Shown piece by piece: positions 1 to 34,318 of a DNA stretch of 34,318 bases. The translations under genes and the position numbers were made by a program. The DNA comes from a virus. The stretch spans positions 1-34,318 of the IMG/VR virus record IMGVR_UViG_3300021197_000936. One strand, written 5' to 3'. The notes below the pieces were generated by a model. That model saw only the letters and a program-made list of their open reading frames with translations, made no database searches and was not told the origin of the DNA. Positions within the stretch are counted from its first letter, which is position 1, and the number at the start of each line of letters is the position of its first letter.

Positions 1-2
1 CC

Positions 3-18
3 GGCCCCCACGGGGGCC
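3..18. terminator. GC hairpin at the presumed circular junction
   Basis: A perfect inverted repeat, GGCCCCC (3-9) against GGGGGCC (12-18), lies 20 bases before the start codon at 38. There is no T-tract, so it is a weak candidate for a Rho-independent terminator. If the two ends of the window are joined, the hairpin falls just after the stop of the plus-strand gene ending at 34312. It would then separate two co-directional genes, as the similar hairpins at 9027-9044 and 10464-10481 do. It could instead stabilise mRNA or mark a processing point. Confidence 0.4.
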
Positions 19-37
19 ACACACCCAGGACAACGAC

Positions 38-499
38 ATGAACACCGCAAATAAAACCGCTAACACATCGAGCGTAAACGATAAAATTCACGCCCTGCTT
101 GAAAAGAAGGGCAAGCCTGCTTGCGCATCGTCTGAGAACGATTTTTGCTCAGCGCTTGAGCAGTTGGTCTCTGACTGGCAAGCTGAGAGCCTTGCAAGCT
201 GCATCAACCCACTGGACGCGCGCCGCATTCGGCACGAGCGGAGTCATTCTGGAAACGTCCAGTACACAAACTTTTTTGACACTAAGGTGGTCAACGAAGT
301 CCACACTAAAGCTTGGACATACAGGGGTGTTGGCCTGACCTTTGATGGCGCCAGCTATGATTACCTTTCTTGCGATCACTCAATCAACGTTGATTCATAC
401 CGCGAGGCCCTTCAAGCCCTCTGTGATCTTCATGGCTGGCGACTGAATGACCGCACCCTATGGGCCATCACCTTTCACCCTATGCGTGTATCTTACTAA
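38..499 (+). CDS. hypothetical protein, plus-strand cassette gene
   Basis: Encodes 153 residues that I do not recognise. There is no signal peptide or membrane segment; the composition is that of a soluble globular protein, with cysteines near residues 29, 37, 55, 111 and 127. The start at 38 is supported by AGGA ten bases upstream in the leader CCAGGACAACGACATG. Nearly the same leader precedes the minus-strand genes starting at 9440 and 12323, both controlled by the repeated promoter module. If the genome is circular, this is the second gene of the operon that begins with module 33992-34151 and the 50-residue gene at 34160. It converges on the large terminase gene, with a GC hairpin between. 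Base composition is less GC-rich than the neighbouring terminase, which may hint at separate acquisition. Confidence 0.8.
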   Translation: MNTANKTANTSSVNDKIHALLEKKGKPACASSENDFCSALEQLVSDWQAESLASCINPLDARRIRHERSHSGNVQYTNFFDTKVVNEVHTKAWTYRGVGLTFDGASYDYLSCDHSINVDSYREALQALCDLHGWRLNDRTLWAITFHPMRVSY

Positions 500-508
500 C
501 CACTAACG

Positions 509-524
509 GCCCCCTCCGGGGGGC
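509..524. terminator. GC hairpin between convergent genes
   Basis: GCCCCC (509-514) pairs with GGGGGC (519-524) around a TCCG loop. Read as RNA on the plus strand this is a C(UCCG)G tetraloop of the very stable UNCG class. It starts ten bases after the plus-strand stop at 499 and ends four bases before the terminase stop at 528, so it could end transcription in either direction. It lacks a T-tract, so termination is inferred from position and stability only. Confidence 0.45.
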
Positions 525-527
525 TGG

Positions 528-1916
528 CTACGCTGCGCCGAACGACGAGCGCTTGAGCGTGGTCACAAGGTAGCGAATTGAATCCATGGCGTGATCATTC
601 AGCTTCATCGGTCGGTCGGGTTGATCGGTCCGCTTGCTTGAGGTCGTGTCCCACCGGTAGCCGAGGAACTCCTTCACGATGGGCCGGGTCGAGGGGTGGT
701 CGTGGATCACGAGGTGCGGGCGTCCGTTGGCGTCGGGTTGTAGCAACTCCGCCACGGCCGAGATCCCATGTCGGACGGAGTTCGGCCCCTTGCGTACCGG
801 GCGCGTCGGGATGTCGTGGTCCCTCGCCATGGTGAGCCGTGACCCCCGGTCCTCGGAGTCGGAGACGATCCAGTCGGGCCAGATGTCGCACACGGCGCGG
901 ATCTCTCGTGCCAGGGCGGACAGGTGCAGATCGGTCTTGTACACGGCCCGGTAGATGTGAAGCGTCGAGTCGCTCGGGTCGTGCGCTGCGAGCACGAAGC
1001 AGGCCGGGTTGCGAGTACCCCAGTCGAGCCCACCGAGCCGCACGAACGACGGGTCGAGGTCGAAGGCCTTCACGACGTGGAGGTTCGGTCGGAAGTCGTA
1101 CACGAGACCCTCGAGCGCGGTGTACTCGCCCCGGTCTCGGGCTGCGCGCTCGTGCTCCCCGTAGCTCTTCAGGAGCCGCTCGCGCTTGGTCTGGTCAACG
1201 AAGGGATTGTCCCCGCCGTGGATGTAGTGGACCTTCGTCCCCTCGGACGGCTCCTCGATGAAGCGGCGGTAGGTCCAGGAGCCCAGGCCCCGGAGCGGTG
1301 TCATCGTCACGACGATGTAGCCAGAGCGCCCCGCCCATCGGAACCGGAACACCCGAGCGAGCAACTCGTTGAAGACGTCCTCGTCGCCCTCCTCGTCGAC
1401 CCATACCATCGCGATCCCGCCGAAGCCCTGAGCCGCTCGACGCCCAGAGTCGTTCGTGAGGAAGACGATCTTCCGGCCGTTCGGCAACTCGGCCACGCTG
1501 ATCCCTGGCCCGCTCGGGTTCCTCCACACCGTGCCGGGCGGGAGGTACTTCTTCACCTCGGCGCGCTGGACATGGATCGAGAGCGACGAGTTCAGAGACA
1601 CCGCGAGCACGTTCCCGCCCTCCGGGGGTACGAGGTCGGGCGACATGTTCGACGCCTCCATGAAGGCGCGAGCCGTCGCATCGTTCGAGCCCATGGCCAC
1701 GCACACGGCCCACATCCCACCGAGGACGGTCTTCCCCGCACCGTTGCCACCCAGGACGACAGTCACGTCTTGGCCGGGGTCTTGAAGCGGGGCGCGCTGT
1801 GAGGTCTTCGGGTGCTCGTTGTGCCATGGTGCCGCGTACGCGAGCGGGTTCGACTCTTGGCCGCTGGCCCATCCGACCGCGCCACGGGCACCGGCTCTAA
1901 TCTGCTCGAGGTTCAC
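528..1916 (-). CDS. terL: terminase large subunit (ATPase/nuclease)
   Basis: This is the packaging motor that cuts concatemeric DNA and pumps it into the prohead. From a GTG start at 1916, preceded by AGGAGG eight bases upstream, it has 462 residues, normal for TerL. Residues 56-63 (GGNGAGKT) are the Walker A motif. VWVDEE at 171-176 is Walker B with its catalytic glutamate, and TMTP at 204-207 is the coupling motif. The C-terminal RNase H-like nuclease has acidic residues at about Asp298 (GLDWGT), Asp353 (SDSED) and Asp441/Asp445 (NDHAMD). The frame stays open further upstream, but that part overlaps the small-subunit gene and has no good ribosome-binding site. The 20-base overlap with the upstream gene suggests translational coupling. 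Confidence 0.95.
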   Translation of the reverse strand: MNLEQIRAGARGAVGWASGQESNPLAYAAPWHNEHPKTSQRAPLQDPGQDVTVVLGGNGAGKTVLGGMWAVCVAMGSNDATARAFMEASNMSPDLVPPEGGNVLAVSLNSSLSIHVQRAEVKKYLPPGTVWRNPSGPGISVAELPNGRKIVFLTNDSGRRAAQGFGGIAMVWVDEEGDEDVFNELLARVFRFRWAGRSGYIVVTMTPLRGLGSWTYRRFIEEPSEGTKVHYIHGGDNPFVDQTKRERLLKSYGEHERAARDRGEYTALEGLVYDFRPNLHVVKAFDLDPSFVRLGGLDWGTRNPACFVLAAHDPSDSTLHIYRAVYKTDLHLSALAREIRAVCDIWPDWIVSDSEDRGSRLTMARDHDIPTRPVRKGPNSVRHGISAVAELLQPDANGRPHLVIHDHPSTRPIVKEFLGYRWDTTSSKRTDQPDRPMKLNDHAMDSIRYLVTTLKRSSFGAA

Positions 1917-2415
1917 CTGTGAGCCCTCCTGTCGTCTGAGCGGTGTCCATAGACTCGAAGCTCGCCTCGATGGCCTGACGGCCTCCTGAGACCGTCTCAA
2001 GGTACCGTCGCGCGTCCTCGTAGCTGTCCACTATGGCGCGAGCCTGGTCGACCGGGCTCATCGTCTCGACCGAGTGGCTCACGTTCACCTCGATCGGAGA
2101 CTCGAAGCCCATACACCGGGCCTCCAGTTGTAGCAGGCGAGACACCGCGATCGACTGGTTCTGTCCCAGGGCGTGAGACTGAGCAGCCCGCACCCGCTGA
2201 AGCCAGTCGGCGCGGTGCTCCTCGCTCGTGTTCCCCTTGGCCTCCTTGGCCCACCGGGCGCGCACCTTCTGAGCGTCCTCGCGTATCTGACGAGCCCCGA
2301 CACCGTACTCGGTCCCGATGGCCTTCTGAGTTGCCACGGTCCACGGTAGCTCGAGGAGCGCGCGCTCCACGGCTTCGAGTCGTTCGTCCACTTCCTCTCG
2401 TGATCGTCTTGGCAT
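1897..2415 (-). CDS. terS: putative terminase small subunit
   Basis: Encodes 172 residues from the ATG at 2415. TerS recognises the packaging site and loads TerL. The N-terminal third has a helix-turn-helix-like stretch (ATQKAIGTEYGVGARQI, about residues 29-45), followed by a basic helix and a long helical region, the usual TerS plan. Position directly upstream of and overlapping TerL is the strongest evidence; sequence resemblance alone is modest. An in-frame extension to 2520 is rejected because it would run through a promoter-like region (TATACT at 2437-2442) and the intergenic gap. The ribosome-binding site, GGGAAG, is close to the ATG and mediocre. Confidence 0.75.
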   Translation of the reverse strand: MPRRSREEVDERLEAVERALLELPWTVATQKAIGTEYGVGARQIREDAQKVRARWAKEAKGNTSEEHRADWLQRVRAAQSHALGQNQSIAVSRLLQLEARCMGFESPIEVNVSHSVETMSPVDQARAIVDSYEDARRYLETVSGGRQAIEASFESMDTAQTTGGLTGEPRAD

Positions 2416-2431
2416 AGCTTCCCGTGTACCT

Positions 2432-2465
2432 GTGGCAGTATACACCGCCACGCGCCCCCTGTCCC
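2432..2465 (-). promoter_or_regulatory. candidate promoter with palindrome upstream of terS
   Basis: On the minus strand GGGACA (2465-2460) and TATACT (2442-2437) are separated by 17 bases, a plausible sigma70-type promoter with a start near 2430. The -10 box sits inside a 20-base imperfect palindrome (2432-2451; arms GTGGC/GCCAC, 8 of 10 pairs), which could be an operator. The 76-base gap between methyltransferase and terS contains nothing else evident. Confidence 0.4.
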
Positions 2466-2491
2466 CTCCTGTGTCCTCTCCTGCTCTCTCC

Positions 2492-3187
2492 CTACCTCCA
2501 GCACTCCCAGTCCAGAGCAAGCCGGTCGACGGCCATCCGATACCGCTCGGGGTCTATCTCTGCCCCTACGTACTGCCGACCGGTCCGGGCCGCCGCCCTT
2601 GCCGCAGGGCCTAAGCCGCTGAAGAGATCGAGAATTATGTCTCCGGGCTTCGTCCACCTCTCGATCCACTCGGCCATCCACTCGACCGGCTTCTCGGAGT
2701 GCTTCCGCCTCTCGCTCGTGTGGGCGTTCTTGAGAGCCCCCCATTCAGTGCAGAGCCCGGTTCCCTTCACCGACAACTCGACCAACTCACTCGCCCCGAG
2801 CCAGTGGTACCCGGTCCCACCTTGGCCGGCGACCTTATGCCAGGAGCCCCCCGAGACGTACCGCCACCGCCACCGGATCGAGGCTCTCGCCTTGTGCCAG
2901 TCGTCAAGCTTCGGCCAGGTGCACCACATAGCGAGGCGACCCTTCTCCATGGTGTCGAACGCCCGATCGAGAAGCTCGGCGATCTCGACGTCACTCATCG
3001 CGGCGTAGTGGTTCTCGGGGTTCGCGCTGTGTCCGGGCGCTTGCGAGTAGCTCCAGGGCGGATCTGCGATGATGAGCGTCGGCTTCCCCGGCATGTTCTC
3101 GAGAAGCTCATCGCATGAGCAGAGACGGAGGTCGATCCCCGGAGGCTGAGACGGCTCAGGAACCGAGACGAGGGTGAGTTGATTCAT
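2492..3187 (-). CDS. DNA adenine/cytosine-N4 methyltransferase, DPPW type
   Basis: Encodes 231 residues from ATG 3187, which overlaps the previous stop as ATGA and has GGGGGG upstream. The catalytic motif DPPW is at residues 42-45, in the context LIIADPPWSY. The cofactor-binding motif DLFSGLG lies near residues 187-193. Catalytic motif before FxGxG is the order of beta-class amino-methyltransferases such as CcrM; the tryptophan in DPPW also recalls MT-A70-like enzymes. It probably methylates phage DNA, either to evade restriction or to mark it for regulation. No partner restriction gene is seen. Target specificity cannot be read from the sequence; GATC is an interesting candidate because of the GATC clusters in the repeated modules, but that is speculation. 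Confidence 0.88.
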   Translation of the reverse strand: MNQLTLVSVPEPSQPPGIDLRLCSCDELLENMPGKPTLIIADPPWSYSQAPGHSANPENHYAAMSDVEIAELLDRAFDTMEKGRLAMWCTWPKLDDWHKARASIRWRWRYVSGGSWHKVAGQGGTGYHWLGASELVELSVKGTGLCTEWGALKNAHTSERRKHSEKPVEWMAEWIERWTKPGDIILDLFSGLGPAARAAARTGRQYVGAEIDPERYRMAVDRLALDWECWR

Positions 3188-3753
3188 CGCTTGCCCCCCG
3201 GCTTGGACCACCCAGAGACGGCCCGCATCTTTTGAGCGCGCTCGAGCATGGCTTCGAGTTGATCGGGGGTGTTCCGCTCCTGCGTCGTCAGGTGATACCG
3301 CTCGGCGGTCGAGTGGAAGACAGCCTCCGTCCATGGGTTGGACCGCCACGACTCGACGACCTCGTCCCACTGTCGAACGGCGGCCGACTGGAGCGACCGA
3401 CCCTTGACGCAGTCACACGCCGCCGCGTAGCTCTCCGCGCGGACCTTGTTGTTCTTCTCATGCCACCGACATAACTCACGCCAGCCTGTCATATTGCAGG
3501 CCGGACAGCCAGGGAGAGCGGCGGCCGTGACCCTGAGAGGACTCGCTTCGATGGTCGTCTTCAGGCGTGCAAGGTTGGCGATCTTGGGCTGCTTCTGACA
3601 CCACTCCTCCACGCCTCGAATCAGGTCCTTGTCGTGTATGGACGACAGCCCTCGCGACCATAGCTTGAGCGAGGACTCGACCCAGGGGTCGGACTTGCCG
3701 TAATTCTGTGCGAGCGCTTGAAGACAGCGCTTGACTACTGGGATCGATGCCAT
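3184..3753 (-). CDS. putative replication protein with Cys/His cluster (helicase-loader-like)
   Basis: Encodes 189 residues from ATG 3753, preceded by ACACAGGAG. The N-terminal 70 residues are helical with a spacing (W-x2-x-L ... P-x-I/L-A-x-L) that resembles the N-terminal domain of phage helicase loaders and primosome proteins. The middle carries C83-x2-C86, C95-x2-H98 and C113-x-C115, a likely zinc-binding cluster. It overlaps the methyltransferase gene by four bases and follows the initiator-like gene. Initiator plus loader side by side is common in phages without their own helicase, and no DnaB-type helicase or polymerase is visible here. The function is inferred mainly from context. Confidence 0.5.
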   Translation of the reverse strand: MASIPVVKRCLQALAQNYGKSDPWVESSLKLWSRGLSSIHDKDLIRGVEEWCQKQPKIANLARLKTTIEASPLRVTAAALPGCPACNMTGWRELCRWHEKNNKVRAESYAAACDCVKGRSLQSAAVRQWDEVVESWRSNPWTEAVFHSTAERYHLTTQERNTPDQLEAMLERAQKMRAVSGWSKPGGKR

Positions 3754-3768
3754 GAGGTTCTCCTGTGT

Positions 3769-4557
3769 CTATCTCTTGAGGGTGATCAAATTGCCGAGGT
3801 CGTCGAATTGAGCGTCGTCGAACCAGTCCGATCCGCCGATGCCCTGTCCAGGCGTCCAGTCGTTCGACAGGTCGACGTACTCCCGGAGGTTCTTCGCCCG
3901 GAGAAAGGTCGAGTATGAGTATCCACCGCCCCGGAGGAACTCCGCGCGGCTGTCTGAGGACTCCCACCACCAGCGCCACGCCAGGGTGACCGCCTCGCGT
4001 CCGTGTTCGTTCACCCGGACCCGGAGCATGTCTCGCCGGCCTCCAAGCTTTGCCCGGTTCGAGTTGGGCCGAGCCGCGAGACGGATGTCCTCGAGGTCCG
4101 TCCACACCGCCCCGAGGTCGATCCGTTCCGACTTCACCTTTGAAATTGGAACGTCTACTGTCTGGGGATCTGTAGGTGTAGGTGTAGGTGTAGGTGTAGA
4201 TCCGCGCGCGTGATGGCTGAAACCGTCGTCAATTGTGGCCGGTTTCCGGTCGGTCTTGCTCTCTAAGTCCTTGGTATCGTTGGGCTCGGGTGGCCGGTGG
4301 CCGTTCGTGATGAGTGGCCGATCCTGGTTCTCCCACTCTTCGACGTACGCCCTCACCTCTCCGAGGATGCGGTTCGCATGGTACCGGGTCCACCCGGCCC
4401 ACTCCGAGAGCTTCCTCGACGACCAGGCCGAGCCGGACAGGTGCATGTCCAGAGCCACCGAGAAGCCGACGAGGTCCGGCGCGGGGTGGTCCTTGGTCCA
4501 CCTCATGATCAGCGAGTCGAGGATGAGCGCCCTCGGGATGGGTCTCCACTGCTTCAC
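3769..4557 (-). CDS. putative replication initiation protein (winged-helix)
   Basis: Encodes 262 residues from a GTG at 4557 with AGGGGG seven bases upstream; the start overlaps the RusA stop as GTGA. An in-frame ATG at 4584 would overlap RusA further and lacks such a site. Residues of about 20-80 look like a winged helix (SSRKLSEWAGWTRYHANRIL), similar to phage initiators that bind the origin. A low-complexity Thr-Pro linker follows near residue 120. The C-terminal half is Trp- and Arg-rich (AWRWWWE, then a GYSYSTFLR segment), as in many phage replication proteins. Its partner is likely the loader-like protein encoded next. The family is not certain. Confidence 0.6.
   Translation of the reverse strand: MKQWRPIPRALILDSLIMRWTKDHPAPDLVGFSVALDMHLSGSAWSSRKLSEWAGWTRYHANRILGEVRAYVEEWENQDRPLITNGHRPPEPNDTKDLESKTDRKPATIDDGFSHHARGSTPTPTPTPTDPQTVDVPISKVKSERIDLGAVWTDLEDIRLAARPNSNRAKLGGRRDMLRVRVNEHGREAVTLAWRWWWESSDSRAEFLRGGGYSYSTFLRAKNLREYVDLSNDWTPGQGIGGSDWFDDAQFDDLGNLITLKR
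4171..4200 (-). repeat. hexanucleotide tandem repeat encoding a Thr-Pro linker
   Basis: About four to five copies of a six-base unit (GGTGTA on the plus strand) encode alternating Thr-Pro in the initiator-like protein, between its winged-helix and C-terminal parts. Such repeats can change copy number by slippage; each unit adds two residues without shifting the frame. Confidence 0.85.
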
Positions 4558-5051
4558 GGGGTGCCCCCTTGAGCGCTCAGCCACGAGCGAGGGACGAAGA
4601 CAGACACGACGGCGCGAGGCTCGTCGGGTGGTTCAGCGAGTAGCACCTCGCCCCGAGGTATCGCGATCTGACAGTCGTCGACGTAGACGACCCCGTTCAG
4701 CGCGTCCGCTACCGCCTTGTAGACGTTGTCGGCATCTCCCCCGGTGCGCGTCGCCTTGTAGAACGGACCCTTCGGGCCTGTCTTCCGTCGTCGACTCTTC
4801 GGCAAGGGGAACACCCCCAAGACGTCGAGACGGACCGGGACGCCGGCCGGGATCATGGTACGCCCCGCCATCGCAGACACGGCGAAGAGCTTCACGAGGT
4901 CCTCATACGCTCTCGTCTTGTCGTCTGTGTAGGTGTGCGGGCGACCGCGTCGGATGCTGAACCGGGGCCGGCCTTTCGGCTGCGGAACTCCGGGGACGTG
5001 GAACCGGACGAAGGGGACCCACGTCGTCGATGTGCTGGGGAATAGGTGCAT
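4554..5051 (-). CDS. rusA: RusA-family Holliday junction resolvase
   Basis: Encodes 165 residues, slightly longer than E. coli RusA (about 120). RusA cuts four-way junctions to debranch replicating or recombining DNA before packaging. The signature is GGDADN (residues 104-109), KAVADALNG (112-120) and VDDCQIA (124-130). Asp106, Asp108 and Asp125/126 match the metal-binding aspartates. The N-terminal VPGVPQPKGRPRF segment is also typical. Start 5051 is the only ATG after an in-frame stop (TAA); its ribosome-binding site is weak. It lies with the annealase and Gp157-like genes in a recombination block and overlaps the initiator gene. Confidence 0.92.
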   Translation of the reverse strand: MHLFPSTSTTWVPFVRFHVPGVPQPKGRPRFSIRRGRPHTYTDDKTRAYEDLVKLFAVSAMAGRTMIPAGVPVRLDVLGVFPLPKSRRRKTGPKGPFYKATRTGGDADNVYKAVADALNGVVYVDDCQIAIPRGEVLLAEPPDEPRAVVSVFVPRSWLSAQGGTP

Positions 5052-5115
5052 GTGATGATCTCGGTGTTAGAATGGCGGAGGGCGGCTTCGGCTGTCCTTC
5101 CTGTGTGGCCCTCGT

Positions 5116-5135
5116 CCGTACTGCTCGCAGCACGG
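5116..5135. other. hairpin between Gp157-like gene and rusA
   Basis: The 98-base gap 5052-5149 contains an inverted repeat CCGTRCTGC/GCAGYACGG (5116-5135) with a two-base centre and one G-U pair. It lies just after the stop of the Gp157-like gene. No T-tract follows, so it may attenuate or stabilise the message rather than end it. I see no gene in this gap. Confidence 0.4.
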
Positions 5136-5149
5136 GCGGGGGTCTTTCG

Positions 5150-5671
5150 TTAGCGGAAGCTGACGGACTTCAGGACGACCACGACCGCGCCGTCGACATC
5201 TTCACCCGATTCGATGATCTTCGAGACCGCCTTCCGGTCGATCTTGGGCTCCCAGGTGATGAAGTCCGAGGCCCTGTTCGAGTGAACAAACCCCTCGACG
5301 TCCGAGATGAGAAGATTCGGGCGCTCGGAGATCCAAACCGTCGACCGATCCGTCTTGATCTTGGACTCTCCTTGAGTCACCTCGTAGCGTTTCAGGAGTT
5401 CGAGCATCTGAAACCGAGCGCGCTCAAGGACCCTCTCGCGGTTCTTTTTCCGAGCCGTAAGTGCGGCGATCTCCTTCTTGTAGAACTCGATCTGAGCCTT
5501 TGCAGACTTGACCACGAAGGCCCACGAGTCCGCCTTGTCCTCGACGTCAGTCGCGAGCCCTTCTAACTCCCGGTCAATTAGTTCGTCGGTGACTCCTTCG
5601 GCCTTCACGAGCCAGTCGATCAGCCCCTCGGCCTCGTCGATGAGTTGCGCTGTCGTCTTCTTCTTGGCCAT
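5150..5671 (-). CDS. siphovirus Gp157-like protein
   Basis: Encodes 173 residues from ATG 5671 with CAGGAGG upstream. Residues of about 20-95 form a long charged coiled coil. They are followed by a beta-rich end (KIKTDRSTVWISERPNLLI) ending in a valine-rich strand, the layout of the Gp157 family (first linked to phage resistance in Streptococcus thermophilus phages and usually found beside recombination genes). The molecular role is not settled; a Gam-like DNA-end-binding or annealase-partner function fits its place between the Erf-type annealase and RusA. A palindrome lies between this gene and the annealase gene. Confidence 0.75.
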   Translation of the reverse strand: MAKKKTTAQLIDEAEGLIDWLVKAEGVTDELIDRELEGLATDVEDKADSWAFVVKSAKAQIEFYKKEIAALTARKKNRERVLERARFQMLELLKRYEVTQGESKIKTDRSTVWISERPNLLISDVEGFVHSNRASDFITWEPKIDRKAVSKIIESGEDVDGAVVVVLKSVSFR

Positions 5672-5703
5672 GTTGGCCTCCTGTGTGTGTTGTTGTGGGG
5701 GGT

Positions 5704-5724
5704 GGTCAGTTTAGTCACTTGACC
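5704..5724. promoter_or_regulatory. 21-bp imperfect palindrome, possible operator
   Basis: The gap between the Erf-type gene and the Gp157-like gene holds a palindrome centred on 5714 with perfect five-base arms GGTCA/TGACC and 7 of 10 pairs overall. It lies about 30 bases before the AGGAGG of the downstream gene, where an operator or RNA hairpin could act. No convincing -10/-35 pair is visible beside it. Confidence 0.35.
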
Positions 5725-5745
5725 GGGTGAGCCCTTCCCAGGAGC

Positions 5746-6483
5746 TTAGAACGGGATCTCGCTGTCGTCGTACGGTGGCGCCTCTTGGGTCGGAGGCTCT
5801 TCGGCTGGCTCGTCGACGGCTGTCAGAAAGCGAACGTATGACCACTCCTTCTCGTCGTCACTCTCACCCCATGAGACCCCGACGCGGTCGCCCTTCTCGC
5901 CACCGATCCAGAAGATCGACCCGACGTTCCCCTTCGATGTCCTGACTCGGTCTCCCCTCGAGAAGGTAGCGTCGACGACACCGTTCGCCGGGGCCGCGCT
6001 GCTCTTCTTCGCTGGGGTTGACTTGGTCCGGCGGGGCGGACTCTTGGCTTCTTGGGCGCTGCGCTTCGTGTCGTTCAGTCCGACCCCGTCCTCGTCTCCA
6101 CGCGGGATCAGAAGGAGGTCGCGGAGCGTGTACGACAGGCCAGCGGTGAGCGCTCCGGCGACGGCCTTGTCCATGGGTCGACCCTTCGAGAGCACGGCGG
6201 GCCAGTCTCGGACAATGCTCACCGACTCCGCGCCGCCGAGCGCGATCGTGTGAGTCGCCCGGACGATCATTGTGTCCTCGGCGCATGGGATCAACTCGAC
6301 GTCGCCGGCGGTCAATATCAAGCCAGCCTGATGGAGCACGGCTCGACACTCCGAGATCATGCTCTCGGCGGTGACATAGTCATAATTGTGGAACTCGTTC
6401 CGGCCGTTCTTGTCGATGCCTTCGAGCGCCTGTTGAGCGCTCAAGAGCGCCTCGTGTACTGTCTTCGGTTTTGTGGGTGGCAT
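5746..6483 (-). CDS. erf: Erf-family single-strand annealing recombinase with SH3-like and SSB-type tail
   Basis: Encodes 245 residues from ATG 6483 with AGGAGG upstream; an in-frame ATG at 6516 lies upstream of the ribosome-binding site and is rejected. Erf proteins anneal complementary strands in phage recombination and genome circularisation. Residues 1-125 carry the family pattern (KNGRNEFHNYDYVTAESM at 25-42; GAESVSIVRDWP at 84-95; DKAVAGALTAGLSYTLRDLL at 105-124). A lysine-proline linker (145-165) leads to a small beta-rich domain (175-222, FSRGDRVRTSKGNVGSI), like KOW/SH3 folds. The last ten residues, PPYDDSEIPF, imitate the acidic tip of bacterial SSB, which recruits host repair proteins. 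The tail and extra domain are not part of the minimal Erf fold. Confidence 0.85.
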   Translation of the reverse strand: MPPTKPKTVHEALLSAQQALEGIDKNGRNEFHNYDYVTAESMISECRAVLHQAGLILTAGDVELIPCAEDTMIVRATHTIALGGAESVSIVRDWPAVLSKGRPMDKAVAGALTAGLSYTLRDLLLIPRGDEDGVGLNDTKRSAQEAKSPPRRTKSTPAKKSSAAPANGVVDATFSRGDRVRTSKGNVGSIFWIGGEKGDRVGVSWGESDDEKEWSYVRFLTAVDEPAEEPPTQEAPPYDDSEIPF

Positions 6484-6497
6484 GGTGCCTCCTGTGT

Positions 6498-6869
6498 TCA
6501 GTGTGAACTCATCCAAGAGATGAGCAGGTTCGCCGCTGTGAAGGCCCCCAGGAGGGCCGAGAGCCCGAGGGCTACCACGAGGACCCGCGGCGGCTTGCGC
6601 GAGCTTGTGGGGGTGTTTCTGTCCAGTTGTGGCGCCATATCTGGCCCCGGAGGTAGCGTCGGACCGTCTTCGATCTGTCTACAAGCCCACACAACGAGCC
6701 GACGAACGTCGGGATCCTTGTGATCGTGGAGTTGAGAGATCACCTCGTGGAGAACTCGTACCTCGGCGAGGAGTTCCACGGTCGCTCCCATGACGTCGCC
6801 GGGGGTGACATGGTGTGTCCTCCCTCTGTCGTCGATAGCGAGCCAGGTCACGACGTTCGGATCCATCAT
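6498..6869 (-). CDS. hypothetical protein with C-terminal membrane anchor
   Basis: Encodes 123 residues. The N-terminal two thirds are soluble and mostly helical (a His- and Asp-rich segment near 47-53). A proline-rich stretch follows, then one hydrophobic segment at about 94-119 (VLVVALGLSALLGAFTAANL) and a short tail, so it is probably tail-anchored in the inner membrane. The start at 6869 overlaps the upstream stop as ATGA, and a second ATG follows immediately. I do not recognise the family. Confidence 0.7.
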   Translation of the reverse strand: MMDPNVVTWLAIDDRGRTHHVTPGDVMGATVELLAEVRVLHEVISQLHDHKDPDVRRLVVWACRQIEDGPTLPPGPDMAPQLDRNTPTSSRKPPRVLVVALGLSALLGAFTAANLLISWMSSH

Positions 6870-7318
6870 GTGCGCGGATACCCGACGGCGTGTCCCATCA
6901 GATCGAGGAACTTCAAGACGGCGACCGCGTCGGCGGTGTTCGTGTCGAGCTTCTCTTCGATGTAGGTGTGATGGAGATATCCGGGCTCACTGATCACCAT
7001 GAACCGATCCCCGAGACCGTAGAGCCTCAGACAGAGGAAGAACTTCGACTCGTTGATCTTGCCGTAGATCAGCGAGTAGCGCGTCCCGTTTCCGGGCTCC
7101 CAGTCGTACCAATCGACCCAGTTATCAATAGGCCCTCGCCATCCGTGAGCGTGGATCCGGTCAATCTCTCCGGCGTCCTCGAAGGCTCGGAGGTTGGCCG
7201 GACACCTCACGAGGTCCTCGGTCGGCGGCTGAGTTGTGAAGCTCGACGGCCGGAGTCGGTCGCATAGCTGGACGACAGACGGGCTGTCCTGAGCGGTTGA
7301 GAGTGGGACAATTTTCAT
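6866..7318 (-). CDS. hypothetical protein
   Basis: Encodes 150 residues from ATG 7318 with CACACAGGAG upstream. It is aromatic-rich in the middle (WVDWYDWEPGNGTRYSLIYG), followed by alternating strands and a final helix, which suggests a small globular alpha/beta protein. There is no membrane segment. It is coupled by a four-base overlap to the membrane-anchored protein that follows, so the two may act together. Family not recognised. Confidence 0.75.
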   Translation of the reverse strand: MKIVPLSTAQDSPSVVQLCDRLRPSSFTTQPPTEDLVRCPANLRAFEDAGEIDRIHAHGWRGPIDNWVDWYDWEPGNGTRYSLIYGKINESKFFLCLRLYGLGDRFMVISEPGYLHHTYIEEKLDTNTADAVAVLKFLDLMGHAVGYPRT

Positions 7319-7352
7319 GGTGTTCTCCTGTGTGAGATGATGATCGAGCGGC

Positions 7353-7568
7353 TCAGATGCCGTTCGCGTGGATGAAGTTCTTGTAGAGGTTCGAGCGCGT
7401 GATGATGCTCCGGATCAAGGTGGCCGGGGCCATCCCCATATCCTCGGCGATCCCCTCGACGCTCGTCTTCTCGTTCTCTGTCAGGTAGATCGTCACCTTC
7501 TGATCGTGGCGATCTTCCTTGGCTTTGGCTGGTCGGCCTACTGGGGCCGCTTGCTTCTCGTTACTCAT
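7353..7568 (-). CDS. ribbon-helix-helix DNA-binding protein
   Basis: Encodes 71 residues from ATG 7568 with AAGGAGG upstream. After a basic, AT-hook-like N-terminus (GRPAKAK, 11-17) comes a strand (KVTIYLT, 24-30), a helix (ENEKTSVEGIAEDMG, 31-45), a turn and a second helix (PATLIRSIITRS, 48-59). This is the ribbon-helix-helix plan of CopG/Arc/MetJ repressors, which bind palindromic or tandem half-sites as dimers. It is the only clear small sequence-specific DNA-binding protein in the window, so it is the first candidate to bind the ACGGTT-type operators of the repeated modules. No toxin partner is evident next to it. Confidence 0.75.
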   Translation of the reverse strand: MSNEKQAAPVGRPAKAKEDRHDQKVTIYLTENEKTSVEGIAEDMGMAPATLIRSIITRSNLYKNFIHANGI

Positions 7569-7806
7569 GGTGTCGATCCTCCTTGAATCGGCGATCTCTG
7601 ATCGCTTTTTTGATGGCTTCCTCTATCTCGAGCGGTTCGAGTTCGACCGCTTCTTGAGTCTCAGCGTCGACCGACTTCTCGATCCACCACTGATCCCCGT
7701 CGTCCGGCTCGGGAGGGTACCACCGGCGGGCCTGTCCGGCCTGGTGACCGACTTCGACGTCGATCTCGATGGTCCTCTCGATGGTCACGGTGTGACGTGT
7801 TGACAT
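7561..7806 (-). CDS. small acidic hypothetical protein
   Basis: Encodes 81 residues from ATG 7806 with GAGGTGAGC upstream; the longer in-frame start would overlap the previous gene and is rejected. The N-terminus forms beta strands (HTVTIERTIEIDVEV), then a WYPPEPDDGDQWW turn and a charged C-terminal helix. It overlaps the ribbon-helix-helix gene by eight bases, so the two are probably co-translated. It might be a cofactor or anti-regulator of that protein, but the sequence does not show it. Confidence 0.65.
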   Translation of the reverse strand: MSTRHTVTIERTIEIDVEVGHQAGQARRWYPPEPDDGDQWWIEKSVDAETQEAVELEPLEIEEAIKKAIRDRRFKEDRHHE

Positions 7807-7808
7807 GC

Positions 7809-8336
7809 TCACCTCGGCCCCGGCATCGTGCCGGCGTAGTGTGAGATCCAGGCGTTCTCTTCCTTGCCTTCGGCCGCTTGCTTGAGTTCCCTGCTCTTCT
7901 GAAGGCGCCCGAGGTGGTCTGTCTTGACGAGCTTCCGCTCTTCCTTGGTGAGCCACACTCCCCACATCGGCGGCTCCCCTTCCAAGGTGCCGACACCGAG
8001 ACGCCGAGCGGCGGCCGTGTAGCCCTGCGAGGAGAAGAAGAACTCTGTCGGCCCTCGTCCGCCGAGAAGCGAGGATCGCTCTCTTGAGGGTCGACCCTTC
8101 GAGATCTTCGGGGTCGCTCTTGGGGTGGCCGGTGCGAGCGCGAGGGTCGTCTGAGAGATCACCGGCTGCGGCTTCGGCTGCGGCTCGGGCTCCTTCGGTA
8201 CCATCTCGACGACCTTCGTCGACGTGATCGTCGGGTAGTCTTGGCCGACTTGCATGTCGATCAAGTGCTCGACGGGTGGGTCGTCTGTTACGACGACGGC
8301 TTGGATTGTGATGAGGTAGGTCTTCAAGGTCTTCAC
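7809..8336 (-). CDS. hypothetical protein
   Basis: Encodes 175 residues from a GTG at 8336 with CACAGGAG upstream. The first 45 residues look like a beta-strand domain. They are followed by a proline-rich linker (EPEPQPKPQP) and a basic C-terminal half with a helical, lysine-rich segment (TKEERKLVKTDHLGRLQKS). It lies two bases upstream of the next gene. No family recognised; domain order suggests a two-part adaptor. Confidence 0.65.
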   Translation of the reverse strand: MKTLKTYLITIQAVVVTDDPPVEHLIDMQVGQDYPTITSTKVVEMVPKEPEPQPKPQPVISQTTLALAPATPRATPKISKGRPSRERSSLLGGRGPTEFFFSSQGYTAAARRLGVGTLEGEPPMWGVWLTKEERKLVKTDHLGRLQKSRELKQAAEGKEENAWISHYAGTMPGPR

Positions 8337-8362
8337 GGTGTGCTCCTGTGCTTGTGTGAAGT

Positions 8363-8440
8363 TCAGACGGCCATCAGGCCGACAAGGAGGGCGGTCCAGA
8401 TGAACGCGCCCAAGAGGTCGAAGAGGTCGGTCCGGCTCAT
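8363..8440 (-). CDS. 25-residue membrane microprotein
   Basis: A very short frame, starting at ATG 8440 and ending at 8363, encodes a charged N-terminus (MSRTDLFDLLG) and one hydrophobic segment ending LLVGLMAV. Its start overlaps the stop of the preceding gene as ATGA, the coupling seen at many real junctions here. It fills a gap that is otherwise empty. There is no strong ribosome-binding site of its own, so it would depend on re-initiation. Confidence 0.45.
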   Translation of the reverse strand: MSRTDLFDLLGAFIWTALLVGLMAV

Positions 8441-9003
8441 CGAGCCGGCTCGGTGTAGTACGCGATCACGGCTACCGAATGGACAGACCACCGCTTGCAC
8501 TCTTCGCGAAGTCGTTCGTCGTTGGCCTTGCGGGGCTCACCGACTGGGAGCCACGAGCCCGAGACCCGTCGCACCATAACGATCCCGTGAGTGTGCTCGC
8601 TCGAGGTTGGCTCCGCGAGGAGAGCCGGCTCGGTCACGGTGGGATCGTCGCTCGTGTCCTCGTCGTCGATGTCTTCGACGGGCTCGGGCTGAGATACCGC
8701 CGGCGCGGGGTCTGTGTGGCTCTCTGCTGGCGTGTAGCTACTCGGGCGGACCTTGGCCCCAAGATCGACGAGGAACGGCTTCGAGAGCGTGTTCCGGTCG
8801 ATCTTGAAGAGTCCGAGCCGGCGGCCGGCGTCGAGCACCTCGGCCCATCGGCCGGGGTAGACAGCCGACACACCGAGAAGCGGGGCGGCGTGCTTCTTGT
8901 AGCGGTCAACGTGGAGCCGGCGGTTCGAGGTCGCGCGTCGTTGCCTGAGCGCGACCAGGACCGCTCGAGCGGCGGCGTCGTAGTGTTGTTGGGTGATCTT
9001 CAT
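8437..9003 (-). CDS. hypothetical protein, second gene of cassette A
   Basis: Encodes 188 residues. ATG 9003 is chosen because AGGAGGACGAG lies directly upstream and because the in-frame upstream extension would cross the GC hairpin. Residues 1-90 are basic and helical, possibly a winged-helix-like fold (RWAEVLDAGRRLGLFKIDRN). An acidic linker (EDIDDEDTSDDP) and a short beta-rich C-terminal domain follow. The 47 bases covering its hairpin leader and start codon are identical to those before the gene starting at 10440, though the two proteins are unrelated. Confidence 0.7.
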   Translation of the reverse strand: MKITQQHYDAAARAVLVALRQRRATSNRRLHVDRYKKHAAPLLGVSAVYPGRWAEVLDAGRRLGLFKIDRNTLSKPFLVDLGAKVRPSSYTPAESHTDPAPAVSQPEPVEDIDDEDTSDDPTVTEPALLAEPTSSEHTHGIVMVRRVSGSWLPVGEPRKANDERLREECKRWSVHSVAVIAYYTEPAR

Positions 9004-9045
9004 CTCGTCCTCCTGTGTGATGGACTGGCCCCCCGGAGGGGGCCG
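8999..9045. repeat. 47-bp direct repeat, copy 1 (hairpin plus ribosome-binding leader)
   Basis: Identical to 10436-10482. It holds the hairpin GGCCCCC (9027-9033)/GGGGGCC (9038-9044) and, on the minus strand, a CACACAGGAGGACGAG leader and the ATG of the downstream gene. In minus-strand RNA the loop is UCCG closed by C-G, a UNCG tetraloop. It begins 13 bases after the stop of the gene at 9057-9440, so it may both end or protect that message and lead into the next. Confidence 0.9.
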
Positions 9046-9056
9046 GGTGGGTGTTC

Positions 9057-9440
9057 TTATGCGCGGCGGTTCGAGAGACGGGCTTGACGGCGCGCTTCTC
9101 GGCGTGCTGCTTTCCGGATGTCGCGCTCTTCTTGGCTCAGTGAAAGCCAAAGCTCGAGCGCGGCTTTCTCAGCGGCAATCGACGCTGATGTTCGGATCCG
9201 ACTGATCGCGGCGGTGAGGACGCGCTTCTCGGTTCCGGTAGCCACTGAGCGCGCCGCCGTCATAACGGTGTGGATCTTGTCCCATCCGTCTTGGCTCGTC
9301 TCGTAGGCGAGACGGCTGTAGTGTCCCGCCTCGACGGTGCGGTCTCTGAGGCTTACGCCGGCCATCCGTGCCGCCATCGTTACAAAACACGATGCGCTGT
9401 CGGTGAAGTCGTTTCGGATGATGTTCTTGTCGTTGTTCAT
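9057..9440 (-). CDS. hypothetical protein, first gene of cassette A
   Basis: Encodes 127 residues from ATG 9440, preceded by CACACAGGACAACGAC. The open frame continues upstream to 9599, but that part is the promoter module and is rejected as coding. The protein is helical, with a strongly basic C-terminus (KAARREARRQARLSNRRA), suggesting nucleic-acid or ribosome contact. It is driven by module A (9473-9620) and followed by the GC hairpin. No family recognised. Confidence 0.75.
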   Translation of the reverse strand: MNNDKNIIRNDFTDSASCFVTMAARMAGVSLRDRTVEAGHYSRLAYETSQDGWDKIHTVMTAARSVATGTEKRVLTAAISRIRTSASIAAEKAALELWLSLSQEERDIRKAARREARRQARLSNRRA

Positions 9441-9472
9441 GTCGTTGTCCTGTGTGTGGCCGGGGTGCATCC

Positions 9473-9620
9473 CCTTGGCTCTCCTGTAGAGTAATCGACC
9501 GTTGTAAACCGTGCAAGCAAACCAGCGCAAGACGATCACACGATCGAGAGACGTCCATTGATTAGACAAGATCCGCGAAGAGGGGATCGCGACGATCATC
9601 CCGTGGCGCGAATGGCGTTT
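9473..9620 (-). promoter_or_regulatory. repeated regulatory module, copy A
   Basis: Facing left, it contains TTGCAC (9516-9511), a 17-base spacer and TACTCT (9493-9488). The operator ACGGTT-TAC-AACGGT (9512-9498) lies mainly in the spacer and overlaps the -35 box. Upstream are GATC sites at 9534, 9542, 9570, 9585 and 9594, the box GAGACGT, and a distal CCCGTGGCGCG edge. It aligns over its length with copy B (10847-10993), with GATC spacings of 8-28-15-9 against 8-28-14-9. The leader forms a small hairpin, GGGG-ATGCA-CCCC (9474-9462). The distal part overlaps the last codons of the upstream gene. Confidence 0.85.
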
Positions 9621-10440
9621 CGAGTCCTCGCCCCCTGTAGTTCTCGAGCTTCTTCAGTAGCTCCCACCGGCGATCACGCAGGGCGAGTATCTGCCGAGCG
9701 GCTTCGGCTTTGCTCGCCACCTGCTCCGGCTTCGGTGGGTCCCATCCCCAGAGCCAGTGAAGGCGCTCGAGCCGGCGGGCCATCGAGACGCGATTCGGTC
9801 CGTTCCACTCCTTGAGGAGCCGCATCACCTGAGGCTGTCCTCGGCTGCTCCCGGTCGGGGAGTACCATCCGAGAACATGCTCGGCGAAGTTGTACGGATT
9901 CGAGAAGCCGGCCTCTGTGAACTGATCCGAGTCCTGGAGGATCGACGTGTGGTCTCGCCGATCGTAGTGTCTCCAGTCCTCCGACCACTCACCGCGGCCG
10001 ATCTTGAGGGTGTACCATCGATCCCAGATCCGGCGCTTGTCCTGCTTCCACAGACCCGGAGCTTCCAAGAGGTCGAGCACCTTCCACGGCTCGACGAAGT
10101 TCTTCAAGCCCCACTCGAGCGCGGTCTCTTCCTGCTTCGTGTCGACGCCGATCTTCCTCAGACATCGATCGCAGATCGTGAACCGATTCGGAAGGCCGCC
10201 CCACAAGGGCGACGCGCTGATTCGATCGTCTCGACATATGGGACCGATCTCGAAATTGTCGTACGGATCGTAGGGGTCCTCGGTCAAGTGAAAGCTGTCG
10301 TGACTGTGTCCGACGTTGTTCCCGCCGAGACCTCGGTCGGTATCGCCATCGAGCCACGTCGCCAACTTCGGCAAGGCTTCCGCCGCCCACTCCGACGGGT
10401 GCGGTCTGTCTGCCCATTCTCCTGTGATGTCGAATTTCAT
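9562..10440 (-). CDS. hypothetical protein, second gene of cassette B
   Basis: Encodes 292 residues from ATG 10440, with AGGAGGACGAG upstream in the 47-bp repeat; the frame continues upstream through the hairpin but that extension is rejected. It is rich in Trp and charged residues. There is a possible metal site (GPICRDD near 66-72 and ICDRCLRKIG near 89-98). The C-terminal half is helical (KPEQVASKAEAARQILALRDRRWELLKK). The last twenty or so codons lie inside module A, so its C-terminus seems to be made of regulatory DNA. No family recognised. Confidence 0.7.
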   Translation of the reverse strand: MKFDITGEWADRPHPSEWAAEALPKLATWLDGDTDRGLGGNNVGHSHDSFHLTEDPYDPYDNFEIGPICRDDRISASPLWGGLPNRFTICDRCLRKIGVDTKQEETALEWGLKNFVEPWKVLDLLEAPGLWKQDKRRIWDRWYTLKIGRGEWSEDWRHYDRRDHTSILQDSDQFTEAGFSNPYNFAEHVLGWYSPTGSSRGQPQVMRLLKEWNGPNRVSMARRLERLHWLWGWDPPKPEQVASKAEAARQILALRDRRWELLKKLENYRGRGLETPFAPRDDRRDPLFADLV

Positions 10441-10482
10441 CTCGTCCTCCTGTGTGATGGACTGGCCCCCCGGAGGGGGCCG
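10436..10482. repeat. 47-bp direct repeat, copy 2 (hairpin plus ribosome-binding leader)
   Basis: Identical to 8999-9045. The hairpin here is GGCCCCC (10464-10470) with GGGGGCC (10475-10481). It begins about ten bases after the stop at 10491 and ends in the start codon of the 292-residue gene. Exact identity across non-coding bases implies recent duplication or recombination between the two cassettes. Confidence 0.9.
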
Positions 10483-10490
10483 CGGGGTCG

Positions 10491-10838
10491 TTACGCTGCG
10501 ACCCGCCAGCGACGGCGGGCCCATGTCGCGACGTGTTGCTCGGCTTCGGCGAGGGTGTCGAATTCGCGCGTCCTGACGGCGCCTCCGTGGCTGCTGACTC
10601 CCTTCGTCGTGACCACGAAGACCGACCGCCCTCGGTAGTCGGTGGGGGTGCGTCCGGTCCACCGGGTTCCGATAGAGGCGCGGACCGACGAGCGGTCCTT
10701 CGTTCCGGGGTCACGGCCTGACAGGCTCGAGGCGTCGATGACGTGGGTCCCGGTCGGCTCGGTGATCCGGTACTGGCGAGCGGGTCCGTGGTGGTTGAAG
10801 TTCGAGGTCCATCCGAATCGGGCGGGGCGGGTTGTCAT
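10491..10838 (-). CDS. hypothetical protein, first gene of cassette B
   Basis: Encodes 115 residues from ATG 10838 with AAGGAGAACAAG upstream. It is basic, with predicted strands through the middle and a C-terminal helix (DTLAEAEQHVATWARRRW). No membrane segment or known motif. It is driven by module B (10847-10993) and followed by the 47-bp hairpin repeat. Not similar to the first gene of cassette A, although the flanking DNA is. Confidence 0.7.
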   Translation of the reverse strand: MTTRPARFGWTSNFNHHGPARQYRITEPTGTHVIDASSLSGRDPGTKDRSSVRASIGTRWTGRTPTDYRGRSVFVVTTKGVSSHGGAVRTREFDTLAEAEQHVATWARRRWRVAA

Positions 10839-10846
10839 CTTGTTCT

Positions 10847-10993
10847 CCTTGGTTCTCTCGTAGAGTAATCTACCGTTCTAAACCGTGCAAGCGAATCGAC
10901 ACGACACGATCACCCGATCGAGAGACGTCTATTGATTAGAGGCGATCGCCTACGGGGGATCATGACGATCACCCCGTGGCGCGCGCGTCGTTT
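10847..10993 (-). promoter_or_regulatory. repeated regulatory module, copy B
   Basis: Facing left: TTGCAC (10890-10885), 17-base spacer, TACTCT (10867-10862), operator ACGGTT-TAG-AACGGT (10886-10872). GATC sites lie at 10908, 10916, 10944, 10958 and 10967. The GAGACGT box and the distal edge CGATCACCCCGTGGCGCG are present. In the minus-strand reading the operator is a direct repeat of ACGGT with a ten-base period, i.e. one helical turn. The leader is CTCTACGAGAGAACCAAGGAG. The module ends exactly at the stop of the 443-residue gene upstream. Confidence 0.85.
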
Positions 10994-12323
10994 ATCGGGC
11001 GGCCGGGACGGCGACCTCGAGGGTCCTGGCCAGCATGATCACCCGAGCCCGGTCGGTGTACCGCTGGAGATACGCGCTGTCTTCGTTCATCTCGACGAGG
11101 ATGTCGTCGGCCTCCTGAGTGTCCAGAAGGTCGAAGCCGCGACCGTCTCCGGTGTGCATGGCTCCGAACTCGAGGACGTACTTCAAGACGTCGTCGTCGG
11201 CCATGTCCTCGGGGCTCGGGCGGTGGTCTCCGCTGACGTACTCCGCGACCTGGGCCCAGAACTCGCCCTCGCCCATGTCGTGGTCGAGGTACGCCTTCAC
11301 CTGTCCGAGGTGCTTCATCGACTCGATCCGCTCACACTCCGCGTCGATGCTTGAGCCGTCGGGAACATTCCACGCGCCGTCGTTGTAGTGGTGCCGACGG
11401 AACCCGGAAACCTGAGCGAGGAACTTCGAGAAGTCGATCTCGATGTCTCCGCAGAGCGTGTCGAGATGCTCTTGATCGTCCGCGCTTATGACGAGCCCGC
11501 CCGCGCCCTCGTCGCTGATGCTTCCCGATAGAATAGCCTCGATCGATTGAACCATGAACTCGCCGAGCTTGACTTCTTCGCGATCGATGGGCTGGTTCTC
11601 GTCGTCGATCTGACATCCTGCGTCGTCGAACTCGGTGAGCTTGCCTTGGACGTAGGCGAGAACACACTCAAGATCGCCTCTCATCTTGTGCTCGCGGGCT
11701 GTCATGGGCTCGACAGTGGTCTCGGTGGGCTCGACCTCTGCGACGTCCTGAGCGGGCTCCTGAGCCTTCTCCTCGGCGAGCTTCTTCGCGGCGGTGGCGT
11801 GATAGTGGTCCCAGTCGGCGGCCTTCTCCTCGGCGAGCTTCTTCGCGGCGGTGGCTACTTGGTCGCGGTAGTCGGCGTGGAGAGCCTCGTCGACATAGGC
11901 GAGATAGTCGGCGATCATGTTGTGGATGTCGAGCTTGAGTGACTTCTTCGCCTCCACAGTCCAAGAACCCGGACCCGGCTCAAAGTGATCTTTGTGAATC
12001 GAGAACGTTGTCGGATAATGTTCCGATGCCTCGGCCCATTCAGCGAAGGTTTGTACACAATTCGCGCGGCGGCCGATGAGCTTCCCGAATTTCTCCATCG
12101 AGGAGTCGGAGACAGAGGCGCTGTAGCCCCAGATCCAGCCGTGAGCGCGGCCAAAGGCCCTACCCGTCTTGATGCTCGCTACGTTGAAGCGCCAACTCGA
12201 GGTGCCCTTCTTGAGGTCAACGACGACAGTCATGTCTGCGTCGGGCACGTTGATCCTGTCGTAGTTCAAGATCTTGACTTGAGAGAAGGAGGTGAGAAGG
12301 GCGGAGAAGGAATCAATGCTCAT
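10992..12323 (-). CDS. large acidic hypothetical protein of cassette C
   Basis: Encodes 443 residues from ATG 12323, preceded by CACACAGGACAACAAC. Residues 1-140 look like a mixed alpha/beta domain. The middle (about 155-195) is a charged helix with a duplicated AAKKLAEEKA motif, probably a coiled coil. The C-terminal 220 residues are strongly acidic and helical. No catalytic motif was recognised. It is the largest cassette gene and has its own module (12361-12520). Acidity could suit DNA mimicry or binding of a basic host protein, but that is only a suggestion. Confidence 0.8.
   Translation of the reverse strand: MSIDSFSALLTSFSQVKILNYDRINVPDADMTVVVDLKKGTSSWRFNVASIKTGRAFGRAHGWIWGYSASVSDSSMEKFGKLIGRRANCVQTFAEWAEASEHYPTTFSIHKDHFEPGPGSWTVEAKKSLKLDIHNMIADYLAYVDEALHADYRDQVATAAKKLAEEKAADWDHYHATAAKKLAEEKAQEPAQDVAEVEPTETTVEPMTAREHKMRGDLECVLAYVQGKLTEFDDAGCQIDDENQPIDREEVKLGEFMVQSIEAILSGSISDEGAGGLVISADDQEHLDTLCGDIEIDFSKFLAQVSGFRRHHYNDGAWNVPDGSSIDAECERIESMKHLGQVKAYLDHDMGEGEFWAQVAEYVSGDHRPSPEDMADDDVLKYVLEFGAMHTGDGRGFDLLDTQEADDILVEMNEDSAYLQRYTDRARVIMLARTLEVAVPAAR
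11764..11855 (-). repeat. 35-bp direct repeat within the 443-residue gene
   Basis: The 35 bases at 11764-11798 recur unchanged at 11821-11855. They encode AxxAAKKLAEEKA twice, separated by a short DWDHYH segment. Identical codon use shows recent duplication; it keeps the frame and lengthens a predicted coiled coil. Confidence 0.85.
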
Positions 12324-12360
12324 GTTGTTGTCCTGTGTGTGTGTCGGCCGGGGTTCGTCC

Positions 12361-12520
12361 CCTTGGCTCTCTCGTAGAGTAACAACGGTTTAGAACCGTG
12401 ACAAATAAACCGACGAAGAACACGACAGACGATCGCCCCTGATCGCTGTACGTCTCGGGGTGATCGTTTTATTTTCGATCGTCGCGCCGGGGGTGATCGT
12501 CCGTGGCGCGTTCGTTGTTT
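12361..12520 (-). promoter_or_regulatory. repeated regulatory module, copy C
   Basis: Facing left: TTGTCA (12404-12399), 17-base spacer, TACTCT (12381-12376). The spacer holds a perfect palindrome, ACGGTT-CTA-AACCGT (12399-12385). GATC sites occur at 12431, 12441, 12462, 12477 and 12495; two sit in GGGGTGATCG repeats (12457-12466, 12490-12499). The block CGAGACGTACAGCGATCAGG is shared with copy D. The leader forms GGGG-ACGAA-CCCC just after the start of transcription. It fills the 196-base gap between the FmdB-like gene and the 443-residue gene. Confidence 0.85.
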
Positions 12521-12711
12521 TAGGCGTACCCGGTCGACGCCCATCCGCCGCCCTTCAGGACGAACGAACTCCGCGACACCTGCTTGACCATCTCCCGAGC
12601 GACGCCCTCGTCGATAGCGCACGAGGCGCAGTGAGGCGCGGGGGCGTCGGCCTTCTGAAGAACCTCGGCGACGTCTTGGCACTTGTAGCACTTGTACTCG
12701 AAGAGCGGCAT
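12520..12711 (-). CDS. FmdB-family zinc-ribbon protein
   Basis: Encodes 63 residues. It begins MPLFEYKC with C8-x2-C11 and C28-x2-C31, and ends with SRSSFVLKGGGWASTGYA. Both the opening and the SSFxLKGGGW-TGY ending are hallmarks of the FmdB family, small zinc ribbons described as putative regulators in bacteria. Its role in phages is unknown. The start overlaps the preceding stop by one base (TGATG), placing it as the last gene of the lysis block and just before module C, so it is a possible though weaker candidate regulator. Confidence 0.85.
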   Translation of the reverse strand: MPLFEYKCYKCQDVAEVLQKADAPAPHCASCAIDEGVAREMVKQVSRSSFVLKGGGWASTGYA

Positions 12712-12986
12712 CAGTTCCCCCGGTCGATGAGTCGGTCTAACTTGTGGACGATCTCTTTCGACTGAGTGTCCTCGCGCTCTCGGTACTCGGAGATCACTCG
12801 GTCGTAGCGCTCGCGCATCCTGTCGGTCCGCTGATCGTAGTCCTTCCGGATCTCTTCGATCTGCTCCTGGAACCCCTCGACAACTCGATCCAGTCTCTTC
12901 TGCATCACGAGGAATTGATACACGAGGAACGCGGCGAAGAGTCCGAGATGTCCACCCTCGAGAAGAGTATCGATCAGCGCTTCCAC
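12711..12986 (-). CDS. membrane coiled-coil protein, possibly BhlA/UviB-like holin
   Basis: Encodes 91 residues from a GTG at 12986 with GGAGTAACC upstream. One membrane helix lies near residues 14-30 (LGLFAAFLVYQFLVMQ). It is followed by a long, charged coiled coil (31-88). A single N-terminal helix followed by a charged helical tail is the layout of BhlA/UviB holin-like proteins, and it lies beside the endolysin. It could also be a structural membrane protein of the lysis machinery. Confidence 0.6.
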   Translation of the reverse strand: MEALIDTLLEGGHLGLFAAFLVYQFLVMQKRLDRVVEGFQEQIEEIRKDYDQRTDRMRERYDRVISEYREREDTQSKEIVHKLDRLIDRGN

Positions 12987-12988
12987 GG

Positions 12989-13567
12989 TTACTCCATCTC
13001 GATCAGGGTGTACGTAAAGCGGGGACCATATAGCTCGGCCGCTCTTTCACACAGACTTATCAATAGATCGAACTCATTTGGATCCGCTAAGACCTGACAC
13101 CCTGCGGAGAACTTCGAGACGGTCGGGCTCGTCCTGGAGGCGCTCGCTCTGTGGATGTTCAGCCCTACGACACCGGCCTCGTCGGTACCGGGGTTCATGT
13201 CGAGAACCTCGTCCCGGTTGTCGTCTCTCCAGTAGCGGACCGGGCGCGACTGTACGAGAGCCCGGTATCGGCTCCGGTGATACCCGAGGACATGGCTCCC
13301 TCGGTATTGACCGGGACACATGATCGCCGTCCCTCGGACGTTCATCGGGTTCTGTCTCCAGTAGACACCGGGGTCGGTGGTCGCTGAGAAGGTTCGAGTC
13401 ACCCACCCGTCGCCGTCTCGGTAGACGACACACAAGCGATCGTTGAACTCGTTCGAGGTTCGGTCCGGACTTCGGATCCCGATGATGTTCAAATTGTAGA
13501 GACCGCGCTCGAATACGGCGTGACCGCGTCGAGCTACTTCATCGAGTAAGGGCGGACGAACTGACAC
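12989..13567 (-). CDS. putative endolysin, L,D-transpeptidase-like catalytic motif
   Basis: Encodes 192 residues from a GTG at 13567 with GGTGA upstream. Residues 137-141 (NIHRA) and 154-159 (SAGCQV) provide His139, Ser154 and Cys157. The spacing and context resemble the His...S-x-G-C signature of YkuD-type L,D-transpeptidases, whose phage relatives are found in lysis cassettes. Upstream signatures GTAIMCPGQY and LGYHRSRYRALVQ recur in phage proteins of this type. There is no signal peptide, so export would need a holin. The substrate would be peptidoglycan cross-links or stem peptides, but activity is inferred. Confidence 0.65.
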   Translation of the reverse strand: MSVRPPLLDEVARRGHAVFERGLYNLNIIGIRSPDRTSNEFNDRLCVVYRDGDGWVTRTFSATTDPGVYWRQNPMNVRGTAIMCPGQYRGSHVLGYHRSRYRALVQSRPVRYWRDDNRDEVLDMNPGTDEAGVVGLNIHRASASRTSPTVSKFSAGCQVLADPNEFDLLISLCERAAELYGPRFTYTLIEME

Positions 13568-13570
13568 TCG

Positions 13571-13771
13571 TCACCGTACACAGTCAGCGGAGACGGCCAC
13601 ACAGACCGCTACTTGATTGGTCATGATCTGCCGGATGTCCTTCGCAAATTCTTCCTGCTTCTCTTCGACCTTCTCGACGCGGTCGCCCATGCTATCGAGA
13701 GACCACCATCCGCCACCGGCCAAGAAGACCGCACTTAACACGAAGCCGACTGTCTCGACGCTCAGGTTCAT
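13571..13771 (-). CDS. small membrane protein of the lysis block
   Basis: Encodes 66 residues with an N-terminal membrane segment (about 8-24, FVLSAVFLAGGGWWSL) and a charged helix (DRVEKVEEKQEEFAKDIRQI). One-pass topology with a soluble coiled coil fits an inner-membrane spanin or accessory holin. AGGAG precedes the ATG, which overlaps the previous stop (ATGA). Family not assigned. Confidence 0.6.
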   Translation of the reverse strand: MNLSVETVGFVLSAVFLAGGGWWSLDSMGDRVEKVEEKQEEFAKDIRQIMTNQVAVCVAVSADCVR

Positions 13772-14196
13772 CTCAGACTCCTATCGACCGCCACGTATCC
13801 GCCGAGGATTAGCCCCGCGACAATGGCTGTCTCCATTCTACCTAACCACCTCTGGCCCTTCGAGGTGTTCGGCCATGTCTGAGCCTGCGACAGTTCCGTG
13901 ATCTTCGTCTCGTACAACTGAAGCTCGAGCGCGCACTTCTCCGCGTCGAGCCGATGAACCTCCTCGAGTCCGATCGAGTACCGCTCCACCTGGAGAAGGT
14001 ACGCGAGCGACGACGTCGGCTCGGCTACGGCGGAGCACTTGGCGACCCCTGTATCGCTCATCCCGAACGGTAGCTTCTGACCGAAGCGGATCGGATAGGA
14101 CTCGGGGCACTCGGAAGCGGTGCGATCCGGTGGGGGAGGCCGGACCAACCGATCACCCCGAGCCCACGACACGCACAAGAAGAGGAGCACGATCAC
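13768..14196 (-). CDS. membrane protein with signal-like N-terminus, possible spanin component
   Basis: Encodes 142 residues from a GTG at 14196 (overlap GTGA). An N-terminal hydrophobic stretch (IVLLFLCVSWA) looks like a signal sequence or anchor. The central part contains Cys residues near 30, 54 and 88 and a helical region. A second hydrophobic segment lies near the C-terminus (about 122-136, AIVAGLILGGYVAVD). Its place in the lysis block suggests a role across the envelope. No clear lipobox is seen, so an outer-membrane lipoprotein is not supported. Confidence 0.55.
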   Translation of the reverse strand: MIVLLFLCVSWARGDRLVRPPPPDRTASECPESYPIRFGQKLPFGMSDTGVAKCSAVAEPTSSLAYLLQVERYSIGLEEVHRLDAEKCALELQLYETKITELSQAQTWPNTSKGQRWLGRMETAIVAGLILGGYVAVDRSLR

Positions 14197-14450
14197 CGAG
14201 AGGCCCTGCTCTCGTTCGAGAGGTCGGCGATCTTCCCGTCGGGGTCGTCACCCGTGACGAGTTCCGCTATCTCTTCGAGGTTGGCGCGTGTCGCCTCGAT
14301 CGCGCTGACCCTCTGGGCTTTCACGATCAAGTCCGTCTCGGCCCTCAGAGACGCCCTCACGGCCTCGGAACGTGCTCTCTCGAACATCCTCCACACCACC
14401 GCGAGAACGGCCACGAGTGCCGCAACTATCCAGCCCGAAGCCTCGGCCAC
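14193..14450 (-). CDS. small membrane coiled-coil protein (spanin- or holin-like)
   Basis: Encodes 85 residues from a GTG at 14450; AAGGGG lies just upstream and the preceding gene ends at 14453. A longer in-frame start at 14618 would overlap that gene completely and is rejected. A membrane helix (about 7-21, WIVAALVAVLAVVWR) is followed by a long charged helix. This N-in or N-out single-pass plan resembles i-spanins (Rz-like), but no family match is certain. Confidence 0.6.
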   Translation of the reverse strand: MAEASGWIVAALVAVLAVVWRMFERARSEAVRASLRAETDLIVKAQRVSAIEATRANLEEIAELVTGDDPDGKIADLSNESRASR

Positions 14451-14452
14451 GG

Positions 14453-14653
14453 TTACCCCTTGATCTCTTTCGCGGATGCGAAGTCGACCGCACCTTGAGA
14501 GAACAGGTACGAGATCACGATCGCCGAGCTTGCCTGAATGGCATCCCAGAGAGCGATATCCTCGCCGAGGTATGAGAGAGCGACCGGCGCGATCGCTCCG
14601 AGAAATGCGGCCCACCACTTTCGGGAGGTGAGCTTCGTCTTCATGAGGTCCAT
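14453..14653 (-). CDS. putative holin
   Basis: Encodes 66 residues from ATG 14653 with AAGGA upstream; a second in-frame ATG is at 14644. It has a basic start (KTKLTSRKWW), a first hydrophobic stretch (14-28, AAFLGAIAPVALSYL) and a second (about 38-51, AIQASSAIVISYLF), then a GAVDFASAK end. Small proteins of this plan (SRKFW start, EG-x-VD ending) are often phage holins, which make lesions in the inner membrane to release endolysin. It is the first gene of the lysis block. Confidence 0.6.
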   Translation of the reverse strand: MDLMKTKLTSRKWWAAFLGAIAPVALSYLGEDIALWDAIQASSAIVISYLFSQGAVDFASAKEIKG

Positions 14654-14668
14654 AGTCTGATCCTTGTT

Positions 14669-15817
14669 TTAGAGTGGAAGGTATACGTCGGCGGCCACGT
14701 GCATCATGTCTTCGTTGCCGACGTTGGTCGTAGAAGCGACGAAGGTGTCACCGCCGTCTGTCGAATAGAACATGTCACCTGTCAAGCTCACGGCAACGAA
14801 CGTAGACGAATCTGTCGCGATGCCGTAGACGTTTCCGTGTCCGGTGTTGTCTCCGCTGAAGTCGGCGCCGCTCTCGTCCATGGTGGTCGTCTTGCCGTTG
14901 ATGTCGAACGTTGACTTGAACTGACCACCGACGACAACGACCCGCCCTGCTGCGGCTGCGATGTGTCTCTGATCATCGAAGCACAGCGCGGCGTGATTGG
15001 CCAGAGTCGTTGCGCCCGACCAGTCGGTGAGGTCAGACGTGGAGGCCGTGTAGAACTTGCCATTGTTCACGATGCCCACGAGGAGCGTGTTGTTCGTGTA
15101 GACCATGCACCTAATCTTGCCTGGGTCGTTGCCACCGTCGAGCAGAGTGTGCATCAAACTCCATGAGCCCGACGCGCCGTTCTGAGTGCTCGTGTATATT
15201 CGGTTGTTCTGAGCGAACCACCAAGTGCCAGAGCCATTGGTTCTGATCGTGTAGATGCCTTCGGTGGTGATCCCGGTCACACCAGAGATGTCGATCACTT
15301 CCCAGTTGGTGCCATCGGTTGATCTCAATATCTCTTGGTTGTTGCTGGTCATATTGCCGACAGCGATCCAGACGTTGTTCCCCCACTCGATAGCGTAGCG
15401 CCTGATCCCGAGGTTGTTCCCGTCCTCGTCTTCGTTGATTCCGGTCCACGGACCGGAGGTGCCGTCGTCGTGGATCGCTATTTCGAGATTGTCAGCCTCG
15501 TAAAGCGCGACCCACAGACCATTGCCCGACCCGTCCTTCCCGTAGGCGACATAGAAATTATCGACTGAACTGCTCGGGAAGGGCGACGAGCCACCCGCGA
15601 AGGCGTCATAATCGGACCAGTCGTTGCCGGCGAGCAGGTTGGTGTTGCTGATGTGTCCGACCCTTCTGTCGTTACCACCGGCGACCCATAGCGTCGCGCC
15701 GGACGAGGTCGAAGGAACGGAGCACCCGTCGACCTTCTGGATCGAGCCTATGGCGATCCCGTCCACCTTGACGACACTCGCGGCCGCGACTCCTTGGAGC
15801 TTTGCGAAGTCGGCCAT
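14669..15817 (-). CDS. beta-propeller tail protein with Asp-box repeats (probable receptor-binding)
   Basis: Encodes 382 residues, starting immediately after the stop of the fibre gene. The N-terminal 35 residues carry a short repeat (VVKVDGI ... IQKVDG) that probably attaches it to the virion. The rest has recurrent strand pairs with Asp-box motifs (STDGTNWEV, STDGGDTF) and WVAVG/TFVAV-like strands, typical of sialidase/BNR beta-propellers. No sialidase catalytic set was identified. Position at the end of the tail genes suggests a host-surface-binding or glycan-binding tip. Confidence 0.7.
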   Translation of the reverse strand: MADFAKLQGVAAASVVKVDGIAIGSIQKVDGCSVPSTSSGATLWVAGGNDRRVGHISNTNLLAGNDWSDYDAFAGGSSPFPSSSVDNFYVAYGKDGSGNGLWVALYEADNLEIAIHDDGTSGPWTGINEDEDGNNLGIRRYAIEWGNNVWIAVGNMTSNNQEILRSTDGTNWEVIDISGVTGITTEGIYTIRTNGSGTWWFAQNNRIYTSTQNGASGSWSLMHTLLDGGNDPGKIRCMVYTNNTLLVGIVNNGKFYTASTSDLTDWSGATTLANHAALCFDDQRHIAAAAGRVVVVGGQFKSTFDINGKTTTMDESGADFSGDNTGHGNVYGIATDSSTFVAVSLTGDMFYSTDGGDTFVASTTNVGNEDMMHVAADVYLPL

Positions 15818-17647
15818 CTATAGCTCGAGCCACGTGTTATCGGGCGCGAACATTATAACGCTGGCTGTCGCGCAAGCGAAGCCGATGCACCTCACAAAAT
15901 CACCCGAAGCGCTCGGTCTTGTGAAGGTCATGTTCCCGGCGGTAAGGCTCACATAGACCGGGTCGCCCTGGTCGAAGGTCCCGTCGATGGCGCTCGCGTT
16001 GTCGATGAAGCCACGAACGAGCATACCGTTGGAGGCTGCGTCGTTAGCGTTGCCGCTTCCATCACCTCCACAAGCTACCGCGAGAAGTGAGGCCGTCGAC
16101 ACTTCGGCGTCGGCGTCAGCGAGGACCCAGGCGCCGTTTGTGTCGAGATAGTAGAGCTTCCCCTTCACCGTCTGACCGGTACCGAAGAAGACCTTGTCGC
16201 CGACCGCCTCGTCGTTGACGAGGTTCGAGACACCGCCATAGTTGAACGTCGGGCCGTAGGTTCCGAACGAGGCGATCGTCGTCGGGCTCTGTGCGTTCGA
16301 GCCGCTGCTCGTAGGGATTCCGGAGCTTATCTCGACGGCTCCGGGGAGTCCGGTACCCGTGCCGAGTCCGCCTCCGATCAGGAGGGTCTTCCCGTTCGTG
16401 TTGGTTCCGCTCTCTCCGACTGCTGTCACGGAGGCGTTGTTCGCGTCGCTTGCGCTTCCGAGTGTGACGTCTCCGCCTGTCACCGTCGCGTCACCGGCTA
16501 CGGTTAGAGCGCCGGTACCGACCGCGCCTGTCGTGTCGATAGTCGACGCGCCGACGTTGATCGTCCCGAAATTGCTGGTGATGCTTCCGGCATCGAGCGC
16601 GCCTGTCGTCACGATTCCAGAGCCACCGGCGATCGGTGAGTAGATCGACGAGATGTTCGTCCCGCCTACGGTGATCGCGTCGGCCTCGAGTGTCCCGTCG
16701 AAGTCTCCGTCGACGGCGTCGATGTTGCCCTTGAACACGGTCGCTGTCACAGTCCCGGAGCTTGGGTTGTAGGTGAGGTGTCCGTCCATCTCGAGACCGA
16801 CGTTCCCGGTCGCCGAGGTTCCGCCTTCGACGAAGGTGATCAGGTTCTCCTCGCTCGTGCTCTCGTTGTCAGTGACAAGAACGTGGGCCGAGTTCGTCGC
16901 GTTCGTTGCGTTCGTCGCGTTCGTTGCGTTCGTCGCGTTCGTCGCGTTCGTTACGGTCACGCCTGCAATGACAGTGTTCAAGGCTGTACCGTTGACGGTG
17001 ATCGCGTCGGCTTCAAGTGTCCCGTCGATGTCGGCGTCTCCGCTGATGTCGAGGGAGCCCGCGTCAAGCTCTCCGGAGATCGTGACGTGCCTCGCTCCGC
17101 TGATGTCGAGACTCGCGTCGACGACCATCGCCTTCGATGCGGCCACGGTGCCGGCGGTGATGCCGTCGATCTGTTCGAGGTCGGCTTCGGATATGACGGC
17201 GGATCCGATAGTGAAACCGGTCGCGGTGACCACTCCGGACGAAGTGATCGCGGCGGCCTTCAGGGCTGCATCGGTCAAGGTCAGGTCGCCAGTGCTCGCG
17301 CCGGTTGCGGCGGTGGTGCAGACCTTCCACAGATCCTCCGACTCGTCGAAGATGATCGCCGCGTTCGTGTCGCTTCCGCGCTCGACGATGATCCCCGCGT
17401 CGCCGGAGGCGCTACCGCTTCGGCCGTTGCCGAGTTCGATCAGTTGATCCTTGACGACGAGGTTCGTCGTCGAGAGGGTGGTCGTCGTACCGGTAACGCT
17501 CAGGTTGCCAGTGATGGCCAGCGTCGACCCGTCGAAGGTTAGGTTCGCCTCTGCGTCGAGTTCGCTGGTCTTGTTTCCGATCGTGACGAGTCGGTTCTCG
17601 ACCTTGTTGTTCATGCCGGTAACGGCGACAAATGCTTGACTCTTCAT
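15818..17647 (-). CDS. tail fibre protein
   Basis: Encodes 609 residues from ATG 17647 with GGAGGG upstream. It consists of short beta repeats of the form LTVAGDATVTGG and DGTLEADAITVGGT, typical of trimeric fibre shafts. The N-terminal part includes an IIVERGSDTNAAIIF segment common in fibres of aquatic phages. Near residues 232-252 there is a run of Asn-Ala-Thr repeats. The C-terminus (from about 480) is more globular (KLYYLDTNGAWVLADADAEV) and may carry the receptor tip. No chaperone cleavage motif or tail-spike enzyme motif was recognised. Confidence 0.8.
   Translation of the reverse strand: MKSQAFVAVTGMNNKVENRLVTIGNKTSELDAEANLTFDGSTLAITGNLSVTGTTTTLSTTNLVVKDQLIELGNGRSGSASGDAGIIVERGSDTNAAIIFDESEDLWKVCTTAATGASTGDLTLTDAALKAAAITSSGVVTATGFTIGSAVISEADLEQIDGITAGTVAASKAMVVDASLDISGARHVTISGELDAGSLDISGDADIDGTLEADAITVNGTALNTVIAGVTVTNATNATNATNATNATNATNSAHVLVTDNESTSEENLITFVEGGTSATGNVGLEMDGHLTYNPSSGTVTATVFKGNIDAVDGDFDGTLEADAITVGGTNISSIYSPIAGGSGIVTTGALDAGSITSNFGTINVGASTIDTTGAVGTGALTVAGDATVTGGDVTLGSASDANNASVTAVGESGTNTNGKTLLIGGGLGTGTGLPGAVEISSGIPTSSGSNAQSPTTIASFGTYGPTFNYGGVSNLVNDEAVGDKVFFGTGQTVKGKLYYLDTNGAWVLADADAEVSTASLLAVACGGDGSGNANDAASNGMLVRGFIDNASAIDGTFDQGDPVYVSLTAGNMTFTRPSASGDFVRCIGFACATASVIMFAPDNTWLEL
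16892..16954 (-). repeat. 9-bp tandem repeat encoding Asn-Ala-Thr
   Basis: About seven copies of a nine-base unit (GCGTTCGTY on the plus strand) encode consecutive Asn-Ala-Thr triplets in the fibre. The third codon base alternates between C and T, so units are not all identical. Each unit adds three residues in frame, so slippage could alter shaft length. Confidence 0.9.
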
Positions 17648-17650
17648 TGA

Positions 17651-17977
17651 TCAGCCCTCCACCATCACGACACACTCGGTCGACGTTGTAGCGCTCGCCA
17701 CGTAGAAAGAGCCGATCCCCTTCGCCGCTCCGATACCGTCGGCGAGGGAGAACTCGTTGTTCGTGTCGGCTTTGCAGTCGATGTAGCTCGCGTGGATGCT
17801 GTCGCCGGAAGTCTGGAAGGCGAGCTTCCCGTCGTTGCCGATAAACCGGACAGTGACGGTCCTCATCTCCGAGGTGACGTTGACTTGATTCGCCTTGTTA
17901 GCGGTGCTCGCGTCGAGGGTGAAGCGTTGGACGTACGGGTACTGTCCGCCGTCCATAGTGATCTCGGTCATGGCCAT
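17651..17977 (-). CDS. small putative tail protein
   Basis: Encodes 108 residues from ATG 17977 with GAGGATC upstream. The sequence is rich in strands (RTVTVRFIGNDGKLAFQ; GSFYVASATTSTECVVMV) and ends with a hydrophobic strand, so it is likely a small beta-sandwich. It lies between the tail-tip protein and the fibre and could join the two or decorate the tip. Family not recognised. Confidence 0.65.
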   Translation of the reverse strand: MAMTEITMDGGQYPYVQRFTLDASTANKANQVNVTSEMRTVTVRFIGNDGKLAFQTSGDSIHASYIDCKADTNNEFSLADGIGAAKGIGSFYVASATTSTECVVMVEG

Positions 17978-17987
17978 GTGATGATCC

Positions 17988-19874
17988 TCATCTGTTGCTC
18001 GGTGGTATGCTCGCCAGGGTCATAGAGATCCGGCCCTGCATCCAGTCTCGTCGGATTGATTGTATCATGGCGGGTCTGTTGTTCCATCGTCCATGCGGAC
18101 CGACGATCAGATCCGAGTTGACGATCAACACGTCGCCAGGAATCAGCCCGGAGAACTGGAGACCAGCGAGTTCGATCTCTACGGTCTCAGGGATCCGGGT
18201 GAACCATTCATACTGAAGCGACACGAACTCCGACGCGTACTTGTCCTCGTTCTTGTTCATGTGAGGCCAACACGTCCGCGCGGACGGTGAGATCGGGTTG
18301 TCCTTCACGAGAGGACCGTCGGCCGTTGAGACCTTATACGCGCCGGTGAACGGCCTCGTCGCGATGTTCTTCAGGCCTGTGACAGTGTCGGTCTGTGTGT
18401 AGGTTGTAAGGTCCCGATCCGTCGGTGGTATCGCTGCTTCGATAGCTTGAGTCTCGACAGCGGTGTGTTCGATTCGGCACGAGTTGGAGAAGAACTCGTG
18501 ACGCTTGACGGCGACGATGTTCTGATCGTTGATCGTGATCGGAAGCTCTCCCGGTCCTTCTCCTTCCCAGCTATGAGAGATCGCGGACCTCAGCGTGTAC
18601 TGTCCCTGTCGAAGACAGAGCCAGATCCCGAAGTGCGACAGAGCCTTCTCGATCACCTTCCACCCGTCCTCGGTCTCCTCTGTGAAGAAGGGCGTCCACT
18701 TGAACGAGTCGAGATCTCTCTTCGTCCACTTCTTATGCCAGCGCCGAGCGTCGGAGAAGTCCAGCAATTGGAACGGGAGACCGAAGCCCATCACCTGATG
18801 AAGGGTGTCGAAGTTCCCGTTCTGATCTGGCGTGTTGTACTTCCCAGTCGAAACGAGGATCCGCTTGAGACAATTCGTGAGCCCGTCGGAGTGTGCGTCG
18901 GTCATCGGGTTCGGCGTGTACATGATCGACATCGGGGTCTCGTAGTCGATCACCGTTACGCCGTCGGTCATCCAGTCGCCGTCGTCTCCGATCGCATGAT
19001 AGAACCAGTCGAAATTGGTGACACCTCCCGACGTCACTCTCTTGAACTTTCCGCCGTCGTGCTCGGCTCTGAGATAGACGTTCTTCCCTGTCGGGGAGCC
19101 GTTGTCCGTTACCTCCAGACAGAAGAACTTCTTGTCGATGGTCGTCGGGTACGGCGGGCCGTACTCGCCGCGAATGTTCCCATCCTCGAGCGGAGACGCG
19201 TCGATCAATCCCTCGGCGACTGTCAGATAGTCGATCGTGATCTCGTCGTTGTCGACGATCTCGTACGTGGTGAACTGTCTCCCGGCTCCGTGGAACATTG
19301 TCGGGGCGTCTGTCTCCCACGCATTGATCGACGGACCGAGGAAGAACGCCCACGCCTCGACACACTTGATCACGATCGACGACTCGGTCCGGCTTACCGA
19401 ACTGATCACGCCGAGGTTGATCCGCTGATAGTCGTCGAAGTGATAGCCGTCGTAGCCTGCGAGAACCTCGACAAGTGTCCCCCGACGAAGCTCCGCAAGC
19501 GTCCACAATTCCCACCCGCCAAAGTGCTCGTCGGGACGGAGAACCTCGAAGGAGAACCCGCCGGCCTTCGGCTTCCAAGTTCTGAGCGATATCGACTGAG
19601 CGCTCTCGCTGTACTTCACGACGTCCCCGCCTTGTCCGTAGGGGTCCTCGGTCATCCAGTTGCGAACGTTCGCTGAGTCGATTCCGGGGACCGTCCGCGG
19701 CGGTAGAGTGCTGAACCCGATCCCGGTTGTCGCCTCATCGACGAAGGTCGACGGCATCGTCTTCTTCCCGTGGATGCTCGGACGAGTACAGATCAGAAGC
19801 TCGACCGACCTCTCGAGATACGTCTCGCTGTCGTCGTTGGCTATATCTGTGAGGAACTTTCCGACCCAAGACAT
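17988..19874 (-). CDS. tail tip/baseplate-like protein
   Basis: Encodes 628 residues from ATG 19874 with AGGAGG upstream. It begins like a distal-tail or hub component and has alternating beta-rich segments (TLVEVLAGYDGYHFDDYQRINLGVISSVSR, a hub-like fold, shown here across residues near 130-160). It ends with an OB-like part (GLQFSGLIPGDVLIVNSDLI). It lies downstream of the tape measure, where tail-hub proteins are encoded in siphophages. It probably forms part of the tip complex that opens the tail channel. The exact family is not certain. Confidence 0.7.
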   Translation of the reverse strand: MSWVGKFLTDIANDDSETYLERSVELLICTRPSIHGKKTMPSTFVDEATTGIGFSTLPPRTVPGIDSANVRNWMTEDPYGQGGDVVKYSESAQSISLRTWKPKAGGFSFEVLRPDEHFGGWELWTLAELRRGTLVEVLAGYDGYHFDDYQRINLGVISSVSRTESSIVIKCVEAWAFFLGPSINAWETDAPTMFHGAGRQFTTYEIVDNDEITIDYLTVAEGLIDASPLEDGNIRGEYGPPYPTTIDKKFFCLEVTDNGSPTGKNVYLRAEHDGGKFKRVTSGGVTNFDWFYHAIGDDGDWMTDGVTVIDYETPMSIMYTPNPMTDAHSDGLTNCLKRILVSTGKYNTPDQNGNFDTLHQVMGFGLPFQLLDFSDARRWHKKWTKRDLDSFKWTPFFTEETEDGWKVIEKALSHFGIWLCLRQGQYTLRSAISHSWEGEGPGELPITINDQNIVAVKRHEFFSNSCRIEHTAVETQAIEAAIPPTDRDLTTYTQTDTVTGLKNIATRPFTGAYKVSTADGPLVKDNPISPSARTCWPHMNKNEDKYASEFVSLQYEWFTRIPETVEIELAGLQFSGLIPGDVLIVNSDLIVGPHGRWNNRPAMIQSIRRDWMQGRISMTLASIPPSNR

Positions 19875-19887
19875 CGACAGATCCTCC

Positions 19888-20838
19888 TTACTTGTACTTC
19901 ACGATCGAGTCGTAGATCGACGCCCCGAGTCCCGGTGAGTCCTTAACAGTCACACCGCTCACGAACCCGTCCGACCCTATCCCGTGATCGAAGTCGATCT
20001 TGTTGTCGCCGGGGTGGACACTACCGTCGTCGCGCTCCCACCCTTGAGAGAGACCGGGCTCCTTGAACGTGCGCTCGGCGAGCCCTTGCCATCCGGGGTA
20101 GTAGCGGAACGTGGCGTCGAAGGTGTACGTCAATCGATAGTCGTGGCTGATAAGCGGCTTTCCGACTTGGTTATCGGCGAGACACAAGAAGGGCCAGAAG
20201 TCCCGATATCTGATCACCGATCCTTGATTGTAGTCGTAGCGGTTCTTGGCTCCGGTGGGAGTGATGGTTCCGCCGGCGGCGGTGGAGTGGAGCGACACCG
20301 ATCCGACCTTCAGTTCTTCATGGTTGAACCTCTGAAGATCTCCGTCGAGGTGGACGATGTCGTTCGCGGCTACCGCTCCGGCGCTCTCCCAGTGCGCGAA
20401 GAAGTTCGCGTTCTTCTCCGTTCCGCTGAGCGGGTACCCGTGACACTTGATCGCGGTCGTCTGACTCGCGAGAACCTCGGAGACACCGTAGGCCATGTCG
20501 GCCTCGGAGCCAATCCACGACAGCCAGGTCTTGTCTCTGTCGTTACTGAAGCCGACATATCCTCCCTTCTGAAGGTGAGCTTCCATCGAGTAGAGTTCCC
20601 GAGCGAGGGCTTCGTCGTTGAATCGGTCAAGAACGATCCGCACTTCGACGTATGGCTTCGAGTAGTACCGGTACTTCTTCCCGATCATCGAGACGGAGTC
20701 GTTCACCGTGCGCTGGATCGAATACTGAAGATCCGTGATTGGCTCGTCGATGTCGACCTTCAGCAAGGGATCAAGGTCAGCCGCCCACGGAGCGACAGGA
20801 CCTTCGGTCGGGTACCAATAGAAACGAGGGAAGCCCAT
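19888..20838 (-). CDS. putative distal tail protein
   Basis: Encodes 316 residues from ATG 20838 with GGAGGTTAG upstream. It follows the tape measure directly, the usual place of a distal tail (Dit-like) protein. The N-terminal 100 residues look like a beta-sandwich (YSIQRTVNDSV ... YVEVRIVLDRFND), and a WIGSEADMAYGVSEV segment leads to a C-terminal beta domain (RLTYTFDATFRYY). Likely role: a ring connecting the tail tube with the tip. Assigned mainly by position. Confidence 0.65.
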   Translation of the reverse strand: MGFPRFYWYPTEGPVAPWAADLDPLLKVDIDEPITDLQYSIQRTVNDSVSMIGKKYRYYSKPYVEVRIVLDRFNDEALARELYSMEAHLQKGGYVGFSNDRDKTWLSWIGSEADMAYGVSEVLASQTTAIKCHGYPLSGTEKNANFFAHWESAGAVAANDIVHLDGDLQRFNHEELKVGSVSLHSTAAGGTITPTGAKNRYDYNQGSVIRYRDFWPFLCLADNQVGKPLISHDYRLTYTFDATFRYYPGWQGLAERTFKEPGLSQGWERDDGSVHPGDNKIDFDHGIGSDGFVSGVTVKDSPGLGASIYDSIVKYK

Positions 20839-20841
20839 CTT

Positions 20842-23799
20842 CTAACCTCCGAACAATGGGAGAGTATTCCGGCCACCGTAGCCGAAGTGCTCGTCGAGCA
20901 TCGAGCCGAGGCGATCTACGACATCGGGATCGATGGCGGCGGTGTGGATGTTCACCGTAGCCCCGCGCGGCATGAACGCCGCGAGACCGTTCTGTCGGGC
21001 CGTCTGAGTGTCCGCCCCGGTGGGTGGGACGACTCTCTCTCCCTGCTTGAGTATTGCCGGCCCTGTACGGTCTACTGAGCCCATTCCGTAGTCCTTCGTT
21101 GCGTATCCTCCGGAGTGGAAGAACGCGCCACCGAGGGCACCGAGAACGCCACCAGCCACCGCGCCGATCGCTGTCCCGATTCCGGGGACGATCGAACCAA
21201 TAGCCGCACCCGCGCCGGCCCCAGCAAGGGCGCCACCGCCAACACCGCCGATCGCCTTGAAGAAGGACTTGATCGACTCCCAGACAGAATTCCACCACTC
21301 ATAGATCCCCTTGGCGAGAGCGGCCGGGAGCTTGACGACAATAGCGAACACGAGCTTCGGTATCGCTTCGATCACTCCGGCGATCAGTGCTGGGACTCCG
21401 TCCGCGATGAACTCCGGGATCACTGTCCCGATCAACTCGGGGAGAACTTCGACGAGTCCAGTAATGAAGCCGTCAAGGAACGCTTCCATCTGCTCGCCTA
21501 TTGCCTCGGCTGCTGAGACCTCGACCTCTCTCGTCTTCGTCTCTCCGGTGCGCTCGTCGACATACTCTTCGGTCTTGGTGTAGCCCATCTGTCCGAGTTG
21601 AGAGATCGCCGCGATACCACCACCGACAGGACCGGCCGCGCTCAGTGCTGAGCCGAGACCACCTGTCGCCGCCCCGGCAAGTCCGGAGAGCATCGATCCG
21701 AAGGTGCTCGCGAGACCCTCTAAACCTGAGCCGAACCCGTCGCGGAAGTCGGCCGCGAGACCCTTGGCCCACTCTCCGATCCCGGCGAAGGCTTGCTGTA
21801 TTGCTGGGAGTCCTTTCCGAATTTCGGCCTCTGTGATCTTCCGCTCTTCTTCGAGTTGCTGTTGTCGGGCCGCCGTCAGTTGTACGAGGTTCCCACGCAT
21901 GAACGACAGGTTCCGCTCAGCATCGGCGGCCGACATACCAAGACGATCCGCTTCCGCTTTGAAGTCCGAGATCTGGACGATGGCCTTCGAGATCTTCTCC
22001 GCGAGGGCGTCCGATTCCTTCCACTGTCCCGAGACTTGGAGTGCTGACTTCCTCGCGCTCTCTCCGGCCTTCGACATCTCCTTCGATAGCTTGGCGATCT
22101 CCTTGGCGTTCTTCAGGGCCTCCTCGCTTGTCGCGGCCTTCACCGCCACCTCGCGCGCTCTCTCGGCCGAAGCGATCAGTCCCTCCCAGTCTCTCGACGC
22201 CGACTTCCGGGTCGACGCTAAACCGGCCCCGAGGTCGAGTAACAGGGCGTCGAGCTTCGCGACGTCGGTCAGTGTGTCCTTCGGGATCAGCTTTCCGAGT
22301 TGCTTCTCGAGATCCTCGAACAGCTTCTGGTCGGCGCTCTTCCCCTTCTTGCCTGATCCGGTCGGGGCGTCGGGCTTGCCTGGAAGAACTCCTTCAGATT
22401 CGAGAAAGGCCTGATGTGCGCTACGTCGACTCTTGGCAAATTTCCTCGTGGGCTCCATCTCGGCCTCGACTCTCTTCGCGGCTTGGAGTGCGTCGAACTT
22501 CTCGCGGACTTCGTCGAGCGTGGTCCCGACTCGGCCCATCTTCACGATCGACTCGAAGAAGGCGCCCATCGACTGCTCGCCTCTTCGGACGGACTCGGAC
22601 AGGCCGTCGACTTTCTGCTGAGCTTGTTCGAGATCCTCGGCGAACTTCTTCGCGATCAGGCTGTCACCTTCAAGTTGACCGAACACATCCCCGGCCTTCT
22701 CAAGCTCGAGAAGCGCGAGGCGCGTCTTCGCCACTACAAGAAGCAGAGCATTGAACGCGGTCACAAGTCCGGCGACCGCCATCCCGACAACCGACACCGA
22801 GCCGGCCAGGATGGCCATCACGCGCGCCGTCCCATCGAGAGCGTCGATCAATGCTGAGGACAGGACGTCGGTCAGTCGTTGACCCGACTCCGTTCCCGCG
22901 TTCATGCCTTCGATCAGTTCTGCGATCCCGAGCTTCGCATAATCGAAGAGGCCCGCGTCTCCGACTTGCTTCTTGAACTTGAACCAAGAGTCGGCCACGT
23001 TCGAGAGTTGACCTTCAAAGGTTGCGGCGAGCTTGTCCGTTCCGCCCTTCACGACGCCGTCGGTCGCGCGGAGAGCATCGACGAGAGCAGCCCTCCAGAC
23101 GTTGATGTCTGACGCGTCTCCGAGTGTCGCGGCTCTCTTCTTGATGTCTTGGAAGAGTAGCGCGTACGACTCGCGCAATTGGTCGCTGGCTCCCATGCCG
23201 GCCCCGAAGGACTTCGCGACAGCCATCGCCGCGTCCGGAAGCTCACCGCCGAGAGCACCGGCGAGATCCATCACGCCCTCCCTCATCAGTCCGGCGTCAG
23301 CACCGAACGACGTCAGGATCTGGTCGGCCTTGACCAGGTCGCCAAGTTCGAACGGAGTCGTCGATCCAATCTCGAACAGTTCTGCGAGTCGCGTCTTCGC
23401 CTTGTCGCTCGACTTCAGAAGCACCGAGAGTTGAGACTCGAACCGCTCCATCTCGGCGGACGCTTGGATCGCGCCCTTGCCAAGACCAGCAAAAGCGATC
23501 CCGGCTATGGCTGCGGCCGCTACCGCTGCTCCCTTGGCCGCCGTGGACAGCGTCGCTCCGAGTTCCTCGAAGTCAGCCGAAGACCGGCGCGCGCTCTGTC
23601 CGGCTTGCCTTACTTGTCGGCCGGTGGTCTGGGCTGCTCGACCGGCTCGAGTGAACCGACCCTTCGAGTCTCTGAGCCTCCCGTTCAAGTCGACGAACTG
23701 TCCGCTCGCGCGGTCCGCTTGTGTCGCGACGTCTCTCAGGCCGTCGGCCGCTTCTCTCGTTCCGAGTAGCTTCAGTCGAGCCTTGATGTCGTTCGTCAT
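20842..23799 (-). CDS. tail tape measure protein
   Basis: Encodes 985 residues, the longest tail gene, starting at ATG 23799 after GAGGGGACGAG. It sets tail length and leaves the tube during infection. The N-terminal 300 residues resemble the TP901-type tape-measure core (MERFESQLSVLLKSSDKAKTRL, FELGDLVKADQIL). Hydrophobic segments occur near 88-112, 325-355, 800-860 and a glycine/alanine-rich region near 875-920, which may insert into the host membrane. Between them lie long coiled coils. By the usual 0.15 nm per residue it predicts a tail of about 150 nm. No lytic transglycosylase or peptidase motif was found. Confidence 0.93.
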   Translation of the reverse strand: MTNDIKARLKLLGTREAADGLRDVATQADRASGQFVDLNGRLRDSKGRFTRAGRAAQTTGRQVRQAGQSARRSSADFEELGATLSTAAKGAAVAAAAIAGIAFAGLGKGAIQASAEMERFESQLSVLLKSSDKAKTRLAELFEIGSTTPFELGDLVKADQILTSFGADAGLMREGVMDLAGALGGELPDAAMAVAKSFGAGMGASDQLRESYALLFQDIKKRAATLGDASDINVWRAALVDALRATDGVVKGGTDKLAATFEGQLSNVADSWFKFKKQVGDAGLFDYAKLGIAELIEGMNAGTESGQRLTDVLSSALIDALDGTARVMAILAGSVSVVGMAVAGLVTAFNALLLVVAKTRLALLELEKAGDVFGQLEGDSLIAKKFAEDLEQAQQKVDGLSESVRRGEQSMGAFFESIVKMGRVGTTLDEVREKFDALQAAKRVEAEMEPTRKFAKSRRSAHQAFLESEGVLPGKPDAPTGSGKKGKSADQKLFEDLEKQLGKLIPKDTLTDVAKLDALLLDLGAGLASTRKSASRDWEGLIASAERAREVAVKAATSEEALKNAKEIAKLSKEMSKAGESARKSALQVSGQWKESDALAEKISKAIVQISDFKAEADRLGMSAADAERNLSFMRGNLVQLTAARQQQLEEERKITEAEIRKGLPAIQQAFAGIGEWAKGLAADFRDGFGSGLEGLASTFGSMLSGLAGAATGGLGSALSAAGPVGGGIAAISQLGQMGYTKTEEYVDERTGETKTREVEVSAAEAIGEQMEAFLDGFITGLVEVLPELIGTVIPEFIADGVPALIAGVIEAIPKLVFAIVVKLPAALAKGIYEWWNSVWESIKSFFKAIGGVGGGALAGAGAGAAIGSIVPGIGTAIGAVAGGVLGALGGAFFHSGGYATKDYGMGSVDRTGPAILKQGERVVPPTGADTQTARQNGLAAFMPRGATVNIHTAAIDPDVVDRLGSMLDEHFGYGGRNTLPLFGG

Positions 23800-23808
23800 C
23801 TCGTCCCC

Positions 23809-24003
23809 TCAGTAGCGCACAATTGCAGCCGGAAACACGGGGATCCCGTTGGCGACCATCTTCTTGACCAGAGCTTCGGACATGGCGTCGGCTTCTTGGT
23901 AGCACATGAGATTGATCATGAAGGTCTCCAAGTCACTATCGAGAAGCTCGGCGGGTGTCTTTCCGTACCTTCTTCCGAGCGTGTCCAGCATCATCAGGAC
24001 CAT
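23809..24003 (-). CDS. tail assembly chaperone, T part (second half of a G/GT pair)
   Basis: Encodes 64 residues if begun at ATG 24003, but the frame is open back to 24096 and overlaps the G gene in the +1 frame. The peptide before the ATG (RNVSRPFSKPENQ) reads like genuine protein. In many siphophages this second half is made only by ribosomal frameshifting as an extension of G, and the fusion helps pack tail tube subunits around the tape measure, which is encoded next. Independent starting at 24003 is also possible, as GGAG lies about seven bases before the ATG. Confidence 0.7.
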   Translation of the reverse strand: MVLMMLDTLGRRYGKTPAELLDSDLETFMINLMCYQEADAMSEALVKKMVANGIPVFPAAIVRY

Positions 24004-24096
24004 CTGATTCTCCGGCTTCGAGAAAGGTCGCGAGACGTTCCGCGCTTCCTCCCCTATCGGTGGAGAGTTCGAGGATCGCCGCGAACAATTCCTCGA
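23936..24096 (-). other. candidate programmed frameshift region (G to GT)
   Basis: G ends at 23936 and the downstream frame is open from 24096, a shared stretch of 161 bases in a +1 (or -2) relation. Candidate slip points include ACC-TTT-C, where Phe-tRNA could move from TTT to TTC, and an AGGGGAGGA run upstream that could pair with 16S rRNA. No classic A-AAA-AAG type heptamer for a -1 shift was seen. Confidence 0.5.
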
Positions 24097-24484
24097 CTAC
24101 GCCGGGGGGCAAGGAGTGAACACAGAGCCGATCCTCGTCCAGGTTCTCAGCCTTCGACGTCATGACCAAGTCGAGAGGATCGAACCCCTCGCCGTCGGTA
24201 CTGATCCCCATCACTCCAGCGCAACAAATCGCCGCCTGCATTTCGGTGAGTTCTCCGACTTGCTTCGGAGACAGTCTCGACATCATCTTCTCGAGGTCTT
24301 GTCCGTCCTGGTCCGCGTCCTTGGGTGCGTTCTTTGGGTTCATCATTGCTAAGGCCGCGACGCCGAGTTGGGCGACGTCTGACGTCCTTACCTTCCTGAT
24401 CCTAAACCATAGAGGCGCGTCGCCGGCCCCGGTCTTAATCGTCGTTGTTGCTGCGTTCTTGATTGCGTGAAGTGTGGCGGACAT
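23936..24484 (-). CDS. tail assembly chaperone, G part
   Basis: Encodes 182 residues from ATG 24484 with CACAGGAGG upstream. It sits between the tail tube and tape measure genes, is helical and acidic in its middle (DADQDGQDLEKMMSRLSPKQVGELTEMQ), and ends in a basic tail (RKKVRKDTRRASR) only when no frameshift occurs. The position, size and overlap with a downstream out-of-frame gene fit the G protein of lambda-like phages. G is not part of the finished virion. Confidence 0.75.
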   Translation of the reverse strand: MSATLHAIKNAATTTIKTGAGDAPLWFRIRKVRTSDVAQLGVAALAMMNPKNAPKDADQDGQDLEKMMSRLSPKQVGELTEMQAAICCAGVMGISTDGEGFDPLDLVMTSKAENLDEDRLCVHSLPPGVVEELFAAILELSTDRGGSAERLATFLEAGESDGPDDAGHARKKVRKDTRRASR

Positions 24485-24515
24485 GGTGTCGCCTCCTGTG
24501 TGTGTTGTTGTTGGA

Positions 24516-25535
24516 TCAGGTTCCGGGGGACTCAGGGTTCGCGGCGTTGTTCTTGACGTCGATCTTCAGGCCGTGGTTAGTGCCGTCAGACTCGCACACG
24601 AAGCCGATCGTCTGACCGAGCAAGCCCGCCGAGTTGATCGGATCGCTGCATTCAGTGAGCCGACAGTTCTGGAAGAAGAACTTCATCTCGTGCTCGTTGG
24701 CGCCGGAGGCTCCGTCGTTGAATGTCAACGTCGCGTCGACGCCGTTCACGTCGGAGACGTACTTCGCGTAGAGGGCGTCGTTCACGTCGATCTCCATGGA
24801 GACCTCGACAGACGAGAAGTCGGAGCGGAGCGGATCCGCGGTGACCTTGGAGCCGAGGAACTGACGACGGGCGAGCCCGTTGTTGATGGTCACGGTCACC
24901 GAGCGGACCGAGACAGCCTCTCCGTCGAAGGTGAACGTCCCGCCTGTCATCTGATGATGGAGGACCGGGTCGTCCGGGATGGCTCCGATCAGAGTGGCGT
25001 CGGTCGATGCATCGGCCCGAGTCTCGGATCCGTCCGTGGTGGTGACGTTGGAAGTCTCTCCGATCACCTCACACTCGAGCGTTGCGACTTCGGCAGAGTT
25101 GCTTGTGAACGTCATGCTGGCGATACGGACGCCCTCCACGATCTCTCCGGTACCACCCGAGCCCCGGATGATCGACGCGGTGAGCCCTCTGTCGGGAAGC
25201 GCGGCGGCCATGGTGTAACTGTGAGTGTTCGGAGTTCCCGAGGCAGTAGATCCGGTTCCGAGGGCGTGCTTCAAGATGAGCCCGACCGTCGAATAGTTCG
25301 CCTCGATTGTAAAGGTTCCACCTACGTTATCGCTGGCCACGAAGTGAGAGCGACGGTTCCCGGCACCCGTCACCAGGTGCGGCCGTGGGGTCTTCTCGAT
25401 CGTGCGCTGGATCGTGGTTCCGATGAGCGCGTTAGCGATGATATAGTCGCCGGTCGCGGTACCGTAGGCACCGTCGGACGAGGTGACCTTGTCGAGTAGA
25501 ATATAGGAGTCGCGTCCGAAGTAGGTGTCGGCCAT
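24516..25535 (-). CDS. major tail tube protein
   Basis: Encodes 339 residues from ATG 25535, with GAGGACCACACC upstream. It is beta-rich throughout with repeated TFTIEANYSTVG / FTFDGEAVSVRSVTV strands and lies upstream of the chaperone pair and tape measure, the standard position of the tube subunit. It is longer than a minimal tube domain (about 150-200), so it may have a surface domain (about residues 110-180 or the C-terminus). Probable family: phage tail tube, type 2. Confidence 0.8.
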   Translation of the reverse strand: MADTYFGRDSYILLDKVTSSDGAYGTATGDYIIANALIGTTIQRTIEKTPRPHLVTGAGNRRSHFVASDNVGGTFTIEANYSTVGLILKHALGTGSTASGTPNTHSYTMAAALPDRGLTASIIRGSGGTGEIVEGVRIASMTFTSNSAEVATLECEVIGETSNVTTTDGSETRADASTDATLIGAIPDDPVLHHQMTGGTFTFDGEAVSVRSVTVTINNGLARRQFLGSKVTADPLRSDFSSVEVSMEIDVNDALYAKYVSDVNGVDATLTFNDGASGANEHEMKFFFQNCRLTECSDPINSAGLLGQTIGFVCESDGTNHGLKIDVKNNAANPESPGT

Positions 25536-25553
25536 GGTGTGGTCCTCGTGTTG

Positions 25554-26375
25554 CTATGCTGTGGGGGCTGAGATTTTGCGGACCTTAAGGGTCGCGTAGA
25601 ACTCGTAGATCCTACCGACGTCGGTGATCACTTTGAGCGTGAGAAGATAATTGTCGGCGTTGTGGCTCGACACTGTCACGAGTGTACACCGGACGAGGCC
25701 AGGGTGTAGGACCCGGTTCTCGGCCTCGACGGTCATCGAGGACGTGAGGTCGGTCCCGTCGGTGTGCTTCACCGTAAAGTCGAAGGTGTCTATCTCTTCG
25801 AGCATCTGCGATCCGTTGAACGCGTCGCGACGAGCCGCGAGCATCGGCCGGACATCCCAGAAGACGTGGGTCTTGATCGTCGTTCCTCCAGGAGCGAACA
25901 CGACCTGAGTCGGCGACGTTGTCTCCGGTGGCTCGAACACACACGAAATCCGCTGAGCGGCTGAGCGAGCCGGGTCCCCGATCTCGATCTTCCCCGTGTA
26001 CTCGTTCGAGAGCGACGCGAGGTTCGCGTTCTGTGCTGTCGTTGGGCTACCGTTCGCCCCGTCATCGTAGCCCCAGTAGAGCCAGAGGACGACGACCTTC
26101 CCAGAGACCGACGAGTTCCCGTTCGGGAGTGCGTACCCCTTGACCCCGATCACGGCGGATCGGTTCGCGTAGTTCCACGTCGTCACCTTGAAGTCGAGCT
26201 TCGTCTGTCCGTCGCTGGCACAGACGATCACGTCGTCGTTGTCCGACTCGACCGCACTCCAGAACCGAGACATGTCAGTCGGGACTGTCACCTCGACGTC
26301 GACCGTCGTCGCCGATCCTGTGATGTCCACCGTGATCGCTTCTCGGAAGTGGTAGTTCGAATTGTACCAACTCAT
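25554..26375 (-). CDS. DUF2341-like tail protein
   Basis: Encodes 273 residues from ATG 26375, which overlaps the preceding stop (ATGA) and has AAGGCGGG upstream; an ATG at 26408 would lie inside that gene and is rejected. Residues of about 3-110 resemble the DUF2341 beta-sandwich (WYNSNYHFREAITVDITG, then FWSAVESDNDDVIVCASDGQTKLDF). This fold is known in surface proteins. The C-terminal 100 residues are another beta domain. Encoded between tail terminator and tube, so probably a minor tail or tube-decorating protein. Confidence 0.7.
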   Translation of the reverse strand: MSWYNSNYHFREAITVDITGSATTVDVEVTVPTDMSRFWSAVESDNDDVIVCASDGQTKLDFKVTTWNYANRSAVIGVKGYALPNGNSSVSGKVVVLWLYWGYDDGANGSPTTAQNANLASLSNEYTGKIEIGDPARSAAQRISCVFEPPETTSPTQVVFAPGGTTIKTHVFWDVRPMLAARRDAFNGSQMLEEIDTFDFTVKHTDGTDLTSSMTVEAENRVLHPGLVRCTLVTVSSHNADNYLLTLKVITDVGRIYEFYATLKVRKISAPTA

Positions 26376-26827
26376 GATCCCGCCTTCTCGCTGTATGTGA
26401 TCATACACTGAACGACGACAGCGCCCATCGTGGGCCGCTGTAATTCGGCACCGTCGAAGGACATCATATCGAGGGAGACATCGTGGACGAGAGAGTTCAG
26501 GCTTCGGTCAGACTCGAGCGCCTTCATGATGTCCGATCCAAGGTTGAGCGCGGCCGATACTGCGGTCCCTGGTGAGTCGTTCGCCGCCGATACCCAGCCC
26601 TCTAATTGGATCATGAACTGTCGATCGTAGCGGTTGAGGGCTGTCGTCCCCGTCTGTGTGCTACGGATGGAGCCGGGGAAGATGTACACACCCGGCACTC
26701 GGTGAGGCTGGAAGGTCTGACCGACGACGACCGAGTCGTCTCCGGACAGGTCGTAAGTGTACCCGGAGCCGGTGATCCCTTCGAGGTCTGTCTTGATCCT
26801 CGCGATGATGTCGGTCTCTTTACTCAT
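26372..26827 (-). CDS. putative tail terminator protein
   Basis: Encodes 151 residues from ATG 26827 with GAGGTTAG upstream. Size, alpha/beta composition (KETDIIARIKTDLEGITG; a YDRQFMIQLEGWV strand) and location between gp10-like and tube genes fit the ring protein that ends tail polymerisation (like lambda gpU). Sequence resemblance is weak. Confidence 0.65.
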   Translation of the reverse strand: MSKETDIIARIKTDLEGITGSGYTYDLSGDDSVVVGQTFQPHRVPGVYIFPGSIRSTQTGTTALNRYDRQFMIQLEGWVSAANDSPGTAVSAALNLGSDIMKALESDRSLNSLVHDVSLDMMSFDGAELQRPTMGAVVVQCMITYSEKAGS

Positions 26828-26829
26828 GA

Positions 26830-27468
26830 CTAACCTCTAACACCGGAAGGGCCGAAGATGATCGTCTTCTGTAGTGCGCGGAGGATGTCGTCGTTCATGG
26901 CGCGACCGGCGGTCCTGATGGCGGGGCTCAAGTAAGGCCGCGCCGGGTACTTGATCGAACGGCGGAGAAGATAGAACACCTCGCCGCTGTCCTTGTGGAT
27001 GAGCATCTTCTGACCCGCTGCGCTCTCCGCGTACTGGAGATCCGGAACGTCGCGCGCGCTTGCGTACCTGTTCACACCGCCGGCGGTTCGGAGGCTGTCG
27101 TGAATCGGGATCGTCAGCATCTTGCTCTTCATGTGGATCGTCCCGCCGTACTCGTGGATCGCCGCGTATGCCACCGGGCCGGGGTCGCTCGTGGTGCTCG
27201 GGCTGAGTTGCTTCGAGTTCGGAGAGCGACCACCGGACGCGACCTCGATCACTATGGCGTCGCCCTCGGTGTGTACGCTTCCACGGATCGACGCTCGAAG
27301 TCTACCGGTCCGGACGTTCAGCCTCGTGAAGCCTCCAGCGGTCACGCGAAGCTTTGCCTCTTTCTCGGCCCTGAGTGCGGTCTTCACAAGCTCGCGGAGT
27401 AGCGCCCCGCGTAGCTCTCGACTCGACCTCGACAAGTGGTCCGCGTACTCTTGGAGGGTCATCGACAC
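26830..27468 (-). CDS. HK97 gp10-like head-tail protein
   Basis: Encodes 212 residues. The start is GTG 27468 with GGGA upstream, or ATG 27462. The pattern NVRTGRLRASI (about 51-61), YAAIHEYGGTIHMK (99-112) and ARPYLSPAI near the end is characteristic of HK97 gp10-like proteins, which sit at the head-tail junction. It lies directly after the connector gene. Longer than the usual 130-150 residues because of inserts around 70-95 and 125-170. Confidence 0.88.
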   Translation of the reverse strand: MSMTLQEYADHLSRSSRELRGALLRELVKTALRAEKEAKLRVTAGGFTRLNVRTGRLRASIRGSVHTEGDAIVIEVASGGRSPNSKQLSPSTTSDPGPVAYAAIHEYGGTIHMKSKMLTIPIHDSLRTAGGVNRYASARDVPDLQYAESAAGQKMLIHKDSGEVFYLLRRSIKYPARPYLSPAIRTAGRAMNDDILRALQKTIIFGPSGVRG

Positions 27469-27471
27469 CGG

Positions 27472-28074
27472 CTATCCCATCCAAGCCGAACCCATGCGCC
27501 AAGGGGCGACGAGTTCCTTCACCTCGGGGAGAAGGCCGAGAGATGCGACCTCGATCGATCCTCCACCTTGCGAGACCTTGTTCCGTCCGACGTGGTCGCG
27601 GGCTTGCCATATGTGCGCGACCTGAAGTCCGACCGCCTGCTTGATCTCTTGGGGTACGCTCGAGAAGCCGGCGGTCATCGTGACCTTGATCGCTCGTGGA
27701 GTCTTCGTCCAGTGGCCGTGCGTCGAGTCGTGCTTGAGCATCACGAGACCCTCGTTCCCATAGAGCGTGTAGTCGGACGAGGCGATCAAGTCGGCGCTGT
27801 CGTCGTAGCTCAGGTCGGGGTCATCGTAGATCGACGAGATGGCTGTCGTCGGTATCACTGGGAGGTCGAGTCTCTTCGTGTTGTCTCCGGTCAGATACAC
27901 GACGTAGGTCCCAGACGAAAGAGAGTAGACGCCCGAATTCATGAGAGGCCAGCCGAGATAGCGAGCGAGGACCGGGTTCACCCGATCGACGATCGTCTCG
28001 ATGTTGCTGTCTTCAGCCGTACCGGACAGGCCCCGGATATACAGACGACAGTCGCTCCCGCTGACAACGGCCAC
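27472..28074 (-). CDS. head-tail connector (gp6-like adaptor)
   Basis: Encodes 200 residues from a GTG at 28074 with GAGGAG six bases upstream. The helical start (DSNIETIVDRVNPVLARYLGW) and later IKVTMTAGFSSVPQEIKQAVGLQVAHIW match the phage gp6-like connector family, which makes a ring below the portal. It follows the small lysine-tailed protein and precedes the gp10-like gene, as in HK97. Confidence 0.82.
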   Translation of the reverse strand: MAVVSGSDCRLYIRGLSGTAEDSNIETIVDRVNPVLARYLGWPLMNSGVYSLSSGTYVVYLTGDNTKRLDLPVIPTTAISSIYDDPDLSYDDSADLIASSDYTLYGNEGLVMLKHDSTHGHWTKTPRAIKVTMTAGFSSVPQEIKQAVGLQVAHIWQARDHVGRNKVSQGGGSIEVASLGLLPEVKELVAPWRMGSAWMG

Positions 28075-28077
28075 GCG

Positions 28078-28248
28078 CTACTCCTCAGAGGCCGCTGAGG
28101 CCTTCTTCGTCTTCTTGGGGGGTGCTACCTTAGACAGCCACGCGGGCGCGCTCTTGGCGGCCTTGGCGTCGAGTTCTTTCACTTCGCCGGGGGTCCAGTA
28201 GAACCCTCTCGGATACTCGCCTTGTGCGTCGCTCTTGAACTTGATCAT
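28078..28248 (-). CDS. 56-residue lysine-tailed protein
   Basis: A short frame overlapping the preceding stop as ATGA, with AAGGCGG upstream. The sequence begins MIKFKSDAQGEYPRGFYWTPGE, then a helix ending in a Lys/Ala-rich tail (KVAPPKKTKKASAASEE). Its tail resembles that of the neighbouring 95-residue protein. It stands in the head-tail gene order where small head-completion proteins are often encoded. Function unknown; basic tails could contact packaged DNA or the capsid's inner face. Confidence 0.65.
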   Translation of the reverse strand: MIKFKSDAQGEYPRGFYWTPGEVKELDAKAAKSAPAWLSKVAPPKKTKKASAASEE

Positions 28249-28532
28249 GTGTCCGCCTTCTTCTTGGCGCGGGGTGCGCGCTTCTTGACTGTTCTCGGGG
28301 CCTTCGGTGCGCTTGCCTTCATGGCGCGCGGCTTGGCCTTCTTGGGTGGTTCTTCTTTCTTCTCTTCCGCTCCCGCCTCGAACATGTGTGGGAACGTCTC
28401 CAGGAGATAGGCCGCCACGTCGTCGGAGACTTCTCGCTTCTCACCTCTGAACCATACGGTCCCGAGCCCAGGGAGTGATCCCCGGTAGTGATCCCGCTTG
28501 CTGTCTTCCTTGAACGTGACGACCTTTCCCAT
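28245..28532 (-). CDS. 95-residue protein with histone-like basic tail
   Basis: Residues 1-50 form a small domain (VTFKEDSKRDHYRGSLPGL, VWFRGEKREVSDDVAAYLLE) seen near capsid genes in other phages. Residues 55-95 are a tail of Lys, Ala and Pro repeats (KKAKPRAMKASAPKAPRT), similar to histone tails and to the tail of the next protein. AGGAG lies rather far upstream of ATG 28532. Possible role: head protein that binds packaged DNA. Not assigned to a named family. Confidence 0.65.
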   Translation of the reverse strand: MGKVVTFKEDSKRDHYRGSLPGLGTVWFRGEKREVSDDVAAYLLETFPHMFEAGAEEKKEEPPKKAKPRAMKASAPKAPRTVKKRAPRAKKKADT

Positions 28533-28534
28533 GC

Positions 28535-28915
28535 TTACGCGCGCTCCTGCTCGAAGGTCAGGAACACGTTCCCGGCCATCGTCGCGGTACCTGTCTCGTC
28601 GAGTGTCATCTTCAAGACATCAGCCGCGCCGAACTCGAGGCTCGGGCCAGCGGCCGACAGGGTGAACGCGTACGCGGTCCCGACATCCCACCCGGCGGCG
28701 TCTGAATCCAGAGCCGAAGAGATAGACGTCGAGCCCTGCTTGAGGGTGATCGTGTACTTGTTCGAGGAGCCGTCCGCGGTTGCGGTCGTTGGAATGTAGC
28801 TCGCCGCGGTGAGCTTCCACTCGCCGGACTGGCCATGGACGGCACCGAGAGAGTCGGTGTCCGCTGAGACGTCGCCCGTGTGAACGGCCATCGTTATTGA
28901 TTGTGGCTTGGCCAT
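28535..28915 (-). CDS. putative head decoration protein
   Basis: Encodes 126 residues from ATG 28915 with AGGAGG upstream. It is beta-rich and of low charge (YTITLKQGSTSISSALD; DVLKMTLDETGTATMAGNVF). It lies immediately downstream of the capsid gene, where decoration (head-fibre or cement) proteins are commonly encoded. Position and fold type are the only evidence. Confidence 0.55.
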   Translation of the reverse strand: MAKPQSITMAVHTGDVSADTDSLGAVHGQSGEWKLTAASYIPTTATADGSSNKYTITLKQGSTSISSALDSDAAGWDVGTAYAFTLSAAGPSLEFGAADVLKMTLDETGTATMAGNVFLTFEQERA

Positions 28916-28924
28916 GTCGGCCTC

Positions 28925-30406
28925 CTATGATGCTGAGAGGTTGAAGGAGAAGTGGACGTTCTTCTTCGTCGAGGAATCGACGCTGAAGAAGACGTGGCGG
29001 TCGGTCAAGACGAGATTGTGAAGTCCCCGAGTGATGTCCGCCGCGACAGCGTACGAGTTCCGCAAGCGTCCGATCTTGAAGCGCGCACGGTTCAGCATGA
29101 GCATCCCAGTCTTCGAGCCGCCGGATCCGTAGAGTCCGTCGGCGTCCAAGTCTGCGCCCATCATCTCCGAGATCACAATCGGAACACCCATCAGCTGTCC
29201 AAGCTCGCCGGACAGAATTGTTGCGGAGGGTCCGTACTGATTGACACCAACGACGCCAGCGGCGGCGCCGGACTCGGTACCGAATCCAAGCATCTTGACC
29301 AAATAGTACTCGGGGCTGACGATCGAAACGAGGTCTCCGGCTATGCCATGAGGCGAGGCAAGCTTCGCACGAGCGGCAAGGAACCCGGCGATCGTTTCGG
29401 CTGAGCCTTGATCGGTCGTGTTGCTCACGTCGAACGCGCGGTGTCGGAGGCCGACATAACAGCGCCTGTGATCTGCACTGGATCCAGTCGATGATCCCCA
29501 TCGGCTACGGATGTTCCAATTTGCATACTCGTCGGTGTTGCCGGTTCCATCTGCTGTATCCGTGTTTCCATTTACGATACAGTCTTCTTCTCCGTCGATA
29601 ATGGCGCTTCGAAGCTCACTTTCGATGAGTGGCATCGCGGCGATAATCGAGTCTTCCGAGGCGTCGTCGTCAACTTGAGCACGGACGACCATCCCGATCG
29701 CGCTGATCGTGCGGCTGTCTGTCGTGAGGCTGCTCGAAGAGAACTGAGCCGGGTCATCGGAGGACGCTGCCCCCTTCTTGAACGGTTTCAGACCTGTCGA
29801 TAAAATTGGCAGTATCTCATTTTTGTTGCTCATCTGCATGGTCTGGAAGAGGCTCGCCACGCGGCGCTCCGCTGTCAGGTCACGCTCGAATTGTGCGAGG
29901 TGCTGGTCGGGTATCCATTCCGCTCCGGCGTTACTGGAGTCTGACCACAGACGCTGTACGGTCTTGGGTGCGCGGTCCATGATGTCACGACACAACTGAA
30001 GCGACTTCGGCGCGCCGTTGCGAGACACGGCCTTGGCGATCGTGTACTGCTGGACAGCCTTCTGGAGATCGGCTTGCCAGTCACAGACCGGAGCGGCGTC
30101 GAGGATACCCTCGGCCCATGGTCGATCGGCGGTTGCCTCGCCCTTCATGCGGAGAGTACCGTCGCGTCGAACGAATCGATCGAGACTGGCTTCGCCGTCC
30201 ATGTCGGGGCGCGCGGCCTTCCGATTCTCGATCTCGGTCAGACGTGCGGACAGCTTCTTGAGGTCCTCCGCCTTCTTCTCGATCTGTTGGTGCATGTTGT
30301 CGCCACGAGCGGCGAGTGTCTTCTGACTCTCGACGATGTCGTGTAGACCCTTCTTGATGTTCTCGGGGCTGGACAGATCCAAGCCCTTGATCTCGATGTC
30401 GCTCAT
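28925..30406 (-). CDS. major capsid protein, HK97 fold
   Basis: Encodes 493 residues from ATG 30406. An N-terminal scaffold (delta) domain of about 110 residues is a coiled coil (NIKKGLHDIVESQKTL ... KLSARLTEIENRKAARP) that the protease would remove. The rest has HK97 features: a loop region (ERRVASLFQTMQMSNKNEILPIL), PLIESELRSAIIDGEEDCIVNG (spine helix) and the C-terminal IVSPEYYLVKMLGFG / GVPIVISEMM segment. It assembles into the icosahedral shell. The protease is encoded just upstream. Confidence 0.93.
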   Translation of the reverse strand: MSDIEIKGLDLSSPENIKKGLHDIVESQKTLAARGDNMHQQIEKKAEDLKKLSARLTEIENRKAARPDMDGEASLDRFVRRDGTLRMKGEATADRPWAEGILDAAPVCDWQADLQKAVQQYTIAKAVSRNGAPKSLQLCRDIMDRAPKTVQRLWSDSSNAGAEWIPDQHLAQFERDLTAERRVASLFQTMQMSNKNEILPILSTGLKPFKKGAASSDDPAQFSSSSLTTDSRTISAIGMVVRAQVDDDASEDSIIAAMPLIESELRSAIIDGEEDCIVNGNTDTADGTGNTDEYANWNIRSRWGSSTGSSADHRRCYVGLRHRAFDVSNTTDQGSAETIAGFLAARAKLASPHGIAGDLVSIVSPEYYLVKMLGFGTESGAAAGVVGVNQYGPSATILSGELGQLMGVPIVISEMMGADLDADGLYGSGGSKTGMLMLNRARFKIGRLRNSYAVAADITRGLHNLVLTDRHVFFSVDSSTKKNVHFSFNLSAS

Positions 30407-30463
30407 GTTGCGGCCTCTTGTGTGGGGTTACCGTTGGGGGTTATCGGTCGACGGCGCATTGAA

Positions 30464-31285
30464 TCAACACCCGAAGAGCGAAGTTATAGGATCGACCTTG
30501 GTCTCTTCGGGCGCGGTGCGCTCGATGGGCTTCCGGTCGGTCTTGGTTTGTTGTATCAGATTTTCGTCCGATGCGGCGAGGACTTCGAGAACGAGGTCGC
30601 GAACATCGTCCGCCGACATCCTGATCGACTTGTCCTCCTCGTCCTCCTCGTCGTCGTACCCGTAGCCCTCGACCTCGGGGGCCGTAGGCTCGAGCGACTC
30701 GACGCCTCTCCACTCGTCGGACTTGCCGAAGGTGACGACGACGGTCTCGTCGTTCTCGACGACCTCCATCACGTGGCGAGCCACGGACGGGATCCCGAGC
30801 GAGCGGAGCGCCAGGGCGGCCGGGTTCGCGGGTACGTTCACGACCGAGATCTCGTGAAGATAGCTGTCGGAGTAGACGAAACCGGAGGAAGAACGCCGGG
30901 GATCGTCTTTCGACAGCGCGGCGCGGGGCGTGCTCTTTCCGGGCGCGAAGCCGACCGAGACGCTGTTCAGAAAGCCCCGCTCGATCTGCGACTTGACGAG
31001 CCGCCCGAGTGCGTTCTCTTCGGAGTCGTCGAAGCGGATGTCGGCGACGAGCTTCCCGTCGACTACCTCGACCCGCTCAGCGCGGCCGATGGCGGGGATC
31101 GTTGGGTCGTGTTGCCAGAGGATGATCGGGTTCGACCGGTACTCCTCGAGACCTTTCTCGCTCCACGACGGGTCGACTATATCGCCGTACCTGTCGACGT
31201 CCGGGGTCGAGGCTATGACGCGGGTCAAGCCGTCGCCGGTCTCGGTTGCCTTGATCTGTACTGTCTGGAATTTGCGGTTCTTCAT
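30464..31285 (-). CDS. prohead serine protease (HK97 family, U35)
   Basis: Encodes 273 residues from ATG 31285 with GAGGACTGAG upstream. It cleaves the capsid scaffold domain and itself during maturation. The catalytic His is probably His59 (WQHDP) and the serine Ser108 or Ser110 (SVSVGF at 108-113), with further family segments VVNVPANPAA (152-161). The C-terminal 100 residues are acidic (DDEEDEEDKS) and may act as a scaffold tail inside the prohead. The 57-base gap before the capsid gene shows no clear promoter. Confidence 0.92.
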   Translation of the reverse strand: MKNRKFQTVQIKATETGDGLTRVIASTPDVDRYGDIVDPSWSEKGLEEYRSNPIILWQHDPTIPAIGRAERVEVVDGKLVADIRFDDSEENALGRLVKSQIERGFLNSVSVGFAPGKSTPRAALSKDDPRRSSSGFVYSDSYLHEISVVNVPANPAALALRSLGIPSVARHVMEVVENDETVVVTFGKSDEWRGVESLEPTAPEVEGYGYDDEEDEEDKSIRMSADDVRDLVLEVLAASDENLIQQTKTDRKPIERTAPEETKVDPITSLFGC

Positions 31286-31288
31286 GGC

Positions 31289-33946
31289 TCAGTCCTCGCC
31301 GTTGAGTGATGCGGTCACCGTGCACCGACAGTTGATGTCTTGAGAGGCGACGCCGAAGCCGCCCGGAGACGCGGTCTCCAAGCCGTTGACCTTGAACTTC
31401 TCGCCCGGTTTGATCGGCGGATGGCGGTCGAGTGTTCGGTGTTCGTCGCGAACGACCTTGTCTCTCGCGCTGAGCCAGCGATACCGGACCTCGAAGCCAG
31501 CCTCGGACAGTTCGGTGTACCCTGCGATCGTTCCGCTGTTGACGGCCCGCGTCGTCTCTGTGCGTGCGATTCGGAGAGCGCGCATAGGCGAGTACACTGT
31601 CGACCTCTGCATCGCTCGTTGCATCTCTGCGATCGTCGCGCCCTCAGTGAGACCCGCGGTGATAACCTTCGCGACGCCCTCCCTCGTGTAGAGGTTGTAG
31701 TGTGTGACGAGTTCTCCGATCTGAGCGTTCACCGCGCGGTCGACTCGTACGGGGCTCATCGTCGCCGAGTACTCCGGAGGCATCTCGTCGAACGCCTTCT
31801 GAACGGCGTCCTCGAACATCTCGCGCATGGGCTCGGCGACAGCGCTCTTCAGGATCTCAGCCTCGGCCAACTCGTCGAGGATGGCGTCGATCGTCTTCTT
31901 CGATGCTTGTCGGGTGACTGCGCTCGGGCCGTCCTTGCCGATCTCCTTCTTGAGTCGGCGAGCCGCTCGGGCTCCGGCGGCGACGAGGTACTTCTTCAGG
32001 ATGTCCTCGAGCTTCTTCTCGTGCGGTTCGTGTACTCGCTCGATGAACGAACGCCACACGAGATCGTCGGGGGTCGCGTCGGCCTCTGTGGATAACTCAC
32101 GAACGATCAGCCCTTCGAGGCCCTTCTTCTCGTCTGCCTTTTCCATCTGTCCGACGAGCTTCGCCGACCATGACTCCGCCGCGTCTCCGCCCCATAGAGC
32201 CCAGGCCACGCGGCCCGGTGAGGGGAAGCCGTCCTCGCCAGGGCTGAAGCCCTCGCCGGACTTGTCGCTCTTGTGACGTGCGAGCCAAGCCCGCATTTTG
32301 ATCGCCTTCTCCGGGGAGATGTCCTCGCCCTTCGACATGCGTCGCGCCCATGTCACAGTCGCCGGCGTCAAGCCGTCACCGCTCAGGCCCAACTCATGCC
32401 ACGCGAGGCCGCGCTTCAGTTCAGCGACGACACCCTTCGGGACCTTGAAGTCGATCGAGTCGTAAGGCGCGCGGGTGAGTGAGCGAGTAGCGTCGGCCGG
32501 TTCGGCGGGTGCGGCTTGCGCTCCGCTGATGATCCGCCGTGCTTGAGCTTCTGAGACCGTCGGGAAGGCCGCGCCAATGAGGGCGACCGCTGCGTCCGAG
32601 GACAGGAGGCCGGCCGAGACTTGGCCGAGGATCGCGATCATGCTCGCCACCTGCGCGCCGTTGAGGGCTGTCGCGCTCATGGGCTGGTCGGCTGGGGTAC
32701 CCGGTACGCCCTCTCCACCCTCGGCGCTCTCGCCTTCTTGGGGCTCTTGGTCCATGCCAGGGAGATCGGAGAAGCCCTCGTATGAGGCCGCGTCGTTAAG
32801 CGGTACGCCCATCGTGACCCACTGAAGCACACGACCGACCCGCTCGTCTCGGCTCTCGGAGAGCGCCTCCACGGAGGAGAAGTCGTGGTACACCTGAACG
32901 TCGGTTTCCTCGTAGCCGGGGAACATGCGAGCGAGCCGGGAGAACTGTCCGTCGATGATCGTCGCCTTCGACTGGAGTCCGCTCCACCAGTGCTTCGCCT
33001 GCTGGGCTGCGGTGGCGTAGTTCACAGAGGACCCGCCGAGTCGCGTCGGAGGACAATCGAAGACGGCGAGGATCGACTCGACGACGCCCTTCTTCAGTTC
33101 CTTGTACTCGAGGTCTCTCGGGCTGAACTGGAGCGACTCCATCTTCGCGGCCCCGCCCAAGAAAAGGGCGCCCCCGGTTCCAGACATCTGAGAATCGAAC
33201 ACTCGGCGCATCTGCTTTAGTTGCTGATCGGACCAGATGTCGGAGGGGTCCGCCGGCGAGAAGACTGTCGTCGGGCGTCCGGTCTTGGCCGATGCCGCCG
33301 CCAACTCCGACGCGAGCTTGTCGGTCGTGAGGTCGTTCGCCAGGGCTCGGATCGCTCCGTTGCCGTAGAGCCCCTTCGGGTCATCCTCCCAGGAGGTGAG
33401 CCGGAAGTGAAGAACCTGTTCCCACTCGTACCGCTCGGGCCGTCCTGCTCCGTTGTACTCGAAGTGCGAGACCTGACCGTCGGACATCGGGACGACCTTC
33501 ACGCGGCCGGGGTGCAGTCGAAGCAGCACCTCGGGCCGATCTCGTCCGCTGACAAGAACGTACGCGTCCCCACAGAGGACGAGGTCGCACGCGATCTGTC
33601 GTCTCAGGTGATCCCCTGAGATGCGCGACGAGGGGCGGTTGAGCAAGTCGAGCACCGGGTGATCCTCGAGCGGCTCGGCGTCCGCGCCCTTGCCGATCTT
33701 CACCTTGAGGTCGAGACTCGCGAGGTCGGCCGCGATCGCGTCCATGGCGGCCTTCACATATGGGAACACGGCGACAGTGCTCAGGCTGTTGGCTACGGGG
33801 TAGCCCGGCGTGGCTGGCTGTCCGCTCGCGAAGTCCGCCCCGGCTACGTGGACCGACTCTCCGGTGTCCTGACGAACGCCAGCAAGACCGAGAGCGCGGA
33901 GCATACGGAGAAGGATCGGATCGTTCTGGACGAGTTCGTTCGCCAT
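31289..33946 (-). CDS. portal protein fused to Mu F-like head morphogenesis domain
   Basis: Encodes 885 residues. Residues 1-430 are a typical siphophage portal (NSLSTVAVFPYVKAAMDAIA, then HPVLDLLNRPSS; VYHDFSSVEALSESRDERV). The middle (about 500-600) contains the RGLAWHELGLSGDGLTPATV and PSPGRVAWALWGGDAAESW signatures of a separate phage domain. The C-terminal 100 (about 786-885) is the Mu F-like domain, with RIARTETTRAVNSG, VVRDEHRTLD and DINCRCTV. ATG 33946 is chosen because the upstream extension overlaps the regulatory module 33992-34151. Portals usually end near 400-500 residues, so this is a threefold fusion. It forms the DNA entry ring; the MuF part likely faces the head interior. Confidence 0.9.
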   Translation of the reverse strand: MANELVQNDPILLRMLRALGLAGVRQDTGESVHVAGADFASGQPATPGYPVANSLSTVAVFPYVKAAMDAIAADLASLDLKVKIGKGADAEPLEDHPVLDLLNRPSSRISGDHLRRQIACDLVLCGDAYVLVSGRDRPEVLLRLHPGRVKVVPMSDGQVSHFEYNGAGRPERYEWEQVLHFRLTSWEDDPKGLYGNGAIRALANDLTTDKLASELAAASAKTGRPTTVFSPADPSDIWSDQQLKQMRRVFDSQMSGTGGALFLGGAAKMESLQFSPRDLEYKELKKGVVESILAVFDCPPTRLGGSSVNYATAAQQAKHWWSGLQSKATIIDGQFSRLARMFPGYEETDVQVYHDFSSVEALSESRDERVGRVLQWVTMGVPLNDAASYEGFSDLPGMDQEPQEGESAEGGEGVPGTPADQPMSATALNGAQVASMIAILGQVSAGLLSSDAAVALIGAAFPTVSEAQARRIISGAQAAPAEPADATRSLTRAPYDSIDFKVPKGVVAELKRGLAWHELGLSGDGLTPATVTWARRMSKGEDISPEKAIKMRAWLARHKSDKSGEGFSPGEDGFPSPGRVAWALWGGDAAESWSAKLVGQMEKADEKKGLEGLIVRELSTEADATPDDLVWRSFIERVHEPHEKKLEDILKKYLVAAGARAARRLKKEIGKDGPSAVTRQASKKTIDAILDELAEAEILKSAVAEPMREMFEDAVQKAFDEMPPEYSATMSPVRVDRAVNAQIGELVTHYNLYTREGVAKVITAGLTEGATIAEMQRAMQRSTVYSPMRALRIARTETTRAVNSGTIAGYTELSEAGFEVRYRWLSARDKVVRDEHRTLDRHPPIKPGEKFKVNGLETASPGGFGVASQDINCRCTVTASLNGED

Positions 33947-33981
33947 GGTCCGAGCATACAGCGAACGAGCCACCCTGTCGA
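33947..33981 (-). promoter_or_regulatory. candidate promoter of the structural operon, possibly leaderless
   Basis: On the minus strand TCGACA (33981-33976) and TATGCT (33958-33953) are 17 bases apart, a near-consensus sigma70 promoter. Only six bases separate the -10 box from the portal ATG at 33946, so transcription would start at or next to the start codon. No strong ribosome-binding site precedes this ATG, which agrees with a leaderless message. It is divergent from module D. Confidence 0.5.
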
Positions 33982-33991
33982 GAACCGGCCC

Positions 33992-34151
33992 AAACCGCCG
34001 CGCGCGCCACGGGGTGATCGCGGGGTGATCGTCTCGGGTGATCGCGATCATCTTGCGAGACGTACAGCGATCAGGGGCTCCAGGTGATCGCCTAACTTGT
34101 CGATTTATTTTGCACGGTTCAAAACCGTGTTACTCTACGAGGGAACCAAGG
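33992..34151 (+). promoter_or_regulatory. repeated regulatory module, copy D
   Basis: Facing right: TTTGCA (34109-34114), 16-base spacer, TACTCT (34131-34136), with a perfect palindrome CACGGTT-CAA-AACCGTG (34113-34129). GATC sites at 34016, 34027, 34040, 34046, 34069 and 34086, three of them in GGGTGATCG repeats (from 34012, 34023 and 34036) and one in GGTGATCG (34083). It shares CGAGACGTACAGCGATCAGGG with copy C and the distal edge CGATCACCCCGTGGCGCG (complement at 34003-34020) with copy B. The leader runs CTCTACGAGGGAACCAAGGAG into the ATG at 34160. Confidence 0.85.
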
Positions 34152-34159
34152 AGAACAAC

Positions 34160-34312
34160 ATGACCGCTCGACAAGTACACGACATGCTCAAGGAAGACGC
34201 TGCTTACATCTGGAGCCGCAACAACCAAGACGCAGTGAACATGATGATCGTACTGGCCGCGCACGGGTTGAACAGCACGATCGATCACGCGCTCATCATG
34301 ATTCAATTCTAA
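34160..34312 (+). CDS. 50-residue hypothetical protein, plus-strand cassette gene
   Basis: Begins at ATG 34160 with AAGGAGAACAAC upstream; an upstream ATG at 34097 lies inside the promoter and is rejected. It encodes a mostly helical protein (TARQVHDMLKEDAAYIW, then AVNMMIVLAAHGLNSTIDHALIM) without a clear membrane segment. It is controlled by module D, divergent from the portal. On a joined genome the next gene is that at 38-499. A 50-residue, early-type small protein under its own operator is typical of host-takeover factors, but no function can be read. Confidence 0.75.
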   Translation: MTARQVHDMLKEDAAYIWSRNNQDAVNMMIVLAAHGLNSTIDHALIMIQF

Positions 34313-34318
34313 ACCACC

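Follow-up and report, generated by a model that had tools for sequence, protein, structure and literature searches.

A predicted Erf-family annealase with an SSB-type C-terminal tip in a virus contig

The erf gene and its module

The window analysed here, meaning the whole stretch of 34,318 bases, is a linear-class IMG/VR virus contig and may thus be a fragment. It contains a minus-strand gene whose ATG lies at 6483 and whose stop is at 5746, with a product of 245 aa, while the plus strand of 5746-6483 is broken by stops. The first-pass annotation, made from the sequence alone, had placed the gene at the right coordinates, the coding strand being the minus one. From its N-terminus on, the protein consists of an Erf annealase core, a basic linker and a small barrel, after which an acidic linker leads to the end PPYDDSEIPF. 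The features of the gene and its surroundings are the following:

6488..6493, minus strand: likely ribosome binding site AGGAGG, read by eye
6070..6483, minus strand: Erf annealase core, residues 1-138, from Pfam, PHROGs and the model
5983..6069, minus strand: basic linker, residues 139-167, net charge +7, from sequence, charge count and low pLDDT
5818..5982, minus strand: small barrel, residues 168-222, probably SH3/Tudor/KOW-like, from a weak CAP-Gly match, the model and fold neighbours
5782..5817, minus strand: fast-changing acidic linker, residues 223-234, 3/12 residues identical in the close relative
5749..5781, minus strand: SSB-type C-terminal tip APPYDDSEIPF, residues 235-245, 10/11 identical in the close relative
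5150..5671, minus strand: Gp157/Mu Gam-like protein, next gene after erf (PF05565 E 8.5e-20; phrog_253 E 1e-17)
4554..5051, minus strand: RusA Holliday junction resolvase, same module (PF05866 E 2.4e-20; phrog_140 E 1.1e-30)
2492-3370, minus strand: N6_N4/MT-A70-type DNA methyltransferase of the early gene block, from family searches
7809-12323, minus strand: early-gene run, no convincing family match among those scanned

The surroundings of erf are those of an ordinary recombination and replication module. Two further module proteins, encoded downstream of erf in the same orientation, match no family above the cut-off and are taken as replication proteins by their position; the methyltransferase gene lies on that side of erf and in that orientation too. 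The Gp157/Gam-like and RusA genes give the protein the same recombination-module setting as other Erf single-strand annealing proteins. The accessible text of a survey of Firmicutes phages puts the share of erf genes lying next to ssb at almost 80% and names Gam or Gp157 genes as frequent neighbours of erf (PMC8093625). Its missing ssb aside, the module of the window is thus a familiar one. No convincing family match was obtained for the early genes at 7561-7836, 7809-8336, 8437-9009, 9057-9449, 9562-10440, 10491-10838 and 10992-12323. Pfam or PHROGs scans of 16 window proteins matched no exonuclease family. The terminase matches are scattered over many hosts and gave no host inference. At a separate Erf locus, an ORF (L126:3707-4726) encodes a PD-(D/E)XK nuclease (PF12705 E 2.2e-17) with the looser SSB-like end DKYSTDAPF.

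Core, linker and barrel of the protein

The assignment to the Erf family, already proposed in the first-pass annotation, was borne out by matches to PF04404 over residues 10-149 (E 2.5e-11, 44.2 bits against a curated cut-off of 25) and to phrog_155 over residues 3-150 (E 4e-16). Searches of the protein against Pfam, PHROGs, NCBIfam and PADLOC returned no family other than Erf, and a PDB sequence search with the whole protein found no relative, giving three chance-level matches. Structure prediction, proposed earlier as a check, yielded a RAD52-like fold for the core in a model built from 22 aligned Erfs, in which residues 1-130 reach a pLDDT of about 90. The top solved match of this core is human RAD52 (Foldseek E 1.9e-4, probability 1.00), with TM-scores that are low over the whole model, and models of viral Erfs match it down to E 7.7e-12. 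On sequence and model, the 245-aa protein is an Erf-family annealase with a RAD52-like core, sharing its core domain with the Erf single-strand annealing proteins of PF04404 and phrog_155, and its annealing activity is predicted.

The small barrel that follows the basic linker had been described as a KOW/SH3-like domain, a description that is plausible. Residues 168-222 match no curated Pfam family, KOW and SH3 included, and the best sequence hint is a weak one (E 0.11) to CAP-Gly, which has an SH3-like fold. When the C-terminal part (barrel and tail, two sequences) was modelled alone, a small barrel was obtained with moderate confidence, with a pLDDT of 70-80 over fragment residues 11-60; of five models, the best has a mean of 67.6. 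The structures closest to this barrel are Spt5 and NusG KOW and Tudor domains, with Z up to 7.6, a range below 8 in which the tool cautions that matches may be mere common arrangements. Foldseek alone returned UvrD/PcrA Tudor domains and others, all weak (best E 0.039). An SH3-like fold is thus our best guess, plausible at moderate confidence.

Contrary to the core, the barrel sets this protein apart from other Erfs, having been found in the window Erf and one relative only. A PDB sequence search with it found no relative, a search of viral contigs detected it in one orthologue and no further contig, and the named phages gave no credible match. Two other Erfs (L047:4866-6062 and L023:5636-6634) are extended at the C-terminus by a stretch which, judged by eye, resembles a small beta barrel; that of L047 matched no family.

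The SSB-type tip and its distribution

Enzymes of repair and replication dock on the tips of SSBs. The first-pass annotation had read the C-terminus of the window Erf, PPYDDSEIPF, as an imitation of such a tip, and this reading is supported by the sequence itself, by conservation and by recurrence on other Erfs. Acidic residues are followed by an aliphatic residue, proline and phenylalanine at the free C-terminus, and the end of Escherichia coli SSB is PMDFDDDIPF, as given in the accessible text of PMC4118853. As in bacterial-type SSBs (PF00436), an acidic end finishing in I-P-F is carried by a flexible, fast-changing linker; contrary to them, the tip of the window sits on an annealase, with no Pfam match to the SSB OB-fold (PF00436) at E up to 1.

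The only close relative in the viral contigs searched, L002, encodes an Erf that is 75% identical and ends in PPYDDAEIPF. Between the two proteins, 10/11 tip residues are the same, whereas only 3/12 are in the preceding linker (Fisher p 0.003), all in a single pairwise comparison in which no more than 2/11 tip codons differ. A tip kept amid a diverging linker is the pattern expected of a constrained docking peptide, and at the level of sequence it looks real.

To place this tip among Erfs, loci were drawn from viral contigs, genome contigs, one named phage and 377 genomes, resulting in 168 distinct, stop-terminated Erf ORFs, which form 82 clusters at 60% identity. A strict SSB-type tip is found in four of the 168: those of the window, L002, L093 (= L205; MDDDDIPF) and L046 (TTEDMPF). 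Seven of the 168 end in PF. The strict tip of the window Erf is therefore absent from 164/168 Erf ORFs, as it is from all 11 Erfs read from named phages. Likewise tip-less are the Erfs found at five places in 195 Myxococcota genomes; four of these have a stop, and one of the four was part of the set. In a tree built from 29 Erf cores, strict tips stand at three places and at least three changes of state are required; a single origin of the tips of the window pair and L093 was not rejected (p-AU 0.17).

An acidic, proline-rich tail could happen to end in IPF, and the rarity of tips among Erfs, together with their conservation in one orthologue pair only, would fit such a chance likeness. We consider this very unlikely, given that the tip was kept while its linker diverged and that chance tips are scarce: under a slightly wider tip rule, 1/8408 opposite-strand ORFs within 4 kb of Erf genes carries one, and at this rate the binomial chance of 3/82 Erf clusters is 1.5e-7, opposite-strand ORFs being an imperfect control. 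Among same-strand non-Erf ORFs, the same wider rule finds 25/7181 once SSB matches are left aside.

No SSB of the PF00436 type occurs in the record of the window or in that of L002, and a PHROGs scan of 16 window proteins gave no SSB. The earlier remark that the window lacks a phage SSB is confirmed to this extent, for a record that is possibly a fragment; since PF00436 detects bacterial-type SSBs only, another kind of phage SSB could be missed. In the records of the window, L002, L093 and L046, no ORF other than the Erf was found to have an SSB-type end. In other Erf phages, the tip was found on the SSB (27/31 distinct SSB ends in the collected loci finish in PF or PW) or on a small protein encoded close to erf. 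Such a small ORF, near erf and on the same strand, occurs in several loci where no SSB was recognised:

L111:5734-6000, L118:5937-6215 and L121:5954-6217, strand of erf: small tip-bearing ORFs of about 90 residues, no recognised SSB domain
L123:5666-5944, L176:6786-7061 and L211:5727-5993, strand of erf: small tip-bearing ORFs of about 90 residues, no recognised SSB domain
L332:2214-2474, strand of erf: small tip-bearing protein of Microcystis phage Mae-JY35, 86 aa, right after erf

These proteins may be miniature SSBs. One of the six tested has a weak DUF736 match (E 0.0049). They resemble the C-terminal part of the window Erf in joining a small domain to an SSB-type tip within an erf module; contrary to it, they are separate genes. 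A fusion of one of them as the source of barrel and tip found no support, as the profile comparison aligns 14 tip columns only, with a probability of 8.6.

It had also been suggested that the annealase perhaps replaces a phage SSB, for which no more than a trend was seen. When either a PF00436 SSB or a further tip ORF on the same strand as erf is counted as a partner, whole records with a PF-ending Erf have a partner in 0/6 cases, versus 22/45 records with other Erfs (p = 0.03). This trend weakens to p 0.06 (0/5), 0.12 (0/4) and 0.24 (0/3) under stricter record counts, and within 4 kb the difference is not significant for either strict tips (0/4 vs 43/114, p 0.30) or loose ones (0/6 vs 43/114, p 0.09). 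The partners are PF00436 SSBs in 19/45 records, their ends not read one by one, and other tip ORFs in 3/26 SSB-less records; a candidate tip ORF of G406, on the strand opposite erf, was dropped. The comparison covers 50 records hand-picked from 156 loci with distinct Erfs, mostly from one scan, with gaps at the record ends of G428 (last 13.4 kb), G431 (1.3 kb) and G397, G405, G417 and G421 (under 1 kb). Moreover, 23/45 records with a tip-less Erf show no SSB-type partner, and the tip is therefore not a general requirement. At most, these sequences suggest a change in the location of the tip.

Possible roles of the tip

Phage modules that depend on an SSB tip have a precedent in HK620, whose Sak4 requires the NDYPPF end of its SSB (accessible text of PMC5928155), and the accessible text of PMC10711431 reports that the seven C-terminal residues of SSB are recognised by RecT annealases. 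As far as these accessible texts go, the SSB tip matters to annealase function in RecT/Redbeta and Sak4 as it would here; however, in those systems the tip is on the SSB and is read by the annealase, whereas in the window the annealase itself bears it. No title or abstract was found on an annealase displaying rather than reading the tip, in a search outside which most subscription papers fall.

Our best reading, to which we give roughly even weight on the basis of the sequence evidence, is that the Erf tip recruits host SSB-interacting proteins to phage DNA. The first-pass interpretation, in which the annealase itself would call in host repair factors, is on balance supported in part. The annealase would bear its own copy of the SSB docking peptide on a flexible acidic tail, and an Erf oligomer bound to single-stranded phage DNA or to annealed joints would display many such tips. 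These would draw host SSB-interacting proteins to the phage genome for recombination-dependent replication and repair, with the Erf either standing in for an SSB or working alongside one. The SSB-interacting proteins include RecO, PriA, RecQ, ExoI, RecJ, primase and chi. In other Erf phages, docking would be provided by a phage SSB, by a small tip-bearing protein near erf or by the host SSB, and the SH3-like barrel may add a further DNA or protein contact. The binding of SSB partners by the tip, their identity, the role of the barrel and the replacement of an SSB are all points that we infer.

The phage annealases known so far are readers of the SSB tip, a property that contributes to their recombineering host range. 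An annealase that shows the tip, if true, would load host repair enzymes directly and might function without a matching SSB, and the removal of a few tip residues would be a clean test of the role of tip recruitment in phage recombination. A broader proposal, which we regard as rather unlikely, is that the SSB tip is a portable peptide of the Erf module, carried by the SSB, the ~90-residue protein or the annealase. In the window, it would turn the annealase into a loading platform that self-loads host nucleases and mediators, such as RecJ or ExoI, forming a hybrid phage-host exonuclease-annealase pair.

The main rivals to recruitment are autoregulation and the docking of a phage partner. In the first, the acidic tail would fold onto the basic linker or the DNA groove of the same annealase, tuning DNA binding, cooperativity or release. 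One chain does combine a basic linker of net charge +7 with an acidic tail (net -5 and -3), both tail and linker were modelled at low confidence, as if flexible, and acidic tails work in this way in SSB, according to the accessible text of PMC5928155, and in Hfq. However, autoregulation requires charge rather than a fixed end, and what is kept is the SSB-specific set of acidic residues, isoleucine or another aliphatic residue, proline and final phenylalanine; we hold autoregulation to be rather unlikely. Far less probable still is a decoy role, in which the tip would shield phage DNA by filling the pockets with which host nucleases or defence proteins bind SSB: the same sequence evidence would fit it, and an oligomer would presumably present many tips, but fusion to an annealase would be unnecessary for this purpose.

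The tip could instead dock a phage protein, such as the Gp157/Gam-like protein, RusA or the replication proteins of the module, which we find unlikely. Firmicutes phages, too, have Gam or Gp157 genes next to erf, according to the same partly accessible survey (PMC8093625), and the named phages with a Gam-like gene adjoining erf have tip-less Erfs. In favour of such a partner, the Gp157/Gam-like gene follows erf in both the window and L002, and the ORF after erf in L093 looks similar by eye.

Follow-up and report, generated by a model that had tools for sequence, protein, structure and literature searches.

The genome of an uncultured virus of bacteria (IMG/VR record IMGVR_UViG_3300021197_000936, 34,318 bases, the whole of which is referred to here as the window) carried four gene units built on shared control sequences, and comparison with related phages showed replacement as well as presence and absence of genes with the edges of the changes at these control sequences. 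We consider it likely that accessory genes are arrayed here as cassettes which recombine at the shared control sequences, most plausibly by way of the Erf annealase of the phage. As proposed here, a complete unit would consist of a promoter with an embedded operator palindrome, a first gene (slot 1), a shell made up of a hairpin, a Shine-Dalgarno sequence and ATG, and a second gene (slot 2).

Family profile searches identified tailed-phage genes in the window, namely those for the terminase (528-2000), tape measure (20842-23799), portal/head morphogenesis (31289-34051), and Erf annealase; one 920-aa reading frame at 31289-34051 held both the portal and the head-morphogenesis domains. Neither an integrase nor a repressor was identified among the proteins scanned, and no Rfam families or tRNAs were found. 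The two contig ends were continuous with one another, the right end (34310-34318) supplying a stop codon and ACCACC and the left end (1-40) a hairpin, a leader, and ATG. Since the ends join and this arrangement was contiguous in a related phage (L020), the record probably represents a whole genome that is circularly permuted. The relatives, which were gathered by terminase and portal searches, were few (L004/L020, L025, L005, L006/L007, and more distant contigs), and every one was a metagenomic or uncultured-virus contig. L004/L020 showed 78% nucleotide identity with the window over 7.4 kb, and L020 was the sole close relative covering both units A and B. The 7-14.6 kb region of the window had no DNA match among 50,697 phage records, and searches with P0003, P0001, and the 153-aa gene of unit C gave no viral relatives other than L020. 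Searches of bacterial and archaeal genomes with the portal and terminase gave no match.

Bases 8999-9045 (shell B) and 10436-10482 (shell A), both on the minus strand, were identical at 47 of 47 positions, with a start-to-start spacing of 1437. The sequence-only reading had described this identity across a hairpin, ribosome-binding site, and start codon, exactly as we found it; the common frame that it reported for the two copies was also correct, and says only that 1437 is a multiple of 3. No other exact direct repeat in the 34.3-kb genome was as long, and 20 order-2 Markov shuffles gave lengths of 14-19. Read on the minus strand it was CGGCCCCCTCCGGGGGGCC-AGTCCATCACACAGGAGGACGAG-ATGAA, consisting of a hairpin with a perfect 7-bp all-GC stem (10464-10481 in shell A and 9027-9044 in shell B), the Shine-Dalgarno leader AGTCCATCACACAGGAGGACGAG, and the start codon, and the identity stopped two bases past the start codon. 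A diverged copy, shell C, which matched shells A and B in 31 of 47 columns, lay on the plus strand across the contig ends; its first part, ACCACC (34313-34318), ran on at window position 1 into the second part (1-40), with the hairpin GGCCCCCACGGGGGCC (3-18), the leader ACACACCCAGGACAACGAC, and ATG. The unit containing this shell and the A0 promoter before P0005 had both been overlooked in the sequence-only reading. The exact shell had no match in IMG/VR, and a relaxed hairpin-leader pattern matched only the contig behind L020. A tandem 9-nt repeat (GTTCGTCGC/GTTCGTTGC) was also observed at 16883-16958, within the large open reading frame 15818-17647.

Three of the units were on the minus strand. 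Unit A0 consisted of a promoter and P0005 (10992-12323, 443 aa; 62.6% and 84.7% in L020 over two segments), the first gene after this promoter, and was without a shell in the window; a 57-bp tandem duplication inside P0005 (11764-11877, 35 nt exact) encoded a repeated AAKKLAEEKA segment. Unit A was composed of a promoter, P0004 in slot 1 (10491-10838, 115 aa, without a counterpart in L020), shell A, and P0003 (9562-10440, 292 aa), which was conserved (54% in L020). In unit B, the promoter was followed by P0002 in slot 1 (9057-9440, 127 aa), shell B, and P0001 (8437-9003, 188 aa, 74% identical in L020). Unit C, on the plus strand, consisted of a promoter, a 50-aa gene in slot 1 (34160-34312), shell C, a 153-aa gene in slot 2 (38-499), and a terminator-like hairpin, CGGCCCCCTCCGGGGGGC (507-524), located where the unit C and terminase genes converge. 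The two unit C genes had the lowest GC contents of the 48 reading frames compared (50.6% for the 153-aa gene, with a GC3 of 56.5%, and 51.6% for the 50-aa gene, against a mean of 60.7% and sd of 3.5), and the 153-aa gene is probably a recent import. The slot genes scanned against Pfam, PHROG, and PADLOC were assigned no significant family, and P0004, P0002, and the 153-aa gene had no match in phage records.

Protein comparison detected no similarity between P0003 and P0001 or between P0004 and P0002, in agreement with the earlier claim that the proteins of the two units are unrelated. The same order of units A and B, with 80% identical promoters 1374 bp apart, might be read as a sign that a promoter-gene-hairpin-gene block was recently duplicated in tandem and that its genes diverged afterwards. 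This origin is extremely improbable, and we rejected it because the paired proteins were without similarity although the shells were 100% identical; in addition, orthologues of P0003 and P0001 were already at both places in L020.

The promoter modules of units A and B, which the sequence-only reading had placed as flanking modules, could be aligned over 115 bp at 80% identity. Module A (10844-10991, minus strand, operator at 10872-10887) started directly past the P0005 stop and was not present in L020, and module B occupied 9470-9584 (minus strand, operator at 9498-9513). Promoter A0 (12372-12402, minus strand) contained the operator palindrome CACGGTTCTAAACCGT (12385-12400) and the -10 region TTACTCTACG upstream of P0005, and module C was located at 33993-34159 on the plus strand (operator at 34113-34128), its core being 94% and 89% identical to the unit C promoters of L020 and L025, respectively. 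A position-weight model was built from the modules of three phages and tested on those same sites; it gave four strong sites in the window, whose scores of 40-48, against at most 15.5 in shuffles, were high by construction. The A0 promoter scored 43 against 9-15.5 for shuffles, a score that likewise follows from the construction of the model, and had an operator with 0 mismatches. Three further sites were found in L020 and one in L025. All strong sites were directly upstream of slot-1 genes, and the informative part of this result is the absence of others. The operator CACGGTTNNNAACCGT (also cited as ACGGTTNNNAACCGT) had 8 matches, which were four palindromic sites read on both strands, with 0.65 expected, and the four operator-bearing promoters were located only at cassettes. 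A consensus sigma-70 scan of 7000-13000 detected none of the promoters there. At position 6400 of the distant relative L022 (minus strand), in a syntenic place, the model gave a best score of 17.5, barely over shuffles, together with the inverted repeat AACCGTGGATTACGGT; this site is possibly an old form of the promoter module.

Only four places in the window had perfect all-GC hairpins (stem at least 6, loop 3-5), namely the three shells and 507-524, and all four were cassette boundaries. The hairpin at 507-524 is likely a terminator, and its occurrence alone between convergent genes would suit an explanation in which the hairpin does no more than end the transcripts of moron-like genes as an intrinsic terminator, and the array is made up of ordinary morons that have no particular aptitude for exchange. 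The position of unit C, opposed to its neighbours and lying between the terminase and portal genes, which abut in L006/L007, is also in keeping with such an origin. Against it, the hairpins had no U tract, and a scan of 7000-13000 for U-tract terminators called none of them. Full termination at shell B is unlikely because the early operon, which it would silence, lies behind this shell and no further promoter of the same type was found downstream; an early-operon promoter of another type might lie there. A partial terminator, a processing site, or a stability element fits the shell B hairpin better than a full terminator. The moron explanation leaves the homogenisation of the shells described below unexplained as well, and we consider it quite unlikely. 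In shells A and B and in shell B of L020, AGTCC was predicted to pair weakly with GGAC of the Shine-Dalgarno region; regulation through this pairing was dropped as a candidate because it was not predicted in shell A of L020.

Comparison with the relatives located the variable position between promoter and shell, and in the entire interior of unit C. At unit A, L020 was 91% identical up to the P0005 stop; promoter A and P0004 were then missing, and the sequence continued directly to the shell and P0003, so that the cassette present in one phage and absent in the other was bounded exactly by a stop codon and a shell hairpin. The absence of this cassette could be partly an assembly matter, since the L020 scaffold contains a run of N and its P0005 homologue is frameshifted. 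At unit B, the end of P0003, the promoter, and shell B with P0001 were common to the window and L020, and slot 1 between the same promoter and shell was occupied by P0002 in the window and by an unrelated 247-aa gene in L020; the similarity ran through the promoter leader and came back at the shell. This was the comparison that the sequence-only reading had suggested, different genes between the same shells in related phages, and the relatives did not show the outcome that it had named as refuting an exchange slot, in which each slot would hold the same gene in every relative. When P0001 was compared with its L020 homologue (3337-3921), the first ~125 aa were nearly identical and the C-terminal third was diverged, and thus a mosaic boundary was observed inside this gene.

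The clearest case of exchange was unit C, which was not among the units listed in the sequence-only reading. L020 and L025 were 92.5% identical over 5.5 kb on one side of this unit and 91.5% identical over 235 bp on the other; the similarity ended in the promoter leader and resumed at the terminator hairpin CCCCGGCCCCCTTCGGGG, and the genes between were unrelated. The similarity of the window to L020 and L025 restarted at the corresponding hairpin (507-524). The unit C gene of L025 was also carried by L005 (98.9% over 459 bp), and three different gene sets (window, L020, and L025/L005) were therefore found between a conserved promoter core and a conserved terminator. In L006/L007, the terminase and portal genes abutted, unit C being absent, and the terminase-portal junction of more distant phages was empty or held other genes. 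Judged by eye, the start of the junction gene in L034 (from ~2408) and L009 (from ~6846) was ParB-like. The proposal of gene exchange with the control sequences kept was thus upheld at units A, B, and C, but not for the genes behind the two identical shells, which were conserved. The slots point towards sites of entry for accessory genes into this phage group.

Misassembly at the 47-bp repeat was weighed as a source of the arrangement, given that the window and all its relatives are uncultured virus contigs from metagenome data and that 47 bp is near common k-mer sizes. We consider such an artefact very improbable: with two direct copies, one linear order alone holds all segments, and this order agrees with L020; furthermore, L025 and L005 agreed in unit C although they are separate contigs.

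The shells themselves appear to have been homogenised within genomes. Window shells A and B matched at 47/47 columns, window A and L020 A at 38/47, window B and L020 B at 43/47, and L020 A and L020 B at 38/47. Because L020 has both shells, A and B in the window would be expected, under independent evolution of the shells, to differ at least as much as the orthologues do, whereas they were identical. Shell A was B-like in the window and C-like in L020. The longest exact repeat in L020 (31 nt) joined shells A and C, and the next three (26, 25, and 21 nt) joined the B1 and C1 genes, which were homologous (E 1e-15), so that every one of the four longest exact repeats in that genome linked cassette units. 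The 25-nt repeat consisted of the 3' coding end and stop codon of B1 and C1, adjoining the shell. In addition, the unit C promoter of L025 appears to be chimeric, with a C-type core and an A0-type leader (max-chi p <= 0.017). A promoter A mosaic of B and C gave p 0.0002 with gap columns and 0.15 without them, and was not claimed. The likeness of the shells, the shared tails of B1 and C1, and the chimeric promoter suggest that units have recombined with one another at their control sequences.

These likenesses could instead be ascribed to shared regulation only, in which one phage regulator and the host ribosome keep the control sequences alike, the genes turn over by ordinary illegitimate recombination, and of its products only those joined cleanly at gene boundaries survive. 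The operators, the hairpins, and the CACACAGGA leaders look functional, and the operators and hairpins were confined to units. A leader identical at 25 of 27 positions (16-18 in shuffles) stood before an unrelated gene in L024, a distant phage with 58% terminase identity, and selection alone could maintain it. Selection alone would not account for the agreement of window shells A and B at the loop and pre-ATG bases where the orthologous shells of L020 differ, and it leaves the 25-nt coding tail common to B1 and C1 unexplained. We therefore regard shared regulation as an unlikely sole explanation, somewhat less so than ordinary morons.

Recombination at the control sequences is compatible with the gene content of the phage. 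The Erf-type annealase that the sequence-only reading had recognized is present as an Erf-family single-strand annealing protein (5746-6516, minus strand; Pfam PF04404 2.9e-11, 44.0 bits against the curated cut-off of 25 for the ERF superfamily; phrog_155 2.8e-16). A Mu Gam-like DNA end protection protein (5150-5671; phrog_253 1e-17) and a RusA-like Holliday junction resolvase (4554-5051; Pfam PF05866 2.4e-20, phrog_140 1.1e-30) were encoded on the same strand. In vivo, both short and diverged homologies have been found to be substrates for Rad52-like annealases such as Erf of D3, and the minimal pairing segment of Red-beta is 23-27 bp (PMC3945230); the 47-bp shell would suffice for annealase pairing. 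In the mechanism that we propose, the shells and promoter modules would serve as short homology arms within a genome and between co-infecting phages, and annealing would most plausibly be carried out by Erf, with the Gam-like and RusA-like proteins completing a recombination set. An incoming gene would then land with the promoter, ribosome-binding site, and hairpin already placed. The hairpin may serve to end, attenuate, or stabilise transcripts, and a single regulator may act on the cassettes together through the operator. Other observations speak against this mechanism: the conservation of the genes behind shells A and B implies that these shells do not frame free exchange on both sides, and shell C, at 31/47, is too diverged from A and B for easy annealing. 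Similar breakpoints could also result from selection on gene boundaries after illegitimate recombination, and Erf is a candidate recombinase for the exchanges at these junctions. It is a tentative and rather doubtful extension that the phage has a cassette system of its own, made up of the operator-promoters and hairpin-RBS shells. These would be sequence addresses where its annealase swaps accessory genes that arrive already regulated and ready for translation, and repeated conversion between units would keep the addresses mutually compatible; if true, it would resemble an integron array without a site-specific integrase. The joints here are visible, carry control elements themselves, and are confined to few places, which makes the idea of a recombination address testable, and the slot genes may have roles in host interaction or counter-defence.

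Among known systems, the T4-type PeSL cassettes, conserved boundary sequences, and morons come closest. PeSLs (promoter early stem-loops; Arbiol 2010 and Comeau 2014, cited in PMC4503421) are described there as short promoter and stem-loop controls that are repeated among small orphan genes and for which gene shuffling has been proposed. The shuffling of small genes in related genomes was likewise found here, as replacement or presence and absence at units A, B, and C. Going by that description and the titles of the cited papers, PeSLs are set apart by the phage type and by a composite promoter-terminator motif, whereas in the window promoter and hairpin were separate and the hairpin was joined to the ribosome-binding site and start codon; no shell contained a promoter-model site, such sites being only upstream of slot-1 genes. 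SAS repeats of cluster K mycobacteriophages lie directly upstream of the starts of unrelated small non-structural genes, and some are preceded by an inverted repeat; the inverted repeats of these ESAS have a length of 17 bp, are imperfect, and are not believed to form hairpins in RNA (PMC3203893), in contrast to the perfect, GC-only hairpin of the shells. With up to 2 mismatches allowed, the window contained 0 matches to the 13-bp SAS sequence GGGATAGGAGCCC. As in morons, unit C is an extra transcription unit inserted between genes adjacent in a relative (L006/L007), opposed to its neighbours, with its own predicted promoter and predicted terminator; it differs from them in the two-slot layout with an internal hairpin-RBS shell. 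With respect to boundary sequences, short homology was present at both edges of the replaced segment in the unit C interior and in slot 1 of unit B; exchange at these sequences would be by homologous recombination. Brujita and Island3, in which genes were gained or lost between ~50-bp repeats and neighbouring genes share a gene 3' end (PMC3029335), as do B1 and C1 of L020, are a direct precedent for gene gain and loss at repeats of this size; the units described here differ from them in that each boundary is a control element in its entirety, recurs at several units, and appears to have been homogenised within the genome.

What the first reader, a model, noticed from the sequence alone, without database searches (positions are those of the whole stretch)
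9534..34089. GATC clusters with conserved spacing upstream of all four promoters
Each module has 5-6 GATC sites in 63-74 bp (9534-9597, 10908-10970, 12431-12498, 34016-34089), far above the roughly 0.3 expected for such a length in GC-rich DNA. In copies A and B the spacings are 8-28-15-9 and 8-28-14-9. GATC clusters beside promoters or origins are known for methylation-sensitive switches (pap, agn43) and SeqA binding. The phage encodes a DPPW methyltransferase (2492-3187), so methylation state could report the age or replication status of phage DNA.
Basis: partly seen in the sequence, partly recalled or inferred. Interest (0 to 1): 0.75.

Follow-up and report, generated by a model that had tools for sequence, protein, structure and literature searches.

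The report
Repeated phage promoter modules with GATC arrays
A bacterial virus carries four copies of one control region, each with a row of GATC sites in front of a promoter that drives a swappable small gene; close and distant relatives keep the layout, so it is a real regulatory element, but whether DNA methylation controls it is not shown.

Summary
Four modules (A, B, C on the minus strand; D on plus) each hold 5-6 GATC in 63-74 bp, and they are the only 74-bp stretches of the window with five or more. The stated background (0.3) is too low: GATC occurs 11.5 times per kb, so about 0.8 is expected. Cluster number alone is unremarkable; location is the signal.

The GATC sites belong to a composite promoter cassette: GCGCCACGG boundary, GATC array, a 13-bp element (GAGACGTACAGCG, either orientation) centred about -73 or -80, more GATC, then a sigma70-like promoter with a CACGGTTnnnAACCGTG dyad in the spacer. 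The D cassette is nearly identical in two related phages while its cargo gene differs. A distant phage (L063, terminase 45% identical) keeps the element, its promoter spacing and a 3+2 GATC layout.

GATC cores are conserved above their flanks (20/20 against 27/50 columns). However, several sites read TAATC instead, which favours a protein-binding site over an obligatory methylation mark. The phage methyltransferase's target is unknown, although a relative's gene at the same locus belongs to a Dam-type family. A methylation switch stays possible (about 25-30%), unproven.

The parts
9470..9612 (-). Module A: GATC array 9534-9597, variant element GAGACGTCCATTG on + at 9548-9560, promoter and leader; drives 9440-9057
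10844..10993 (-). Module B: GATC array 10908-10970, variant element GAGACGTCTATTG on + at 10922-10934, promoter; drives 10838-10491
12353..12520 (-). Module C: GATC array 12431-12498, element GAGACGTACAGCG at 12444-12456, promoter; drives 12323-10992
33993..34159 (+). Module D: GATC array 34016-34089, element GAGACGTACAGCG at 34057-34069, promoter; drives 34160-34312. Near-identical in L001 and L008
9498..9513 (-). Dyad CACGGTTtacAACGGT in the promoter spacer of A (putative operator)
10872..10887 (-). Dyad CACGGTTtagAACGGT in the promoter spacer of B
12385..12400 (-). Dyad CACGGTTctaAACCGT in the promoter spacer of C
34113..34128 (+). Dyad CACGGTTcaaAACCGT in the promoter spacer of D
9483..9494 (-). 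-10 region TTACTCTACAGG of A
10857..10868 (-). -10 region TTACTCTACGAG of B
12371..12382 (-). -10 region TTACTCTACGAG of C
34130..34141 (+). -10 region TTACTCTACGAG of D
9057..9440 (-). Cargo gene of module A (127 aa, no family match above cut-off)
10491..10838 (-). Cargo gene of module B (115 aa, no family match); followed by 10440-9562 (292 aa), whose last codons overlap module A
10992..12323 (-). Cargo gene of module C (443 aa, no family match; about 63% identical in L001's contig behind an orthologous module)
34160..34312 (+). Cargo gene of module D (50 aa, no family match); L001 and L008 have different genes here
2492..3187 (-). DPPW N6/N4 DNA methyltransferase; target unknown; possible modifier of the GATC sites
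7353..7568 (-). Small ribbon-helix-helix-like protein (weak match), candidate binder of the dyads

Best explanation
Each GATC cluster is the upstream control region of a composite promoter cassette present in four copies, so that four small gene sets form one phage regulon. A regulatory protein, or several copies of one, binds sites with the core TRATCG (mostly GATC) on both sides of a second conserved site, GAGACGTACAGCG. That second site is centred at about -73 or -80, where class-I activators can sit. The combined complex sets the activity of a sigma70-like promoter. In this clade a second protein probably acts through the dyad in the -35/-10 spacer. The downstream genes are exchangeable cargo. 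Shown: copy number, anatomy, conservation in relatives, GATC conserved above its flanks, cargo exchange. Inferred: protein binding, activation or repression, shared timing. Any effect of GATC methylation is an added possibility (about 25-30%), not needed by the model.
For: Only the four modules have at least 5 GATC per 74 bp. Modules share the GCGCCACGG start, the dyad and TTACTCTACGAG. D against L001 and L008: the upstream region is nearly invariant while flanking genes are about 80% identical and the cargo differs. In A, B and A' (L001), GATC columns are 20/20 invariant against 27/50 others (p = 1e-4); for the distal three sites 12/12 against 6/22. The element occurs in both orientations at fixed distances: -80/-81 in C, D, D' and L063_2; -73 in A, B, A' and L063_1. 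The orientation flip argues for double-stranded DNA recognition rather than RNA. L063 (terminase 45%) has two such modules, one directly after the terminase gene as in D. TAATC replaces GATC at several array positions.
Against: No DNA-binding protein has been shown to bind, and the consensus promoter scan did not pick modules A-C out (the -10 is non-consensus). Helical phasing of the GATC sites is weak (p = 0.04, uncorrected). The dyad is not seen in the L063 or L122 spacers (read), so the regulation is not uniform across relatives. L118/L122 keep the element and a promoter without a GATC array, so GATC is not indispensable to the element.
Confidence: 0.6

Rival explanations
1. A methylation-sensitive switch. 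The phage (or host) methyltransferase methylates GATC, and binding of a regulator to the arrays depends on full, hemi- or no methylation, so the four promoters respond to replication or to the previous host, as with Mu mom or pap.
For: GATC cores are retained while flanks drift. The MTase is the best conserved neighbouring gene (90-91%). The same locus in L003 holds a PF05869 Dam-family protein, and a phage Dam with the NPPY motif was shown to methylate GATC in lactococcal phage phi93 (PMC4190342). L005/L006 (probably one virus) have no MTase at the locus and 0 GATC against 17 and 26 expected. Records with modules and the region covered (window, L001, L063) all carry the MTase.
Against: MTase specificity is not established. 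TAATC substitutions at several array sites. Many phages with 61-81% identical MTases show no GATC arrays or modules in the DNA held. L005/L006 are also CpG-poor, so their zero may have another cause. GATC use in genes follows general codon context.
Confidence: 0.27
2. Packaging or replication sites: the arrays are pac/cos-like or origin-like elements (P1 pac has seven TGATCA/G hexamers), and the promoter association is secondary.
For: GATC density resembles P1 pac (161 bp, seven hexamers; PMC10028697). D lies between terL and portal and is extremely conserved. The MTase gene sits beside the terminase genes.
Against: Four copies, each immediately upstream of a promoter at fixed distance. Three copies lie far from terL. 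L003/L004 have terL directly followed by portal, without any D module.
Confidence: 0.06
3. Incidental GATC: the sites are only part of repeats copied with the promoter, with no function of their own.
For: Paralogous copies inherit GATC. GATC is common in this genome (11.5/kb), and simulated genomes often hold one or two such clusters.
Against: Core conservation above flanks. C and D have different distal sequences but both have arrays. L063_1 has a 3+2 array although little else of the module is alike.
Confidence: 0.1

Closest known systems
Phage Mu mom promoter (Dam sites bound by OxyR) and E. coli pap/agn43 switches (own knowledge; GATC clusters in regulator sites reviewed in PMC8212987)
   Same: Several GATC sites within an upstream regulatory region, spaced around a promoter.
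   Different: 5-7 sites rather than 2-3; four copies in one phage genome; no OxyR or Lrp site recognised; methylation not shown; some sites TAATC.
Bacteriophage P1 pac site (PMC10028697; PMC12707154)
   Same: Dense GATC array in a phage with its own methyltransferase gene near packaging genes.
   Different: Not a single site; attached to promoters; two relatives (L003, L004) lack it beside the terminase gene.
Multi-copy phage operators/stoperators (e.g. mycobacteriophage L5; own knowledge)
   Same: One control sequence repeated at several places of a phage genome, with a dyad in the promoter.
   Different: Here a 150-bp composite of array, second element and promoter; no immunity repressor or integrase identified in the window.
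Phage-borne orphan Dam methyltransferases (lactococcal phage phi93, PMC4190342)
   Same: Phage adenine methyltransferase gene beside packaging genes; a PF05869 member occupies the homologous locus in L003.
   Different: The window's enzyme is a different, DPPW/MT-A70-like enzyme of unknown target.

Membership tests
Dam-dependent promoter switch (mom/pap type) | GATC sites inside the regulatory region of a promoter | tested here: met
Dam-dependent promoter switch (mom/pap type) | GATC is methylated in the host or by the phage | not testable with these tools
   No methylation data; MTase target unknown; host unknown
Dam-dependent promoter switch (mom/pap type) | Identified regulator whose binding depends on methylation | not testable with these tools
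   No regulator identified; only a weak ribbon-helix-helix candidate for the dyad
Dam-dependent promoter switch (mom/pap type) | GATC (not merely ATC) strictly kept at the regulatory sites | tested here: inconclusive
   20/20 columns in A/B/A', but TAATC at -80.5 in A and B and at -103.5 and -60.5 in L063_2
P1-type pac site | Single methylation-dependent cleavage site used by the terminase | tested here: not met
   Four promoter-linked copies; absent between terL and portal in L003/L004
Phage multi-copy promoter/operator regulon | Same control sequence at several promoters of one phage genome, conserved in relatives | tested here: met
Phage multi-copy promoter/operator regulon | Phage-encoded regulator binds the repeated sequence | not testable with these tools
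   Candidate 7353-7568 only
GATC-specific phage methyltransferase (for 2492-3187) | Methylates GATC | not testable with these tools
   Indirect only: PF05869 Dam at the same locus in L003; no GATC in MTase-less L005/L006

The most novel reading that the evidence does not exclude
A phage regulon of four promoters reads the methylation state of its own DNA: the phage methyltransferase marks GATC arrays that flank a conserved activator site, so incoming methylated genomes and freshly replicated genomes express the cargo genes differently. This would be a phage-encoded, replication-coupled timer across several accessory genes.
Probability: 0.2. Interest if true: 0.8.

Novelty: new variant of a known kind. 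Interest (0 to 1): 0.5.

Why it matters
The modules define a regulon in an uncultured phage lineage and mark a set of unknown, exchangeable genes as co-regulated, probably early, genes. They offer a compact test of whether phages use their own DNA methylation to time transcription, a question answered so far for very few phages. The 13-bp element shared with unrelated phages points to a widespread unknown regulator.

Tried and rejected
- Selection for GATC genome-wide through Asp codons: GAT is favoured before C, but so is nearly every T-ending codon; rejected.
- RNA element: no Rfam match, the region is upstream of the promoter, the element occurs in both orientations, and single-strand folding is modest and uneven; rejected.
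- Exact 17-mer in prokaryote genomes: scattered hits without the module in the 200-bp contexts, taken as chance.
- GCGCCACGGGRTGATCG in viral contigs: all new hits lacked a GATC array.
- Strict promoter pattern in viral contigs found nothing because the relatives' spacers differ.
- AlphaFold of the methyltransferase failed (pLDDT 36).
- Element in named phages and plasmids and in papers: none found.
- Helical phasing of GATC: only weak.
- ORF 12320-12691 overlaps module C and its tblastn hits are the module DNA; not treated as a gene.

Full report
OBSERVATION. GATC occurs 396 times in the 34,318-bp window (11.5/kb; 346 expected from trinucleotide counts). The four reported clusters are exactly where stated, with the stated spacings, and are the only stretches with five or more GATC in 70-74 bp. 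Order-3 Markov genomes hold 1.6 such clusters on average, so the number four is not by itself remarkable (21 of 300 simulations reach it). The coincidence with promoters is: 21 of the 28 noncoding GATCs lie in 604 bp of modules, against 7 in the other 1131 bp of noncoding DNA.

CONTEXT. The window is an IMG/VR virus record encoding terminase, portal, head, tape-measure, Erf, RusA, Gp157 and a DNA methyltransferase. Its two ends join in the gene order seen in L001 and L008, so it is probably a complete circularly permuted genome. Almost all genes are on the minus strand. Modules A-C drive minus-strand genes between the late block and the replication block; D drives a short plus-strand operon inserted between terL and portal. 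L003 and L004 lack that insertion.

ANATOMY. In promoter orientation each module reads: GCGCCACGG, GATC array, element, further GATC, promoter. The promoter is TTGCAC-like, with a spacer holding CACGGTTnnnAACCGTG, then TTACTCTACGAG. The element is GAGACGTACAGCG in C and D. In A, B and the L001 homologue A' it lies in the opposite orientation, exact in A' and degenerate in A and B. Its centre lies at -80/-81 in the forward orientation and at -73 in the reverse orientation, taking the last base of the -10 as -7. These are positions typical of class-I activators (own knowledge).

RELATIVES. The D module is nearly identical in L001 and L008, although flanking genes are only about 80% identical at the DNA level and the gene behind the promoter is different in all three. 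L001's contig also has modules homologous to A and C. In L001 two modules drive genes with the shared stretch RFQALNLNGSDL, read. The distant phage L063 (terminase 45%, methyltransferase 68% identical) has two modules. One lies directly after the terminase gene, as in D. The other has three distal and two proximal GATCs around the element, as in A and B. Both precede sigma70-like promoters with 17-bp spacers (read).

IS GATC ITSELF CONSERVED? In the alignment of A, B and A', all 20 columns of the five shared GATCs are invariant against 27 of 50 other columns (p = 0.0001); for the three distal sites it is 12/12 against 6/22. In A and A' these three sites also encode Asp codons of the upstream gene, but in B they are noncoding in my gene calls and still conserved. 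Against strict conservation, A and B read TAATC where A' reads TGATC, and L063_2 reads TAATC at two array positions. A core TRATCG bound by protein fits most of these sites.

METHYLTRANSFERASE. The enzyme at 2492-3187 (DPPW, N6_N4_Mtase/MT-A70-like) is 90-91% identical in L001 and L002. At the same locus L003 has a PF05869 Dam-family protein, G004 has a weak D12-like one, and L005/L006 have none and contain no GATC in 9.5 and 12.9 kb (17 and 26 expected). Those two are overlapping pieces of probably one virus, which is also CpG-poor. A phage NPPY-type Dam is known to methylate GATC (PMC4190342). This makes GATC methylation plausible but does not establish it; most relatives with 61-81% identical methyltransferases lack arrays and the element in the DNA held.

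A WIDER ELEMENT. The 13-bp element is part of a longer conserved sequence, AATGCAGAGACGTACAGCGTTTAG, in otherwise unrelated viral contigs. There it is repeated or lies next to sigma54-like (TTGGCACG-N4-TGC) or sigma70-like promoters (L114, L117, L125, L127, L118/L122). It is therefore probably the site of a widespread regulator, and the GATC array is an addition of this lineage.

CONCLUSION. The finding is real and regulatory. The best-supported reading is a repeated composite promoter that makes exchangeable cargo genes one regulon, with GATC-cored protein sites around a conserved activator-like element. A methylation switch is a live, testable rival.

Noticed in passing
L114 (minus, 7405), L117:3668, L125:310, L127:9225, L122:7340: AATGCAGAGACGTACAGCGTTTAG or a close variant recurs in unrelated viral contigs, often repeated and beside sigma54-like TTGGCACG-N4-TGC or sigma70-like promoters; regulator unknown.
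   Followed up: partly
window 1-34318: CTAG is absent (0 against 34 expected); the same near-absence is seen in many relatives, but not in L070.
   Followed up: partly
window 2492-3187; L003:2-565; L036/L037; L005:6996-7122: The methyltransferase locus is occupied by unrelated methyltransferases in different relatives and is empty in L005/L006, which have no GATC.
   Followed up: partly
L070:1-14687: A phage fragment with a 61% identical methyltransferase has 262 GATC against 162 expected, spread through genes.
   Followed up: partly
window 34318/1: The two ends of the record join in the gene order of L001 and L008, so the genome is probably complete and circularly permuted.
   Followed up: yes
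window 8999-9055 and 10436-10492: Intercistronic linkers with a GGCCCCCCGGAGGGGGCC hairpin are repeated (93%), which together with the promoter modules gives homology for cassette exchange.
   Followed up: no
window 38-499: Low-GC-looking 153-aa gene without family match, second gene behind module D.
   Followed up: no
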